From Acidobacteriota bacterium (GTDB lineage Bacteria; Acidobacteriota; Vicinamibacteria; Vicinamibacterales; UBA2999): a stretch of DNA of 56,322 nucleotides. Below the pieces are notes generated by a model that searched no databases, was not told the DNA's origin, and saw nothing but the letters and a program-made list of their open reading frames with translations. This document shows, in pieces, positions 1-56,322 of the stretch. How positions within the stretch are numbered: the first letter of the stretch is position 1; the number at the start of each line of letters is the position of its first letter. The position numbers were made by a program, and so were the translations under genes. The DNA lies in the NCBI GenBank assembly GCA_016184455.1, contig JACPCS010000131.1:1-56322 (forward strand), read 5' to 3'.

Positions 1-114
1 GGCTCACCAGTACAAGATGTCGTCGATTCAACCAATTGCGGCCGACGAGAGGGACGACCGCAAACCGGAATCGAATCTCCTCGACTTCTTCTTCCTTGTG
101 CTGTCCTTCCGTGT

Positions 115-462
115 TCAGCCACGACCGGGCTTCGGCTCGAAGGGAATCTCCACCTCGAAGTAGCTGCCAGGGGTCGCGGAAGCAACGGCCGCAGCGATGC
201 GGTCCGCATGTTGCCGGACTCGGGACCACTTCGTGCTGCCCGTCAGAACGACGAGGGCGATGCGGCGCGCGCGCAGGTTGTGTTGGGAGCGGATGCGACG
301 GTCGGTCGTGAGCAGCAGCTCGAACCCCGCCTCCTCGGCGGCGTTCAAGAGCGCGCCATTGCTGAGTGTGTCCCAGCCCTTGGCTTGCGCCGTCTGGATC
401 GTGTGCCCGGACAACGCGCGGGCCAGCCCCTTCGGCGTGCCGTGGTCAAAGAGGACGAGCAC
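115..462 (-). CDS. DUF5615 PIN-like protein, putative toxin
   Basis: This 115-residue protein opens with LVLFDHGTPKGLARAL and carries LLTTDRRIRSQ in its middle, the pattern of the small PIN-like DUF5615 family. Members are putative RNases of toxin-antitoxin type. The conserved acidic residues are D6 near the N-terminus and the TTDRRI aspartate, expected to bind metal. The gene overlaps the end of the upstream DUF433 gene by 17 bases, so the two are translated together, which is the usual arrangement of the pair. Its length is normal for the family and nothing looks broken. RNase activity is inferred from family placement only. Confidence 0.8.
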   Translation of the reverse strand: MLVLFDHGTPKGLARALSGHTIQTAQAKGWDTLSNGALLNAAEEAGFELLLTTDRRIRSQHNLRARRIALVVLTGSTKWSRVRQHADRIAAAVASATPGSYFEVEIPFEPKPGRG

Positions 463-691
463 CGGCGGGGACAGCGGCAGCGCGGAGGCTTTGAGCCACG
501 AATTCGAGAACGGCCGTCACTTGCTCGCGCGTCACGTCGAACTGCTCGATGACCTCGTCGATGCTGAGATCCTCGAGGTTCTCGATGACGGTAGCCACAG
601 GCAGGCGCGTCCCGCGAAACACCCAGGCGCCACCAACCCTCTCGGGGACGCTCTCGACCGCCGGACATTGTGACCAGTCAAGCGTTGCCAT
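446..691 (-). CDS. DUF433 domain protein, putative antitoxin
   Basis: This 81-residue protein has the DUF433 signature: a short lead with a proline-rich segment, then GGAWVFRGTRLPVATVIENL and a helical second half of the ...SIDEVIEQFDV type. DUF433 proteins are winged-helix-like and are usually encoded just upstream of a DUF5615 PIN-like toxin, as here, so it is the presumed antitoxin and autorepressor. A strong ribosome-binding site (AAGGAGGT at 698-705) lies six bases before the ATG and fixes the start. The 17-base overlap with the next gene suggests translational coupling. Confidence 0.82.
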   Translation of the reverse strand: MATLDWSQCPAVESVPERVGGAWVFRGTRLPVATVIENLEDLSIDEVIEQFDVTREQVTAVLEFVAQSLRAAAVPAGARPL

Positions 692-1003
692 GGACCGACC
701 TCCTTCCAGCTTCCAGCTTACGGGATGTCGGTCTTGCCGTCACGCCGGTTCATGCCGCGCCTCGGAGACCCTCCAGCCGCCGAAGCCAGCCCGCGATCTG
801 GTTCCAACTGGCGAAAGTTAGGCTCACCATGCCCTAGCCGCGAGGCGGCGAAGGCGGGCGGACCCCAGCGTCTTCTCCCTCCCTTCCACTTCTCAACCCC
901 TACGCACGTCGGTTGGGTCCTACAATACGACCGACGGTATGGAGACCATTGGTAGATCCTACTTGTCGCACCGCGCGAGCGCGGCGCTGTGAGTACGACC
1001 CCC

Positions 1004-1041
1004 GTTCAAACCGTGCGTGCGGATTTCCCGCACACGGCTTA
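1004..1041 (-). ncRNA. Group II intron domain V, outer copy
   Basis: Read on the minus strand this segment folds as a 34-38 base hairpin: GCCGTGTGCGG pairs with the CCGCACGCACGG strand across a GAAA-type tip. A run of G follows, as at the 3' end of bacterial group II introns. It lies just downstream of the second reverse transcriptase fragment, where domain V belongs. Confidence 0.75.
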
Positions 1042-1065
1042 CCAGGGAGCATTCGAAACGCAGCA

Positions 1066-1614
1066 TTACGCAGCCTCCGGGTACTGAATGGTCCCGCGCA
1101 GGCGGTAGAGCCCGAGGGCGTGGAAGTATTCCCGCGTCCACTGGGTGGCCTGATCCCGTCGCAGATTGCGGCCGTGGCGCTGCAGGAGCAAGCGTCTCAG
1201 CCGCCGCCAGACGTAGTCATCGACCTGCCCGAATGTGATGGCGGCATTGCCCGTGCGAAAGTAGCCTCCCCAGCCGCGGAGCACCGGATTCAGTCGCGCG
1301 AGGGTGTCGCGCAGCGGCCGGTGACACGCGCCGCGAGGGGTGAGCGCTTTCACGCGGGTGCGCACCCGCTGCATCGCCCGCCGAGAAGGCCAGCGCTGGA
1401 GGAAGTACAGCCGCTTGCGCTGCTGTTCCCAGATGCGCCCGCTCAGACGTTTGTGCAGGTGACAACCGAGGAAGTCGAAGCCCTCGCGTCCCCACGAGAG
1501 GTCGACCTGCCTCGTCTTGTCCGGGTGCAGCTCCAAACCGAGCCGCGCGAGAATCTCGCGCACGCGCTGCTCGGCGCGCTCGCACGCCGCCTTCGTGTCA
1601 CACATGACCACGAG
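1066..1614 (-). pseudogene. Group II intron reverse transcriptase, C-terminal fragment
   Basis: Homology to group II intron maturases begins at LVVMCDTKAACERA, the segment directly after the YADD catalytic motif, and runs to the normal C-terminus through FDFLGCHLHKR, LNPVLRGWGGYFRTGNA and the maturase X region. The codons that should encode YADD are missing. They are replaced by the 3' end of another intron, so the protein cannot polymerise DNA. The open frame continues upstream to 1704, but that part is antisense intron RNA sequence and not protein. This is half of an intron protein that was interrupted by a second intron. Confidence 0.8.
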
Positions 1615-1723
1615 TGGAGTGGAGCACTGGCGCGGTGGTGTCCAGGCGCACCTTGGCCGTCTCCGCCGTTTCCAGCTTCGTGCCCGTGTAGGTGTCACCA
1701 TCACTCCGTCTCCAGCGCCCCCT

Positions 1724-1761
1724 CGTCAAACCGGACGGGACCATTTCGGTCATCCGGCTTC
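1724..1761 (-). ncRNA. Group II intron domain V, inner copy
   Basis: On the minus strand GAAGCCGGATGACC pairs with GGTCCCGTCCGGTTT around a GAAAT tip. The reverse transcriptase stop codon (1752-1750) lies inside this hairpin. A possible long domain VI stem (GGCGCTGG with CCAGTGCT) spans about 1630-1720. Confidence 0.75.
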
Positions 1762-2886
1762 CCGACCGTGTTCACCGCGTGGCGTGCGGAAGGTATGCAC
1801 TACCGTGCCGTGGAGCTGATACAGCCCCGCCTTCTTGAAGAAGGAGGGAGGGAATGCCCGGAATCCCTTACCACGCCGTTTGTGCTTCCGCCGCAGGAAG
1901 TTCACGAGCTTGGTGTAGACGTAGGAGTCCACTTTCTTGAAATGCCGGTGAGCGTTGCCAATGCGGAAGTACTGACCCCAGCCGCGAAGAATCGGGTTCA
2001 GCGCCCGAATTTTCTCTTCGAGACTGTGGATGTCGTCGTACCCCACCGCATCGCGGACCTTGTGTCGGATACTGCGCATCGCTTTCGTAGACGGCCAGCG
2101 ATAGCAGAAGAGTCGTTTCGGGTTGCTGCGCAATGGCCGCAGCCGAAAGTGCGTCCCGAGAAAGTCAAACCCGTCGGCGGCGTCGACGATACGCGTCTTC
2201 TCCGCGCTCAGGGTCAGACCCAGGCGCCCGATGAGGTCCTCCAACCGTTGAAACCACGGCTGCGGGTTCCCCCGGCAGAGAATCACCAGGTCATCACAGT
2301 AGCGAATCAGTTTCGCTCCGCGCATCCGCGTCTCCCATTCGACGTCGAGAGCATGCAGATACGCGTTCGCGATCAAGGGCGAAATCACCCCACCCTGTGG
2401 CGTGCCCGCGATCATGGAGCGCACGGTTCCGTCTTCCAAGATGCCCGCCTTCAACCACCGTCGGATAAGACGCAATATCCACGGGTCACTGATTCGCCGC
2501 GCAATCGCGGCGACCAGCCCGTCATGGGGAAGCGAGTCAAAGCACGCCTTCAAATCGGCGTCGATGACTTTTCGCGCACCCCACGTGACGTGCGCTTGAA
2601 TCTCGCCGATGGCCTCGCGAGCGCCCCGCTTGGGACGGAAGCCGTACGAGCAGTCGCGAAAGTCCGCTTCGAGGACCGGTTCAATCACCAGTTTGACCGC
2701 GGCCTGTACGATGCGGTCGCGAATCGCCGGAATGCCGAGCCCACGACGTTGGTTCGGTTTGCCCGGCTTCGGGATATACACCCGTCGGACCGGCATCGGG
2801 CGGTACCGTTTCTCTCGGAGCTCGCGTTCGAGCTCATCGAGTATCCGGTCAACGCCCTGCGCCTCGACCTCCGCTATCGTCTGTTT
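1750..2886 (-). pseudogene. Group II intron reverse transcriptase/maturase, 5'-truncated
   Basis: The frame is open from a stop codon at 2889-2887 and starts in the middle of the family at [20 protein letters not shown], so the first 40-60 residues of a normal LtrA-type protein are gone. The rest is intact: [21 protein letters not shown] segment, [17 protein letters not shown], the catalytic box RYCDDLVIL (YCDD instead of YADD), [10 protein letters not shown], and the maturase X region [17 protein letters not shown]. An internal ATG at 2796 could start a shorter product without the RT-0 region. The 5' truncation is what incomplete reverse transcription during insertion would leave, or a later deletion. 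Confidence 0.8.
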
Positions 2887-2905
2887 TCATTCAGGCATCA
2901 TCATA

Positions 2906-2934
2906 TTGACATCAACACATCATCATCATAGCCT
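2906..2934 (+). promoter_or_regulatory. Promoter of the RHH/PIN operon, probably leaderless
   Basis: A perfect TTGACA (2906-2911) is followed after 17 bases by TAGCCT (2929-2934), and the antitoxin ATG begins six bases later. Transcription would start at or next to the A of the start codon. The promoter lies in AT-rich DNA directly beside the broken 5' end of the intron remnant. Confidence 0.55.
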
Positions 2935-2940
2935 CATAAC

Positions 2941-3189
2941 ATGCGCACGACCCTGACCTTGGACGATGACGTAACGGCCCGGCTGGAACGGGAACGGCGA
3001 AAACGGCGGGTGCCTTTCAAGACGCTGGTGAACGACGTGCTGCGCGCGGGTCTCGACGCGCTGCATGCGCCCAGGCCGAACAGAGAGCGCTTCCACACAC
3101 AGGGCTTCAGTCTGGGGGCCAGCCTCGTGGGCAGCCTCGACAATATCGAAGAGATCCTCTCGCGCGGCGAGGGTGAACGCCACCGGTGA
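2941..3189 (+). CDS. Ribbon-helix-helix antitoxin
   Basis: This 82-residue protein starts MRTTLTLDDDVTARLERE, the N-terminal beta strand and first helix of a ribbon-helix-helix (CopG/DUF2191-like) DNA-binding domain, followed by FKTLVNDVLRAGL. The C-terminal half (FSLGASLVGSLDNIEEIL) is the flexible tail that usually wraps the PIN partner. It overlaps the toxin gene by four bases (GTGA). The protein is expected to neutralise the toxin and repress its own promoter. No ribosome-binding site is visible and the promoter abuts the ATG, so a leaderless message is likely. Confidence 0.85.
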   Translation: MRTTLTLDDDVTARLERERRKRRVPFKTLVNDVLRAGLDALHAPRPNRERFHTQGFSLGASLVGSLDNIEEILSRGEGERHR

Positions 3190-3623
3190 TCCTGGTAGAC
3201 GCCAACCTCTTGCTATACGCGGCCAACCGCGATGCACCCGAGCACACGCGCGCTCGCTCGTGGCTCGATGAGCGCCTGAACGGCGCGGCGCGCGTCGGCC
3301 TTCCGTGGCCCTCCCTCCTGGCGTTCGTGCGAATCGCGAGCAATCCGGCGATCATGCGAACCCCCGTGACCCCGATCGAGGCCTGGGCGCAGGTTCAGGA
3401 TTGGCTCGCGTGCGAAGTGGCCTGGATTCCCTTGCCAGGCGCCGGTCACCCCGATGTGTTGGGGCGGCTTCTGGCGCTCGATCTCGTGACCAGCCGGCTA
3501 GTCCCCGATGCGCACCTTGCCGCGCTGGCCATCGAACACGGCCTCACGCTGTGCTCGACAGACGGCGACTTTTCGAGGTTCCCTGGCCTGAAATGGGAGA
3601 ATCCCCTCGCGGCCCATTCATAA
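3186..3623 (+). CDS. Type II toxin, PIN domain (VapC-like)
   Basis: This 145-residue PIN-domain protein starts at a GTG that overlaps the antitoxin stop. Catalytic acidic residues are visible: ILVDANLLLYA (first Asp), the EHTRARSWLDE region, LVPDAHLAALAIEHG (PDAxLAA motif) and STDGDFSRFPGLKWENPL at the C-terminus. This is the classical VapC order, expected to form a Mg-dependent endoribonuclease that cleaves tRNA or rRNA in related systems. Its length is typical. Target and activity are inferred from the family. Together with the RHH gene it forms a complete module between two decayed mobile elements. Confidence 0.88.
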   Translation: MILVDANLLLYAANRDAPEHTRARSWLDERLNGAARVGLPWPSLLAFVRIASNPAIMRTPVTPIEAWAQVQDWLACEVAWIPLPGAGHPDVLGRLLALDLVTSRLVPDAHLAALAIEHGLTLCSTDGDFSRFPGLKWENPLAAHS

Positions 3624-3684
3624 CAGGACCCTGGATGCTGCAGATCCTCGCCCGAGTGGCGGTAGGACCCCTACGTCCCGACCT

Positions 3685-4966
3685 TCATCGACCCTGGCTT
3701 TTTGGCACTGCGACGAAGACGCGCGCCGTCGACCCGTTGCCGGCCGCGTCCGTGCACGCGATGTCGATGCTGTACGTCCGGCCATCGCCCGATCCCGCCC
3801 GTTCCGCCCGCAGCCGCAGCCGATGCGCATCGATCACATCCCAGTCGGGCGCCGTGTCGCCGTCCCCCGTCCCGTTAACGGGCTCATTGCTCGTGACGTC
3901 GAGCGAGCAGATCGGCGCCGCATCCACCGCATCGCTCACCTGATACGAGACCATCACGTCGACCATCTTGTGATTGGCCGGCCACAGCGTCGAGGTGTTC
4001 AGCGACGCGCCGACAATCGCGGGTGCCGTCGTGTCGACGACGGTGACGTTGAAGCTCCTCCCCGCGGTATTGCCACGCCGGTCCTCGCGGAGCATGTGAC
4101 CACCGTCGTGCCGAGCGGGAAGACCGACCCTGTCGGATACGAGCAGATCACCGTGACCGTCCCGTCGATTGTATCGGTGGCGCTCGCGTCGTACCGCACC
4201 ACGGCACCTGACGAGTTCTGGGCTTCGACTGTGACGTCAGCAGGGAGCGTCAGCACTGGTGGCTCCGTGTCCGGGCTGAACGCGATCGGCGCAGAGCCTT
4301 CGCTGAGCGTCGCCGTGCGCCCGAACACGGTCACGGTGACCACGCCGTGAAGCGCATCGAGGGCCACGTACTCCTGGCCACCGTCCGCGAGGATCGTGAC
4401 CTCAAGCGAATCACCGGGATCCAGCACAAAAGACCCGATGACCTCACCGGCACCATCGAGGAATGTCACCGGAATCGTGCTGTCCGGGCCGGCGGTCCAG
4501 GGGCTGCCGGTACTCAGCGTGTCCCCAGCATCAAGGTCGCCTTTGAGCTTCCAGTTGCAGACGTCATCCAAGCAGTACAGTTTCTCGACCTGGATACCGG
4601 CGGTCGTCGTGAGGGCGCGAACTGTGACCGTGTCGCCCTCACAGTGCCAGTCGACCGATTCTCCATCGCTGTCGAGCAACATCTCCTTCGCAGCGCCGTC
4701 GCATGCCGAAATCCGCGCCGGCCCGCTGCCAGCGCCGGACACCGATAGCTGCACCTCCTGCGGCTCTCCGGGCAGCGGCGCCGGAAGGGTCGTCGAGACC
4801 GTCCATCCGTTGCGCGCGATCGATCCGAACGTAGCGGCATCCAACCAGTACTCGTTCGAGAATGCGAGTGACTGCGTGTCAATTTCATCCACGATGCCGT
4901 CGTCGTCATCGTCCGGATCACACTCATCGCCCTCGCCGTCCGTATCGAAGTCTGCTTGATCGGCCG
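3685..4966 (-). pseudogene. HYR-domain secreted protein, truncated and frameshifted
   Basis: Two overlapping frames on the minus strand make one broken gene. The upstream frame begins in family sequence at ADQADFDTDGEGDECDPDD, a thrombospondin type-3 calcium-binding repeat. It continues through a beta-rich domain and a HYR repeat (PPVLTLPADVTVEAQNSSGA ... TTVVTCSA). Near 4084 one base is missing and the HYR repeat continues in the next frame with DRRGNTAGRSFNVTVVDTTAP, then the NHKMVDVMVSY domain that often follows HYR repeats. No signal peptide or start precedes the calcium repeat: upstream the frame reads through an inverted repeat. The intact parent would be a large cell-surface or secreted protein. 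Confidence 0.7.
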
Positions 4967-5279
4967 ATAGGTACAGGACGATAGGAACTATTGGCCCCTC
5001 TTTGCGCTGCCCGGGCGGTCGCGCTCGGTGCGGGGGCGGTGTTAACCCGACTTCCCCGGTTTTCTGAGTGGTCTCGCAGAAGACCGCGGAAGTTGGGTTA
5101 ACCGAAGATGCGTTACGCGATCGGGCCCCGACTCTCCCCCTACGGCACGGCGCAGATTGCCCCCTGGGCACGGCGCGGATCATCGCGCCCGGCGCACGCG
5201 CCTGTCAAACGCCTCCGGCCGGGCACACGTCTCCGGACGCGTCCGCCGGGGCTGCATCGTGACACGTGTTCATCGCAAG
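4967..5279. other. Non-coding junction between two broken elements
   Basis: I see no gene in this stretch. It holds the end of HYR homology on the left, an imperfect inverted repeat at 5041-5102, and GC-rich sequence leading to the stop codon of the IS91-like remnant at 5280. Open frames crossing it have no recognisable protein content. Confidence 0.5.
5041..5102. repeat. Inverted repeat with GTTAACCC ends
   Basis: GTTAACCCGACTTCC (5041-5055) pairs with GGAAGTTGGGTTAAC (5088-5102) with one G-T pair. Inside, CGGTTTTCTG pairs with CAGAAGACCG, again almost completely. The 62-base structure lies between the HYR and IS91-like remnants and could be the end of a mobile element. It could also be a terminator-like hairpin. 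Confidence 0.5.
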
Positions 5280-6021
5280 TCAGGGAACCGCTATGTCTTC
5301 GTCGTACCACGTATCCGGTCGCCCTATTGGCAGCGGCGGCGGCCGCGCCGGGCGTGCGGCGCGTACCTCGGTGGGCAGGCCAAGATGCCTCAGGACGGCG
5401 GCGAATCACCGACGGGTCTTCGATGAGCGCGATCAGTTCGAGCCGGCCGCCGCAGCGCGGGCACGCCAGGACGTCGAACCCGAAGCTCCGCTGCATCAAC
5501 TCCGCCCAGAGCCAGTTCGTCTTCGGCCGATCGGGTGCCCCCGGGGCAGAAACGCGATCAGGGGTCACGCCCGAGCGTGCCTCCGAACGCTCACCATCGA
5601 TTGCGGCGATGCGGGACCGCCACACCGATCGCGCCCCCAACACGCCGTAATACAGCAGCAGGTTGATCCGCGGCCGCGGGGTCAGCGCCGCCAGCCGTTC
5701 CAGCAGCTCCAGTGGCTCGAACACGAGGTACGTCGTCCCATCCGCCCACCGGTGGCGCAGATCCAGCACCACCTGCCCCTCGGACGTCAGGTGCAGCCGC
5801 TCCTGCGCGATCGGCGGGCGGAGCGCGTACCGGCACAGCCGCTCGAGCCGCGCGCGATCCCGCGGTGGGACGACGACGCCCGCGTGCAGGTCGAAGCCGT
5901 TCCTCCGCGCGTGGCACGGTCCGAGGCCCGACGGTGCGAGCGCCAGCAGCTCCGCCGACGCGCCACCGCGGCGCACCGCCGCACCGGCCGGCTGGCGTGC
6001 GTCTGGATCGAGGAGACTCTG
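5280..6021 (-). pseudogene. IS91-like transposase, C-terminal remnant
   Basis: The minus strand carries the last 240 or so residues of a transposase of the IS91/ISCR type: RLCRYALRPPIAQERLHL, VFEPLELLERLAALTPRPRI, LLYYGVLGARS, WAELMQRSFGFDVLACPRCGG and LIALIEDPSVIRR. One extra base near 5399 shifts the frame; in the corrected frame the normal end VLRHLGLPTEV and a terminal DTWYDEDIAVP are readable, stopping at 5280. The N-terminal zinc-binding region and the catalytic HUH/Tyr part are absent, because homology stops near 6021 next to the protease gene. It is a dead fragment. Confidence 0.75.
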
Positions 6022-6058
6022 TAGGCCGCTGTATCCTGAAGACAGAAGCGGAAGACAC

Positions 6059-6478
6059 ATGGGAGAGGTCCGCGCGAGAGTGGTGCTCGAGAACGGGGCC
6101 GACCGCGCTCTGGCGGATGCCGGGCACCTGGACAGCAGCCGCGTTCGGCGCCTCGAGCTCGACGCGCTCGTCGATACGGGCGCCCTCATGACCCTGTTGC
6201 CTCAGGATGTGGTGGAGGTGCTCGGTCTGACGCTCGACGGGAAGCTGATCGTCACGCTGGCAAACGATGAAAAGATCGAGCTCCCGCGTGCCCGGCTTCT
6301 CTCGCTCGCGGTTGGCGACCGCCAGATGGATACCGACTGCCTGGTCGGACCTCCGCGTTGCGAGCCACGCGTCGGGCACCTCGTGCTCGAAAGGCTCGAT
6401 CTGATCATCGATGCGGTCAGGCGCCGCATCTCACCGCGCCCCGAGTCCCCGTTCCTGCCGTCGGTCAAGCTGAAGTAA
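6059..6478 (+). CDS. Small retropepsin-like aspartic protease
   Basis: The ATG at 6059 opens a 139-residue protein; the longer open frame upstream is antisense to the transposase remnant. The motif LVDTGALMTLLP (Asp39-Thr-Gly-Ala) is the active-site loop of retroviral-like aspartic proteases of clan AA. The later hydrophobic segment LVLERLDLIIDAVRRRI fits the second half of a one-domain protease that works as a dimer. There is no signal peptide, so a cytoplasmic site is likely. The last 48 bases overlap the convergent permease gene. Such orphan proteases are common in Acidobacteria, cyanobacteria and plants, and their substrates are unknown. Confidence 0.72.
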   Translation: MGEVRARVVLENGADRALADAGHLDSSRVRRLELDALVDTGALMTLLPQDVVEVLGLTLDGKLIVTLANDEKIELPRARLLSLAVGDRQMDTDCLVGPPRCEPRVGHLVLERLDLIIDAVRRRISPRPESPFLPSVKLK

Positions 6479-7786
6479 GCGGCCGGTCCCGAAGAGTACG
6501 GCGCCGGCCGCCAGGCCCGCCGCGCCACCGAGCAGCTGTCCCCAGGTCGCGCCGGCCAGAATCGCGAGCGACATGGCAATGGCGAGAACCGGCACGAGCG
6601 GTCCTCCTGGCGACACGAACGGCGCCGGACCTGTCGCCGGTGCTGGCGTGGACCGAAGCCGCAGGGCTGCTGCGCACGTGCCCATGTAGATGACCAGACG
6701 CGCGACGCCGCTCGCGAGCGCCAGCACCACGAACGACCCCGAGAGCGCGAGCGTGAGCGTCACGGCCGTCATGGCGAGAACGGCGTGCGACGGCGTGCGG
6801 TAGCGCGGATGGATCCGCGCCAGGACGCGCGGCAGATCGCCGTGCTCCGCCATCGCAAACAGCATGCGCGACCCGGTGAGCACCGAGCCGAAGCTGTTGC
6901 CCGCCATCGAGACCACCGATCCAATACTGATCAGCAGCGCGCCGCCCGCGCCCATGAACACCACGGCGGCGTCGGCCAGCGGGGTCGTCGAGACGGCAAG
7001 CGCGGGCAGCGTGCCGGCCGCCACGATGTGCGCCAGCGTCATGACGGCGGTCACCGCCACGATCGTGGCCACGAAGGCGAACGGGATGTGCCGCCGCGGA
7101 TCGATGGCCTCGCCCGCCGGGACGCCGATCACGTCGTAGCCGCCAAAGGCGAACACGAGCAGCAACGCACCCGCAGACGCCTGACTCGCCGACACCGGGC
7201 CCGACGGGACGAGAGCGCCCGGCTCGATGAACCACATGCCGACGATGATGAAGAGGCCGAGCGGCAGGAGCTTGGCGAAGGTCAGCAGATTCACCACGAA
7301 CGCGCTCGGCCGGATGCCGAGCAGATTGATCCATCCGATGACCAGCGTGACGCCCGCAATCACCGCCACGCGGCCAGCGCCGTCCGTCAGAGACGGCCAG
7401 TAGAACCCGAGCGCCAGCGCGATCCCGTTGGCGATGCCCGCCTGGCTGGTGATCCGCGCGATCCACTGCATCCAGCCGATCTCGAACGCGGCGAATCGTC
7501 CGAACGCCGCGCGCGCGTACAGGTACGGACCACCCGTCTGCTCGAAGCGGCTGGCAAGCTCCGCAAAGCACAGCGCCACGAGCAGCGAGGCCGCGCCGAC
7601 CGCCAGAAAGGCGACCGGGCCCCAGCCGCCGACCTGTGCCGCCACCTGCGACGGCAGCAGAAACACGGCGCTGCCGATGACCTGATTGATGCCGATGGCG
7701 GTGAGATCCCACCGGCCGAGCGCGCGGCGCAGCGTCGGCCCGCGCGCCGCTCGGACGTCGGAGGCGACGACGATCGTCTCGGCCAC
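6431..7786 (-). CDS. APC family amino acid permease
   Basis: This polytopic membrane protein of about 451 residues has the AAT/APC-type opening LTAIGINQVIGSAVFLLPSQVA, followed by roughly 12 hydrophobic segments. TM1 has a GxxIGxGIF-like sequence (GINQVIGSAVFLLP) and TM6-8 contains AFGGYDVIGVPAGEAIDPRR, where APC members bind substrate and cations. It is expected to import amino acids or amines with protons. I chose the GTG at 7786 because it follows the stop of the upstream small gene by one base. The longer open frame to 7975 is low-complexity Arg-rich shadow. The C-terminus overlaps the convergent protease gene. Confidence 0.85.
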   Translation of the reverse strand: MAETIVVASDVRAARGPTLRRALGRWDLTAIGINQVIGSAVFLLPSQVAAQVGGWGPVAFLAVGAASLLVALCFAELASRFEQTGGPYLYARAAFGRFAAFEIGWMQWIARITSQAGIANGIALALGFYWPSLTDGAGRVAVIAGVTLVIGWINLLGIRPSAFVVNLLTFAKLLPLGLFIIVGMWFIEPGALVPSGPVSASQASAGALLLVFAFGGYDVIGVPAGEAIDPRRHIPFAFVATIVAVTAVMTLAHIVAAGTLPALAVSTTPLADAAVVFMGAGGALLISIGSVVSMAGNSFGSVLTGSRMLFAMAEHGDLPRVLARIHPRYRTPSHAVLAMTAVTLTLALSGSFVVLALASGVARLVIYMGTCAAALRLRSTPAPATGPAPFVSPGGPLVPVLAIAMSLAILAGATWGQLLGGAAGLAAGAVLFGTGRLLQLDRRQERGLGAR

Positions 7787-7787
7787 G

Positions 7788-8081
7788 TCAGCGCGCGTCC
7801 AGCAGCGCCGACACCATGGCGCGCCATTCCTCGTCGAGGCTGCCGCGCGCGACCGGCTGGCCCGCCCGGCGATACCAGTACGCCGCGTTCGACGGATCGC
7901 CCTCGCGCCGGTGGAGGTACGCGTGCACCCACGCGCCGTCGGCGTTATCGATGTCCTGTGCGATCTCGTGGGCACGCGTCCAGTCGCCGCGGCGCTCGTG
8001 CCAGAGCGCCTTGAGCGAGCCGGATAGTCCGGGTGGGGGTGCCGCGCGGGTCAGTGAGCGTTCGAAGGCCGGCAGATCCAC
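7788..8081 (-). CDS. Conserved hypothetical protein (HAYLHRREGD motif)
   Basis: This is a 97-residue soluble protein with no signal peptide. It contains LKALWHERRGDWTRAHEIAQD, AWVHAYLHRREGD and AYWYRRAGQP, a pattern I recognise from a conserved hypothetical family. The helix pairs with WxxAH and YWYRRAG resemble one degenerate TPR unit, but this is not a full TPR protein. It ends one base before the permease start, so the two are co-translated. No function is known to me. Confidence 0.65.
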   Translation of the reverse strand: MDLPAFERSLTRAAPPPGLSGSLKALWHERRGDWTRAHEIAQDIDNADGAWVHAYLHRREGDPSNAAYWYRRAGQPVARGSLDEEWRAMVSALLDAR

Positions 8082-8092
8082 GCGGCGATCCT

Positions 8093-8114
8093 GGCGAGTC
8101 CGAAAGGACCCGCC
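8093..8114. repeat. Hairpin with GAAA loop between two genes
   Basis: GGCGAGTCC (8093-8101), loop GAAA, GGACCCGCC (8106-8114): nine-base arms with one A-C mismatch, followed by CTACGA. It sits immediately after the stop of the vWFA gene on the minus strand and may act as a terminator. It resembles one arm of the double-hairpin repeat family found at 34 kb, 36 kb and 51 kb. Confidence 0.5.
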
Positions 8115-10028
8115 CTACGACCCGATGCGGATCGGAATCAGCTCCTTCGCTTCGCCGGTGGCGCCCTTCGCGGTGATCTCGACGACGTACTCGCCGATGG
8201 CAATCGACGCCAGCCCCATGTCGATCTGATGCGTGCCGCCCGCCCGGGCCGGCGCGACCGGCACGTCGGCCATCTTGTCGCCGTTCCGGTTGAGTAGGGC
8301 CGCGGTGGCCGTCGCGCCGCCGTAGACGTCGAAGCGAATCAGCAGCCGCTCGGTCCGGGAGAACTCGCGCGCGGCAACCGGCACGGCGGCCGCGTCGGCA
8401 GCGAGCGTCTGGAACTCGCGCGCGGTCCGCGCCCGATGGACGCGCGGCGTGCTCAGTGCGGCGTCCGGCGTCGTCAGGTCCGGCACGGTGATGCGGCGAA
8501 TCTCGCTGTCGAGCACGCCTCCGCCGGCGGCGGCTTCCACCGAGAGCCGCAGCTCCAGCTCTCCGGGCGGCGCGTCGAAGACGAGCCGCTGCGGCCCCGC
8601 AGCCGCCTGCGCCCCGGGGGTGGTCGGTGGCGCCGTCGAGGCGAGCGCGGCGTCGGGCGCGCGGCCGCGGAAGACGAGATCCCCGTTGGCGCGGGCGGCA
8701 ATCACCGACACACGCCCCGCCTGCGGCTGGTCGCGACGGGCGCCGGGCGGCGGCGTCAGCGGCTCCCAGATGAGCGTGAGGCGTGTCTTGCCATCGTCGG
8801 CGCGCGAGGTTCCGAGCCACGTGCGCACGTACTTGCCGGCCTGCACGGACGTCGCAATGGAGGCCAGCGCCTGCTGCACCGGCTTCGGCGTCTCGGGCAC
8901 GATGGTGTTGGCGCGCGCGACCTCCTCGGCGGTCAGCGCCCAGTAGCCCTTGCGCGCGCGAACCTGGAGGCCGCGCCGCTTCAGCCGGACGGTAATCTCA
9001 TGGAACTTGCCGTCGTTGGGCGCCTCGGTCGAGTTGTAGCCGAGCAGGTAGTAATAGCTCGAGTCGCGGACGATCTGGGCCAGGCCGGGACCGAGGTCGT
9101 TGCGGTTGACGATGGCGCGGCCGTCGGTCTCGTCGGCCAGCGAACGCAGCGTGTCCTGCGTCATCTGGAGCGACCGGGCATCCTGACGCGGGCCGACGGC
9201 TTCGTCGATGCCGTACTCGAACGGTGTCAGCCCGCGCGGGTCCACCGCGTAGATGGCCGCGTTGTTCCGGTTGGCGGCCGTAAAGACATCGCGCATCTGC
9301 GAGTAGAGATCCGACTGCGCGAAGAAGGCGGCCGTCTCCTCGCGCGGGCTGTTCTCGCCGACGAGCGGGCTCGGCGGTCCCCCGACCTGCCCGAGCCGGC
9401 CGAGCGACGCGTCGGCGGTCCGTAGTTGCGGCGGCAGGAACGCCGTCAGTCCTTCGCTGACGTAGAGGATGGCCTTGCGCCCCTCTCGAAGGCCGCCGAG
9501 CCGCGTGGCCAGGCCGCGGAGCGCGGTCATCACCACCTGATTGCGAATCTGCTCGACCACCTCGGACGGCGCGCGCGCGTACCGCTCCTCGAACGCATTG
9601 CGCGGCTCGTAATTGAACTTGCGCCCCTCGAACTTCTCGATCGCGCTCACGACCGACGCCATGTTGCGCGTGAACGAGATGCCGTCGACCGGCGTCAGCG
9701 GATACATGATGCCGACGATGTCGTTCGGGCGCAGCTCGGTCTGGACGAAGCGGATGAGCGGCTCCTTCACGCCCAGCGAGTTGCCGAGCCGCACGTGGTA
9801 GTCGTCGAAGAAGATGACGAACACGCGCACGTCGTCGCGTGACAGCTCGACTTCTTCGTCGATGCGGTTGCGCAGCTCGCGCGGCGGCGGGTCGCCCGGA
9901 CGCGGGTTGCCGTCGACGCGGATCAGGCGGAACTGCTCGATTGCCTGCGGTTTGCCGTCCTCGATGACCTCGAAGTCGGCCTGCGTGAGGTTGGTGACCG
10001 GCTCGCCCTTGCCGTCGTGCACGATCAC
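8115..10028 (-). CDS. vWFA-related protein of acidobacterial type
   Basis: The N-terminal half matches the acidobacterial vWFA-related domain: VIVHDGKGEPVTNLTQADFEVIEDGKPQ, DVRVFVIFFDDYHV (MIDAS-like DxDxS replaced by DDYHV), GRKAILYVSEG and a SYYYLLGYNSTEAPNDGKFHEI segment ending in VRLKRRGLQVRARKGYW. The C-terminal 250 residues are beta-rich and end in a bacterial Ig-like strand pattern. Members are normally secreted. Here the in-frame homology (PTFRAGVNFVRVDV) extends upstream to about 10090, but no start codon with a signal peptide is present before the divergent acyl-CoA dehydrogenase gene. The listed GTG at 10028 is therefore only the first usable start. The gene may be 5'-truncated. 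Confidence 0.8.
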   Translation of the reverse strand: MIVHDGKGEPVTNLTQADFEVIEDGKPQAIEQFRLIRVDGNPRPGDPPPRELRNRIDEEVELSRDDVRVFVIFFDDYHVRLGNSLGVKEPLIRFVQTELRPNDIVGIMYPLTPVDGISFTRNMASVVSAIEKFEGRKFNYEPRNAFEERYARAPSEVVEQIRNQVVMTALRGLATRLGGLREGRKAILYVSEGLTAFLPPQLRTADASLGRLGQVGGPPSPLVGENSPREETAAFFAQSDLYSQMRDVFTAANRNNAAIYAVDPRGLTPFEYGIDEAVGPRQDARSLQMTQDTLRSLADETDGRAIVNRNDLGPGLAQIVRDSSYYYLLGYNSTEAPNDGKFHEITVRLKRRGLQVRARKGYWALTAEEVARANTIVPETPKPVQQALASIATSVQAGKYVRTWLGTSRADDGKTRLTLIWEPLTPPPGARRDQPQAGRVSVIAARANGDLVFRGRAPDAALASTAPPTTPGAQAAAGPQRLVFDAPPGELELRLSVEAAAGGGVLDSEIRRITVPDLTTPDAALSTPRVHRARTAREFQTLAADAAAVPVAAREFSRTERLLIRFDVYGGATATAALLNRNGDKMADVPVAPARAGGTHQIDMGLASIAIGEYVVEITAKGATGEAKELIPIRIGS

Positions 10029-10117
10029 GTCGACCCGGACGAAGTTGACGCCGGCGCGGAAGGTCGGCTGCTGCGGGGCGTCGCCCTGCGCGGGCCGGAA
10101 GCAAGATCGACACCCAC

Positions 10118-11263
10118 ATGCGACCTGGACTGACCACCCTGAGCGAAGACGAGGGGCTCTTTCGCGACAGCGTCTTCGAGTTTGCCGACCGGGAAATCCG
10201 CCCCCACGTCCGCGAGATGGACGAGCAGGCCCACATCCCGCGCCAGCTCATCGACCGGCTGTTCGCGCTCGGGGTCATGGGCATCGAAGTGCCCGAGGCG
10301 CAGGGGGGCGCGGGCGCGGAGTTTTTTCATGCGGTGCTCGCAGTCGAAGCGCTCTCGCGTGTGGACCCGTCAATCGGCGTCCTGGTGGATGTGCAGAACA
10401 CGCTCGTGGTCAACGCGCTGCTCCGCTGGGGCAGCGAGGATCTGCAGGCGCGCTACCTCCCGACGCTGGCGGCCGCCAGCATCGGCGCGTACGCCCTGTC
10501 CGAAGCGGGATCGGGCAGCGATGCGTTCGCGCTGGCGACGCGCGCCGCCGAAGGCGGCGACGGATACGTGCTGACAGGGCGCAAGCTCTGGATTACCAAC
10601 GCCGCCGAAGCGGATCTCTTCATCATCTTCGCGACGATCGACCCCGAGGCCGGCCACCGCGGCATCACCGCCTTCGTCGTCGAGCGCGACTTCGCGGGCT
10701 TCACCGTCGGCCGCAAAGAGGACAAGCTGGGGATTCGCGCCAGCAGCACCTGCGAGCTGCTCCTCGAGGAGTGCCGCGTGCCGCGCGCGAACGTGCTCGG
10801 CGAGGTCGGCAAGGGCTACAAGGTGGCCATCGAGACGCTCAACGAGGGGCGCATCGGCATCGGCGCGCAGATGATCGGGCTGGCGCAGGGTGCCCTCGAC
10901 CACGCGCTCCGCTACACGCGCGAGCGGAAGCAGTTCGGCAGGTCGATCGCCGAGTTCCAGGCGGTCCAGTTCCAGCTGGCCCGCGCGGCGACCGAGCTCG
11001 AGGCGGCGCGGCTGACGGTGTACAACGCCGCACGCCTGCGCGACTCGCGCCAGCCGTTCCTCAAGGAAGCGGCGATGTGCAAGCTGTTCTCGTCGGAGGT
11101 CGCCGAACGCGTCGCGTCGCTGGCGGTCAACCTGTACGGCGGCTACGGCTTCGTCAAGGACTACCCCGTGGAGAAGCTGTACCGCGACGCGAAGATCGGC
11201 CAGATCTACGAGGGGACGTCCAACCTCCAGCTCCAGACGATCGCCAAGCAGATCCTCGCGTGA
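10118..11263 (+). CDS. Acyl-CoA dehydrogenase, short/branched-chain type
   Basis: This 381-residue flavoprotein has the full family pattern: an N-terminal helical domain, YALSEAGSGSDAFAL and WITNAAEADLFIIFA (FAD- and substrate-binding loops), LGIRASSTCELLLEECRVP, RKQFGRSIAEFQAVQFQLA, the C-terminal YGGYGFVKDYPVEKLYRDAKI, and IYEGTSNLQLQTIAK with the catalytic base Glu365. The position of the glutamate in YEGTSN matches short-chain and 2-methyl-branched-chain enzymes. It oxidises acyl-CoA to 2-enoyl-CoA and passes electrons to ETF. It starts close to the divergent vWFA gene and is followed after six bases by an HMA-like gene. Confidence 0.92.
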   Translation: MRPGLTTLSEDEGLFRDSVFEFADREIRPHVREMDEQAHIPRQLIDRLFALGVMGIEVPEAQGGAGAEFFHAVLAVEALSRVDPSIGVLVDVQNTLVVNALLRWGSEDLQARYLPTLAAASIGAYALSEAGSGSDAFALATRAAEGGDGYVLTGRKLWITNAAEADLFIIFATIDPEAGHRGITAFVVERDFAGFTVGRKEDKLGIRASSTCELLLEECRVPRANVLGEVGKGYKVAIETLNEGRIGIGAQMIGLAQGALDHALRYTRERKQFGRSIAEFQAVQFQLARAATELEAARLTVYNAARLRDSRQPFLKEAAMCKLFSSEVAERVASLAVNLYGGYGFVKDYPVEKLYRDAKIGQIYEGTSNLQLQTIAKQILA

Positions 11264-11269
11264 CGACCC

Positions 11270-11488
11270 ATGCTGGACATCCTGCGGCTCACCGTGCGGA
11301 ACGCGGCGGGCAGCGGCTGGGAGCACGCGCTCAAGGAGGCGCTCCGCAGCGTGGACGGCGTGGTCGGCGTGACCGCGTCGTACAAGGCAAGCCTCATCGG
11401 CATCACCTTCGACGCGGCGCGCATCTCGCGCGAGGCGCTGCGGGCCCGCGTCGAAGCGCTCGGTTACGACGTGATCACGTGCGGGTAG
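11270..11488 (+). CDS. HMA-like small protein lacking the CxxC motif
   Basis: This 72-residue protein has the beta-alpha-beta-beta-alpha-beta layout of a heavy-metal-associated domain: LRLTVRNAAGSGWEHALKEALRSVDGVVGVTASYKASLIGITFDAA followed by ISREALRARVEALGYDV. The spot where metallochaperones have MxCxxC here reads RNAAGSGW, so it should not bind copper in the usual way. It follows the acyl-CoA dehydrogenase by six bases and is probably in the same transcript. Role unknown; a protein-interaction or regulatory ACT-like function is possible. Confidence 0.65.
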   Translation: MLDILRLTVRNAAGSGWEHALKEALRSVDGVVGVTASYKASLIGITFDAARISREALRARVEALGYDVITCG

Positions 11489-11494
11489 CCGGCT

Positions 11495-12733
11495 TCAATT
11501 CAACGTCCAGAGCGCGAGCGTCGAGGCGTCCTTGATGAAGATCCGATTGCCGGAAATCGCCGGCTGTGCCCAGGTCGAGTACATCTCCTCGGGCGCCACC
11601 CGGTAGCGCTTGAGGGGCTCGAAGCCGGTCCGGCTCGCGCGGACGATCACGAGCTCGCCGTCGTTTTCCAGACTGAACACGATGTTGCCGGCGCGCGCCA
11701 GCGCGACGTTGGCCGCCTGCCGCCCCTCCGAGGCCCAGAGCGTCTTCCCGGTCTTCACATCGACCGCGTAGTACTGCCCCATGTTGCGGCTCGTCAGCCC
11801 GAACATGACGTCGCCGTCGAGCACGGTATTGCTCAACCGGTTGGGCGCCTCGTCACTCTGCCACGCGTCTTCCGCCACCCATTGATTGTTCTTCCGGGCG
11901 ATGTTCACGGCGCGCATCGGGCCGACGTTGTTCCAGACGATCACCGACTGGCCGAACCGCACCGGCGTAATCGAATTGGTGAAGTTCGAGCTGGCGAACG
12001 GCCGCTCCCAGAGGAGCGCACCGGTGGCGACATCGATCCCTACGAGCTTCCCCTGGGTGATGGCGACGAGCTGGCGCACGCCGCCGAACTCCGCGATGAT
12101 CGGCGAGCCATAGCCGGGTCCGTCGCCCGCCCAGCTCCACTTCTCCGCGCCGGTGTCGAGGTCGAACGCCGTGAGCGCGCCCTTGTCGTGGCCGCCGACG
12201 TGGAAGATCACCAGCCCGCGGTCGACGATCGGCGAGAAGGAGTGCGACGTGTACATCGGCATGTTGGATGCGGACCCGGGCTTCTGCCAGATCTGCTTCC
12301 CCGTCGCCGCATCGTAGGCGGTCACGGTGCCGGTCATCCCGATCGAATAGAGGCGAGCGTTGGAATAGATCGGCGTCGACTTCGGTCCGGGGCCGTGGGC
12401 CTTGGACGCGCTGCTCATCTCGAACACTGCCGGGTACGCCGTGCGCCACAGCACCTTGCCCGTCGCGGCATCGATCCCGCTCATCACCTCATCGGTGCCC
12501 TGCCGCGAGAACACGTAGACGCGGTTCCCCACGACGATCGGCGTGGCGTAGCCGAGCCCGACCTCGACCTTCCAGCGCTCGGTGAGCTGCTCGGGCCACG
12601 TGGCCGGCGGCGTGAAGCCGGTGACGACGCCGTCGCGGTTCGCACCGCGCCACTGGGTCACGTCGGCCTGCCGGGCCTCATTGATGATGGTGAATCCGAC
12701 GATCAGTCCGATCACAATCGCAGCGCGACGCAT
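11495..12733 (-). CDS. PQQ-like beta-propeller repeat protein
   Basis: This 412-residue exported protein has a signal peptide (MRRAAIVIGLIVGFTIINEA) and the mature start VTQWRGANRDGVVTGF, the N-terminal signature of this propeller family. Repeats with the W-docking pattern follow: GIDAATGKVLWR, AYDAATGKQIWQ, AFDLDTGAEKWSW, GIDVATGALLWER and AVDVKTGKTLWAS. The start is the ATG at 12733 because an AGGAGGAT ribosome-binding site (12743-12750) lies nine bases before it; a GTG at 12742 would touch that site. The catalytic Asp/Glu residues and disulfide ring of alcohol dehydrogenases are not obvious, so a structural or scaffold role like BamB is as likely as an enzyme. Confidence 0.85.
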   Translation of the reverse strand: MRRAAIVIGLIVGFTIINEARQADVTQWRGANRDGVVTGFTPPATWPEQLTERWKVEVGLGYATPIVVGNRVYVFSRQGTDEVMSGIDAATGKVLWRTAYPAVFEMSSASKAHGPGPKSTPIYSNARLYSIGMTGTVTAYDAATGKQIWQKPGSASNMPMYTSHSFSPIVDRGLVIFHVGGHDKGALTAFDLDTGAEKWSWAGDGPGYGSPIIAEFGGVRQLVAITQGKLVGIDVATGALLWERPFASSNFTNSITPVRFGQSVIVWNNVGPMRAVNIARKNNQWVAEDAWQSDEAPNRLSNTVLDGDVMFGLTSRNMGQYYAVDVKTGKTLWASEGRQAANVALARAGNIVFSLENDGELVIVRASRTGFEPLKRYRVAPEEMYSTWAQPAISGNRIFIKDASTLALWTLN

Positions 12734-12742
12734 GGCTCGCAC

Positions 12743-12750
12743 ATCCTCCT
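12743..12750 (-). promoter_or_regulatory. Ribosome-binding site that fixes the 12733 start
   Basis: AGGAGGAT on the minus strand stands nine bases before the ATG at 12733. It excludes the GTG at 12742 as the start. Confidence 0.6.
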
Positions 12751-12785
12751 ACCGGCTACCGGCTACCGGCTACCACCTACCGGCT
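12751..12785. repeat. Heptamer array (TACCGGC)n
   Basis: On the plus strand the sequence is about five seven-base units: TACCGGC three times, TACCACC, then TACCGGC and TAGC. On the minus strand the array starts inside the stop codon (TAG) of the upstream propeller gene and ends at the ribosome-binding site of the next. A related degenerate array stands at 43143-43178. Confidence 0.7.
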
Positions 12786-14012
12786 AGCAGCGATGTTGTA
12801 GGCCGTAAGAATACCCTGATTCCGGATGTACAGCCGCGCTGCGCTGACCACCGGGTGCGCCCAGGACGGCCATCCCTGGTCGGCGATCGTGAAGCGTCCC
12901 TTCTCCCGGTACCCGGCGGGCGTCGCCTCGGCGAGACCGACCACGTTGTCCTCGCTCAGAAGATACAGGCGGCCGTCGGCATAGGCGAGCGATCCCTTGC
13001 CGACGCTCCGATGCCGCCACATGACTTTGCCGGTGGCAAACTCCAGACAGGTCAGGATCGAGTTGCTGAAGCCGTACAGATACCCGTTCACGAGCACGAC
13101 GCCGCCGTGATGGTTCTGCATGTCGCCGGTGAAATACGCCTCCTGCGCGCGCACCTCGCCGCCCTCGGCGCGCAGCGCCAGCAGCGCGCCGCCCGTTCCG
13201 TAGTCGGAGCTGTAGAACACCTTGTTGTCGGAGAACACCGGCGTCGTGATGTTGGCCGTGTCGTTGGCGACGCGCGGATAGCGCCACATCAGCTTCCCGT
13301 CGCTGGCGCGCACGCCGACGCCCGCCTCGGAGGTCAGCGTCATGATCGTGCGGACGCCCTGGACGTCGGCGACGATCGGCGACGCATAGCCGGCCTGATC
13401 GTTCAGCTCCTTCGCGGTCCAGACCGTCTTGCCCGTCATCTTCTCGAGCGCCACCATTCCGGCGCCGCGGCCGCCCGGCGTGACGACGACGTGACTGCCG
13501 TCGACGAGCGGCGACTCGCTGATCAGCCATCCGATGTTGCGGCCGCCGAACTCCTGCAGGATATTGCGCTGCCAGACGACCGACCCGTCCTGCACGCGCA
13601 GGCACGCGAAGTCGCCGTTCTCGGTGAGGACGTACAGCCGATCGCCGTCGACCGTCGGCGTGCCGCGCGGTCCGGGCCCCTGATAGTTGTCGACCGCGCG
13701 GCCGATCGCCCGCACCCAGACGACCTTGCCGTCGGCACGGTTGAGGGCGGTCACGATGCTCTGCGTCTTCTGCATGCCTTGCACGAAGACGCGGTCGCCG
13801 CTCACCGCGACCGAGCCAAAGCCGGCGCCCAGGTTCGCCGCCGACCAGGTGCGCGGCGGACCCGAGGCGGGCCACTGCTGCAGCAGGCCGGTCTCCGACG
13901 AAATGCCGGCACGCATCGGCCCGCGCCACTGGGGCCAATCGGTCGTCTGAGCGTGAAGCGTCGCCCCGGTAACCGTCAGCGCGACGCACGTCGCGACGAT
14001 GTATGGCTTCAA
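12777..14012 (-). CDS. PQQ-like beta-propeller repeat protein
   Basis: This 411-residue exported protein begins with the signal peptide MKPYIVATCVALTVTGATL-HAQ and the mature start TDWPQWRGPMRAGISSETGL, the family signature WPQWRGPxRxGxSxExGL. Propeller repeats follow: ALNRADGKVVWVRAI, CLRVQDGSVVWQR, ALEKMTGKTVWTAKEL, GVRASDGKLMWRYP and CLEFATGKVMWRH. The start is a TTG whose last two bases overlap the TGA of the TonB receptor gene upstream (TTGA), so the two are translationally coupled. Longer starts upstream would add only Arg-rich antisense sequence. Its job probably relates to the receptor or to outer-membrane assembly; no enzyme motif decides this. Confidence 0.83.
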   Translation of the reverse strand: MKPYIVATCVALTVTGATLHAQTTDWPQWRGPMRAGISSETGLLQQWPASGPPRTWSAANLGAGFGSVAVSGDRVFVQGMQKTQSIVTALNRADGKVVWVRAIGRAVDNYQGPGPRGTPTVDGDRLYVLTENGDFACLRVQDGSVVWQRNILQEFGGRNIGWLISESPLVDGSHVVVTPGGRGAGMVALEKMTGKTVWTAKELNDQAGYASPIVADVQGVRTIMTLTSEAGVGVRASDGKLMWRYPRVANDTANITTPVFSDNKVFYSSDYGTGGALLALRAEGGEVRAQEAYFTGDMQNHHGGVVLVNGYLYGFSNSILTCLEFATGKVMWRHRSVGKGSLAYADGRLYLLSEDNVVGLAEATPAGYREKGRFTIADQGWPSWAHPVVSAARLYIRNQGILTAYNIAASR

Positions 14013-16138
14013 AAGCCCACTCCAATGCCGATGCCGAACGTCCGCGGCGCGCCCGGCTCGCCGAGGAAACCGGACGGCGCGAGCCGCGGATCGTAGGCGA
14101 AGGCCACCGGCACGTAGCGCGTGTCGAACGCATTCCGCACCCACGCATCCGCAAACACGTTCCCCCTCCGCACGCCGGCACGGACGTTCGTCAGCGAGTA
14201 GGCCTCCTGGCCGGCGCGGTTGAGATCGTCGTACTGGAACGCGCCGTAGAAGGTGACCTCGGCGCGTCCGTACACGGTCGCGTCGCCGCGCAGCGTGCGC
14301 GAGAGCACGCCGCCGAACGTCGCCGTGTAGTCGGGCGTGTTCGGGATCTCGTTGCCGGCGACGACGACGCCGCTCGACACGCTGCGCGCCTTGAAGGTGG
14401 CGTCGGTGAACCCGATCGCCGTGAACAGATCGACACCCGGCCGCACGCGTGCGTTCAGCTCGAACTCGGCGCCCTTGCTCGCGGCCCGGCCCACGTTGGC
14501 GATGAAGAACTGCGCCGGCACGAGCGGGTCGGGCAGGTTCAGCTGCAGATCATCCCAGTCGATCCGGAACACGGCCGCGTTGGCCGTGAGCCGTCCGCCG
14601 AGCCACGCCGTCTTCACGCCCCCCTCGACATTCCACGTGTGCTCTTCCCCGTACGCCTCGAAGCCCGCCGGCGAGGCGGGATTGAAGCCGCCCGCCTTGA
14701 AGCCGCGTGCCACGGCCGCGTACACCATGCGGTCGGCCTGCAGCCGGTACGCGACCGCCACCCGCGGCGACACGTTCGAGAAGCTCTCCTCCGGCTCCAC
14801 GAGCCGGCCTGGCGCAATCGCCGGCGTGAAGAACGTGTTGAGCGACGCCTCCTTGTTCTCGTGGTCGAGCCGCGCGCCGACGGTGATGTCGAGCGCATCG
14901 ATCACCGTGGCGGTCGCCTGGCCGTACAGCCCGAGGCCGATGTCGTCGAGCGCCGCCTGCGGCGCGTGCTGGCTGACCGGCAGCGGCAGCAGCGGCGAGA
15001 GCACGAACGGCGAGAAGCGGTTCACCGCATCCTGGTCGTAGTGCTGCGTGAACAGAAACACGCCCGCCTGCCACTTCAGCGGCACGTCCTCGAGAATGCG
15101 CGGCGAGGCGTTCGGCGCCGACGCGACGCGCACCTCCTGCGTGAACTGGAGGCTCTTCTCGGTGTTCAGCCGGCGCAGCAGCGGGAGCGCCGTGTAGTCG
15201 AGATCCGTCTCGTCCTCGGTCTTCCAGTTGACCAGTCCCGTGGTCGACGAGACGGTGACCGCCGAGCCGGCGCGGCGCACGAGCACGGTCGTCGCGACGA
15301 GATCGCGATGGGTGTAGCCCTCGAAGTCGCGCGAGACCTCGAACGGATTCCGCCGGATTGCCGCCAGATCGTTCAGCGCGTAGTCGCCGTCGCGCGCGCG
15401 CTCCCCGGTCACGATGAGCCGCGTCTCCCAGAGCGGCGACCTCGCCCAGAGCAGCTGCCCCTTGCCGGTGAACGCCGACCGGCTGTCCACGTCATGGCCG
15501 GTGACGACGTTCCGCGTGAAGCCGTCGCGGCGGCCGTAGGCGATCGCGCCGCTCACGCCGACCCGGCCGCTCGCCAGCGGACCCGAGACGTTCGCGCCGA
15601 TGTTCCGCGAATCGAAGTTCGAGAGCGGCGCCGCCAGCGAGTAGCTCCAGTCGGTCAGCGACGGCCGGGTGCTGGTCACGTTGATCACCCCGGCGAGCGT
15701 GTTCCGCCCGAACAGCGCGCTCTGCGGCCCGCGCACGAACTCCACCTGCTCCACGTCCAGCAGGTCGAGGCTCGACGTGTTCGAGTGGAGCTGGGGCACG
15801 CCGTCGAAGTAGGTGGTGATGGCGGGATTCGCCGGGCTGGAGCCGATGCCCCGAAAGCGCGGATTGCTCAGCTTTCGCGCCGTGAAGTCGGTGAACTGCA
15901 CGTTCGGCGCGTAAATGCCCGCTTCGCGCAGGACGGTAATCCCGGCGCCGGCCAGCACCTCCCGGCCGACCGCGGTCAGGCTCACCGGCAACGTCTGCGC
16001 GTCGGCCGGCTCCTTCTGGGCGGTCACGATGACCGGCGGAAGCTGGATGGGGCCGACCTGACCCGCGCCGGCCGGCTGGGCGCCGGCGGCGGCCGGCAGT
16101 AAAGCCGGGATGAGGAGAACAATTCGCAGTCGATGCAT
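14009..16138 (-). CDS. TonB-dependent outer-membrane receptor
   Basis: This 709-residue protein has a signal peptide (MHRLRIVLLIPALLPAAAGA) and VIVTAQKEPADAQTLPVSLTAV, the usual lead into the plug. The plug contains VQFTDFTARKLSNPRFRGIG, ITTYFDGVPQ and VEQVEFVRGPQSALFGRNTLAGVINV, the plug consensus. About 500 residues of beta barrel follow, with a C-terminal strand ending in aromatic GIGIGVGF. It resembles the sphingomonad/FyuA-like branch that imports siderophores or plant and sugar substrates. A clear -10 (CATAAT) lies six bases before the ATG. The propeller gene downstream starts inside its stop codon, so the two work as a unit. The substrate cannot be read from sequence. Confidence 0.92.
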   Translation of the reverse strand: MHRLRIVLLIPALLPAAAGAQPAGAGQVGPIQLPPVIVTAQKEPADAQTLPVSLTAVGREVLAGAGITVLREAGIYAPNVQFTDFTARKLSNPRFRGIGSSPANPAITTYFDGVPQLHSNTSSLDLLDVEQVEFVRGPQSALFGRNTLAGVINVTSTRPSLTDWSYSLAAPLSNFDSRNIGANVSGPLASGRVGVSGAIAYGRRDGFTRNVVTGHDVDSRSAFTGKGQLLWARSPLWETRLIVTGERARDGDYALNDLAAIRRNPFEVSRDFEGYTHRDLVATTVLVRRAGSAVTVSSTTGLVNWKTEDETDLDYTALPLLRRLNTEKSLQFTQEVRVASAPNASPRILEDVPLKWQAGVFLFTQHYDQDAVNRFSPFVLSPLLPLPVSQHAPQAALDDIGLGLYGQATATVIDALDITVGARLDHENKEASLNTFFTPAIAPGRLVEPEESFSNVSPRVAVAYRLQADRMVYAAVARGFKAGGFNPASPAGFEAYGEEHTWNVEGGVKTAWLGGRLTANAAVFRIDWDDLQLNLPDPLVPAQFFIANVGRAASKGAEFELNARVRPGVDLFTAIGFTDATFKARSVSSGVVVAGNEIPNTPDYTATFGGVLSRTLRGDATVYGRAEVTFYGAFQYDDLNRAGQEAYSLTNVRAGVRRGNVFADAWVRNAFDTRYVPVAFAYDPRLAPSGFLGEPGAPRTFGIGIGVGF

Positions 16139-16144
16139 CGCGTC

Positions 16145-16150
16145 ATTATG
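16145..16150 (-). promoter_or_regulatory. -10 element of the TonB receptor gene
   Basis: CATAAT on the minus strand, then six bases (GACGCG), then the ATG at 16138. Transcription would begin at the start codon, giving a leaderless message. No good -35 is visible at the 17-base spacing. Confidence 0.45.
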
Positions 16151-16239
16151 CGACGGCTCGCGGGCTCGCAGATCACAGGCCGCCGGCACGGCGTGTCCTG
16201 TACTCGCCGTACGCGTAAGCACACGGCCCCCGTTGAGCG

Positions 16240-16245
16240 TATATT
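16240..16245 (+). promoter_or_regulatory. -10 element of the 16254 propeller operon
   Basis: TATATT (16240-16245) lies eight bases before the ATG at 16254. It is divergent from the receptor promoter 90 bases away. There is no ribosome-binding site between the -10 and the ATG, so a leaderless transcript is likely. Confidence 0.45.
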
Positions 16246-16253
16246 TGAGTGCC

Positions 16254-18485
16254 ATGCTGAAGAAGCTGTGTCTGGGCACCGCCCTGCTCGCGGCGGTCTC
16301 GATGTCGGCGCTCGCCGAGGGTCCGCGCCGTATCCCGATTGGCGACTGGCCCGAGATGCGCGGCCCGAATCGTGACGGCGTGTCCCGCGAGACAGGCCTC
16401 ATCGACACGTGGACGTTGAACGGCGAGAACTTCCTGTGGCGCGTGCCCTACGGCGGCCGATCGGCGCCGGTCGTGGTGGGCAACCGCGTGTACGTGCAGA
16501 ACCCCGTCGGCCGCGGCACCGCCCTGCAGGAGCGCGTCATGGCGCTCGACGCCGATACCGGGAAGGTGATCTGGGAGTACCGCTTCAACATCTATCAGAG
16601 CGACGTGCCGGCGCATCGCGTCGGCTGGGCGTCGCCCGCGGTCGATCCGGAGACGGGCAACATCTACGCGTTCAGCGGCGGCGCCGAGGCGATCGCGCTC
16701 AGCCGCGACGGCAAGCGGCTCTGGTCGCGCTCCTTCGGCGAGGAGTTCGCCGCCTTCACGACGCACGGCGGCCGCACGATGTCGCCCGTCATCGATGGCG
16801 ACCTGGTCATTGTCAGCGCGCCGGTCTCGAACTGGGGGACGGCGGCCGGGCGCGCGCACCGCATCATCGCCCTCGACAAGCGCACCGGCGACGTCGTCTA
16901 CGTGGCGAACCCGGGTGGACGGCCGTACGACACCGCGTACTCCTCGCCCATCATCGCCACGATCAACGGCCTGCGCCTGTACATCGTGGGACTCGGCGAC
17001 GGCGGCATTCACGCCATCAAGCCGCAGACCGGCGAGCGCGTGTGGAGTTTCCCCGCGTCGAAGCGCTCGATCAACACCGGCGTCGGCGTCCGCGGCAACA
17101 TCGTCTTTGCGTCGCACGGCGACGAGAACCTCGAAGGCAACGAGCTCGGCCTGCTGGCGGCGATCGACGGCGCCGAGACCGGCGACATCAAGACGACCAG
17201 GTGGGAGATCAAGGGGGCCGAGTTCACCTACTCGCCGCCGGTCATCAACGGCTCGCGCCTCTATCAGATCGACAACGGCTCGCACCTGCGGGCGTTCGAC
17301 ACCGAGACCGGCAAGGAGCTCTGGGAGCTCGAGCTCGGCACGGCGCAGAAGGCGCCGCCTGTCCTGGCCGACGGCAAGATCTACGTCGGCACCGACAACG
17401 GGACGGTCCATATCGTGCGGCTGCATCCCGACCGCGGCGAGATGCTCAGCAAGGTGCAGCTCCCGAACAGCGTGCAGAGCTGCTGCGGCTCCGAGGGCAC
17501 ACCCGAGCAGGTGCTCGGCGGCGCGGCGATCTCCCGCGGGCGGATCTTCTTCGTCTCGAGCGACGCCGTCTACGCGATCGGCCCGAAGCAGCCGAAGGCC
17601 GTGAGCGGCTACGCGGTGGACGAACCGGCCCAGACCGGACAGGGCACGCCGGCGCACCTGCAGGTCGTCCCCGCCGAGCTCGTGATGGAGCCGGGCCAGA
17701 CGGTGAAGCTCCGCGCGCGGCTGTTCGACGACAAGGGGCGTTTCCTGCGCGAGGAGACGAACGTCACGTGGACGCTCGACAATCTGAAGGGCACGGTCGC
17801 CAACGGCGCATTCACCGTGGCGCCCGAGCCGCGCGAGCAGGCCGGCACGATCGTCGCCACCGCGGGGACGCTCAAAGGCATGGCGCGCGCGCGCATCGTC
17901 CATCCGCTGCCGTGGAGAGAGACGTTCGAGGACTACCCCGACAAGGCGATTCCTCCGGGCTGGGTGAACGCGCAGGCGCTCGCGATGTCGGTGACGACGC
18001 TCGACGGACAGAAGGTGCTGCAGAAGGCGCCCGTCGACACGATCTTCATGCGCGGCCGCGCCTTCATCGGCCCGAACAACTGGTCGAACTACACGTTCGA
18101 AGCCGACGTGCGCGCTGCGACGCGCCGCCGGCAGGTGGGCGACGTCGGCATCACCGCCCAGCGCTATTCGCTCGTGCTCTACGGCAATGCCCAGCGGCTG
18201 AAGCTCGAGCCGTGGGAGCCGGAAACGGCGCGGACGATCACCGTGCCGTTCGCGTGGAAGCCCGACACGTGGTATCGCCTGAAGCTGCGCGTCGAGAACC
18301 TGCCGAACGGCCAGGTGCGCGCGCGAGGCAAGGCGTGGCCGGCCGGCGAGAGGGAGCCCGAGGCGTGGCTGATCGACAAGACCGACCCGATCGGCAACCG
18401 TGAAGGTGCGCCCGGCCTGTTCATGAACGCGCAGTTCGGCGCCTATTACGACAACTTCCAGCTGACCAAGAACGAACAACCATGA
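16254..18485 (+). CDS. PQQ-like propeller fused to a concanavalin-like domain
   Basis: This 743-residue exported protein (signal peptide MLKKLCLGTALLAAVSMSALA) begins its mature part with IGDWPEMRGPNRDGVSRETGL. Residues 30-470 form the propeller, with ALDADTGKVIWEYRF, ALDKRTGDVVYVANP, AIKPQTGERVWSFP and AFDTETGKELWELELG. A linker strand domain (HLQVVPAELVMEPGQTVKLRA) looks like a bacterial Ig-like fold. The last 200 residues (WRETFEDYPDKAIPPGW ... YTFEADVRA ... WYRLKLRVENLPNGQVRARG) resemble the DUF1080/LamG-like jelly roll that binds or cleaves carbohydrate. The first gene of a three-gene set, it overlaps the next by four bases (ATGA). Confidence 0.85.
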   Translation: MLKKLCLGTALLAAVSMSALAEGPRRIPIGDWPEMRGPNRDGVSRETGLIDTWTLNGENFLWRVPYGGRSAPVVVGNRVYVQNPVGRGTALQERVMALDADTGKVIWEYRFNIYQSDVPAHRVGWASPAVDPETGNIYAFSGGAEAIALSRDGKRLWSRSFGEEFAAFTTHGGRTMSPVIDGDLVIVSAPVSNWGTAAGRAHRIIALDKRTGDVVYVANPGGRPYDTAYSSPIIATINGLRLYIVGLGDGGIHAIKPQTGERVWSFPASKRSINTGVGVRGNIVFASHGDENLEGNELGLLAAIDGAETGDIKTTRWEIKGAEFTYSPPVINGSRLYQIDNGSHLRAFDTETGKELWELELGTAQKAPPVLADGKIYVGTDNGTVHIVRLHPDRGEMLSKVQLPNSVQSCCGSEGTPEQVLGGAAISRGRIFFVSSDAVYAIGPKQPKAVSGYAVDEPAQTGQGTPAHLQVVPAELVMEPGQTVKLRARLFDDKGRFLREETNVTWTLDNLKGTVANGAFTVAPEPREQAGTIVATAGTLKGMARARIVHPLPWRETFEDYPDKAIPPGWVNAQALAMSVTTLDGQKVLQKAPVDTIFMRGRAFIGPNNWSNYTFEADVRAATRRRQVGDVGITAQRYSLVLYGNAQRLKLEPWEPETARTITVPFAWKPDTWYRLKLRVENLPNGQVRARGKAWPAGEREPEAWLIDKTDPIGNREGAPGLFMNAQFGAYYDNFQLTKNEQP

Positions 18486-19909
18486 AGAGCCCCCGTCTCC
18501 TCCTGCTTCTGAGTCTCGCCACGGCGGCGTCGGCGACGCTGTCTGCTTCCGATCCCGGCACCGGCGAGTGGCCGATGTGGGGCGGCGCGCCCGACCGCAA
18601 CATGGTGTCGAAGATGAAGGGCCTGCCGACCGAATGGGACGTCAAGACCAAGAAGAACATCAAATGGGCCGCGGAGCTCGGGTCGCAGAGCTACGGCAAT
18701 CCGGTCGTCGCGGGCGGCATGGTGTTCGTCGGCACGAACAACGAGCGGCTGCGCGACCCGAAGCAGCCGGGCGACCGCGGCGTGCTGATGGCGTTCCGCG
18801 AGTCGGACGGCGAGTTCCTCTGGCAGCAGACGCACGTGAAGCTCGAGTCGGGGCGCGCCAACGACTGGCCGTTCCAGGGGGTTGCCAGCTCGCCGCTCGT
18901 CGAGGGCGAGCGGCTGTACTACGTCAGCAACCGCGGGATCGTGCACTGCCTCGACATCCAGGGCTTCCGCGACAACGAGAACGATGGTCCGTTCAAGGAC
19001 GAGAAGCTCACGGGGATGTTCGACGCCGACATCGTGTGGAGCTTCGACATGATGGAGCAGGTCGGGTCGTACCCGCACAACATGTCGAACTCGTCGCCCG
19101 TGATCTGGGGCGACCTGATCTACGTCAGCACGTCGAACGGCCAGGACGAGAGCCACGTCAACATTCCGTCGCCGCGCGCGCCCGCCATCATCGCGCTCAA
19201 CAGGAACACCGGGGAGCTCACCTGGGAGGACAACTCGGTCGAAGACCGCATCCTGCACGGGCAGTGGTCGACGCCGGCGGTCGGCCGCATTGGCGGCGTG
19301 CTGCAAGTCGTCTCGGGGCAGGGCGACGGCTGGGTGCGCGGCTATGAGGCGGAGACGGGCAAGAAGCTCTGGGAGTTCGACACCAACCCGAAGGATTCCG
19401 TCTGGCCGCGGACGCGCAACGAGCTGATCAGCACGCCGGTCATCTACGAGGATCGCGTCTACATTGCGAACGGGCAGGACCCCGAGCACGGCGAAGGCGT
19501 CGGGCACTTCTACGCGATCGACGCCACCAAGCGCGGTGACATCACCCAGTCCGGGCGCCTCTTCCACTTCGACAAGATCCGCCGTTCGATCTCGACCGCT
19601 GCGATTGCTGACGGCCTGGTCTACATCGCGGATTTCAGCGGCTATTTCCATTGCCTCGACGCGAAGACGGGACAGGAGTACTGGTCGCACGACCTGCTGG
19701 CCTCGGTCTGGGGATCCCCGATGCTGGTGGACGGCAAGGTCTACATCGGCGACGAGGACGGCGACGTCACCCTGTTCGCCCACGGCAAGGACAAGAAGGT
19801 GCTCGCGGAGATAAACATGGGGAGCGCCGTCTACGCGACCGTCGTCCCCGCGCACGGCACGCTCTTCGTGAACAACCGCAGTCAGCTCTTTGCCATTGCG
19901 GTGAAATGA
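18482..19909 (+). CDS. PQQ-like beta-propeller protein, quinoprotein type
   Basis: This 475-residue exported protein (signal peptide MKSPRLLLLLSLATAASA-TLSA) starts mature at GEWPMWGGAPDRNMVSKMKGLP. Repeats include AFRESDGEFLWQQ, ALNRNTGELTWED, GYEAETGKKLWEFD, AIDATKRGDITQSG and CLDAKTGQEYWSHDLL. Distinctive inserts such as SNSSPVIWGDLIYVSTSNGQDESHVNI resemble the active-site face of quinoprotein dehydrogenases (the TxNGxDxxH part), so an oxidoreductase is possible. No CxxCH heme motif or Cys-Cys disulfide pair is seen. It overlaps both neighbours by four bases (ATGA), so the three propellers are made together. Confidence 0.84.
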   Translation: MKSPRLLLLLSLATAASATLSASDPGTGEWPMWGGAPDRNMVSKMKGLPTEWDVKTKKNIKWAAELGSQSYGNPVVAGGMVFVGTNNERLRDPKQPGDRGVLMAFRESDGEFLWQQTHVKLESGRANDWPFQGVASSPLVEGERLYYVSNRGIVHCLDIQGFRDNENDGPFKDEKLTGMFDADIVWSFDMMEQVGSYPHNMSNSSPVIWGDLIYVSTSNGQDESHVNIPSPRAPAIIALNRNTGELTWEDNSVEDRILHGQWSTPAVGRIGGVLQVVSGQGDGWVRGYEAETGKKLWEFDTNPKDSVWPRTRNELISTPVIYEDRVYIANGQDPEHGEGVGHFYAIDATKRGDITQSGRLFHFDKIRRSISTAAIADGLVYIADFSGYFHCLDAKTGQEYWSHDLLASVWGSPMLVDGKVYIGDEDGDVTLFAHGKDKKVLAEINMGSAVYATVVPAHGTLFVNNRSQLFAIAVK

Positions 19910-21018
19910 AACCAGTCGCGCTGCTGCTGATCGCTGCGACGTTTCCGGTTGCCGGTCAGACACAGCGCACAGCACCCGCAACCGAGTGGCGGCAGTTCAG
20001 GGGCACGCCACGTCTCACCGGCGTCGCCGCCGTCACGCTCCCTCCCGCTCCCAAGCTCCTCTGGAGCTACGACACCGGCGACGATCCGATTGATTCGTCG
20101 GCCGCGATCGTCGGCGACGCGGTCTACGTGGGCGCCGGCACCGGCGACCTGCTCGCCTTCGATCTCGCCACCGGCAGGCTGCGCTGGAAGTACACGACCG
20201 GCAACCTGATCGGCGAGTCGTCGCCGTTTGTCGGGCCCGACGCGGTGTACATCGCCGATCTCGGCGGGCTCGTCCATGCCGTGCGCCTGAAGGACGGCGC
20301 GCGCCTCTGGACGTTCAAGACCGGCGCGGAAATCAAGTCGTCGCCCGTGCTGGTGAACGACGTCGTGCTGATCGGCTCGTACGACACGCACCTGTACGCG
20401 CTCGACGCCCGATCGGGGAAGCTGCGGTGGAAGGTGGCGACGCGCGGCATGGTGCACGCGACGCCTGCCGTGCAGGACGGGCTCACGTTCGTCGCCGGCT
20501 GTGACGCCATCTTCCGCGCCATCCGCGTGGCCGACGGGAGCGAAGCGTATCACATCGAATCGGGCGCCTATACCGGCGCCTCCCCCGTCCTCGACGGGGA
20601 TCGCGCCTATTTCGGCACCTTCAACAACGAAGTGCTGGCGCTCGACCTGAAGCGGCGGACCGTCGTCTGGCGGTATGCAGACAAGGATGCGCAATTCCCG
20701 TACTATTCGTCCGCGGCGCTCGAGGGTGGGCGCGTGTACGTGGGCGGGCGCGACAAGGTGGTCCACGCAATCGACGCGGCCACCGGCACACGCGTCTGGA
20801 CGTTTGCCACACGCGCGCGCGTCGACTCCTCCCCTGTCGTGTCGGGCGGCCGCGTCTACGTCGGCTCGAGCGACGGCCGGCTCTATGCGCTCGACGCCGC
20901 ATCGGGCAAGAAAGTGTGGGAGTTCGAGATCGGCGCGGCCGTCACCGCGTCACCGGCGATCGCGGCGGGCCGGCTCGTCATTGGGGCCCAGGACGGACGC
21001 ATCTACGTCTTCGGGTAA
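19906..21018 (+). CDS. PQQ-like beta-propeller protein, BamB-like
   Basis: This 370-residue exported protein has a short signal peptide (MKPVALLLIAATFPVAG) and a mature start TEWRQFRGTPRLTGVAAVTL. The repeats are very regular, each about 40 residues: AFDLATGRLRWKYTTG, AVRLKDGARLWTFKTG, ALDARSGKLRWKVATRG, ALDLKRRTVVWRYADKD, AIDAATGTRVWTFATRA and ALDAASGKKVWEFEIGA. Alternating SSPxxxxGxVYVG strands complete seven or eight blades. This is the most BamB-like member, so a scaffold role is more likely than catalysis. The ATG overlaps the stop of the previous gene. A short inverted repeat follows at 21032-21049 before the DUF6152 gene. Confidence 0.85.
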   Translation: MKPVALLLIAATFPVAGQTQRTAPATEWRQFRGTPRLTGVAAVTLPPAPKLLWSYDTGDDPIDSSAAIVGDAVYVGAGTGDLLAFDLATGRLRWKYTTGNLIGESSPFVGPDAVYIADLGGLVHAVRLKDGARLWTFKTGAEIKSSPVLVNDVVLIGSYDTHLYALDARSGKLRWKVATRGMVHATPAVQDGLTFVAGCDAIFRAIRVADGSEAYHIESGAYTGASPVLDGDRAYFGTFNNEVLALDLKRRTVVWRYADKDAQFPYYSSAALEGGRVYVGGRDKVVHAIDAATGTRVWTFATRARVDSSPVVSGGRVYVGSSDGRLYALDAASGKKVWEFEIGAAVTASPAIAAGRLVIGAQDGRIYVFG

Positions 21019-21031
21019 TCACGTACGTCGC

Positions 21032-21049
21032 GTCCGGCTTCAGCCGGAC
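21032..21049. repeat. GTCCGGCT hairpin, REP-like
   Basis: GTCCGGCT (21032-21039), two-base loop TC, AGCCGGAC (21042-21049), a perfect eight-base stem. The same arms form the outermost layer of the nested repeat at 33961-34092, and half of it (GCGTCCGGCTTC) recurs at 23314. It may serve as the terminator of the propeller operon. Confidence 0.6.
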
Positions 21050-21065
21050 CTCGGAGGAACCGCTC

Positions 21066-21467
21066 ATGCGTATACCTCTCCTGCTCGCGGCGGCCTCGCT
21101 CGCCCTCGTCACGGCCGGCGCCCCGCTCCAGGCGCATCACGCCTTCGCCGCGGAGTTCGACGGCAGCAAACCCGTCAAGCTCACCGGCACCGTCACGAAG
21201 ATGGACTGGATCAATCCGCACGCGTGGCTGCACATCGACGTCAAAGGCCCCGACGGCAAGCTCCAGAGCTGGATGATCGAAGGCGGCGCGCCGAACGCGC
21301 TGCTCCGGCGCGGGTGGAACCGGCGCTCGGTGCCGCCCGGCACCGTGGTGATCGTCGAGGGCTTCCGCGCCAAGGACGGATCCCCCCGGGCCAGCGGCGG
21401 CGCGGTGACGCTGCCGGACGGCAAGAAGCTGTTCATCGGAGCGTCACCTGACAGCGAGGCGAAGTAA
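21066..21467 (+). CDS. DUF6152 family exported protein
   Basis: This 133-residue protein has a signal peptide (MRIPLLLAAASLALVTAGAP) and a mature start HHAFAAEFDGSKPVKLTGTV followed by TKMDWINPHAWLHIDVKGPDG, the DUF6152 signature (HHxFxxxFD ... GxVxxxxWxNPHxxxxxxV). The small beta fold with a conserved His-His pair at the mature N-terminus looks like an OB fold and could bind metal. No function is established. The next gene begins one base after its stop. Paralogues in this window start at 26794 and 51012. Confidence 0.85.
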   Translation: MRIPLLLAAASLALVTAGAPLQAHHAFAAEFDGSKPVKLTGTVTKMDWINPHAWLHIDVKGPDGKLQSWMIEGGAPNALLRRGWNRRSVPPGTVVIVEGFRAKDGSPRASGGAVTLPDGKKLFIGASPDSEAK

Positions 21468-21468
21468 C

Positions 21469-22413
21469 ATGCGCGCGCACATGCATCGTCTCGTCGCGCC
21501 GGCGCTCATCGTCATGCTCGCGCTCGCCGCGTCAGCGTGTCAGGGCGCGAGCACCAACGCGCAGGAGGGATGGACGCCTCCGCGCACGCCCGACGGCCAG
21601 CCCGATCTGCAGGGCATCTGGACCAACTACACCGCCACGCCCTTCGAGGTGCCCGACCCGACCGACAAGCCGTCGCTCTACTCCGGCGATCCTGACGGCA
21701 CCGGACGCGGCACCGGACCCTCGTCGTTCCTCAACGACACGTCCGACCGGAAGCTCGAGAAGGGGCGCTCGCTCGTCGTCGATCCGCCGAACGGCCGCGT
21801 GCCGATCATGGCGTGGGCCGAGGAGCAGCGGACCTACAGACTGCTGCACATTCAGGATCACTACGAGAACCACACGCCGTGGGAGCGGTGCATCACGCGC
21901 GGCGTGCCGGGCGGCATCTTCCCGGCCGGATACGGCTCCGGGTACCAGATCCTGCAGGGGCCGGGCTACGTCGCGATCGTCTACGAGATGATCCACGAGG
22001 CCCGCATCATCCCGATCGACGGCCGTACTCACGTCGGGAGCAGCATCCAGCTGTGGAATGGCGACTCCCGCGGCCGCTGGGAAGGCGACACGCTCGTCGT
22101 CGACATCACCAACTACAACGACAAGGGGAACATCGCGACCAACGCGGCGGCGCAGCGCGTGCGGGCGATCCCGCAGAGCGAGGCGCTGCACGTCGTCGAG
22201 CGCTTCACGCGCGTCGACGAGAACACGATCACCTACGAGGCGACGATCGAGGATCCGAAGGTGTTCACGTCGCCGTGGAAGGTGGCGATGCCGCTCACGC
22301 GCGAGCCCGACTACAAGATCTTCGAGTACGCGTGCCACGAAGGGAATCTGGCGATTCCCAACACGCTGAGCGCCGGACGCGCACGGGACAAAAATGACAA
22401 AAATGGGGTCTGA
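21469..22413 (+). CDS. PDGxPDLxGxW secreted protein, putative lipoprotein
   Basis: This 314-residue protein has a signal sequence ending in a lipobox-like ASAC (Cys24), so it is probably anchored in a membrane facing the periplasm. The family motifs are TPDGQPDLQGIWTNYTATPF, WERCITRGVPGGIFP, YEMIHEARIIPIDGRTH, GRWEGDTLVVDITNYNDKG, LHVVERFTRVDENTITYEA and IEDPKVFTSPWKVAMPL. These recur in the products at 22436, 49139, 49977 and 51497. Its last residues (DKNDKNGV) and stop codon are encoded by the palindrome at 22399-22423. It is translationally coupled to DUF6152. Function unknown. Confidence 0.8.
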   Translation: MRAHMHRLVAPALIVMLALAASACQGASTNAQEGWTPPRTPDGQPDLQGIWTNYTATPFEVPDPTDKPSLYSGDPDGTGRGTGPSSFLNDTSDRKLEKGRSLVVDPPNGRVPIMAWAEEQRTYRLLHIQDHYENHTPWERCITRGVPGGIFPAGYGSGYQILQGPGYVAIVYEMIHEARIIPIDGRTHVGSSIQLWNGDSRGRWEGDTLVVDITNYNDKGNIATNAAAQRVRAIPQSEALHVVERFTRVDENTITYEATIEDPKVFTSPWKVAMPLTREPDYKIFEYACHEGNLAIPNTLSAGRARDKNDKNGV

Positions 22414-22423
22414 CCCCATTTTT
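22399..22423. repeat. Palindrome with GGGGTC core
   Basis: AAAAATGGGGTC (22399-22410), a single T, GACCCCATTTTT (22412-22423): a perfect 12-base inverted repeat. It provides the stop of the upstream gene (TGA at 22411-22413) and ends 12 bases before the next ATG. It could work as an intrinsic terminator, but the same motif with longer arms is found at 47756-47839, so it looks like a dispersed repeat. Confidence 0.75.
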
Positions 22424-22435
22424 CGAGGAGCTCCC

Positions 22436-23302
22436 ATGCAGAACTGGCTGAAGGGCGCGCTCATCGCGCTCGTGTCCGTGGCGGCCACAGTTGTCGTCAT
22501 GCAGACGATGCGGACGCCGGCGGAAGGACAGACGACGGCGCCGGCCGTGCCGCGGATGCCGGACGGGAAGCCGAACCTGAACGGCGTCTGGCAGGCGATC
22601 GGCACCGCCAACTGGAACCTGCAGGACCACACGGCGCGCTCCGGTCCCGTGCTCGAGCTCGGGGCGACTTTCGCGGTGCCGCCCGGCCAGGGCGTCGTCG
22701 AGGGCGGGCAGATTCCCTATCAGGAGTGGGCCGCGGCGCAGCAGAAGGAGAACTACGAGAACTGGCTTGCGCGCGACCCCGAAGTGAAGTGCTACCTGCC
22801 GGGACTTCCGCGCGCGACCTATATGCCCCACCCGTTTCAGATTCTGCAGACCGCGGCCAGCGACGTCCTGATGGCGTACGAGTACGCGAGCGCGAGCCGC
22901 GTGATCAGGATGGGCCCTGCGGAGGAGCCGCCCGTCGACACGTGGATGGGCCAGTCGACGGGCCGCTGGGAGGGCGACACGCTCGTCGTCGATTCAACGG
23001 GCTTCAACGATCGGAGCTGGTTCGATCGGGCGGGGAACTTCCACAGCGAGGCGCTGCACCTCGTGGAGCGCTTCACGCCCGTGCACGCGGATCTGATCGA
23101 CTACCGCGCCACGATCGAGGATCCACAAGTCTTCACCCGTCCGTGGACGATCCAGGTGCCGCTCTACCGCCGCCGCGACGCCGTCGCGCAACTCCTCGAG
23201 TTCAAGTGCGTCGAGTTCGTCGAGGAGCTGATGTACGGGCACCTGGTGAAGCCGACCGGCAAGGAGAAGCCCTTCGCCCCCGCGCGGATGCGGTGGCCGT
23301 AG
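22436..23302 (+). CDS. PDGxPNLxGxW secreted protein
   Basis: This 288-residue protein has a signal-anchor or signal peptide (LKGALIALVSVAATVVVMQ) and the mature motif MPDGKPNLNGVWQAIGTANW. Conserved family segments follow: DPEVKCYLPGLPRATYMPH, PFQILQTAASDVLMAYEYAS, STGRWEGDTLVVDSTGFND, WFDRAGNFHSEALHLVERF and IEDPQVFTRPWTIQVPLYRR. The closest relative in this window is the product at 49139, which shares CYLPGxPRAxYMPxPFQI, so they form one subfamily. A GAGGAG site lies before the ATG. It sits immediately after a palindrome that ends the previous gene. No catalytic motif is apparent to me. Confidence 0.8.
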   Translation: MQNWLKGALIALVSVAATVVVMQTMRTPAEGQTTAPAVPRMPDGKPNLNGVWQAIGTANWNLQDHTARSGPVLELGATFAVPPGQGVVEGGQIPYQEWAAAQQKENYENWLARDPEVKCYLPGLPRATYMPHPFQILQTAASDVLMAYEYASASRVIRMGPAEEPPVDTWMGQSTGRWEGDTLVVDSTGFNDRSWFDRAGNFHSEALHLVERFTPVHADLIDYRATIEDPQVFTRPWTIQVPLYRRRDAVAQLLEFKCVEFVEELMYGHLVKPTGKEKPFAPARMRWP

Positions 23303-23320
23303 CGTCCGTAGCGTCCGGCT

Positions 23321-24922
23321 TCAGAAGCGCGAGGACTGGATCCACGTGTCGGAGCGCGCCCAGCTCGCGGCGAACTCCGCGTCCACGTCTGGCGATTCGA
23401 TCCCCTGCCCCGCCAGCGCTTGCTGTAGCCCGAGCAGCGACCACCCGTTCTTGGGGTGATCCTTCAGCTCCTCGCGATACGCCTGCCCCGCCTCCTTGAA
23501 GCGCTTCGCCTCGAGGAGCGCCGCGCCGAGCCAGTGAAACGCCGAGAACGGGAGCGGCTCGGGCTCGTCGTAGACGAGACCCGCCTGCGTCTCGGACGCG
23601 CGCCTGAACACGGTGATGGCGCCGTCGAGATCGCCGGCCATCCGCTTCATCTCGCCGTCGAGAATGCCCGCCGCGATGCTGAGCAAATCCTTCGCCGTGT
23701 GCACGCGGAATGTCGCCTTCGAGGTTTCCGCGGCCTTCTGGACGCGCCCGAGATGGAGCCGCGCCGCCTCGGCGCGCCCCTCCCTGAGATGCGCATATCC
23801 CTGTGCAAACTCCCAGAGCCCACCATGGATCTCGTCCTTCGGACGGTTCGTCACCTCGAGCACCTCGTCGAAGCGGCCGAAGCGGATGAGGGTCAGCACC
23901 TCGTAGAACGTATTGCCGGTGAGCTTCGCGTAATCCTTCCCCGCGCGCATCGCAATAGCGCCCTGCCCGTCGTACGCCGCCGCATAGAGCAGCATGTGCA
24001 GGTTGTGCTCGGGATAGATGGCAAACCCCTGACCGATCCTCGCTTTCTGATCTGAATGCACCGCCTCGAGGTTGGCGCGCACGGAGTCGCCCCATCGTCC
24101 AACCTCGTTCCAGGTGTGCGAGGGCATGTGATTGATGTGACTCGCCCCGGGAATCGACTGCCCCAGGTACTGGGCGCACGTTTCCGCGCGGCCCGGCACG
24201 ACGGTCGATTCGGTGGCGTGGACGTAGAGGTGGCATGCGCCGGGATGCCGCACGTCGCGCGACAGAATACCCTCGAGCACTCGATGCAGCCGCTGCACGT
24301 TCGGGTCGTTCACGTCGCGGCTGCCGCGACGCGGCTCGAGCAGGAACAGTGAGTCCGCATAGAGCGTGACGATGTCGAGATCGTCCGGATACCGGGCGGC
24401 GACCTTCTCCATCGCCGCCGCGTAGGCGCGCTCCTGATCCATCCGGGTCTTCTCGTCGAACGTGTCGACATACCTGACGGCCAGCGCGTCGATGAGCGCC
24501 CGCTCCTTCTCCGACGTGCGGTTCTCGAGCGACAGCGCCTTCTGCGCCGCGGCGTACGCGTGCGGCGCCTCCTCGGCGTTCATCGGCCCGTTGAGGTACG
24601 ACCCCCACGCCCACGCTTCGCCCCAGTAGCAGATCGCGCACTCCGGATCGCGCTTCCACGATTCGCGGAACGATCGCACGGCCTCGGGCTTGCCGAAGGC
24701 GTACATCATCTGAAACCCCTGATCGAAGAACGCCTGCGCCTCGGCGTTCGTCGACGAGATCGGCCGGGTGAACGCGCCGAGGCTGTTCGTGCGCAGCGGA
24801 ATCGGCTCGGTGTAGCGCTCGTACAGCGAGCGCGATGGCGGCGCCTGTGCCGGTGCCGGCACGGCGGCAACGGCGAACGTGATGACCAGGAGCAGGGCGA
24901 CGCGGGGCTGGCAGCTCGTCAT
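23321..24922 (-). CDS. Exported TPR protein
   Basis: This 533-residue protein has a signal peptide (MTSCQPRVALLLVITFAVAAVPA) and helical repeats throughout. The N-terminal part carries AQAFFDQGFQMMYAFGKPEAVRSF and DPECAICYWGEAWAWGSYLNGPM, a conserved family segment with a CxxCYWGEA motif. The middle has SHINHMPSHTWNEVGRWGDS, with several His residues that could bind metal. The end has AFHWLGAALLEAKRFKEAGQAYREELKDHP, a clear TPR unit. It resembles the secreted TPR proteins of unknown role that are abundant in Acidobacteria. TATCAT lies eight bases before the ATG, so a leaderless message is likely; the promoter region is shared with the divergent molybdoenzyme gene. Confidence 0.8.
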   Translation of the reverse strand: MTSCQPRVALLLVITFAVAAVPAPAQAPPSRSLYERYTEPIPLRTNSLGAFTRPISSTNAEAQAFFDQGFQMMYAFGKPEAVRSFRESWKRDPECAICYWGEAWAWGSYLNGPMNAEEAPHAYAAAQKALSLENRTSEKERALIDALAVRYVDTFDEKTRMDQERAYAAAMEKVAARYPDDLDIVTLYADSLFLLEPRRGSRDVNDPNVQRLHRVLEGILSRDVRHPGACHLYVHATESTVVPGRAETCAQYLGQSIPGASHINHMPSHTWNEVGRWGDSVRANLEAVHSDQKARIGQGFAIYPEHNLHMLLYAAAYDGQGAIAMRAGKDYAKLTGNTFYEVLTLIRFGRFDEVLEVTNRPKDEIHGGLWEFAQGYAHLREGRAEAARLHLGRVQKAAETSKATFRVHTAKDLLSIAAGILDGEMKRMAGDLDGAITVFRRASETQAGLVYDEPEPLPFSAFHWLGAALLEAKRFKEAGQAYREELKDHPKNGWSLLGLQQALAGQGIESPDVDAEFAASWARSDTWIQSSRF

Positions 24923-24930
24923 GGCGCCTC

Positions 24931-24936
24931 ATGATA
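24931..24936 (-). promoter_or_regulatory. -10 element of the TPR gene
   Basis: TATCAT on the minus strand, then eight bases (GAGGCGCC), then the ATG at 24922. This is the same layout as at 16145, 16240, 29664 and 33179. On the plus strand TACTAT at 24958-24963 may be the -10 of the divergent gene at 25011, which has a normal leader and a GGAG site. Confidence 0.4.
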
Positions 24937-25010
24937 CCGTCGGCCGCGGACCTCTGTTACTATGGCCGCGCCTGACACCCCGCGTCGTCTTCTGCGGAAG
25001 GAGAACCGCC

Positions 25011-26216
25011 ATGGGCTCGCACATGGGTTCGCATCCCGGTTCCGGCCGACGCCGCTTCCTGACGAGCGGCGGCGCGCTCGCGGCATTCGTGATGGGCGCC
25101 GTCCGGTCGCTGCGCGGCCAGACCGCAGCGCCGCCCCCGTACGAACCGCAGGGCCTGCTCGCCTACGGCCAGCCGTCGAAGTTCACCGGCCACATTTTGC
25201 GCCGCACGACGCAGCGTCCGACCGCGATCACCGACACCGCGCTGATGACGCCGCTGCACGAGCTGGACGGCATCATCACCCCGTCGGGGCTCCACTTCCT
25301 GATGGACCACACCAACGGCATCCCCGACATCGATCCCCAGAAACATCGGCTGATGGTGCACGGCATGGTCGATCGGCCGCTCATCTTCACGGTGGAAGAC
25401 ATCAAGCGCTTCCCGTCCGTGTCGCGCATCCACTTCCTGGAGTGCAACGCCAACAGCCGGCCGCTGCGCGGCCCGAACCGCGAGTCGGTGCAGCTCATCC
25501 ACGGACGCACGAGCTGCAGCGAATGGACCTGGATCATCGCCGAAGGCGGCGAGTCGAACAAGTACACGATGAGCATTCCGCTCGCCAAAGGACTGGACGA
25601 CGTCATCGTCGCCTGGGCGCAGAATGGCGAGCCGATTCGGCCGCACCAGGGCTTTCCGCTGCGGCTCATCGTCCCGGGCTTCGAAGCGATTCGCGCCGTC
25701 AAATGGCTGAACCGCATTCACGTCGTGGACAAGCCGTATGCGGCGTGGCACGAAGCCGGCAACAACGCCGACACCGCGGCCGACGGCAAGGGCATGTGGT
25801 TCCGGTTCGAGCTCGGACCGAAGGCGGTGATCACCCGGCCCTCCGGCGGGCAGAAGCTGCCCGGACCGGGGTTCTACGAGATCACGGGGCTGGCGTGGAC
25901 GGGCGGCGGCCTCGTGCGCCGCGTCGACATCTCGACTGACGGCGGCAAGACGTATCAGGAGGCGCAGCTCCAGCAGCCGGTACTGCGGTACGCGCACACG
26001 CGCTTTCGCTTCCCGTGGCGCTGGAAGGGCGAGGAGTGCGTGATCCAGGCGCGCTGCACGGACGAACGCGGCGAAGTGCAGCCGACGATCGAGGAAGCCG
26101 CGAAGATTTTCAACACGACCGTCGACTATTTCTATCAGGCTGATCACTTCAACGGCATCCAGCCGTGGCGCATCGCTCGGGACGGCAGCGTGACCAATGC
26201 CATTGCGGGAGCGTGA
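25011..26216 (+). CDS. Sulfite dehydrogenase-like molybdopterin enzyme (SoxC/YedY fold)
   Basis: This 401-residue Tat-exported protein carries the twin-arginine signal SGRRRFLTSGGALAAFVMGA. The molybdopterin domain includes TPLHELDGIITPSGLHF, HRLMVHGMVDRPLIFTVED, the Mo-ligand Cys145 in HFLECNANSR, and HGRTSCSEWT. The C-terminal Ig-like dimerisation domain follows (GFYEITGLAWTGGGLVRRVDIS ... RFPWRWKGEE). Between Thr173 and Trp174 about 20 residues normally present in this family (after SCSEWTG, the STLL.E.GV segment) are absent, while the frame stays open. This is odd because the segment lies near the cofactor pocket. An adjacent cytochrome c gene (26220) matches the SoxC-SoxD pairing. Confidence 0.82.
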   Translation: MGSHMGSHPGSGRRRFLTSGGALAAFVMGAVRSLRGQTAAPPPYEPQGLLAYGQPSKFTGHILRRTTQRPTAITDTALMTPLHELDGIITPSGLHFLMDHTNGIPDIDPQKHRLMVHGMVDRPLIFTVEDIKRFPSVSRIHFLECNANSRPLRGPNRESVQLIHGRTSCSEWTWIIAEGGESNKYTMSIPLAKGLDDVIVAWAQNGEPIRPHQGFPLRLIVPGFEAIRAVKWLNRIHVVDKPYAAWHEAGNNADTAADGKGMWFRFELGPKAVITRPSGGQKLPGPGFYEITGLAWTGGGLVRRVDISTDGGKTYQEAQLQQPVLRYAHTRFRFPWRWKGEECVIQARCTDERGEVQPTIEEAAKIFNTTVDYFYQADHFNGIQPWRIARDGSVTNAIAGA

Positions 26217-26219
26217 TCG

Positions 26220-26735
26220 ATGCAACCGCGTGAGCTGCTGCTGATCGGGATGATTGCGAGCGCCTGCGTCCCCGCGCTGGCACAGGGGCCGACGTTCGGG
26301 TTTGGACGCACGCCGACGGCCGAGGAGATCAAGGCCGCCGATACGGCGGCCGCGCCAGACGGCACGGGGCTCCCGCCGGGCCGGGGCACCGCAAAGGAAG
26401 GCGCGGCGGTGTACACGCAGAAGTGCGCGGCCTGCCACGGACCGAACGGCACCGGCACGCCGCTCCATCGCGGGCTCATCCCTCTCGGCAACGCCAAGCC
26501 GGTGAAGCTCGACGAGAGCCTCGTCCCGTACGCGACGACCGTGTGGGACTTCATCAACCGCGCGATGCCATGGACGCAGCCGGGCACGCTCACGCCAGAC
26601 GAGGCCTACGCGGTCACCGCCTACGTGCTGTATCTGAACAAGATCATCGGGGAAGGCGACGTCCTCGACCAGACGACGCTGCCGAAGGTCCGCATGCCGC
26701 ATCGCGACAGCATGATCCCGGCGCAGCCGACCTGA
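26220..26735 (+). CDS. SoxD-like monoheme cytochrome c
   Basis: This 171-residue protein has a signal peptide (MQPRELLLIGMIASACVPALA) and one heme motif CAACH at residues 69-73 in GAAVYTQKCAACHGPNGTG. A downstream Met (M159, KVRMPHRDSM) is a candidate for the sixth ligand. The length and the TTVWDFINRAMPW ... LTPDEAYAVTAYVLYLN segments match the cytochrome partner of sulfite dehydrogenases. It starts three bases after the molybdoenzyme stop and would take electrons from it to a periplasmic acceptor. A DUF6152 gene follows. Confidence 0.88.
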   Translation: MQPRELLLIGMIASACVPALAQGPTFGFGRTPTAEEIKAADTAAAPDGTGLPPGRGTAKEGAAVYTQKCAACHGPNGTGTPLHRGLIPLGNAKPVKLDESLVPYATTVWDFINRAMPWTQPGTLTPDEAYAVTAYVLYLNKIIGEGDVLDQTTLPKVRMPHRDSMIPAQPT

Positions 26736-26793
26736 AAGCCGGGCGCGCGGCGGCAGTTTGGCAACTACCCCGGGCGTTAGAGAGGAGGCGGCC

Positions 26794-27177
26794 ATGACTG
26801 CAAGAGTGCTCGGCCTCATCGTCCTCGGTGCCGCGCTCGCCGGCGCGCCGGCGCTCGCCCACCACTCGACAGCGATGTTCGACCAGTCGAAGGTGACCTA
26901 CCGTACTGGCACGATCAAGCAGCTCGAGTGGGTCAACCCGCACGTCTGGCTGCACGTCACACTCACCGACGGCAACGGCCGCGAGGCGGTGTGGTCGTTC
27001 GAGGCGGGGTCGCCGCTGCAGCTCACGCAGCTTGGCTGGAAGCCGGACAACTTCCGCGCCGGGGCAAAGGTGGACGTCGGCTTCCGGCCGATGAAGGACG
27101 GCTCGCGCGGCGGGCAGCTCATGAACGTCACCCCGGCCGGCGGCCAGAAGGTCTGCTCGAACCGCGGCTGCGAGTAG
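26794..27177 (+). CDS. DUF6152 family exported protein
   Basis: This 127-residue protein has a signal peptide (MTARVLGLIVLGAALAGAPAL-A) and a mature start HHSTAMFDQSKVTYRTGTIK followed by QLEWVNPHVWLHVTLTDGNG. The HHS/MFD opening and WVNPHVWLHV match the DUF6152 signature. The ATG at 26794 is chosen because GAGAGGAGG stands just before it; the upstream open frame adds only non-signal sequence. This is the second of three DUF6152 copies, here beside a molybdoenzyme-cytochrome pair and not beside a PDGxPDLxGxW gene. Confidence 0.83.
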   Translation: MTARVLGLIVLGAALAGAPALAHHSTAMFDQSKVTYRTGTIKQLEWVNPHVWLHVTLTDGNGREAVWSFEAGSPLQLTQLGWKPDNFRAGAKVDVGFRPMKDGSRGGQLMNVTPAGGQKVCSNRGCE

Positions 27178-27195
27178 CGCTTCAACGCCCGACTT

Positions 27196-27264
27196 CCAAC
27201 TCCCACACTCCCAAAACGAGCACGGAACGGGTTGGGAGTTGGCTGCTTGGCAGTTGGGAGTTCC
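27196..27264. repeat. Degenerate GTTGGGA repeats in an intergenic gap
   Basis: CCAACTCCCA (27196-27205) is the inverse of TGGGAGTTGG (27233-27242), and GTTGGGAGTTCC follows at 27253-27264. The 3' part reads as near-heptamers (GTTGGGA, GTTGGCT, GCTTGGCA, GTTGGGA). The hairpin could end transcription of both converging genes. Confidence 0.5.
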
Positions 27265-27266
27265 GG

Positions 27267-27797
27267 TCAGTCGAACCGACCGTCAGGCGGGAAGCGAATC
27301 GTCTGATCGAACCGCGACGGCACGGTCATGTCCTTGTCGCCGCGAGCGGGCTGCACAATCGCCTCCGCGATGTAGAGCCGTCCCTTGCTGACATAGAGCG
27401 AGCTGCGCGCCCGGCTGCCGTCCGTGCGATCCACGACGAGCGTCAATCCATAGATCGCCCGCTCGTCGTTGTAGACGCGCGGGAAATCGGTGAACAGCAG
27501 GTCGCCTTCGCGCATCAGGACGTACGCGGCCTCGTTGAGCAGATTCGTTGCCGCATCGGTATGGCCGGCGAGATCGACGACCGTCAGCCGGTACAGGACA
27601 TGATCGTCCTCCGCCGAGTAGATGGTCGCAGGGAGCCCCTTCAGCAGCGTCGACTGGTGCGTCGCCGCCCTGACCTGTGGAGGCGCGGGAAACTGAATGG
27701 CGACATTCCGATCGAGATAGATGTATTCCTGCCAGGCGGCTGCGGCGTGACCGGTGACCATGACAACGGCCAGGACGGCAAGTACAGCGATCCGCAT
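27267..27797 (-). CDS. Exported hypothetical protein
   Basis: This 176-residue protein has a signal peptide (MRIAVLAVLAVVMVTGHAAAA). The mature part is beta-rich: WQEYIYLDRNVAIQFPAPP, HVLYRLTVVDLAGH, GLTLVVDRTDGSRARSSLYVSKGRLYIAEA and FDQTIRFPPDGRFD at the C-terminus. This pattern of a substrate-like FPAPP near the start and two long strands resembles a small secreted family of unknown role. A purine-rich GGGAGGG site lies before the ATG. No enzyme motif is visible. Confidence 0.65.
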   Translation of the reverse strand: MRIAVLAVLAVVMVTGHAAAAWQEYIYLDRNVAIQFPAPPQVRAATHQSTLLKGLPATIYSAEDDHVLYRLTVVDLAGHTDAATNLLNEAAYVLMREGDLLFTDFPRVYNDERAIYGLTLVVDRTDGSRARSSLYVSKGRLYIAEAIVQPARGDKDMTVPSRFDQTIRFPPDGRFD

Positions 27798-27970
27798 GGC
27801 ACCCTCCCCTGCGCGGGCGCCAGCATAGCACGGCGTACGTCCTCGTCCGCGTGGACAAGGAATGGGTGGGCCTGCAGGTCGGCGTTCCGGCTGGGTTCGA
27901 GCCCGAACGCCGCTGCGACCACATCGGGTTTCGCGTCATCGCCGTTGAGGTCGCGCGATAGCGCGTTCGC

Positions 27971-29653
27971 TCAGCGAAAGCAGGGGAAGCCCAGACGGCC
28001 GAACCGGCCCGTCGGCGGGCGCCTCTTGTCCACCAGGAGCAGTCCTCCCGAACCCTCGATCTCGTCGTAGTTATCCGTCAGGTACGCGTGCAGCCGCGGA
28101 TACGCCTTGAAGTCGTCGAGAACCGGGTCGTGCGTGGAGAACGCGAACGGCACCGATTGGCGCTGAAGGAGCGCAAGCGACTGCGCCTCGTGTGCCGTGT
28201 CGGACCGCCACCCGTGGTGCCACTGCAGCTGACCACCGGCAATCTTGCGTTGAGCGTAGTAGGCGACTTGATAGGGCGTGGATCCCGTGACGATCAGCCG
28301 ATCACCATCACGCGTGCAGTCGTGAAGGTATCGGATCATGATCTTCTGCCGCCCGTTCGAGTCGGTCGTTTGCCACGCAGCCCGGTCCAACTCCTGTGCT
28401 TCGTCGGCCGGCTGGTAGGCGTCGATTGCGCGTGAGCTGAGCAGCTGCCTGTAGGTCACGCTGAGCTCGTCCAATTCGTTGGGTGAGAGGAGATCCCGAT
28501 CGAGATAGCCAGCCGCTGCGACAGCCGTGATGAGGACAGCGCCGGCGCTGACGGTGTGCTGCGCGAGGCGCCAGATGCGTGTCCCCGCCTCGAACGGGTG
28601 GCCGGCCAGCAGCCGTGCCCCGAGCGCCGCGGACAGCGGCAGCACGGCCACGTAATAGCTCTCCTCGCGGACGAGCCGGCTCGCCGCGACGATTGATGTT
28701 GCCGCCGCGAGAATCGTCGCACACGCGTGAGGCCTCATCCGCCTCCCGCGCCAGTACCACACCAGCAGGTCGAGGCCGACCGACAGCAGCGCCAGCATCG
28801 GAATCAACAGAGTGATCTGCACGAGCCAGATGAGACTCTGCTCGCGCGACAGCCGCCAACCCGAGGCCGTCGTCGTGTCGACGATGCGGCGCGGGTCGAT
28901 GTCTCCAAGGACGTCGTACGGCGATCCGGCTGGCGGAGCCCACACGCGGCCCCATGCAGCTCGAGTTCGCACGAAGTCGGGAAGGCTCTCGTGAACGTGA
29001 ACGAGCACCACCCAGGGGACGACGAGCAGGCCAGCGACCGCCGCATAGACGCTTGCGTCGCGAATCATCGCCGCCGCCGACCTCGACGACGGCACGGAGA
29101 CGCGAGCGAGCGCGAACGCCAGCACGAATACGATGCCGACGTACACGCCGTGATCATGCCGAAGCAGAAACGCCACGGCCGTTGCGGCGCCGGCAGCCGC
29201 CGCGCGTCTCGTGTCCGGTCGATCGATGTACCGCCAGCCGACCGCGACGGCCAGGGCGTAGACGAACAGCTTCGGAGACTGGAACCACTCCATCGACGCA
29301 ACGGCGAGCAGTGCGACCAGGATCGCGGCAAGGGACGCGGCCGCGGATTGCGACAACCGCAGCGCGAGGTGAAATCCGATCAGCATGCTTGCGAGGATGA
29401 AGCTCCAGTAGATGAGGAACTCGCCGATCAGTCGGCTCCCGACGACCCACTGCATCACCGCCGATAACGCGGTCTGCAGCGGCCACCCGATCACGTAGAA
29501 GTCGCGATACGGACGATCGCCGGCCAGGAGCGCGCTCGACTCCCACAGCACGTAGAAGTTCACGTCATAGATCTGCTCGACGACCGCATAGAGAACGAGC
29601 GCGACCGTGAGGAGAGTGACCAGCGCGTAGAGACTCCGCACTCTGGACTGCAT
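27971..29653 (-). CDS. Polytopic membrane protein, glycosyltransferase 39-like
   Basis: This 560-residue membrane protein has about 10 hydrophobic segments in the first 430 residues and a soluble tail of about 130 residues. The first periplasmic loop reads LLAGDRPYRDFYVIGWPLQ, with the Asp and Arg found at the active site of PMT/GT39-type lipid-linked sugar transferases. A HDHGVYVGI loop follows the next TMs. The tail (DGDRLIVTGSTPYQVAYYAQ) looks like a small alpha/beta domain. A -10 (TAGAAT) lies ten bases before the ATG. The product is likely a transferase from polyprenyl-phosphate sugars to a cell-envelope acceptor, but the specificity is unknown. Confidence 0.7.
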   Translation of the reverse strand: MQSRVRSLYALVTLLTVALVLYAVVEQIYDVNFYVLWESSALLAGDRPYRDFYVIGWPLQTALSAVMQWVVGSRLIGEFLIYWSFILASMLIGFHLALRLSQSAAASLAAILVALLAVASMEWFQSPKLFVYALAVAVGWRYIDRPDTRRAAAAGAATAVAFLLRHDHGVYVGIVFVLAFALARVSVPSSRSAAAMIRDASVYAAVAGLLVVPWVVLVHVHESLPDFVRTRAAWGRVWAPPAGSPYDVLGDIDPRRIVDTTTASGWRLSREQSLIWLVQITLLIPMLALLSVGLDLLVWYWRGRRMRPHACATILAAATSIVAASRLVREESYYVAVLPLSAALGARLLAGHPFEAGTRIWRLAQHTVSAGAVLITAVAAAGYLDRDLLSPNELDELSVTYRQLLSSRAIDAYQPADEAQELDRAAWQTTDSNGRQKIMIRYLHDCTRDGDRLIVTGSTPYQVAYYAQRKIAGGQLQWHHGWRSDTAHEAQSLALLQRQSVPFAFSTHDPVLDDFKAYPRLHAYLTDNYDEIEGSGGLLLVDKRRPPTGRFGRLGFPCFR

Positions 29654-29663
29654 CGGCGGTCCA

Positions 29664-29669
29664 ATTCTA
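29664..29669 (-). promoter_or_regulatory. -10 element of the 29653 membrane protein gene
   Basis: TAGAAT on the minus strand, then ten bases, then the ATG at 29653. It overlaps the 3' end of the antiporter pseudogene. Confidence 0.4.
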
Positions 29670-30497
29670 CGGGGCCCACGCACCGACCGGGCCGAGCCGC
29701 CGCAGGATCGGTGTGGTCGCGAGCGTCCCGCCGAACTTCCCTGCCGTCGCTGCGATGACGCCGCAGAGCGCCCACTGATCCACGCTTGAGAGCAGGCCGA
29801 CCTCGGTGCGCATGCCGGTGAGCGCGAAGAACGCCGGCAGCAGCACGGTCGCAAGGTCGCCCAGGCTGCGCTCGAGCGATCGCGCGAGGTCGCCGTCGTG
29901 CGGACTCACGGCGCCGAGCAGGAAGGCGCCGAAGACGGCGTGAACCCCGATCGTTTCGGTCGCGAGCGCGGCGAGCAGCATGGCGGCCAGCGCCCACGCG
30001 ACGGCGTCCCGCGCCGAGCGGCCGCGCGCACCGACCGAAAGGCGGCAGAACAGCGGCCTGACGAGGAAGAACATCACCGCAATGAACGCCAGCGTGAGCC
30101 CTGCGACGAGGATCAGGCTCTCGATGCGCGCCTGCACCACGCCGACGACGAACGCGAGCAGGCACCAGGAGACGACGTCGGCGATCGCCGCGCAGGTCAG
30201 CGCCGCCGTGCCGAGGCGGGTCGCCGTCATGCCACGATCCTCAAGAATGCGCGCGAGCACCGGAAATGCGGTGATCGAGAGCGCAATGCCCATGAACAGG
30301 GCGAAGTGGCCAAACGGGACCGCGGCGGTCGACAGCCGCGGGTGGAGATACACGGCCAGCGCGGCGCCGACCGCGAACGGCACGACGATGTCGCCGATGA
30401 CGGGCGGCTGGCTACACCAGGCCAACACGCGGCCGAAGAGGCGGCCAATCACCACGACCGCTGCAAGGGCAAGCAGGAGATGTCCGAGGATGCTCAA
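29667..30497 (-). pseudogene. Cation:proton antiporter (KefB/CPA2 type), degraded
   Basis: The frame starts at a TTG overlapping the kinase stop (TTGA), with the normal opening LSILGHLLLALAAVVVIGRL. After PPVIGD (residue 36) it jumps directly to IVVPFAVGAALAVYLHPRL, so roughly 60 residues covering TM2-TM4 are missing, including the LFLVGLEL part. ALFMGIALSITAFPVLARILEDRGM and the TIGVHAVFGAFLLGAVSPHD motif of TM9 are present. The C-terminus stops after TAGKFGGTLATTPILRRLGP, well before the normal last TMs. With both internal and C-terminal losses it is unlikely to transport. The intact family exchanges K+ or Na+ for H+. Confidence 0.65.
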
Positions 30498-33169
30498 TTG
30501 GTCGGCACGAGGCGGCGGAGTTCCTCCAGCCAGTTCTGGACGACGACGATCTGGGCCGAGGCGCCGCCCTCCGGGACGATCGGAGCGGCGAGGATGAACC
30601 GGTCCCCTTTCGGCGCGATGTCGAAGTCGTGGCCAAGCCCGGCAAAGTATCGACCGAGATTGAAGAGCGTCCTCGCGTTGCCGAACGTGGGACTCCCACC
30701 GGTCTGAACCGGTACGACCACCAGGCTGGTCGGGGTTCGATAAAACAACTCGTTCCCCTTCGGTCCCCACAGAGGCTCCGTGCCTCCGCCGGTGGACACC
30801 TGCCAGCGCCCACGCTCCACGTCCGGGAACGGCCGTACGTAGATTTCGGGTTGCCCCGATTCGTTCGAGTCGTAAGCGAGCCACCGTCCGTCGGGCGAGA
30901 CCGACGCGGATCCCTCATTGAACTCCGTCTGGAGCAGAACCTTGGTCTGTCGCTCCCCCGCCATGGACAGGACGGACACGTCACACGGCCCGGCGCTGGC
31001 GGCACGGCATTCCAGGAACACCAGGTCTCGCCCGCCATTCCCCCAGGACTCGGGGAATTCGTACTGCGGTCCCGTCGTCAGGCGTTCCTCCGGCCCGGTG
31101 CCATCCGCTCGTCTCGAGTAGAGGTCGTAGTTTCCGGATCGATTGGAGGCAAAGACGACGCGCTCGCCATCCGGGGTCCAAAGCGGCCACGCGTCAGTCG
31201 CTGGATCGAAGGTCAAGCGCGTGGTCGTGCCGCGAGCCAGGTTGTAGATCCAAATGTCTTGAGCGGCCCACACGGCGACGCGTTGCCCATCGGGCGACAC
31301 GCGCGGGCTTGCGTAGTCGCGCCCCTCCACGGCGAGGGCTTCCTCGCCGCCGTCGCGCCCCACCCACGCCAAGGTCCGTCCGCCGGCTGCTCCTGTGCCC
31401 GGCCTATACACCAGCGTCCCGTTCTCGGATAGCCAGTACTGCGCGGTGCTCGCACCAGTCCGTGTGATGCCTTCCAGAAGGGCGACTGGATCCCCGGTGA
31501 CTTCGAGCCGTTCCAGATCGAACGGCACTGCCATCAGGGTGGTGCCCCGCACGAACACGAGGTGACCGGACGACGCATAGAGTGGAGCGGCTCCCCCGAT
31601 CAGGATCCGTTGTTCACCTGCCTCCAGCGACAGCACGGCCAGGCGGTCGGACGTCCAATCAGATCCCTTCCTGAGGTAGAAGACAACAGCTTTACCCCCG
31701 GGCAGGACCCGGGGTGAGATGTAGCCCTGGCTTGCCTCAGCCTCCGGAGTCAGCCGCTCGACTGAGCCGCCGCCACCGGCTGACACTCTGTACAAGCCGT
31801 CATCTTTTGCGAAGATCACCGTGTCATCAACGCCCCACGCACTGCCGAGAATGCCTGCGCCCGTGTCAACGATCTCGACTGGCGGCCCGCCACTGGCCGC
31901 CACCTTCACGAGCGCCGTCCCACGCTCGAACCCGATCCACGCGCCATCGGGAGAGAAAAACGGATCCGTGGCGTTCTCCGTTCCCGGCACAGCCCGAACC
32001 TCGAGCGCGTCGGTGTCTCGCACGAACAGCACTCGCCCTCGCTTGGCGTCCTCGCCCACATAGACGATTCGGCGGCCGTCGGGCGAGATGATCACATTGC
32101 GTCCGCCCAGGTTGGTCAGCGGGGCGCTCTCCGGCGGAGTGATGACGAACCGCGAGACTGTCGGTGAGCTTCCGGATTCAGGACGGGTCAGGTTCCAGAC
32201 GGCGATGCCCGTGAGGACGCTTGCGGCTGCGATCCCAGCGACCCATGGCATCGCGCGCCGCCACGCCACCGGGCGCGGCGCGCTCGCCATCGGCGTGACC
32301 GCACCGACCTTCGTATCGCCGCCCACGATCCACTCCAGCTCGCGACGGATATCCTTTGCCGACTGCCATCGCTCGTCAGGATCTTTGATGAGGCACGTCT
32401 TGATCAGCCGTTCCAGCGGCGGCGGCGACGTCGGCTGGAGTTTCGCGAGCGGCGCCGGCTCGCTGTTCATGATGGCACCGATCAGGCTCGCCTGGCTCTT
32501 GCCCTCGAACGCCCTCCTGCCGGTGACCATCTCGTACACGACCGCGCCGAACGCAAAGATGTCGGTGCGCGCATCGGCCTCGTGGCCTTCGAGCTGCTCC
32601 GGCGCCATGTACTGCAGCGTGCCGAGGATCGTCCCTGGCATGGTGACCGGACTGTCCTGCGTCGGCAGCGCCGACAGCGCCGACACGGGAGAGACGTGCA
32701 GCTTCGCCAGCCCGAAATCGAGCAGTTTCGTGCCGCTCTTCGTCAGCATGATGTTGCCCGGCTTCAGGTCGCGATGGACGATGCCGGCCTTGTGCGCCTT
32801 ATCGAGCGCGTCGGCGATCTCGACGGCGTACTTCAGCGCTTGGGCAAGCGGGAGCGCACCCTTGGTCAGGAGCTGGGCGAGCGTCTCCCCTTCCAGGTAC
32901 TCCATGACCAGGAAGTCGACGCCATCCTGCTGCCCGACGTCGTACACCGGACAGATGTGCGGGTGACTCAACGCAGCAAGCGTCTTCGCTTCCGCCTCGA
33001 ACCGCTGCTTCAGGTGAGGGTCGGTCGCGACGTGCGCGGGAAGGACTTTGACGGCGACCGTGCGATCGAGACGCGTGTCTCGGGCCCTGTACACCTCGCC
33101 CATGCCGCCGGCGCCGAGAGCGGACTGAATCTCGTACGGCCCGAGGCGAGTGCCCGAGGCCAGAGCCAT
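30494..33169 (-). CDS. Ser/Thr protein kinase with a TolB/WD40-like propeller
   Basis: This 891-residue transmembrane kinase has a Gly-loop GAGGMGEV (residues 19-26), Lys41 in AVKVL, HRDLKPGN with catalytic Asp134, DFG at 151-153, and an activation loop then GTLQYMAPEQLEGHEADART. After the kinase domain comes a single TM (PWVAGIAAASVLTGIAVWNL, about 308-328). The outer part is a six- or seven-blade propeller of TolB/PD40 type, with repeats of the form SPDGRRIVYVG, SPDGAWIGFE, SPDGQRVAVWA, TPDGERVVFASNRSG and SPDGRWLAYDSNESG. It probably senses an extracellular signal and phosphorylates cytoplasmic targets. A -10 lies nine bases before the ATG. The antiporter pseudogene overlaps its stop. Confidence 0.93.
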   Translation of the reverse strand: MALASGTRLGPYEIQSALGAGGMGEVYRARDTRLDRTVAVKVLPAHVATDPHLKQRFEAEAKTLAALSHPHICPVYDVGQQDGVDFLVMEYLEGETLAQLLTKGALPLAQALKYAVEIADALDKAHKAGIVHRDLKPGNIMLTKSGTKLLDFGLAKLHVSPVSALSALPTQDSPVTMPGTILGTLQYMAPEQLEGHEADARTDIFAFGAVVYEMVTGRRAFEGKSQASLIGAIMNSEPAPLAKLQPTSPPPLERLIKTCLIKDPDERWQSAKDIRRELEWIVGGDTKVGAVTPMASAPRPVAWRRAMPWVAGIAAASVLTGIAVWNLTRPESGSSPTVSRFVITPPESAPLTNLGGRNVIISPDGRRIVYVGEDAKRGRVLFVRDTDALEVRAVPGTENATDPFFSPDGAWIGFERGTALVKVAASGGPPVEIVDTGAGILGSAWGVDDTVIFAKDDGLYRVSAGGGGSVERLTPEAEASQGYISPRVLPGGKAVVFYLRKGSDWTSDRLAVLSLEAGEQRILIGGAAPLYASSGHLVFVRGTTLMAVPFDLERLEVTGDPVALLEGITRTGASTAQYWLSENGTLVYRPGTGAAGGRTLAWVGRDGGEEALAVEGRDYASPRVSPDGQRVAVWAAQDIWIYNLARGTTTRLTFDPATDAWPLWTPDGERVVFASNRSGNYDLYSRRADGTGPEERLTTGPQYEFPESWGNGGRDLVFLECRAASAGPCDVSVLSMAGERQTKVLLQTEFNEGSASVSPDGRWLAYDSNESGQPEIYVRPFPDVERGRWQVSTGGGTEPLWGPKGNELFYRTPTSLVVVPVQTGGSPTFGNARTLFNLGRYFAGLGHDFDIAPKGDRFILAAPIVPEGGASAQIVVVQNWLEELRRLVPTN

Positions 33170-33178
33170 GTGCGCGCC

Positions 33179-33184
33179 ATTCTA
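33179..33184 (-). promoter_or_regulatory. -10 element of the kinase gene
   Basis: TAGAAT on the minus strand, nine bases (GGCGCGCAC), then the ATG at 33169. There is no ribosome-binding site between them. Confidence 0.45.
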
Positions 33185-33235
33185 AACGAAACCGGCGCGG
33201 CGCCCGCGTTGCCCTGCGATCCGGCTCCGGACACG

Positions 33236-33817
33236 TCACCCGGCGTGCCGGACCGCTGCCCATCGCCCCCGAACATCGACGTCTTGCAGTTCGTCTGCCA
33301 GTCGTTCGATCTCGCGCTCGAGAAGCGGCTCATCGAGCGCCGCCGAACTCCGACGGATGGCCAGCCGCGCATCCTCCGCGTCGCGCTCGCGCGTCGACAA
33401 CAGCTTGAAGACGATGAAATCTTCCAGCGTGAGCACGCGCAGGTGCACCCCGCGCAACGTCGAGATCACCGCTCGTCTCACCGCGACCTCGGCATAGCGA
33501 GCGCTTCGCGGTCGAACCAGATCGATGGTGTTGAGACCGGTATCGGGCGCGGCGCCGACCACCGTCAGTCGGGAGAGATGCAGCCCGCCGAACCGGACCT
33601 CTTCGAACGTGACATGCGTCTGAACTCCCTTATCCAGCAACGCTTGGCGGGCGCGCGTGGCAGACACGTCGATCACGGCCAGGTCGGCGTCGCGGGTCTC
33701 ACGAGGCTCGCCGTACGCGGCGGTGAGCAGCCCCCCGTACAGCGCGTAGGCCAGACCCGAGGACTCGAACGCGTCAGCCGCGAGCAGAGCGACCGCTGTC
33801 GGGTCGTTCAGATCCAC
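33236..33817 (-). CDS. Nucleotidyltransferase (AbiEii/MNT-like)
   Basis: This 193-residue protein (GTG start) begins with NDPTAVALLAADAFESSGLAYALYGG and then AAYGEPRETRDADLAVIDVSA, the GG...RxTxDxDL pattern of minimal nucleotidyltransferases, with Asp-Ala-Asp at the catalytic pair. IDLVRPRSARYAEVAVRRAV and EDFIVFKLLSTRERDAEDARLAIRR follow, as in the family used as a toxin in AbiEii-type and MNT-HEPN systems. It overlaps the 55-residue ORF upstream by 44 bases in another frame, so the pair is coupled. Toxin activity and NTP choice are not shown. Confidence 0.7.
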   Translation of the reverse strand: MDLNDPTAVALLAADAFESSGLAYALYGGLLTAAYGEPRETRDADLAVIDVSATRARQALLDKGVQTHVTFEEVRFGGLHLSRLTVVGAAPDTGLNTIDLVRPRSARYAEVAVRRAVISTLRGVHLRVLTLEDFIVFKLLSTRERDAEDARLAIRRSSAALDEPLLEREIERLADELQDVDVRGRWAAVRHAG

Positions 33818-33941
33818 GTTGACGTTCGGCGAGCACCCGATCACCAAGCGCACGCCACTCGATCGTGCACTGCCGGAGGATCGCGCGCATGCGGTCCGCC
33901 TCGGCAAGCCGCTTCTCGAGCTCGTCCTGAGTGATGCGCAT
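33774..33941 (-). CDS. Small ORF overlapping the nucleotidyltransferase, antitoxin-like
   Basis: The ATG at 33941 opens a 55-residue, mostly helical protein (MRITQDELEKRLAEADRM then RAILRQCTIEWRALGDRVL). It has the heptad-like charge pattern of a small coiled coil and ends in a polar tail. Its last 44 bases overlap the start of the nucleotidyltransferase gene, and CACAAT stands seven bases before the ATG as a possible -10. It could be the partner (antidote) of the enzyme. I do not recognise a family. Confidence 0.5.
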   Translation of the reverse strand: MRITQDELEKRLAEADRMRAILRQCTIEWRALGDRVLAERQRGSERPDSGRSARG

Positions 33942-33960
33942 CGCTCCGATTGTGCCACGG

Positions 33961-34092
33961 GTCCGGCTGAAGAGCCTGTGAAGAAATCGCTTCCTTGCAT
34001 GTGGGGCGGGCCTTGTCAGGCCCGCCCGGCGAACCCGAAGGGTTCGCCCCACATCAATCGAAGCGATTTCTTCACAGGCTCTGAAGCCGGAC
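33961..34092. repeat. Three-layer nested inverted repeat
   Basis: Outer arms GTCCGGCT (33961-33968) and AGCCGGAC (34085-34092). Middle arms 33971-33993 and 34060-34082 are perfect inverses over 23 bases and begin with AGAGCCTGTGAAG. The centre (34001-34052) is a 52-base double-hairpin repeat closed by GTGG/CCAC, with stems GGCGGGCC/GGCCCGCC and GGCGAACCC/GGGTTCGCC. It lies between the stop of the NHL gene and the start of the small ORF at 33941. Read as RNA it would form a long cruciform, and it may also stop transcription of the NHL gene. Confidence 0.8.
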
Positions 34093-34106
34093 ACCACGTA
34101 CGAGGA

Positions 34107-35207
34107 CTATTTGACCTTGACGTACTTGCGCAAACGGTGCGGGCCGACGTCCGCCGCGTAGATGGTGCCCATGTCGTCGGCGACAATGCCCGACGCCCCG
34201 GAAATCCGGTTCACGTCCGCCTCGGCGAGGTCGGGATCGGGAATGAAGGCGCGCAGCGAGCCGTCGATGGCGCTTCCCACGGTGATGCCCCGGAGCTTGC
34301 CCGGATTCACCTTTGAGTTCGACTGGGAGTCGCTCACGTAGAGCGTGTCGTCCTCCGACACAAAGACCGCGCTCGGCCGCCCGAACTGCGTCCACGCCGC
34401 GATGAACGTGCCGTCCTGATCGAAGACCTGCACTCGATTGTTCGAGCGGTCGGCCACGTACACCCAACCGCGTGAGCCTCCGAGCGAGATGTCGTGCGGC
34501 TGGTCGAACTCGCCCGGCCCCGATCCATGACGTCCCCACGCCTTGGTGAACCGACCGTCTTTCGAGAGTTTCACGATGCGGTCGTTCTTGCCGTGGCCAT
34601 CGCTCACGAAGATGTCGCCATTGGGCGCGACGGCGATGCCGGTCGGCCGATCGAACGTATCCGGACCGTTCCCTGCCACGCCCGCCCTGCCGAGCGTCAT
34701 CAACAGCCTGCCGGTGGGGCTGAACTTGAAGACCTGATGCCCGCGCAGGACGCCGTCCGGGCCGCGCGCGGAGATCCCGAGCACGGTCTCATCCGCGTTC
34801 GCGTCGCTCGTCCAGATGTTCCCTTCGCCGTCGACGGTGAAGCCGTGCGGGAACGCGAACAGGCCTCTGCCGAAGCTGGTCAGCAGCCGGCCCGACGGAT
34901 CGAACTGCAGAATCGGCGGCTCGGTCCGCCCGACGCAGGTGGCGGCACCGGCAGGCTCGGTGTTGAAGCAGCGATGAAAGACCCAGATGTTCCCCTTCGA
35001 ATCGAGATCAGCGCGGATCAACTCTCCCCACCGCCCTCCGTTCATGCTCGCCGGAAGTGTCGGCCACCCTTCCACGAGCCGATACGGGTTCGGCAGTCGC
35101 GTCTGAGGCGTCGATTGAGGGGCGGTTTGCGATCGGGCCACGCCCGATCCGATGACTGTCGCAATGACGACGACACCCGTAAATGCCGGACGAGCTCTGT
35201 GCGACAT
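34107..35207 (-). CDS. NHL-repeat exported protein
   Basis: This 366-residue exported protein starts at the ATG at 35207 with a signal peptide (MSHRARPAFTGVVVIATVIG). The mature part has the family opening NPYRLVEGWPTLPASMNGGR and then six NHL-type blades: GKNIWVFHRCFN-like (SKGNIWVFHR), FPHGFTVDGEGNIWTSDAN, TFDRPTGIAVAPNGDIFVSDGH, EFDQPHDISLGGSRGWVYVADRSNNRVQ, GRPSAVFVSEDDTLYVSDSQ and GIVADDMGTIYAADVGPHRL. It resembles peptidyl-alpha-hydroxyglycine lyase-type propellers without a clear lyase site. It is upstream of a large inverted repeat. Function unknown; a binding or lactonase-like role is possible. Confidence 0.8.
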   Translation of the reverse strand: MSHRARPAFTGVVVIATVIGSGVARSQTAPQSTPQTRLPNPYRLVEGWPTLPASMNGGRWGELIRADLDSKGNIWVFHRCFNTEPAGAATCVGRTEPPILQFDPSGRLLTSFGRGLFAFPHGFTVDGEGNIWTSDANADETVLGISARGPDGVLRGHQVFKFSPTGRLLMTLGRAGVAGNGPDTFDRPTGIAVAPNGDIFVSDGHGKNDRIVKLSKDGRFTKAWGRHGSGPGEFDQPHDISLGGSRGWVYVADRSNNRVQVFDQDGTFIAAWTQFGRPSAVFVSEDDTLYVSDSQSNSKVNPGKLRGITVGSAIDGSLRAFIPDPDLAEADVNRISGASGIVADDMGTIYAADVGPHRLRKYVKVK

Positions 35208-35221
35208 GGCGCGCGCCCTCT

Positions 35222-35253
35222 GTTCGGATCGTTCGGGACGTTCGGATCGTTCG
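35222..35253. repeat. Nine-base tandem repeat (GTTCGGATC)
   Basis: Plus strand: GTTCGGATC (35222-35230), GTTCGGGAC (35231-35239), GTTCGGATC (35240-35248), GTTCG (35249-35253). On the minus strand it ends 14 bases before the NHL start codon, so it lies in the leader or promoter region of that gene. Confidence 0.65.
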
Positions 35254-35370
35254 CCCGCAGTGCAGACGCTACGCCTTCTTGGCGCCATGCGCAACAGCCG
35301 TTGGAGTTCGCCCTCACCACGCGCCGTGGGCCACGCCTCGCACCGGTCAACTGGATGCGAACGCCCTGCC

Positions 35371-36612
35371 TCAGGTGTGCAGCAGCGCTTCGACACGGAT
35401 CGCCGTGCGCAGCAGCCGCGCGTCCTCGCCGCGATCGGCCGTGAGCTGCAGGCCCAGCGGGAGACCCTCGTGCTCGCCCATCGGGATGGTGATCGCGGGC
35501 GTGCCGAGCGCGGTCCAGGGCGAGTTCATGCGGGGATCGCCGGTCGAGGCAAGGCTGAACGGTGCCGGCCCCACCGCCGCCGGCACGAGAATCACCGGTG
35601 TGGTCCTGTAAGTGTGAGTCATGCGGTCACGCCCCGCCGCGATCGTGCGCCGTGCCTCATCGTAGCGACCCTTCGGGACGCGCCGGCCCTCGCGCACGAG
35701 GCTGGCGATGTCCGCGAGCCGGTCGCCATACTGCTCGTAGCGCTCGCGATGGACGATGGCCGCTTCGTACGCCATCACGATGCGCGCCTCCGCGTGGAGC
35801 TCCGCGAGCATGCCCGCAAGATCGAGCGGCTGGATCGAGACGCCGGCGGTGCGCAGGCGCACGACAGCTTCGCGCAGGGCCGCGGCCATCGACGGGTCGA
35901 CATCGGGCAGCGGCTCCGAGACGCCAAAGACGAGGCTTGTGGGGCGAGCCTTGTCAGGCTCGCCGCGCGAACCTGAAAGGTTCGCGCCACGACTCCCGTA
36001 GGGCAGCGCGTCCCACAATGCCAGCATGTCGGCCGCCGTCGTGGTGAAGAACCCGAGCGTGTCGAGGCTCGGTGCGAGGGGCAGCACGCCCTCGAGCGGC
36101 ACGAGGCCGTAGGTCGGCTTGAAGCCGGCGATCCCGCAGAAGGAGGCCGGCCGCAGCACGGATCCCAGCGTCTGCGTACCGAGCGCGAAGGGCACCATGC
36201 CCGCCGCCACGGCGGCCGCCGACCCGCTGGAGCTGCCGCCCGGCGTGTGCTCCAGCTTGCGCGGGTTGCGCGTCGGCGCCGGCGTCCGGTAGGCAAACGC
36301 CGTGGTCTGCGTTTTCCCCATGAGGATCGCGCCGCGCTGCCGCAGCTCGCGGATGACCGCCGCGTCCTCGGTCGCAATGCGGCCCTCATAGATGGGCGAC
36401 CCGTATTCGGTGGCGAGCCCGCGCGTCTCGATGATGTCCTTCGCGGCGAAGGGAACGCCGGCGAGCGGGCCGTCGCCGGTGGCCGGCTGCGGCGACACCT
36501 GCACCCACGCATGAATCGACGGATCGAGCGTCCGGATGCGGTCGAGGCAGGCGGCCCGCGCGCGCTCACGCTCCTCGCGCGGCGCGCGCAGCCAGTCAGT
36601 GAGGCGGTTCAC
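35371..36612 (-). CDS. Amidase signature family enzyme
   Basis: This 413-residue protein begins at a GTG overlapping the stop of the NHL gene upstream (GTGA). The catalytic Lys58 is in GVPFAAKDIIETRG, the GGSSSGSAAAVAAG loop holds the cis-Ser (about 126-131), and the nucleophile is Ser151 in GTQTLGSVLRPASFCG. This is a soluble amidase of the aspartyl-glutamyl/allophanate-like group; the substrate is unknown. Residues about 208-225 (ANLSGSRGEPDKARPTS) are not family sequence. They are encoded by a 52-base repeat (35939-35990) that keeps the reading frame. The enzyme may tolerate this loop, since it lies after the active-site core. Confidence 0.85.
   Translation of the reverse strand: MNRLTDWLRAPREERERARAACLDRIRTLDPSIHAWVQVSPQPATGDGPLAGVPFAAKDIIETRGLATEYGSPIYEGRIATEDAAVIRELRQRGAILMGKTQTTAFAYRTPAPTRNPRKLEHTPGGSSSGSAAAVAAGMVPFALGTQTLGSVLRPASFCGIAGFKPTYGLVPLEGVLPLAPSLDTLGFFTTTAADMLALWDALPYGSRGANLSGSRGEPDKARPTSLVFGVSEPLPDVDPSMAAALREAVVRLRTAGVSIQPLDLAGMLAELHAEARIVMAYEAAIVHRERYEQYGDRLADIASLVREGRRVPKGRYDEARRTIAAGRDRMTHTYRTTPVILVPAAVGPAPFSLASTGDPRMNSPWTALGTPAITIPMGEHEGLPLGLQLTADRGEDARLLRTAIRVEALLHT
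35939..35990. repeat. Double-hairpin repeat inside the amidase gene
   Basis: GTGG (35939-35942), stem GGCGAGCC (35943-35950), loop TTGTCA, GGCTCGCC (35957-35964), second stem GCGCGAACC (35965-35973), loop TGAAA, GGTTCGCGC (35979-35987), closing CCAC (35987-35990). It has the same 52-base length and order as the copy at 34001-34052. Confidence 0.85.
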
Positions 36613-37703
36613 CGCGTCGCGGAGCTCACTCCCAGGAACGTGAACTTCTGCACGCGTCGATTGACGGGCTGAAGCGGCGTGACCTCCGTGGTGTAGAGGT
36701 TCCCCTTCGAGTCGATGTTCATGTGGTGGAGCGTGCCGAACTCGCCCGGCGCCGAGCCCCAGCGCCCGAACTCGTCGAGGCGCGTGAGCGTGCGCCGATC
36801 GAAGATCATCAGCTTCGCCTGGCTCCGGTTCGCCACGTACAGGAACCGCTGCTGCGGGTCGGCCGAGAACGCCGTGCTCGCCGCCGTCGTGCCGTTGCCG
36901 CAGGCGGGCGCCTTGCACTCCCGCCCGATGAACACCTGATTGACGTACGTGCCGTCGAGGCGGAACACCTGCACGCGCTTGCCGCCGCGGTCCGACACGT
37001 AGACGAGACCGTCCCTCGAGACGCGCACCGCGTGCACCGGCTGGACGAACTGCGGCGCGCCCTTCGGGTCGGCATCCGCGTCGGCCTGTGGGCCGTCGGT
37101 CGGCCGATTGCCGAATGCCCCCCACATCCGCTTGACCCGCCCGGTCTCGGCGTCGAACACCGCGATGCGGCGGTTGCCATACCCGTCGGCCACGAACAGC
37201 TCGTTGGTGGGCGCGTGCAGGAACGCATCGGCGGGCCGATTCAGATTCTGCGTGTCGGTGTTGCCCTTGCTCTGCCCCGCCCGGCCGATCTGCATCACGA
37301 ACGTGCCGTCGCGCGTGAACTTGACGACCTGGTGATCCTTCTCGCCGTTGCCCCCAATCCAGACGAACCCCTTCGGATCGACGTAGATGCCGTGCTCGAC
37401 CTCGGGCCACTCGTAGCCGGCGCCCGGGCCACCCCAGCCCTGGATGAAATTGCCGGCGGCGTCGAACTCGAGCACGGGCGGCGCGGCCCTCTTCTTCTCG
37501 GCCGGGTCCTCGAGCGAGCCGGGGCGCTGCAGCACCCAGACGTGGTCCTGCGCGTCGATCGAGACGCTCGACACCTCGCCGAGCACCCAGTTGTCGGGAA
37601 TCTTCGGCCAGGACGGATCCGGCTTGAAGCGCGGCACCTCGCGGGTCTGTGCGAGCGCCGCGGCAACGGAGAGCATCACGAGCGCGCCAACGAGCTTCTT
37701 CAT
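36609..37703 (-). CDS. NHL-repeat exported protein
   Basis: This 364-residue protein has a signal peptide (MKKLVGALVMLSVAAALAQ) and mature FKPDPSWPKIPDNWVLGEVSS. The six-blade NHL arrangement is visible: SIDAQDHVWVLQRPGS, YEWPEVEHGIYVDPKGFVWIG, LNRPADAFLHAPTNELFVADGYG, FVQPVHAVRVSRDGLVYVSDRGG, ADPQQRFLYVANRSQAK and TLHHMNIDSKGNLYTTEV. It is similar in plan to the product at 35207, and both are followed closely by another gene on the same strand. The amidase starts inside its stop codon. A GGGGAG site stands before the ATG. Function unknown. Confidence 0.8.
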   Translation of the reverse strand: MKKLVGALVMLSVAAALAQTREVPRFKPDPSWPKIPDNWVLGEVSSVSIDAQDHVWVLQRPGSLEDPAEKKRAAPPVLEFDAAGNFIQGWGGPGAGYEWPEVEHGIYVDPKGFVWIGGNGEKDHQVVKFTRDGTFVMQIGRAGQSKGNTDTQNLNRPADAFLHAPTNELFVADGYGNRRIAVFDAETGRVKRMWGAFGNRPTDGPQADADADPKGAPQFVQPVHAVRVSRDGLVYVSDRGGKRVQVFRLDGTYVNQVFIGRECKAPACGNGTTAASTAFSADPQQRFLYVANRSQAKLMIFDRRTLTRLDEFGRWGSAPGEFGTLHHMNIDSKGNLYTTEVTPLQPVNRRVQKFTFLGVSSATR

Positions 37704-37714
37704 AACGGCTCCCC

Positions 37715-37761
37715 GGCGGGTCTACCTCGCCTGCCGTACGCCGCGCTCGGCGAGACCCGCC
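37715..37761. repeat. Inverted repeat with GGCGGGTCT arms
   Basis: GGCGGGTCT (37715-37723) pairs with AGACCCGCC (37753-37761); inside, CTCGCC (37726-37731) pairs with GGCGAG (37749-37754), the two registers being partly alternative. It shares ACCCGCCCTACG with the hairpin at 8093-8114. It lies in the gap between the formamidase stop and the NHL start, both on the minus strand. Confidence 0.55.
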
Positions 37762-37775
37762 CTACGTACGAATGT

Positions 37776-38795
37776 CTATTTCGCGAAGATCGATTTCGGG
37801 ATCATCGCGTGCACCCCCTTGGTGCCGTCGACCAGCTGCGTGACGCGCAAGTCGATGGCGACCGACGTGAGAATGTACGCCTCGTCCCGCGACAGCTTCT
37901 TCTCCATCACGAGGAAGTCGATCGCCTCGCGCGTGGCAAGCTTTGACGCCTCGTCGAGATCGGGATGCAGCCCCATCGCGATGTAATGCGTCGGCGTCTC
38001 CGCGCGCGGCCAGTTCAGCCGCATCCCCTTGCGGAGGATCACCTGGACCGTGCCGCGCACCGACGTCTCGATGCCGGTCAGCGTCACCTCGCCGTCGCCC
38101 TGACGGGCGTGCGCGTCGCCCAGCGAGAGGAGCGCGCCCGTCACGTGCACCGGGATGAAGAGCGTGGAGCCGGCCGTCAGTTCCTGGTTGTCCAGGTTGC
38201 CGGTGTGATGGCCCGGCGGCCCGCTGGAGACGCGCCTGACGATCGGATTCGGCGCGACGCCGATCGACCCGAAGAACGGCCGGAGCGGGAGCGTGATGCC
38301 CGGTGCGAACTCAGTGACGCCGCGCGCGGTGTCGAACCGGAACAGCTTGAACCGCGAGTACGGGAAGTCATCCGGCAACGTGCCGCTGCCCGGAATGAAG
38401 CCGGTCACGCCAAACGGGTGCAGGAACTCGAAGCCGAGGATCCGGACTTCGAGTACGTCCCCCGGTTCGGCACCTTCGACCCAGATCGGACCGGTCAGCG
38501 GATGCGCACCGGGACCCCGCTCGGTCACAGCCGCCTCCACGACCTTCATCGAGTCGGGGATCTCCGCATCGGAGACTCCCGCCGCACGCAACCGTGCGAC
38601 GCCGCCCGCGAGCATCGTCTCGACGCGCACCGTGTCGCCGGACGCCATGCGGAGCACCGGCTTCAGCGTGGCGTCGTAGTAGCCCCAGTGCACGTGCTGC
38701 GGCAGCAGCCGCAGCTCATGCGTCTGACGCGACTGCGATGAGGCGAGCGGCGCGAGCAGGACTCCCGCCGCCGCAATCAGCAGGACCTTTTTCAC
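37776..38795 (-). CDS. Acetamidase/formamidase family protein
   Basis: This 339-residue protein starts at a GTG overlapping the previous stop (GTGA) and carries a signal peptide (MKKVLLIAAAGVLLAPLASS). Family motifs are HELRLLPQHVHWGYYDATL, GPIWVEGAEPGDVLEVRIL, PFFGSIGVAPNP, GPPGHHTGNLDNQEL, LLSLGDAHARQGDGEVTLTG and LRKGMRLNWPRAETPTHYI. The acidic and His residues of GDAHARQGDGE are the catalytic and zinc-site region in FmdA. The enzyme should hydrolyse formamide-like substrates in the periplasm. It follows an Abhydrolase_10 gene with coupling. Confidence 0.87.
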   Translation of the reverse strand: MKKVLLIAAAGVLLAPLASSQSRQTHELRLLPQHVHWGYYDATLKPVLRMASGDTVRVETMLAGGVARLRAAGVSDAEIPDSMKVVEAAVTERGPGAHPLTGPIWVEGAEPGDVLEVRILGFEFLHPFGVTGFIPGSGTLPDDFPYSRFKLFRFDTARGVTEFAPGITLPLRPFFGSIGVAPNPIVRRVSSGPPGHHTGNLDNQELTAGSTLFIPVHVTGALLSLGDAHARQGDGEVTLTGIETSVRGTVQVILRKGMRLNWPRAETPTHYIAMGLHPDLDEASKLATREAIDFLVMEKKLSRDEAYILTSVAIDLRVTQLVDGTKGVHAMIPKSIFAK

Positions 38796-40882
38796 CGGCT
38801 GGTGTTCTGGGTGGCCAGCACGTTGCTCGCCTGCGCTGCCGCAATGAGCCGGTCGGCGTCGGTCTGCAGCAGGAAGCCCTCGCTGACGGCTTTGGCGGCC
38901 GCCGCCTTCACCGCGTCGACGTAGCCGTCGTGATTCCTGTAGCGCTCCTCGAGCGACGGCCGCGGATCGTTGTTCGCCATCCGCTCCGCTCTCGTCGTCG
39001 CAAACGGGATCATCCCTGCCGCGTAGTTGCAGATCTTCCCCTTGTGGAATCCGTCGGCGACGATGTTCCACCCGAGGTAGGTGCCGAGCGGCGCTTCGCG
39101 CAGCACGATGGGCACGCCGCCCAGCTCGTTGCCGTCGGCGTCGACGCGCGGCACCTTCATCTTGATCACGTGCTTCACGGCCGGCGGCATCTTCGTCGGC
39201 ACGCCGGAGCCCTCCATGTAGTTGAAGTTCGGACCCCAGTCGTAGTCGAGCATCGGGCTGACGATGGAGGCCGGCGCGCCGGCCGGCACGCCCGGAACGG
39301 CCGGGAAGCCGGTGGCCGACGGATCGACGAGATGGCCGTTCGCCAGGCTGGGGAACCGGCTCGGCGGCGGCGCCACGTCCTTCATCACCCAGGTGCGGAA
39401 GTGGACGCGCAGCGCGTTCGTCGTCTCGGTGTACGGCATCGGGTTCGCGGAATATATCCCGCGCCCGAAGGCCGGACCCGGGCACTGCGGCGGCTTCGCG
39501 GCGACGACTGAAAATCCGCCGGGGCCGCCGCCATGCGGCGTGCTCGGCATGTAGTAGCGCCGCACATTGGCCGGCAGCGGAATATCGCGCTCGGCCGTCG
39601 TGCCCACCCAGCTCGGGCTCATGTAGAGCGCCCACGCTTCCGTGCCGCCCAGCTGCTCCATGATCTTGGGACACGTGTTCGTCGCGTTGCAGCGATCGAG
39701 AACGCTCGCGGCCTGGAGATTCCGTACCGGGTCGGCCCACGGCGTCCACCATGCTGGCCCTTCCATGCCGCCCTCGTACAGCTTCGACGCGGCGTCAGGC
39801 GTGGCGAATCGCACGTTCAACGGCAGGCGGCCCGACGCGATGATCGGCCACATGCCTGCGTACACCTGCCGGTTGCGCTCGTCCTGATTGAAGCCGAGAT
39901 GCAGAAGCTGGCGGAGGAAGCGGCCCGACTGCGAGCGGCCGCGGCTGATCACCCACGTGATGCGATTCGCCACCGGATTCATCGCCCCCGCCTCGTCGCG
40001 GTCCACGTGCTCGAAGAAGGAGGCGACGTCGCGGAACGCGGCGAAGCCGATCCCCAGCACAGAGGGATCCTGCGCCGTGAAGACGACCTGATAGAGCAGC
40101 GTGGGATCGAAGCCGCCCTTGACGCAGATCTGCGTCGGATCGGGCGTGCCCGGAAACGGATTCGACGCGCTGCAGCGCGCCCACGCCCAGTCGCTCGCCG
40201 GAATCGTCCGCACGCCGCTCACCTTGCCGTCGATCGTCTCGGCCGTGTGCGTCTCGAGCCGCGCCTTCGTCGTGTCGAGCGCCACCGGCTTGTAGGGCAC
40301 CGGATTGGCGTTGACGATGAGCGGCTTCGAGTCGGGGCCGCTCGCGTTGACGATGCGGCCGAACACGAGGCCGGTGACGGGCGAGCCGTCCGGATTCTTC
40401 GCCATCGGCACGATCGCATAATCGTTGTCGTCGTCTGGAGCGGTGTTGCCCGAGTTGTCGCCCTGCCAGCCGCTGCTCAGACCGATGTCGCCGAGCGCGC
40501 GTTCGGCCTCTGGAATCGTGATGCGGCCGCCGCGGTTCGGGACGTCGTGCCACATCAGGCCGCTCGCCTTGGACATGTCGATCGGCTTGACGAGATAGAA
40601 GGTCGCGACGTACTCGACCTTGCCGTTCGCATTGCGCGGCGCCAGCTGGAGGTCGGTGATGACCCGGTTGTGCGGATCGTTCGGATCGAGCTCGCCGAAC
40701 GCGCGCCCAGCCAGCGTCTCGTACTGACCGGCGCTGCCGAACGTCCGGCCGTCGAACGCCGGCGACACTTTCTTGTCGATGACGATGCGCTTGATCTCCG
40801 CCTGCGCGGGCTGCGCCGCCGCGACCAGGGCGACCAACGCCGCGGCCGCCCACGGGAACCGGTATGAGACGTGAGACGCCAT
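38792..40882 (-). CDS. Secreted alpha/beta hydrolase, Abhydrolase_10 family
   Basis: This 696-residue protein starts at the ATG at 40882 because AGGAGG lies eight bases upstream; it has a signal peptide (ASHVSYRFPWAAAALVALVAA). The fold's nucleophile elbow is GRSQSGRFLRQLLHLGFNQD, with the Ser-Gln-Ser-Gly variant typical of this family (the first Ser of SQS acts as nucleophile). DYAIVPMAKNPDGSPV, GGMEGPAWWTPWADP and YYMPSTPHGGGPGGFSV are further conserved segments. Substrates are unknown. The formamidase gene starts inside its stop codon, so they share an operon. Confidence 0.82.
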   Translation of the reverse strand: MASHVSYRFPWAAAALVALVAAAQPAQAEIKRIVIDKKVSPAFDGRTFGSAGQYETLAGRAFGELDPNDPHNRVITDLQLAPRNANGKVEYVATFYLVKPIDMSKASGLMWHDVPNRGGRITIPEAERALGDIGLSSGWQGDNSGNTAPDDDNDYAIVPMAKNPDGSPVTGLVFGRIVNASGPDSKPLIVNANPVPYKPVALDTTKARLETHTAETIDGKVSGVRTIPASDWAWARCSASNPFPGTPDPTQICVKGGFDPTLLYQVVFTAQDPSVLGIGFAAFRDVASFFEHVDRDEAGAMNPVANRITWVISRGRSQSGRFLRQLLHLGFNQDERNRQVYAGMWPIIASGRLPLNVRFATPDAASKLYEGGMEGPAWWTPWADPVRNLQAASVLDRCNATNTCPKIMEQLGGTEAWALYMSPSWVGTTAERDIPLPANVRRYYMPSTPHGGGPGGFSVVAAKPPQCPGPAFGRGIYSANPMPYTETTNALRVHFRTWVMKDVAPPPSRFPSLANGHLVDPSATGFPAVPGVPAGAPASIVSPMLDYDWGPNFNYMEGSGVPTKMPPAVKHVIKMKVPRVDADGNELGGVPIVLREAPLGTYLGWNIVADGFHKGKICNYAAGMIPFATTRAERMANNDPRPSLEERYRNHDGYVDAVKAAAAKAVSEGFLLQTDADRLIAAAQASNVLATQNTSR

Positions 40883-40918
40883 GCGAAGCCTCCTCATGTG
40901 AGCCAAATCCTAGCACGC

Positions 40919-40964
40919 AGCCAAGGGGCTCCGCCGCTTGATATCTGCGCGGAGCCCCTTGGCT
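40919..40964. repeat. Perfect 16-base inverted repeat
   Basis: AGCCAAGGGGCTCCGC (40919-40934), 14-base loop, GCGGAGCCCCTTGGCT (40949-40964). It lies upstream of the Abhydrolase_10 gene start on the minus strand and could be an operator or an element end. Confidence 0.75.
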
Positions 40965-41000
40965 GGTTGCCAGTATCTTCTGCCGCGCGTCGCGCGGCTG

Positions 41001-41062
41001 GGACCGCTATGCGGGCGGACGCAACGAGTACGAAATTCGCGTTCCGGGCCGCATAGCGGTCC
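41001..41062. repeat. Perfect 14-base inverted repeat
   Basis: GGACCGCTATGCGG (41001-41014) pairs with CCGCATAGCGGTCC (41049-41062) across 34 bases. Together with the repeat at 40919 it makes a compact, palindrome-rich region. The arms share no obvious sequence with the other repeats. Confidence 0.75.
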
Positions 41063-41208
41063 AATGCGCATCGCACCCAACGTGCAATCCACGTGTCACC
41101 TCGCGTGATTCACCGGCGGCGTGTACCGCGTCGATCGCGCCGACGATCTCGACTTCCTGTCTTCCACCTTCGGGAAGCACCTCCGATGAGGAGAACGCCC
41201 GGCGGCGG

Positions 41209-41862
41209 TCACGTCGACGCCGCCGAGCGCTGAATCTCCGGCACGCCGAGCACGCGGACGGCTTCGGCGGGCGGCTCCTCGACAGCCCGGAGAAGTGCGG
41301 CCACCATCGCTCCCCGCGTGACCAGGGCGAGCCGCCGCGCGCCTTCGCGAGTGGCCGCGATGTGGCGGAGCACCGCATAAACGGGCACCAGGAGGTACGG
41401 CCAGCGGTGGCCGGGACCCAGCACGTACCAGGGCCGCACGATGGTGGCCGGCACGCCGCTGGCACGCACAGCCGCCTCGCCCTCCTGGCGCGCGGCGATG
41501 TAGGCCTTCATGACCGGCGCGGGATGGGCGACGCTGACGTAGACGAGATGTCGAACGCGCGCCCGTACGGCCGCCGCCACGGTCGCCTGAATCGACGCGA
41601 GATCGACCCGTCGAAACTCTGCGGCCTTCGCCGGATTCGGGTGAGGCGTGCCCACGAGGTGCACGACGGTCGCGCCCTCGGGAACCTTCGACGCAAACGT
41701 CTCAGCGTCGAGCGCGTTTCCCCTGACGGGAACCGCGCCGCGCGGCAGCTTTCCCTCGGAGCCGGGGCGGACCAGCGCGTGGACGTCGTGACCGCGTGCG
41801 AGCAGCGCGTCGATGAGCGGGCGGCCGATGTATCCCGTGCCGCCCGTCACGAACACGATCAC
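41209..41862 (-). CDS. NAD(P)-binding protein, atypical SDR
   Basis: This 217-residue protein starts at a GTG overlapping the serine hydrolase stop. Its Rossmann opening is VIVFVTGGTGYIGRPLIDALLARGHDV, with TGGTGYIG as the nucleotide loop. ATVVHLVGTPHPNPAKAAEF and RHLVYVSVAHPAP follow, with the catalytic Tyr-x-x-x-Lys pair not conserved, which is normal for the NmrA/NDUFA9-like atypical group. It is expected to bind NADPH and act as an epimerase-like or regulatory protein. It is co-translated with the serine hydrolase. Confidence 0.82.
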   Translation of the reverse strand: MIVFVTGGTGYIGRPLIDALLARGHDVHALVRPGSEGKLPRGAVPVRGNALDAETFASKVPEGATVVHLVGTPHPNPAKAAEFRRVDLASIQATVAAAVRARVRHLVYVSVAHPAPVMKAYIAARQEGEAAVRASGVPATIVRPWYVLGPGHRWPYLLVPVYAVLRHIAATREGARRLALVTRGAMVAALLRAVEEPPAEAVRVLGVPEIQRSAAST

Positions 41863-43085
41863 GATCGCGACGATCCGGCGAGCTGGTAGATCGCCCGCTC
41901 GAAGGCGTCGTGCACCGCCAGCGCGCGCGGGTCGGCAAACGGCAGGAACTGCATCAGGATCACACCCGCGATGCCGCGCGCCGGATCCACCCAGAAATAC
42001 GTGTTGTTGATCCCGCCCCAGCTCAGGCTGCCCGGCGATCGCTTCCCCGGCGGCGGTGCGGTCGCGATCAGGAACCCGAGCCCCCACCTGTCGCGGCCGT
42101 CGTTGACGAGCGTGGTCCAGTCCGCGCTGCGGTCCGGCATCGCGGTCTTCAGCGCGGGCACCCCGAGATTGCCGAGGTGGTTCTGTCCCATCAGCGCCAC
42201 CGTCTCGGCCTTCAGCACGCGCGCCCCGTCGAGCGCGCCGCCGCCAAGCAGCATGCGCATGAAGCGGGTGTAATCGGCCGCAGTCGAATGGAGCCCACCG
42301 CCCCCTATGGGCCGCGGGCTCGTGAACGGCGGCTGGACAGATTCGACGGTAAACGACGTCTCGCCGGCCCGGCGATGCACTGTGACCACGCGGGCGCGCG
42401 TGTCCTCGGGAACGTTGTAGAAGGTCTCGCGCATCCCCAGCGGCATGAAGATGTGCTCGCGGAAATACGTTTCGAGCCTCTGGCCGGAGATCGCCTCCAC
42501 CAGGCGCCCCACCCAGTCGGTGTTGGTCCCATAGAGCCACCGCTCGCCCGGTTCGAAGACGAGCGGTCCCGCCGCGTACTGCTCGCCCTCGCGCGGCTTG
42601 AAATCGCGCACGATCGGGTTCGTGAAGTTGTAGCCGAAGCCGGCGGTGTGCGTCAGCAGATGCCGGACGGTGATCGTCTTCTTCGCCGGCCGCAGTGTGT
42701 ACGTGCCGGTGCGCGCGTCGAAGCGCTCGAACACCTTCACGTCGGCAAGCTCCGGCAGGTACTTCGAGGCTGAATCGTCGAGCCGGAGCCGGCCCGCCTC
42801 GACGAGCTGCATGAGCGCGACCGACGTGATCGGTTTCGTCATCGACGCGATCCGGAAGATCGCGCCGGTCTGGAGCGGCGTGCGGCTCGGCAGGTCGGCC
42901 ACGCCGAACGCGCCCTCGTAGATCGCGCCCGTACGGGTGGCCGCCATGGCGACGACGCCGGGGATCTCGCCGCGCGCGACCGCGCCCGAGAGCACCGCAT
43001 CGACGGCCGCGCGCCCGGTCTGCGCCGCAGTCGACGACACGGTGACTATCACTGCCAGCACGACAACCAGCAGTCTCGCGATCAT
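41859..43085 (-). CDS. Serine hydrolase, beta-lactamase/esterase type
   Basis: This 408-residue exported enzyme has a signal peptide (MIARLLVVVLAVIVTVSSTAA). The class C beta-lactamase fold motif Ser81-Met-Thr-Lys84 is in IFRIASMTKPITSVAL. The Tyr motif is YGTNTDWVGRLVEAISG and the third box is in GGGGLHSTAADYTRFMRML. HTAGFGYNF and GWGINNTYFWVDP-like segments complete the pattern. The enzyme may be an esterase, a D-amino peptidase or a penicillin-binding relative in the periplasm. A GGAGG site lies six bases before the ATG. The downstream SDR is coupled by a GTGA overlap. Confidence 0.88.
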   Translation of the reverse strand: MIARLLVVVLAVIVTVSSTAAQTGRAAVDAVLSGAVARGEIPGVVAMAATRTGAIYEGAFGVADLPSRTPLQTGAIFRIASMTKPITSVALMQLVEAGRLRLDDSASKYLPELADVKVFERFDARTGTYTLRPAKKTITVRHLLTHTAGFGYNFTNPIVRDFKPREGEQYAAGPLVFEPGERWLYGTNTDWVGRLVEAISGQRLETYFREHIFMPLGMRETFYNVPEDTRARVVTVHRRAGETSFTVESVQPPFTSPRPIGGGGLHSTAADYTRFMRMLLGGGALDGARVLKAETVALMGQNHLGNLGVPALKTAMPDRSADWTTLVNDGRDRWGLGFLIATAPPPGKRSPGSLSWGGINNTYFWVDPARGIAGVILMQFLPFADPRALAVHDAFERAIYQLAGSSRS

Positions 43086-43142
43086 GTTTGCCTCCTTGCC
43101 AGGCGGTGGTCGGTCGCTCGTAGCGGGTTCAAGGTTCCGGTT

Positions 43143-43178
43143 CTGGCTATCAGCTACCACCTACCGACTACCAGCTAG
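43143..43178. repeat. Degenerate heptamer array
   Basis: Plus strand units TATCAGC, TACCACC, TACCGAC, TACCAGC and TAGGG. As at 12751-12785 the array begins inside the TAG stop of the preceding minus-strand gene (here the flavoprotein) and leads to the next gene. Both arrays contain TACCACC. Confidence 0.6.
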
Positions 43179-44476
43179 GGTTTCCGGCCGTCCGGCAGCA
43201 CGAGCTCGTTGATCTTATGCGCAGCGGCGGTGGCAGGGATCCCGGCATCCCACGGAGGGATCGGCGCTTTTTCGGGCGGATACAGCGATTCCATCGGCGC
43301 CCACACCTGGTCGACGCGAGTCGTGAACAGATCGCCGATGAGCAGATCGGTGACCGTGCCGCGCAGGTGCGGGTATTGGCGGACGAACTGGCCGAAGCTG
43401 AAGCCGTCGTAGTACTCGCAGACGAGCCGGCGCATGCGATCGACGCCGGCGTTGAAGCAGGGCCCCCACGTGCCGAGCTGGCTGGCCGACGTATCGCCGC
43501 TCGCCAGTCCTTCGACGATCGCGTCGGCAGCCATTTCGCCCGACCGGAGCGCGAGCAGCACGCCCGATGAATAGAGCGGATCGAGAAACGCGAACGCGTC
43601 GCCGACGAGCACCCACCCGTGGCCCGCCACCTGCGTCGAGCGGTACGAGTAGTCCTTGGTCGCAAAGTAGCCGGTCGCCCGCTTCGCGCCCGCGACGCGC
43701 TGCTTCGTCGCCGGACAGCGCCCCACTTCCTCCTCGTAGGTCTGCGCGTACGGGCCGCGCCCCTTGAACAGGCTGTCGTACGGCGCGACCACGCCGACGC
43801 TGACGATGTTGTCGTGCAGCGGGATGTACCAGAACCAGCCCTTGCGGTCGGCTGTCTGCAGCACCATCGTCGCACCTTCGTCGCGGCCGGCGTCGCGGTA
43901 CGCGCCCTCCCAGTACGTCCAGATCGCGCCCTTGTTGAGCACCGGATCCCACACCCGGAGGCCGAACGTGTGCTGCAGCAGGCCGTTCTGTCCGCTGGCA
44001 TCGACGACGACCGTGGCGCGCACGTCGCGGTCGCGGCCGTCCTCGCGCAGCCGCACGCCGACCGCACGGTCGTCCTCGAACAGCACGTCGACGACACGCA
44101 CGCCTTCGTGGACGTCGACGCCGTGCTCGCGCGCGTGCTCGAGCATCATCTGGTCGAACTCGCTGCGCACCACCTGCCACGTCTGCGAGCACTCGTGCGG
44201 CTTGTTGTCCCAGAAGTAGAACGGCGCGGAGAGCTTTCCCGACGCGTTGACGAACTGCACGCTGTATTTCTTGACGAAGCGGCTCCGCTGCATCTTCGGC
44301 AGCATGTCGAGGCGCCGCAGCACCCAATAGGTCTCGGGAATGAGCGACTCGCCGATATGGAAACGCGGAAACCGCTCGCGCTCGAAGAGCTGCACGCGCA
44401 CGCCTTGCTGTGCCAGAAGCGTGGACACGGTGGCGCCCGCGGGTCCGCCACCTATGACAACGACGTCTGGATTCAT
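43175..44476 (-). CDS. FAD-dependent oxidoreductase, tryptophan halogenase-like
   Basis: This 433-residue flavoprotein begins MNPDVVVIGGGPAGATVSTL, with GGGPAG at residues 9-14 as the FAD loop, then FERERFPRFHIGESLIP, the halogenase/geranylgeranyl reductase pattern. KGWFWYIPLHDN carries the WxWxIP motif typical of flavin-dependent halogenases, and GWVLVGDAFAFLDPLYSSGV is the second FAD motif. The catalytic Lys of true halogenases near FxxGES is not evident. It starts inside the stop of the HemW-like gene (TAATG), so the two are made together. It could be a monooxygenase or reductase acting on a carrier-bound substrate. Confidence 0.87.
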   Translation of the reverse strand: MNPDVVVIGGGPAGATVSTLLAQQGVRVQLFERERFPRFHIGESLIPETYWVLRRLDMLPKMQRSRFVKKYSVQFVNASGKLSAPFYFWDNKPHECSQTWQVVRSEFDQMMLEHAREHGVDVHEGVRVVDVLFEDDRAVGVRLREDGRDRDVRATVVVDASGQNGLLQHTFGLRVWDPVLNKGAIWTYWEGAYRDAGRDEGATMVLQTADRKGWFWYIPLHDNIVSVGVVAPYDSLFKGRGPYAQTYEEEVGRCPATKQRVAGAKRATGYFATKDYSYRSTQVAGHGWVLVGDAFAFLDPLYSSGVLLALRSGEMAADAIVEGLASGDTSASQLGTWGPCFNAGVDRMRRLVCEYYDGFSFGQFVRQYPHLRGTVTDLLIGDLFTTRVDQVWAPMESLYPPEKAPIPPWDAGIPATAAAHKINELVLPDGRKP

Positions 44477-45810
44477 TAGGTGTACCGGATGCCTCGGTGT
44501 TCGGGCTTGAAGAAGTGCGGCAGGAGCGCGTCGACTCGAAGCAGGCCCTCGCGCGACAGCGCGACGACCTCCGGTGTGGCGATCTGCAGGTAGCCGTGCG
44601 CCGCGAGCCACGCGATCGGCTCGCGGAAGCGGCTCAGGATGTCGACGGCGTATTTGTCGCGGAAATACGACGGCCGAATCGATCCGAACTTGAGCTGCAG
44701 CACCACCTCGCGAATCATCCGCTCCTCGTCGGTCGGCCGGTACGCGCGCCCGAGCGCGGGCGCACCGCCGCGGATCGCGGCGCTGTACGCCTCCCACGTG
44801 TCGAGGTTCTGCATGTGGACGCCGTTGACGTGGCCGAACGACGCCACGCCGAGGCCGATCATGTCGGCGCCCTGCCAGAGCCGATCCGTGTAGACGAAGC
44901 GCGTGCGAGCGCGGTCGCGGACGGCCGTATACGCGCTGCGGACGTGGTACCCGACCGCCTCGAGCGCCTCGAACGCCTCGGCCACCCAGCGCCGCTTGGT
45001 TGCCCAGTCGGCGACCGGCTCCAGGAACTGGCCGCTGCCCGTCAGCAGGTCGCGGCTGATCGTCGTGTTGAACGGCAGCTCCATCTGATAGATGGTGACG
45101 CTGTCGGGCGCGAGCGCGAGCGTCGTGCGGACGCATGCCTGCCAGTTCTCCTCCGTCTCGCCGAGCATGCCGGCAATGAGATCGACGTTGATCTGCGGAA
45201 AGCCGAGCGCACGCGCCTGTTCGTACGCGCGAAACATCTCAGGCGACCGGTGCGCGCGGCCGTTCAGCTCCAGGATGCGATCGCTGAAGTTCTCGATCCC
45301 GAGACTGAGGCGCGTGACGCCGATGCGGCGGATGGCCTCGAGCTTCGCCTTCGTCAGCGTGCCCGGCTCGCACTCGAACGTCACTTCCTCCGCCTCGTCC
45401 CAGGCCCGCGTCCGCGTCAGCCGCGTCACGAGCGATTCGAGCTGCTCGGTCGAGAGGAACGACGGCGTGCCGCCGCCGACGTAGATGAAGTTCAGCGGCC
45501 GGCCGGCGAGCGCGGGCCGGTCGGCGTACAGCTCCCATTCGCGCGCGAGCACGTCGAGATAGTCGGCCACCTCGCGCGCGTTCCGGTCTGTATAGACGCG
45601 GAAGTAGCAGAAGTGACACCGCTTGCGGCAGAACGGAATGTGGAGGTACAGCCCGAGTGGGGTGCCTGGCACCGGCGGGGCGTCGAGCGCCGGCCGCGCG
45701 TCGCTCTCGACGGCCGCCTTCGTCCACACCGAGAACGGCGGATACGTCGCGACGAAGTAGCTGCCGACCTCGGTCGGTTCCTCGACGACGACGGGCAGAC
45801 GGTCTGTCAT
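44476..45810 (-). CDS. HemW-like radical SAM protein
   Basis: This 444-residue protein has the radical SAM cluster Cys61-x3-Cys65-x2-Cys68 in LYLHIPFCRKRCHFCYFRVY. FIYVGGGTPSFLSTEQL (the GGGTP motif that binds SAM), EVTFECEPGTLTKAKLEAI and RLSLGIENFSDRILELNGR match the coproporphyrinogen oxidase/HemW superfamily, and INVDLIAGMLGETEENW follows. A HemN-type C-terminal domain with GLGVASFGHVNGVHMQN is present. It probably handles heme or a related tetrapyrrole or methylates a small substrate. A possible -10 (TATACA) lies eight bases before the ATG. The coupled flavoprotein suggests a two-step pathway. Confidence 0.87.
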   Translation of the reverse strand: MTDRLPVVVEEPTEVGSYFVATYPPFSVWTKAAVESDARPALDAPPVPGTPLGLYLHIPFCRKRCHFCYFRVYTDRNAREVADYLDVLAREWELYADRPALAGRPLNFIYVGGGTPSFLSTEQLESLVTRLTRTRAWDEAEEVTFECEPGTLTKAKLEAIRRIGVTRLSLGIENFSDRILELNGRAHRSPEMFRAYEQARALGFPQINVDLIAGMLGETEENWQACVRTTLALAPDSVTIYQMELPFNTTISRDLLTGSGQFLEPVADWATKRRWVAEAFEALEAVGYHVRSAYTAVRDRARTRFVYTDRLWQGADMIGLGVASFGHVNGVHMQNLDTWEAYSAAIRGGAPALGRAYRPTDEERMIREVVLQLKFGSIRPSYFRDKYAVDILSRFREPIAWLAAHGYLQIATPEVVALSREGLLRVDALLPHFFKPEHRGIRYT

Positions 45811-45847
45811 CGGTGCTCTGTATACGCCAGAGCACGCCGCAGCTGTT

Positions 45848-46216
45848 TCACTTCAGCGTCACCATGTACATGGCGTGACAATCCTTCGTCAGGTCCTGCT
45901 CGACCGTCGTCTTCCGGGTGTCCTTCGTGATGTCGTAGGTCAGACGCCGGCCTCCGAGCGGCAGCCCCTCCACGCGCGCTTTGCCGTCGGAGTTGGTGCC
46001 GACTTCCAGATCCATGCGCTTGAGGCTCATGAAACCGTAGCGGATCCGGACGTGCACCGTGGCGGCATAGACCGGCTTCCCATCGGCGTCCGCGACCGTG
46101 AAGTCGGCCGTACACATGCCGAGCCTGGCGCTGATCGTCGCCAGATCGGGCTTCTTCGGCGGCTCCGCGGTCTGGCCGCCGGCCAGCAGCAGCGCAACGA
46201 CGATGGCGGTAGTCAT
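45848..46216 (-). CDS. Small exported protein with an Ig-like domain
   Basis: This 122-residue protein has a signal peptide (MTTAIVVALLLAGGQTA) and a single beta domain: FTVADADGKPVYAATVHVRIRYG, LKRMDLEVGTNSDGKARVEGLP, RRLTYDITKDTRKTTVEQDL and AMYMVTLK. This matches the carboxypeptidase regulatory-like/ Ig-like fold used by secreted proteins of unknown job. The ATG overlaps the DinB stop by four bases (ATGA), so it is co-translated with DinB. Confidence 0.7.
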   Translation of the reverse strand: MTTAIVVALLLAGGQTAEPPKKPDLATISARLGMCTADFTVADADGKPVYAATVHVRIRYGFMSLKRMDLEVGTNSDGKARVEGLPLGGRRLTYDITKDTRKTTVEQDLTKDCHAMYMVTLK

Positions 46217-46722
46217 ACCGACTTGGCTCCCATCTTGCGGTAGTACGTGGTGAGATCGGTGCTCTTCGGCGGCGCCGCGCCGAGCTGCCGGAGCAGCGTG
46301 GTCACCTGACCGCGATGGTACGACGCATGGTTCACCACGTGCTGAATCATGTGCCACAGCACCGAGGCGCCCGGCTGACCGTTCAGCAGCTTGTACGAGA
46401 TCACGCGCTCGAGGCCGTGATCGTCGACGCCGTCGACGAAAGCCCGCATCCGCTTTTCATGGTCACGCCACGCCTGACGGACCGAGGCGAAGGTGGGAAA
46501 CGTGTCCGGCGTCGGGAGCGCCGTCGGCACGTCGCCGTGCCACCGCGCGTACCAGATCCATTCGGCGCCGTAGATGTGCGCCAGCGTATCGCGCACCGAG
46601 CGGAAGCTGCCGCCCAGCTCGCGCGTGAACTGCTCCGGCGTCAGCGCCTCGACGGCCTCGAGCATGCGGTCGCGCGCCCAGTAGTGATAGTCGATCAACG
46701 TGCGGACGTCACGATTCTTCAT
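46213..46722 (-). CDS. DinB family metal-binding protein
   Basis: This 169-residue four-helix bundle begins MKNRDVRTLIDYHYWARDRM and carries TLAHIYGAEWIWYARWHGD and LWHMIQHVVNHASYHRGQVTTLL, the three His positions (about H49, H132-H136, H140 region) that bind a metal in DinB/YfiT proteins. Related proteins include thiol-transferases that use mycothiol or bacillithiol. Its role here is not fixed. The length is normal. It stands between a thioesterase and a small Ig-like protein on the same strand. Confidence 0.82.
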   Translation of the reverse strand: MKNRDVRTLIDYHYWARDRMLEAVEALTPEQFTRELGGSFRSVRDTLAHIYGAEWIWYARWHGDVPTALPTPDTFPTFASVRQAWRDHEKRMRAFVDGVDDHGLERVISYKLLNGQPGASVLWHMIQHVVNHASYHRGQVTTLLRQLGAAPPKSTDLTTYYRKMGAKSV

Positions 46723-46766
46723 GGATGCATCCTCACGCGGGCCTGGGCCTCTCTGACCCGGCGTCG

Positions 46767-47183
46767 TCATTCCGTGGCCACCTGAAATCGTGACGCGAAC
46801 GACGCCGGGATCGCAACGGCCTTCATCGGCTCCCCCGGCCGATGGCTGACGCAGGCAATGGTCATCGCGCCGGTGGCGATTCGCGTGTCGCCGCGCGTGA
46901 CCTCGCACGCGTAGCGAATCGTCTTCTCTCCGATCGCGGCAATGCGGATGGAGACGTCGAATTCCTCCTCGAAGCGAAGCGGCCGGCGGTACTCGAACGA
47001 GGCCGCCACGCGCGGGAAGGCCAGCCCGGCGTCGTGCGCCGCGATGCTGAGCCCCGCCTCGCGCCACAGCCCGTGCTCGGCCTCCTCCATGTAGCGGAAG
47101 AACCAGCTGAAGTGCACGATGCCCGCAAAGTCCACCTCGTAGAACTGCACCCGCCGCCGCAGCCGGAACTCAGAGACTGGCAT
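46767..47183 (-). CDS. Acyl-CoA thioesterase, hotdog fold
   Basis: This 138-residue protein is a 4HBT-type hotdog: RRRVQFYEVDFAGIVHFSWFFRYMEEAEHGLWREAG with Asp-Phe-Ala-Gly-Ile-Val-His as the catalytic Asp-x-x-G-x-V-x loop, then YRRPLRFEEEFDVSIRI. It would hydrolyse acyl-CoA or acyl-ACP esters in the cytoplasm. The ATG lies 14 bases inside the end of the tag gene, so the two are coupled. Confidence 0.85.
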   Translation of the reverse strand: MPVSEFRLRRRVQFYEVDFAGIVHFSWFFRYMEEAEHGLWREAGLSIAAHDAGLAFPRVAASFEYRRPLRFEEEFDVSIRIAAIGEKTIRYACEVTRGDTRIATGAMTIACVSHRPGEPMKAVAIPASFASRFQVATE

Positions 47184-47772
47184 GGCGCCGGGCGCGCGAG
47201 GCGCGTGCGTACCGGAAGCAGGTGACGAGGTGATCGTCGACGAGGCCGACGGCCTGCATGAACGCATAGCAGATCGTCGAGCCGACGAAGCGGAAGCCGC
47301 GGCGCCGCAGGTCGCCGCTGAGCGCATCCGACTCGGACGTGCGCGCCGGGATGTCGCGAAGCGCGCGCCAGGCGTTCTGTTTCGGCCAACCGTCGACGAA
47401 CCGCCACACATAGCGATCGAACGACCCGAACTCCTCCTGCACGTCGAGAAACGCCCGTGCGTTGGCGACGGCGCTCTCGACCTTCAGCCGGTTGCGGACG
47501 ATGCCGGGATTGTCGAGGAGCCGTTCGACGCGCGACGCCGCAAAGCGCGCCACGCGCGACGGATCGAAGCCGGCAAACGCCGCGCGATACGCGTCGCGCT
47601 TGCGCAGGATCGTCTCCCAGCTCAGTCCCGCCTGGGCGCCCTCGAGAATGAGGAACTCGAACAAGGTGCGATCGTCGTGTACCGGCACGCCCCATTCCTG
47701 ATCGTGGTACGCCATGCTGAGCGGCGTCCGCGCCCAGTCGCAGCGCGCGCGGCGTATGGGGTCGGAGGTCAT
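47170..47772 (-). CDS. tag: DNA-3-methyladenine glycosylase I
   Basis: This 200-residue protein matches TagI: RCDWARTPLSMAYHDQEWGVP at the N-terminus and GSTICYAFMQAVGLVDDHLVTCFRY at the end. The zinc ligands would be Cys11, His23, His181 and Cys185, matching the four of the E. coli enzyme. LEGAQAGLSWETIL holds the catalytic region. The enzyme removes 3-methyladenine from DNA in base-excision repair. The start ATG and the first six residues (MTSDPI) are encoded by one arm of the inverted repeat at 47756-47839, so the repeat supplies the start of this gene. It may once have started a few codons later. Confidence 0.92.
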   Translation of the reverse strand: MTSDPIRRARCDWARTPLSMAYHDQEWGVPVHDDRTLFEFLILEGAQAGLSWETILRKRDAYRAAFAGFDPSRVARFAASRVERLLDNPGIVRNRLKVESAVANARAFLDVQEEFGSFDRYVWRFVDGWPKQNAWRALRDIPARTSESDALSGDLRRRGFRFVGSTICYAFMQAVGLVDDHLVTCFRYARASRARRHASL

Positions 47773-47839
47773 TTTTCGAGGACAGTCCAGGAATAGTCGG
47801 TCGTCGCGACTGTCCTCTAAAAATGACCTCCGACCCCAT
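47756..47839. repeat. Long inverted repeat with GGGGTCGG arms
   Basis: The arms 47756-47787 and 47808-47839 are inverse over 32 bases with one mismatch. They begin ATGGGGTCGGAGGTCATTTT and flank a 20-base centre. Each arm carries ATGACCTCCGACCCCAT on one strand, which encodes MTSDPI. It provides the start codon of tag and the stop codon of the hydrolase at 47817. The core resembles the palindrome at 22399-22423. Confidence 0.85.
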
Positions 47840-48974
47840 TAAGCCAGCGCGCCATGAGCGCGGCGATCTCGTGATTGTTCTTCTCCAGCATCATCATGTG
47901 TCCGTTGCCGCGAATCCCGGCGTCGGCGAGGCGGACCCACGTCGGGCGGACGCCCGCCTGCTGCAGGTACTTGACCGTGCAGTGGTCGTACGGCGCGTGA
48001 TACGACGCCTCTCCCGTCAGCACGAGCGTCGGCACGCCCGCCAGCTTCGGCAGCCGCCGCGCGGGCGCCCGCTGCAGCCAGCACCGCACGAGATCCGGTC
48101 CGTCCGGGCGTTCGTCGCGCACGATGGCGAGCTCCGACGGCTTCGCCGCGGGCGGATCGTAGGTCAGCGGCACCGCGGTGACGCCCCACACGTTCACGGC
48201 CGTGGACGCGTCGCGAAACCACTCGGGCGCGGGCACGTTCTCCACCGCGAAGAACGGCGGCCCGTTCGGCTCCACCGCCACAATCGCCTTCACGAGATCG
48301 GGGCGCGCGTCGGCCACCGGCCAGCCGAACGCGCCCGACTGGGAGTGCGTCAGCAGGATCGCGGGGCCGATCCGTTCCAGCAGGGCGACGATCGCGTCGC
48401 GGTTGAGCGTCTGCTGCAGTGCGAAGCCCTGGATGGACGGCAGTTGCGAGGCGAGGAACTGATCGAACGCCGCGTCGCCGGGCGCACCCGACCCCGGCCA
48501 CTGCGTATGGAGGCGCGCCTGCGGCCACAGCGTGAAGCGCTCCGGCGCGATGAAGCGCCGCTCGATCGTGTCGAGATTCAGCTCGGTCGCCGGCCCGTAG
48601 ACGCTCGCGTCGTAGGCCGCGCGGCCGCGTCCCGGCTGATCGACGACGTACACGGCGTAACCCTGACGCAGAAAGAACTGCGCCCATCCCTCGCGCCCAT
48701 CCGGAGTGCCCGTGAAGTTGGTCCCCGACTGGCCGCCGCCGTGGACCATGACGATCGGCCAGCGGCGCGCCTGGTGTGCGGGTATCTGGAATTCCGCGTA
48801 GAGGTGCCCCGACAGCACGCGGCGGCCGTTGATCGTCGAGTACGTGCCGCCCGCGAACAGGTACCCTTGCCGCGCGATCGACAGCGGCGGCGGCGCCTGC
48901 GCGGCGAGACCGGCAGCCGACGCGACGAGCGCCGCGATCGCGATCAGGGCGCGGACGGCCGTGTGCATCCTCAT
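47817..48974 (-). CDS. Secreted alpha/beta hydrolase
   Basis: This 385-residue protein has a signal peptide (MRMHTAVRALIAIAALVASAAG). It has an oxyanion-hole segment PIVMVHGGGQSGTNFTGTPDG and the nucleophile region GPAILLTHSQSGAFGWPV, with Ser211 in HSQSG (a Ser replaces the second Gly of GxSxG). His residues in the last third (ADAGIRGNGHMMMLEKNNHEI) are candidates for the catalytic base. The last residues (NGVGGHF) and the stop are encoded by the inverted repeat at 47756-47839. It is divergent from the gene at 49139. An esterase or lactonase is likely, but the substrate is unknown. Confidence 0.83.
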   Translation of the reverse strand: MRMHTAVRALIAIAALVASAAGLAAQAPPPLSIARQGYLFAGGTYSTINGRRVLSGHLYAEFQIPAHQARRWPIVMVHGGGQSGTNFTGTPDGREGWAQFFLRQGYAVYVVDQPGRGRAAYDASVYGPATELNLDTIERRFIAPERFTLWPQARLHTQWPGSGAPGDAAFDQFLASQLPSIQGFALQQTLNRDAIVALLERIGPAILLTHSQSGAFGWPVADARPDLVKAIVAVEPNGPPFFAVENVPAPEWFRDASTAVNVWGVTAVPLTYDPPAAKPSELAIVRDERPDGPDLVRCWLQRAPARRLPKLAGVPTLVLTGEASYHAPYDHCTVKYLQQAGVRPTWVRLADAGIRGNGHMMMLEKNNHEIAALMARWLNGVGGHF

Positions 48975-49054
48975 GTGACTCTGCCTCCCGTACGCCGGGG
49001 CCTTTCGGACCCGGCAGCGACAGTGATTCAGGTCGGCGCTGGTTGTCAATTATC

Positions 49055-49083
49055 TTGACTCCCTGCCGGACGGGGCGTTCAAT
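49055..49083 (+). promoter_or_regulatory. Possible promoter of the 49139 operon
   Basis: TTGACT (49055-49060), 17 bases, TTCAAT (49078-49083). The -35 is close to consensus and the -10 is weak. The leader to the ATG would be about 50 bases. The opposite strand here is upstream of the hydrolase. Confidence 0.3.
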
Positions 49084-49138
49084 ATGCCGCAGTCGAAGCT
49101 GTACGCGCGGTCGAGCCCTTTCCGGGGGGTGTGGTCAG

Positions 49139-49954
49139 ATGCGAAGCCGGTTCACTCGGTGGGTGATCGTCACGGCCGCGTTGCCGGCCGCCTTTTCGCT
49201 GTCCGTCGCGTCCGCCGCTGCGCAGACGACGTATAAAGCGCCGCGGACAAGCGACGGCAAGCCCAATCTGAGCGGCATCTGGCAGGCCATCACCGAAGCC
49301 TACTGGGACGTCGAGCCGCACGCCGCAGCCATGGGCCCGGTGCCCGCGCTCGGCGCCGCCGGCGCGATTCCACCCGGGCTCGGCATCGTCGAGGGCGGCC
49401 GCATCCCGTACCTGCCGGCTGCTGCGGAGCAGAAGCGCAAGAACTTCGAGAACCGGATGACGCTCGATCCGGAGATCAAGTGCTATCTGCCCGGCACGCC
49501 GCGCGCGATGTACATGCCGTACCCGTTTCAGATCATCCAGACGCCGAAGCACATCATGATGGTCTTCACGTTCGCTCGCGCCGTGCGGACCGTCTACATG
49601 GACGATCAGACGGATGCGCCGGCCGACAGCTGGATGGGATGGTCGAACGGCCGCTGGGAGGGCGAGACGCTCGTGGTCGAGACCTCGGGCTTCAACGGCA
49701 TGACGTGGCTCGATCGCGCGGGCAACTTCCACAGCGATGCGCTGAAGGTGGTCGAGCGCTTCACGGCGACCGGGCCCGACCATCTGCTGTACGAAGCGAC
49801 GCTCGAGGACCCCAAGACCTTCTCAAAGCCGTGGAAGATCAGCATGCCGATCTACCGGCGGCTCGAGAAGAACGCGCAGCTCATGGAGTTCCGGTGCGTG
49901 GAGTTCGCCGAGGATCTGATCTACGGCCACCTCCGGAAGCAGCCGACGCAGTGA
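49139..49954 (+). CDS. PDGxPNLxGxW secreted protein
   Basis: This 271-residue protein has a signal peptide (MRSRFTRWVIVTAALPAAFS). The mature part contains SDGKPNLSGIWQAITEAYWD, IKCYLPGTPRAMYMPYPFQI, DAPADSWMGWSNGRWEGETL, VVETSGFNGMTWLDRAGNFH, SDALKVVERFTATGPDHLLY and LEDPKTFSKPWKISMPIYRR. This is the same subfamily as the product at 22436: they share CYLPGxPRAxYMPxPFQIxQT, the DRAGNFHS segment and a C-terminal EFRCVEFAEDLIYGHL. The second module (49139-51428) thus repeats the order of the first in part. Function unknown. Confidence 0.82.
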   Translation: MRSRFTRWVIVTAALPAAFSLSVASAAAQTTYKAPRTSDGKPNLSGIWQAITEAYWDVEPHAAAMGPVPALGAAGAIPPGLGIVEGGRIPYLPAAAEQKRKNFENRMTLDPEIKCYLPGTPRAMYMPYPFQIIQTPKHIMMVFTFARAVRTVYMDDQTDAPADSWMGWSNGRWEGETLVVETSGFNGMTWLDRAGNFHSDALKVVERFTATGPDHLLYEATLEDPKTFSKPWKISMPIYRRLEKNAQLMEFRCVEFAEDLIYGHLRKQPTQ

Positions 49955-49976
49955 GCACCTGAAAGAGAGGCGCCAG

Positions 49977-50999
49977 ATGCGCTACCGAGTTCCTGTCAGT
50001 GTCATGGTCGTCCTCGCAGTCATGCTGTCGGCCACTGTCGCCGCCGCTCAGGGCGCGGCGACGGGCAGAGCCACGGCGGAAGCGCGCGGGTACAAGGCGC
50101 CGCGCACGCCAGATGGCCAGCCCGATCTGCAGGGCTACTGGACGAACTCGACCTACACTCCGCTCCAGCGGCCCCCGGAGATCAACCGCGAGTTCTTCAC
50201 GCGTGAGGAAGCCATCGAGATCATGAAAAAGGCGGCGGCGGCCGAGAGCGAGCAGACGACGCCCGGCACGATCGCCGACGTCCACTACGACTTCACGCAG
50301 TTCGGGCTCGACCGCAACCAGGGCGGCGTGCCGCTGAACATGCGCACGTCGCTCATCTTCGATCCGCCCGACGGCCGGCTGCCTCCGCTCACCGCCGAGG
50401 GGAAGCGGCTCGCGGCCCAGCGCGCCGAGGCGCGCAAGCGCATGGGCGGGCCGTGGGACGCCGCGCAGAACCAGTCGTTCAGCGTGCGCTGCATTCTGAT
50501 GGACCGCGCGGGGCCGCCGATGCTCCCTGGCGCGTACAACAACTTCTACCAGATCATCCAGGCGCCGGGGTACGTGATGATCCTCGTCGAGATGATCCAC
50601 GAGCCGCGGATCATCCCGCTCGACCGCCGGCCGCACCTGTCGGGCAACGTCCAGCAGCTCACGGGCAATCCCGTCGGCCGCTGGGAAGGCGACACGCTCG
50701 TCGTCGAGTCGACGAACTTCACCGACCAGAACCCGTTCGCCCAGGGCGCGAGCGAGAAGATGCGGCTCACCGAGCGCTTCACGCGCGTCGCCGAGGATCG
50801 GATCCTCTACCAGTTCACCATCGATGACCCCGCCGTATGGGCACGTGCGTGGTCGGCGGAGCTGCCGATGATGAAGACCAACGGGCCGATCTTCGAGCAC
50901 GCGTGCCACGAGGGGAACCGCAGCCTGTACAACGCGCTGGCCGGCGCGCGCGCCGATGAGACGCGCGCGGCCGAGGCCGCGAAGAAGTCCTCGCAGTAG
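49977..50999 (+). CDS. PDGxPDLxGxW secreted protein
   Basis: This 340-residue protein has a signal peptide (MRYRVPVSVMVVLAVMLSATV). The mature motif is APRTPDGQPDLQGYWTNSTY. Family segments: SLIFDPPDGRLPPLT, VRCILMDRAGPPMLPGAYNN, FYQIIQAPGYVMILVEMIHE, PVGRWEGDTLVVESTNFTDQ, EKMRLTERFTRVAEDRILYQ and IDDPAVWARAWSAELPMM. It is the closest relative of the product at 21469 in the window. It lies between another family member and DUF6152 with short gaps of 22 and 12 bases, so all three are probably one operon. Confidence 0.82.
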   Translation: MRYRVPVSVMVVLAVMLSATVAAAQGAATGRATAEARGYKAPRTPDGQPDLQGYWTNSTYTPLQRPPEINREFFTREEAIEIMKKAAAAESEQTTPGTIADVHYDFTQFGLDRNQGGVPLNMRTSLIFDPPDGRLPPLTAEGKRLAAQRAEARKRMGGPWDAAQNQSFSVRCILMDRAGPPMLPGAYNNFYQIIQAPGYVMILVEMIHEPRIIPLDRRPHLSGNVQQLTGNPVGRWEGDTLVVESTNFTDQNPFAQGASEKMRLTERFTRVAEDRILYQFTIDDPAVWARAWSAELPMMKTNGPIFEHACHEGNRSLYNALAGARADETRAAEAAKKSSQ

Positions 51000-51011
51000 G
51001 AGAGACGCCTT

Positions 51012-51428
51012 ATGACCATGAACCGCGCCATTCTGTGGGCCGCATTCGGTGTGCTGCTCGCCGCCGCACCGCTCCGCGCGCATCACTCGTTCGCAGCGGA
51101 GTTCGACGTCACCAAGCCGATCAAGCTGACCGGCAGCCTCGTGAAGTGGGAGATGATCAACCCCCACTCGTGGTTCCACATGGACGTGAAGGGACCGGAC
51201 GGTCAGGTCGTCCGCTGGATGATCGAAGGCGGGAGCCCGAATCAGCTGATCCGGCTCGGCGTGACGAAGAACACACTGCAGGTCGGCACCGAGTTCGTCA
51301 TCGAGGGGTACCTGGCGCGCGACGGCACGAACAAGGCGGTCGGCCGCAATTTCATCCTCGCCGACGGCAGGCGGTTGTTCCTCGGCGGATCGGTGCCGGG
51401 CGGCGACGGCGCGCCGATCGTCAGATAG
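51012..51428 (+). CDS. DUF6152 family exported protein
   Basis: This 138-residue protein has a signal peptide (MTMNRAILWAAFGVLLAAAP) and the mature start HHSFAAEFDVTKPIKLTGSL followed by KWEMINPHSWFHMDVKGPDG. It matches the copy at 21066 over most of its length and is more similar to it than to the copy at 26794. The sequence GTAGGAGAG before the ATG is its ribosome-binding site. A double-hairpin repeat (51437-51489) lies nine bases after its stop. Confidence 0.85.
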   Translation: MTMNRAILWAAFGVLLAAAPLRAHHSFAAEFDVTKPIKLTGSLVKWEMINPHSWFHMDVKGPDGQVVRWMIEGGSPNQLIRLGVTKNTLQVGTEFVIEGYLARDGTNKAVGRNFILADGRRLFLGGSVPGGDGAPIVR

Positions 51429-51436
51429 GCACGCAT

Positions 51437-51489
51437 GTGGCGCGAACCCTTCGGGTTCGCGCGGGGCGAACCTGAAAGGTTCGCCCCAC
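51437..51489. repeat. Double-hairpin repeat, inverted copy
   Basis: GTGG (51437-51440), stem GCGCGAACCC (51440-51449), loop TTC, GGGTTCGCGC (51453-51462), then GGGGCGAACC (51463-51472), loop TGAAA, GGTTCGCCCC (51478-51487), closing CCAC. Read on the minus strand the order of the two hairpins matches the other copies. It lies between two converging genes and could end both transcripts. Confidence 0.85.
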
Positions 51490-51496
51490 GACCGTC

Positions 51497-52510
51497 CTAC
51501 TTCCCTACCAGCAAATCCGTCCGGTTGTTCTCGCAGACGAACTCGATCAGCTCTTCCTGCGGCGCCAGGTACCAGACCAGGTTGTGCGTCCACGGGCGCG
51601 TGAACGTGCCCGGATCGTCGTAGACCACCTGCACCTCCAGGCGTCCGTATTCCGGCCGCCGGTAGCGCTCGGTCGTCCGCAGCTGCTCGGTGTGCGGATA
51701 GACGCCGATCCAGCTCTGATCGTTGAAGCCGACGGTATCGATGACCAGCGTGTCGCCCTCCCAGCGACCCACCGAGTGCCCGAGCCACGCCGGGTTCGGA
51801 TCGGCCGGATGGCTGCGGCCGTCGAGAAACACCTGGCGGAACCCTGGCACGTCCTCGAAGAGTATCGCCAGCAGCGTGGGCGTCTGGAGAAACTTCGTGA
51901 GCCACGGGCTCGACGCGCCAGGGACGGGAAAGTCTCCCGGCAGGCAGCGCGTGTGCGGCGCGTCATGTCTGTTGTTTGCGATGCGCTGCTTCGCGAGGGC
52001 GGCCGCCCAGGGCAGCGCGGCGGCGTCTTCCGGGTAGCGATCGCGGTACACGAGCCACACGCCCGACAGATCGGGCTTGCCGTCAGGCGTCCGCGGCACC
52101 GGCAGGTTCGGCACCTTCGCGCGGTCGCGCAGCAGGTCGGCGTTGCGGCCCGGATCGTCCCCGAGGGTCTTGCCACCGACGTTCTCCACGAGCGAGATGT
52201 CGAATGTGGTCGTCTGGCCGGCGCGTACCGCGACCGTGCGCCGGTACGGATCGAAGCCGCAGCACGGCATCGCGACCGTCAGCTCGTATTCGCCCGCAGG
52301 CACGTCGGCGAACTGATAGCGGCCGTCGGGATCGCTGGCCGTCCGCAGGACGGCGCCCGTATCGCGATGGCGGATCTGGATCGGCGCGTCGCGGGGCCGC
52401 TCGCCGCTCCAGGCGACACTCACGGTGCCTGAGAGCGACCCGCGCGCACCCTGCGCCGACGCGACGACCGTCAGCGCGAGGCAGCCGACGACTACAGCGA
52501 CACGGGACAT
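51497..52510 (-). CDS. Ig-like domain fused to PDGxPDLxGxW domain
   Basis: This 337-residue protein has a signal peptide (MSRVAVVVGCLALTVVASAQ). Residues 25-115 form a carboxypeptidase-regulatory-like domain (LSGTVSVAWSGERPRDAPIQ, DPDGRYQFADVPAGEYELTV). Residues 130-337 match the family domain: TPDGKPDLSGVWLVYRDRYP, VGRWEGDTLVIDTVGFNDQS, RRPEYGRLEVQVVYDDPGTF and TRPWTHNLVWYLAPQEELIE. It is the only copy with the extra N-terminal domain, and it is transcribed towards the DUF6152 operon. GAGGAGGAGAGG stands before the ATG. Confidence 0.8.
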   Translation of the reverse strand: MSRVAVVVGCLALTVVASAQGARGSLSGTVSVAWSGERPRDAPIQIRHRDTGAVLRTASDPDGRYQFADVPAGEYELTVAMPCCGFDPYRRTVAVRAGQTTTFDISLVENVGGKTLGDDPGRNADLLRDRAKVPNLPVPRTPDGKPDLSGVWLVYRDRYPEDAAALPWAAALAKQRIANNRHDAPHTRCLPGDFPVPGASSPWLTKFLQTPTLLAILFEDVPGFRQVFLDGRSHPADPNPAWLGHSVGRWEGDTLVIDTVGFNDQSWIGVYPHTEQLRTTERYRRPEYGRLEVQVVYDDPGTFTRPWTHNLVWYLAPQEELIEFVCENNRTDLLVGK

Positions 52511-52550
52511 GACCTCTCCTCCTCTTGCTCAGCGCATTTTGCCGATACGC

Positions 52551-53288
52551 CTAGCGCAGCTCGACGCGCCCGCGCGGGCCCTCGATGGTGGCGATGAGCG
52601 CGGCGCGCGGGCCCTGCCGGACCGGCAACTCGACGCCCACGCGGTTCAGCGCATTGTGCACCCGCTGCGCGTCGGGGTGCTCGGCGCGCAGGGCCACGAG
52701 CGTCGCGCCAGGCGCAGCACTGGCAGCCGGATGCGGCGTGCGTCCCCAGTCGATGAAAAACGGCACGAGGCCGTCGGCCACCACCGTGCGGGGATCCGTG
52801 TAGCGCCACGTCAGCAGGACGCCGTCGGTGCGTCGGCGGCTTCCCGCGATCACCTCGCCGAGCGTCACGCCGCCGCGTACCGCATCGGCCGCCAGCTGCT
52901 CGAGCGCGGTGGCCTTCGCGGCCCACGCAACGAGCCTCGGTTCCCGCAGACCATCGATGCCAAACGGGCGCGGCAGAGCGGGCGTCGGCTGCTCCGGGTC
53001 CGGGCCGATGATTTCCAGATACGACGTCGGACCGAACGACAGCAGCGCGTTGCGCGTGCCGCGCCCGGGGTGCTGGCCGCCTGCCGTCGCCCGTACGCCG
53101 AGGAGCTTCTCCACCCGATCGACCCCTCTCTGCAGATCGGGCGTGGCGTACACGAGGTGATCGACCGCGGCGAGCAGTCGATCCGGCTGCGCCGCCGTAC
53201 CGGTGCAGGCCCACAGCAGCAGCGCAGGCCCAAGGAAACGGACGATGCGGCCGCCGGCGGCCGAGGAGCGACCCCTTCTGGCGCTCAT
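52551..53288 (-). CDS. VOC family protein, glyoxalase-like
   Basis: This 245-residue protein starts at an ATG overlapping the amidase stop (ATGA) and has a signal peptide (VRFLGPALLLWACTGTAAQ). The domain starts AAVDHLVYATPDLQRGVDRV and includes GTRNALLSFGPTSYLEIIGP and RTDGVLLTWRYTDPRTVVAD, as in the Glyoxalase_3-like family. Conserved His (DHLVYA) and Glu (YLEIIG) are metal-binding candidates. Exported VOC proteins are unusual. Its partner gene is an amidase with its own signal peptide. Confidence 0.75.
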   Translation of the reverse strand: MSARRGRSSAAGGRIVRFLGPALLLWACTGTAAQPDRLLAAVDHLVYATPDLQRGVDRVEKLLGVRATAGGQHPGRGTRNALLSFGPTSYLEIIGPDPEQPTPALPRPFGIDGLREPRLVAWAAKATALEQLAADAVRGGVTLGEVIAGSRRRTDGVLLTWRYTDPRTVVADGLVPFFIDWGRTPHPAASAAPGATLVALRAEHPDAQRVHNALNRVGVELPVRQGPRAALIATIEGPRGRVELR

Positions 53289-54880
53289 GGCTCGCCCGGC
53301 AGGGCCGGCGTGGTCGACGGCGGCTTGCGGTGGTCGGTCGCCTGCTCGAACGCGAAGCCGAGGCGGAAGAGCGTCGGCTCGGCGTACGGCCTGCCGACGA
53401 GCTCGAGCCCGACGGGCATGCCGTCGCTCGTGAACCCCGCCGGCACCGTCAGCGCCGGAAAGCCGAGGACCGGCGCCAGACGACGGTTGCTGCCCTGACC
53501 CGTGGTATCGAGCCGCGGGTCGGTCATCTCGTTCGGGCCGATGACGGCCGGCTGGTGATCGTAGGTCGCGTGCACGAGCGCGTCGAGCCGATGCTCGGCC
53601 ATCGCGCTGAACACCTGCTGCCGGATCTCGTCGTTGATCCGCAGCGCCTGCAGGTAGCCGGCTTCCTCCGGCGACCGGCCGATGTTGCCCATCAGCACGC
53701 GGACGCGCGACGGGACGACTTTGCCGGTCAGGAGGATGTCGCGCAGCGTCTTGAACGGCGCGTTCGGATGCTCCGCGAGATACCGATTGATGGCCGGCTC
53801 CGTCTCGAACACGTTGACATCCCACGCCCGGGCGACCCGCAGCGCGAGGTCGGGAATGGCGATCGGATCGACGACGTCCGCACCACGTGCCTTCAGCTCG
53901 GCGACCGCGCGGTCGATCACCGTCTTCACCTTCCGGTAGTCCTCGGACGAGGGGTCGGTCTTCGTGTCGATCGGCTGCCGGATGACGCCGACGCGCGCGC
54001 CCTTCAGGCCGTCTGCCGCGAGGAAGGCAGTGTACGTGTTCGGAATCTGCCCGACCGCCTGCGCCGTCACCGGGTCCTTCGGGTCGTAGCCGGCAATGAC
54101 GTCGAGCAGCATCGCTGTATCCCTCACCGTGCGGGCGATCGGCCCGAGCGTGTCGGTCGTCGGCTTGGCCGGCATCATGCCGTGCCGGCTGACGAGCGGC
54201 ACCGTCGGCCGCAGCCCGACCAGGCTGTGCACGGCGGCGGGGCCGCGGATCGATCCTCCCGTGTCCTCCGCGATCGCCACCGTCGCGAAGTTGGCCGCGA
54301 CGCCCGCGCCGCTGCCGCTCGACGAGCCGCTCGCGTTGCGCCGGGGGTCGTAGGGGTTGCGGATGGGGCCGCCGGCCGACGCCGTGCTCAGGTACCCCGC
54401 CGCGTACTCGCCCATCGTGGTCTTGGCGATGATGATCGCGCCGGCGCGCCGCAGCTTCGCCACCACCGTCGCGTCGCGCTGCGGCACGAAATCCTTGAAC
54501 AGGATCGACCCGTAGCTCGTCGGCATGTCGATCGTCTCGACCTGATCCTTGACGAGCACGGGAATGCAGTGGAACGGACCGGTCGGACCCGACGCCCGGA
54601 AGGCGGCATCGAGGCGATCGGCTTCCTGCCGCGCACGCGCGTTGATCGTCTGCACCGCGTTCAGACGTGGACCCGCCTGGTCGTAGGCCTCGATGCGGCG
54701 CAGATACGCATCGACGAGCGTCCGGCAGGTCAGCCGGTTCGCGCGGAAGGCCGCGTGGATGTCGTCGATCGTCGCCTCGAGCAGGCGGAAGGTGCCAGGG
54801 GGTGCCTGCGCCTGCGCAGACGGGGCCGCGGCGGGGCACATCGCGAACAGCAGCAGCGTGACGACACGCAGGTAACGCAT
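53285..54880 (-). CDS. Secreted amidase signature enzyme
   Basis: This 531-residue enzyme has a signal peptide (MRYLRVVTLLLFAMCPAAAP). The catalytic Lys111 is in IPVLVKDQVETIDMP, the GSSSGS loop spans 185-190 and the nucleophile Ser210 is in AIAEDTGGSIRGPAA, the full Ser-cisSer-Lys triad. I chose the ATG at 54880 because GAGGGG lies six bases before it; a GTG at 54892 would overlap the deaminase stop. The enzyme is predicted to act on amides in the periplasm or outside the cell. It is tightly packed in the operon from 56 kb to 52.5 kb. Confidence 0.88.
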   Translation of the reverse strand: MRYLRVVTLLLFAMCPAAAPSAQAQAPPGTFRLLEATIDDIHAAFRANRLTCRTLVDAYLRRIEAYDQAGPRLNAVQTINARARQEADRLDAAFRASGPTGPFHCIPVLVKDQVETIDMPTSYGSILFKDFVPQRDATVVAKLRRAGAIIIAKTTMGEYAAGYLSTASAGGPIRNPYDPRRNASGSSSGSGAGVAANFATVAIAEDTGGSIRGPAAVHSLVGLRPTVPLVSRHGMMPAKPTTDTLGPIARTVRDTAMLLDVIAGYDPKDPVTAQAVGQIPNTYTAFLAADGLKGARVGVIRQPIDTKTDPSSEDYRKVKTVIDRAVAELKARGADVVDPIAIPDLALRVARAWDVNVFETEPAINRYLAEHPNAPFKTLRDILLTGKVVPSRVRVLMGNIGRSPEEAGYLQALRINDEIRQQVFSAMAEHRLDALVHATYDHQPAVIGPNEMTDPRLDTTGQGSNRRLAPVLGFPALTVPAGFTSDGMPVGLELVGRPYAEPTLFRLGFAFEQATDHRKPPSTTPALPGEP

Positions 54881-54888
54881 AGTGCCCC

Positions 54889-55344
54889 TCACTGTGCAGT
54901 CCAGAAGCCGACGTGCACGGCCCGTGCTTCATCCGGCAGCACCGGACCGATGATGGCGACCGGTTCCCGCGCGCGCGCAAACAGGTCGGCGCAGGGGACC
55001 ACGAAATCGCGGCGGGCCATCGCCGCCAGGTCGACCGCTGGAAGACCGTACACCAGCGATCGAATGCCTGCCCAGTACATCTTGCCGGCGCACATCGCGC
55101 ACGGCTCGCAGCTCGTGTAGAGCACGCTGCGCCGAATCTCCTCTGCCGACAGCCGGCGAATGGCGGCCGCGACGAGATTCGTCTCGGCGTGCGCCGTCGG
55201 ATCGCGATCCGTGTTGATCGTGTTCTGCGCGGTGAGCACGATCGTCCCGTCGATCGCGAGCAGCGCCCCGAACGGGTGATTGCCCGCCGCCCGCGCCTGG
55301 CGGGCCAGCTCGATCGCCTGCCGAATCAGCGGTTCGTGCTGCAC
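54889..55344 (-). CDS. Nucleoside deaminase (guanine deaminase-like)
   Basis: This 151-residue zinc deaminase has the HAE motif (His52-Ala-Glu54) in DPTAHAETNLVAAAIRRL and the Cys pair in YTSCEPCAMCAGKMYWAGI (Cys82, Cys85). The Asn in GNHPFGALLA is normal for this fold. It would deaminate guanine, cytosine or a related compound. The GTG start follows the SMP-30 stop (TAG) directly, and the amidase start overlaps its TGA. Confidence 0.87.
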   Translation of the reverse strand: MQHEPLIRQAIELARQARAAGNHPFGALLAIDGTIVLTAQNTINTDRDPTAHAETNLVAAAIRRLSAEEIRRSVLYTSCEPCAMCAGKMYWAGIRSLVYGLPAVDLAAMARRDFVVPCADLFARAREPVAIIGPVLPDEARAVHVGFWTAQ

Positions 55345-56169
55345 CTATTTCGACCGGCTCGCCGGCCCCTCGGCCAGCATTCGCACGCGATAGAGCGATG
55401 CGAGCGCGGTCAGATAGAGCGTCCGGCGATCGGTGCCGCCGAAGGCGACGTTCCTCGCCACCGATGGCAGGCGAACGATGCCGAGATGCGTGCCGGTGCG
55501 ATCGATCACCTGAATCCCGGCGGCCGTCGACACGTACAGCCGGCCCATCGCGTCGATCGCCATCCCATCCGCCCGGCTGCGCGGACCGAGCGAGCCCTTT
55601 TCCAGCTCGAGCAGCCTGGCGAACTGGCGCTTGTTCGAGATGCGGCCGTCAGGCCCGACGTCGAACGCGATGACGAACTCCCCTTCCGTATCGCCGACGT
55701 ACAGCACCTTTTCGTCGATGCTGAGGGTGACGCCGTTGGGGCGCCTGATTTGGCCGTCGAGGAGCAGGACCTCGCCCCTGGGCGTCAGGTAATGCAGGTT
55801 GCCCGGCTCCTTCGGCGCGGCGTCGGGCGCCGGCCGAGGTGCGGGATCCGTGAAGTAGATCCCGCCGCGGCTGTCGGCAATCAGATCGTTCGGCGCGCGC
55901 AGCGGCTGGCCCTTGAAGGCGGTGGCAAGCGGCATCACACGCTTGTCGGCCGTCACCGCGACGATCCGACGGCCCGCGCCCTCGGCGGCGAGCAGGCGGC
56001 CGTCCCGGGCAACGAAGAGGCCGTTGGCGCCATTGGTGTTCTCGCGCCAGACGGCGATCGTCCCGTTCGGCTCGAGCTTGTAGGTGATGTTCGCGGGGAT
56101 GTCGCTGAAGAACAGCCCGCCGTCGGGCGCGGCCACGGGGCCCTCGAGGCCTTTGAAGCCGCCGCGCAC
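55345..56169 (-). CDS. SMP-30/gluconolactonase-like protein, N-terminus missing
   Basis: This 274-residue propeller has GFKGLEGPVAAPDGGLFFSDI, the first blade, and then NGTIAVWRENTNGANGLFVA, APNDLIADSRGGIYFTDPAP, RRPNGVTLSIDEKVLYVGDT and RADGMAIDAMGRLYVSTAAG, the Ca-binding and catalytic Asn/Asp/Glu layout of the SMP-30 lactonase family. It starts at a GTG, and no signal peptide precedes it. Instead the upstream codons belong to the end of an amidohydrolase, so the junction has lost the usual N-terminal leader. Many relatives are exported; this copy would be cytoplasmic or nonfunctional for export. The deaminase follows directly. Confidence 0.75.
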   Translation of the reverse strand: MRGGFKGLEGPVAAPDGGLFFSDIPANITYKLEPNGTIAVWRENTNGANGLFVARDGRLLAAEGAGRRIVAVTADKRVMPLATAFKGQPLRAPNDLIADSRGGIYFTDPAPRPAPDAAPKEPGNLHYLTPRGEVLLLDGQIRRPNGVTLSIDEKVLYVGDTEGEFVIAFDVGPDGRISNKRQFARLLELEKGSLGPRSRADGMAIDAMGRLYVSTAAGIQVIDRTGTHLGIVRLPSVARNVAFGGTDRRTLYLTALASLYRVRMLAEGPASRSK

Positions 56170-56173
56170 TTCT

Positions 56174-56322
56174 TCCGTACAGCGCCGCGGGATTGTCGAC
56201 GAGGATCCGTCGCCGCGTCGCCTCGTCAGGCGCCCACCGCGCCATCAGATCGAACAGCCGCGCGTCGTCTGGTTTCTGCGTCTCGTTCGGATGCGGCCAG
56301 TTGCTCCCCCAGACGAGCCGTT
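56174..56322 (-). CDS. Amidohydrolase, C-terminal end (partial)
   Basis: The window edge cuts this gene. Its last 50 or so residues are readable: RLVWGSNWPHPNETQKPDDA, RLFDLMARWAPDEATRRRIL and VDNPAALYG. This is the C-terminus of the metal-dependent TIM-barrel hydrolase family (2-pyrone-4,6-dicarboxylate lactonase-like), where the WGSNWPHP segment contains the catalytic Asp-equivalent region and the protein normally ends in NPAxLYGF. Here the frame does not stop after LYG but runs into the SMP-30 start, so its last residue and stop codon have been lost. Confidence 0.75.

Follow-up and report, generated by a model that had tools for sequence, protein, structure and literature searches.

The window, by which we mean the whole 56,322-nt stretch of acidobacterial DNA analysed here, contains three copies of a short repeat built of two adjacent hairpins. 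Copy 1 (34001-34052, plus strand, 52 nt, 80.3 bits) opens with the tag GTGG (34001-34004), continues through hairpin a (34005-34012 paired with 34019-34026) and hairpin b (34028-34036 paired with 34040-34048), and closes with CCAC (34049-34052). Copy 2 (35939-35990, plus strand, 52 nt, 78.3 bits) lies inside an amidase gene, in frame on the minus strand, and copy 3 (51437-51489, minus strand, 53 nt, 76.9 bits) is flanked by the stop codons of two convergent frames, 51012-51428 (plus) and 51497-52510 (minus). Re-reading of the sequence bore out the coordinates, the lengths of 52, 52 and 53 nt, the closing GTGG/CCAC and the order of the two hairpins given in the initial annotation. Folded as single-stranded DNA, copy 1 together with its outer arms reaches z = -16.0, copy 2 z = -5.95 and copy 3 z = -6.98, with 0 of 200 shuffles equally stable in any of the three. 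The one Rfam match in the window above a family's gathering score is a group II intron at 930-1042; the repeat copies are unmatched, and on this ground a riboswitch or other known RNA was rejected.

A dispersed repeat family with compensated stems

The genome from which the window derives (G000) carries the repeat at 28 dispersed places at E ≤ 1e-5. Fifteen of these served to build the search model, and among the 13 that did not, 12 have in common a single core of identical score. The compensating stem changes first claimed from these three copies hold in 14 distinct G000 copies, where 98.6% of pair cells are paired and two-sided changes occur at 5 of 21 pairs, and then in 53 distinct copies from nine genomes, where 99.2% of cells are paired, two-sided changes occur at 10 of 21 pairs, and the stems show no loss of pairing. 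Over these 53 copies we count 89 two-sided cells, against a shuffle mean of 25.1. In the window copies two dissimilar REP hairpins are inverted relative to each other, and each carries GTGG as its 5' tag. This is the architecture of a REPIN, an inverted REP doublet; the earlier statement that the repeat belongs to no named REP class is corrected accordingly. Both ends carry GTGG in 26 of the 28 G000 copies, a conserved foot of the GT[AG]G type. In the related genome G015 both ends carry GCGG in 21 of 27 copies, outside the GT[AG]G pattern, the two ends having changed together. The base preceding the tag is T or C at 114 of 128 ends.

Ten genomes carry the repeat at E ≤ 1e-5, and within one bacterial family the matches per genome, counted over both strands, run from none to 73, the latter being about 36 copies. 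The congener G001 has a single copy at this threshold and neither copy 2 nor copy 3 of the window at the matching sites: its amidase gene lacks the repeat at the position of copy 2, and no repeat follows the stop codon that matches the site of copy 3. The region around copy 1 did not align to G001. In a survey across the phylum, G000 and G001 were the only 2 of 199 genomes with the repeat, which supports only the statement that it is not widespread, as the draw held few members of the bacterial family and used stricter filters.

These data bear on the proposal that the double hairpin is one of the host's own elements, such as a transcript 3' end, terminator, mRNA stabilizer or regulatory RNA, maintained by selection at every place where it occurs. 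The hairpins are very stable, and copy 3 lies between convergent stop codons, where REPs proposed to act in these ways are commonly located (PMC3733652). However, the three copies have no Rfam match, inspection by eye shows no T run behind their hairpins, certain copies form in-frame parts of genes, the congener lacks copies 2 and 3 at the matching places, and the number of matches varies from none to 73 between genomes of one bacterial family. We consider a host element improbable, though of the alternatives weighed here it fares best.

A RAYT gene between repeat copies

The initial annotation had suspected a mobile folded repeat served by a RAYT-type transposase. G000 encodes such a protein on contig C140 (L044:3786-4253, with a GTG start chosen), which scores 101.7 bits against the NCBIfam model NF047646 (REP_Tyr_transpos; cut-off 80) and 24.9 bits against the IS200 model NF033573 (cut-off 55), and so does not qualify as an IS200/IS605 TnpA. 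Its best match in the PDB is 4er8, 'TnpArep' (E = 3.3e-6), and it contains the HUH motif PDHVH and the motif YVLDNPVR. A degenerate REPIN copy ends about 84 bp upstream of the gene and an intact copy starts about 23 bp downstream, so that family profile, HUH motif, single Y motif and REPs on both sides together place it in the RAYT class. A second RAYT, 57% identical to the first, likewise has REPIN copies on both sides in G015 (contig C150). A RAYT gene bracketed by copies is therefore present in G000 and in one relative, and with the many copies and their compensated stems this supports the suspected mobility as far as sequence allows.

Among the fetched loci, the other eight genomes with the repeat show no such pairing of RAYT and copy. 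From 36 RAYT matches listed, 30 loci were fetched, and only two of these (L059 and L060) carry this REPIN family at 51 bits or more; L069 and other RAYT loci have weaker REPIN matches, and most RAYTs adjoin other hairpins or none. Four repeat-bearing genomes (G001, G003, G010 and G016) have no RAYT at E ≤ 1e-10, which argues that a present RAYT is dispensable for carrying copies, with RAYT loss or assembly gaps both possible. A second tyrosine transposase of G000 (contig C20, L048:5845-6519) scores 64.9 bits against the RAYT cut-off of 80 and is flanked, by eye, by other inverted repeats of about 30 bp; we set it aside as a mover of the family.

Nested palindromes

Copy 1 makes up the core of a nested palindrome that is far longer, spanning 33961-34092, and that the initial annotation had missed. 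Within this, a palindromic insert of 108 bp (33973-34080) with inverted ends of about 21 bp, AGCCTGTGAAGAAATCGCTTC, holds copy 1 at its centre and is flanked by a 6-bp direct repeat, CTGAAG, read from the sequence at 33967-33972 on the left and 34081-34086 on the right. A second 108-bp element with its outer hairpin, 95% identical, lies at G000:C99:10067-10198. The 108-bp element thus has the inverted ends and target duplication of a MITE, and the occurrence of CTGAAG on both sides at the two loci may represent a single event that was copied. The insert in turn splits the loop of a member of a second, single-hairpin REP family (33961-34098, minus strand; GTGG tag at 34094-34097, GTGGTGTCCGGCTTCAGCCGGACC), which is uninterrupted at 10 of 14 fetched places. 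Thirteen further REPIN copies lie within a different outer palindrome, TAGCGCGGATTT..AAATCCGCGCTA. A search of 43 genomes of the family for the exact pattern found no empty outer palindrome of this kind, so entry of the repeat into a pre-existing palindrome is unsupported for this subfamily. For a third repeat (CCCTTCGACAAGCTCAGGG...), a trinucleotide match to the REPIN loops that it entered (TGA, CGA) holds in only 2 of 3 cases, compatible with chance, and was discarded.

The 108-bp element around copy 1, with its inverted ends and 6-bp direct repeat, and the 13 copies within an outer palindrome would fit a reading in which the copies are MITEs mobilized by a DDE-type insertion sequence, with the RAYT merely a bystander. 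Yet neither outer arm is present on copies 2 and 3 or on a further seven G000 copies (on contigs C85, C112 twice, C140, C6, C56 and C68), and none of these nine has a flanking duplication visible by eye. Moreover, two RAYTs as divergent as 57% identity both sit among copies. We regard DDE-type mobilization as very unlikely.

Copies inside genes

Of 79 copies, 15, 22 and 28% lie in coding sequence (one frame) at thresholds of 10, 8 and 5, against 56, 60 and 65% of 1689 control points; the copies are depleted in coding sequence and mainly extragenic. Where both flanks are coding on one strand, the frame is preserved in 17 of 20 copies. In the window, copy 2, whose place inside a reading frame the initial annotation also missed, lengthens the amidase (35371-36621, minus strand, PF01425, with the frame set to begin at residue 264 of the long ORF) by about 18 codons in a variable loop, encoding the peptide SRGANLSGSRGEPDKARPT. 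Two dehydrogenases, P0122 and P0124, are identical at 807 of 807 aligned residues, and P0124 lacks 17 repeat residues that are present in the other. Compared as proteins, the pair may reflect insertion or excision of the repeat, or collapse of the palindrome in assembly.

That the in-gene copies are selected protein modules and not tolerated insertions is the least probable reading of all: LSGSRGEPDKARPT-type peptides do recur in a single loop of each enzyme (dehydrogenase, 6 of 120 listed homologues; amidase, 2 of 120), counts that include the query and a survey whose later rows had to pass a motif or length filter, but the loops are hypervariable with many unrelated inserts, an otherwise identical dehydrogenase lacks the insert, and the repeat has few more open frames than its shuffles (4.88 against 4.62 of 6), which also led us to reject the idea that it is specially built for coding, with no stop in any frame.

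Discussion

The repeats described here are very probably REPINs, paired inverted REP hairpins with 5' GTGG feet, which are likely copied as single-stranded DNA by the RAYT encoded between two of them; as a family they are likely new, within a class of miniature mobile DNA that is already known. We propose that each hairpin would fold on an exposed single strand, that the RAYT would recognize the 5' tetranucleotide together with the hairpin and cleave alongside it via its tyrosine, and that it would then join the excised strand at another location. Copying of a few masters, together with recognition by the transposase, would keep the stems paired, and this explanation of the pairing needs no host function. 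Copies would persist mostly in intergenic DNA, or within genes where the frame is kept and the protein loop tolerates them, because host selection would purge other insertions.

A broader and tentative reading, which we hold to be possible and rather less than an even bet, is that the palindromic mobile elements of this bacterial family land in each other's hairpin loops and have their other shelter in permissive protein loops, giving rise to nested 'Russian-doll' palindromes and recurrent in-frame inserts. The same reading would have tag and RAYT co-evolve, GTGG changing to GCGG as the tag-contact motif changes from WQEGFYERVLR to WQEGYHDWVLR. If so, the family would be a natural record of a change in REP specificity and of RAYT-borne palindromes remodelling proteins.

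Earlier work has described REPtrons, in-frame REPs and GTGG tags; the family, the tag switch and the nesting are new here. As in the GTAG-superfamily REPs and REPtrons described in the available text of PMC3733652, a tyrosine transposase is flanked by REPs. The acidobacterial transposases named in that text (from K. versatilis, T. saanensis, A. capsulatum and G. mallensis) are TIRYTs and not REP-flanked RAYTs, and in the literature text available to us we found TIRYT and class 3 transposases of acidobacteria and no description of REPINs there. The system described here, a REPIN family together with a RAYT gene that has REPs to either side, is an addition from a bacterial family that is likely acidobacterial. 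The solved structure closest in sequence to the G000 RAYT is E. coli TnpAREP (4er8; PMC8266576, PMC6006769), and the RAYT here has a WQ...R motif like that discussed for tag contact by TnpAREP in the accessible parts of these reports. Unlike the E. coli REPs described there, the stems here are perfect, without a bulge, and the tag is GTGG or GCGG in place of GTAG. The natural pair of RAYTs with differing tags provides material for studying how tag recognition evolves. Evidence for RAYT mobility, in the portions of the literature at hand, comes from in vitro cleavage and population reads.

In-frame palindromes have precedents. REP dimers within reading frames of other species encode 20-30 residues, according to the available text of PMC3733652, and the intragenic REPs here are alike. 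The palindromic repeats RPE-1, RPE-4 and RPE-6 of Rickettsia are likewise translated as in-frame parts of genes (PMC3733652), a likeness of behaviour alone; RPE-4 and RPE-6 are assigned to the CGTC repeats, a class reported to have no associated transposase gene (PMC3733652), whereas a RAYT adjoins the repeat here. The REPINs of Pseudomonas fluorescens SBW25, as described in the accessible part of PMC3116915, likewise comprise two inverted REPs per unit and form clusters, including tandem ones, beside a RAYT, as we see in G015. The present family departs from them in the very short distance that separates its hairpins, in the dissimilarity of its two REP stems, in its GTGG or GCGG tags, in its many in-frame copies and in its hosts, which are likely acidobacterial. 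The two otherwise identical dehydrogenases offer a clean case of presence and absence of an in-frame palindrome within an enzyme. In SBW25, the same text reports, the final ~6 bp of the right REP stayed behind after REPIN excision; the repeat-free dehydrogenases here retain PT, the residues that such a stretch of ~6 bp encodes in the filled gene.

A REPIN family and its probable transposase

The evidence supports reading the window repeat as a genuine REPIN family (inverted pairs of REP hairpins) with its own RAYT (REP-associated tyrosine transposase), a new family within a known kind, made interesting by a switched tag, by protein inserts that keep the frame and by palindromes nested in one another. 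The three copies described in the initial annotation, at 34001-34052 (copy 1), 35939-35990 (copy 2) and, inverted, 51437-51489 (copy 3), all lie at those positions, and each has the claimed order of two stem-loops closed by GTGG/CCAC, running from the GTGG tag through hairpin a, a brief spacer and hairpin b to CCAC. As DNA, all three fold with a stability far above that of shuffled sequences. Copy 1 sits between two minus-strand genes, judged by eye from the ORF list, copy 2 within an amidase reading frame, and copy 3 inside the 68 bp separating two convergent stop codons, with flanks that a codon model calls coding on either side.

Further copies, for which a covariance-model search had been proposed, are numerous. 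A loose pattern followed by a model built from 15 copies located 28 occurrences in the 4.73-Mb assembly (162 contigs, 92.8% complete) at E<=1e-5, plus four lower-scoring ones with E up to 0.01; the 15 model-building sequences are among the 28 and match by construction, and 12 of the 13 places outside the model set score equally, at 84.2 bits. An extra outer arm, TAGCGCGGATTT, is present at 13 REPIN places: all 19 sites of the exact 12-mer adjoin these REPINs, and four of seven sites with one mismatch lie away from them. Matches at E<=1e-5 occur in 10 of the 59 genomes searched (the window's included), all in the window's family, and at E<=0.01 in 18, six of which, from other families within the same order, match weakly. 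A phylum-wide survey with stricter filters found the repeat in 2 of 199 genomes, the window's own and a congener (G001).

The initial annotation also held that pairing is kept while stem bases change, and the larger sample bears this out. Among 14 distinct copies from the window's genome, 98.6% of cells are paired, with two-sided changes at 5 of 21 pairs; for 53 distinct copies drawn from 83 listed in nine genomes (the other 30 were set aside as duplicates, for odd length, for N characters or for ends that departed from the pattern), the figures are 99.2% and 10 of 21, the percentage paired being biased in the structure's favor by its definition from the consensus. Two-sided cells in the 53 copies number 89, against a shuffle mean of 25.1 and 0 to 7 in slid versions, and RNAalifold, unaided, returned the same structure from multi-genome copies. 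Further pair types showed no clear excess over shuffles (60/500 for the 53 copies, 477/500 for the 14).

The initial annotation could not assign the repeat to a named REP and suggested looking for a RAYT-type or IS200/IS605 transposase; such a gene exists, and the repeat can now be placed. The genome encodes two Y1 transposases. One, on contig C140 (L044:3786-4253; 155 residues when translated from our chosen GTG start, with the profile scan begun at 3816), exceeds the cut-off of NCBIfam REP_Tyr_transpos, does not match the IS200 model, and has TnpArep (4er8) as its best solved relative. Repeat copies flank it: upstream, a degenerate one that stops ~84 bp away, and downstream, an intact one whose start is ~23 bp away. 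Its nearest relative among the 59 genomes (57% identity), on contig C150 of the relative G015, is flanked by three consecutive copies on one side and by two on the other, one of them full and one weak (33.9 bits). Because these two RAYTs adjoin copies, and several other relatives adjoin their own repeated hairpins tagged GTAG or GGAG (e.g. loci L069, L071, L073, L075, L080 and L083), the window repeat belongs with REPIN-RAYT systems (cf. the parts available of PMC3116915, PMC3733652 and PMC6006769). No hairpins of this kind lie beside some other fetched RAYT relatives. Among named records with a related RAYT, the top eleven all come from Acidobacteria, which makes an acidobacterial host likely; a few of the names hint at Vicinamibacterales, as a guess.

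Two counts weigh against the RAYT as mover: only 2 of 30 fetched RAYT loci carry the window repeat at high score, and 4 of the 10 genomes bearing the repeat at E<=1e-5 (G001, G003, G010 and G016) lack a RAYT at E<=1e-10. RAYT loss or assembly gaps might explain the latter.

The three copies in a row beside the G015 gene form tandem REPINs with a period of ~95 bp (L201:1313-1554) that directly adjoin it. The second Y1 transposase of the window's genome, on contig C20, lies between inverted repeats containing GGGGTCGGAGGTCATTTTT (L048:5760-6540); it scores below the RAYT cut-off and is likely a separate RAYT-like insertion sequence.

Tag switch

In the window's genome both ends read GTGG in 26 of 28 copies, the remaining two each having one end off pattern. 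Both ends are likewise GTGG in 12 of 14 copies in G005, 4 of 6 in G013, 4 of 4 in G016 and in the single copies of G001, G003, G010 and G014. Among the 27 copies of G015, 21 have GCGG at both ends, four are mixed GCGG/GTGG and two have one end off pattern. Tag changes at the two ends therefore mostly go together; at the variable pair of the alignment, T-A accounts for 33 rows, C-G for 15 and T-G for three, with two rows unpaired. The base preceding the tag is T or C at 114 of 128 ends (64 copies with distinct flanks). Residues W94 (role unclear), Q95, E100, H101 and R104 of E. coli TnpAREP have been discussed in relation to the tag (PMC6006769). The C140 RAYT carries a similar motif, WQEGFYERVLR, and in the G015 protein it is WQEGYHDWVLR; with positions equated by eye in one protein pair, this difference proves nothing about the basis of the tag difference, for which it may offer a lead.

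Copies within genes

Twenty long window reading frames served to train a codon model, which classed the flanks of the 83 copies; frame statistics cover the 79 with full flanks. At threshold 8, both flanks are coding in 24 copies, in 20 of them on one strand, and the frame is kept in 17 of these 20, where random lengths would be expected to keep it in one-third (p 2.8e-6). Of the 17, one contains an internal stop, and two (L275 and L280) are one gene in two genomes. Other thresholds gave 22/26 (5), 12/15 (10) and 7/8 (15). At threshold 8, 22% of copies lie within coding sequence in one frame, compared with 60% of control points, and genes are therefore avoided. In-frame REPs as such were already known (PMC3733652, PMC6006769).

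Copy 2 lengthens an amidase loop by ~18 codons (SRGANLSGSRGEPDKARPT), and the G001 amidase gene lacks the repeat at this position. Of the 119 further homologues listed, one (P0003, 84% identity) carries a like peptide in that loop, and 50 of 120 listed have a nine-residue version; homologues 31 to 120 were displayed only with set motifs or long loops, so that peptides in other reading frames may escape these counts. Two forms of a dehydrogenase, the 2-furoyl-CoA type going by source names, are identical over 807 of 807 residues save for LVARTLSGSRGEPDKAR, which P0122 has and P0124 lacks; P0125 and P0126, at ~97% identity, also lack LVARTLSGSRGEPDKAR, and another insert, six residues long, sets them apart. 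All three repeat-free proteins retain PT, encoded in the filled gene by the final bases of the right-hand REP. This retention is similar to the asymmetric footprints of excision described for SBW25 (PMC3116915).

In each homologue set (P0002-P0121, amidase; P0122-P0241, dehydrogenase) one loop is hypervariable, with many differing in-frame repeat-like inserts such as PTPNSQ/PTPNGQ units, VGRVPRPFVGHRAADPP and RRGGPSGPP. To judge from these sequences, the loops act as if they were sinks for several repeat families.

Nested palindromes and other repeats

Copy 1 is the center of a 108-bp palindrome (33973-34080) with CTGAAG on both flanks. The interrupted hairpin, GTCCGGCTGAAGCCGGAC, is when uninterrupted a member of a second GTGG-tagged REP family, complete copies of which stand at 10 of 14 fetched places. 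The same nested arrangement recurs on contig C99, and the two may be one event copied. Another hairpin element lies in the REPIN loop in two weak copies of the window's genome (C46 and C139) and in three of the 27 copies listed for G015 (C136 twice, C64). REP-targeting insertion sequences have been reported (PMC1525189).

At L223, L224 and L225 of G015, a double-hairpin repeat (CCCTTCGACAAGCTCAGGG..TCGAGGGA) lies inside loops of REPIN arms, its border/middle trinucleotide (TGA or CGA) being that of the entered loop in two of three cases. Elsewhere in the window, 40918-41064 (147 bp) contains two long hairpins and represents a separate, larger double-hairpin repeat family, with nine places at 90-97% identity (one of partial length) and two at 78-80% in G001; an Rfam search with it gave sub-threshold matches only. 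A group II intron RNA (Rfam RF00029, 45.1 bits) at 930-1042 on the minus strand adjoins a long reading frame at 913-2931.
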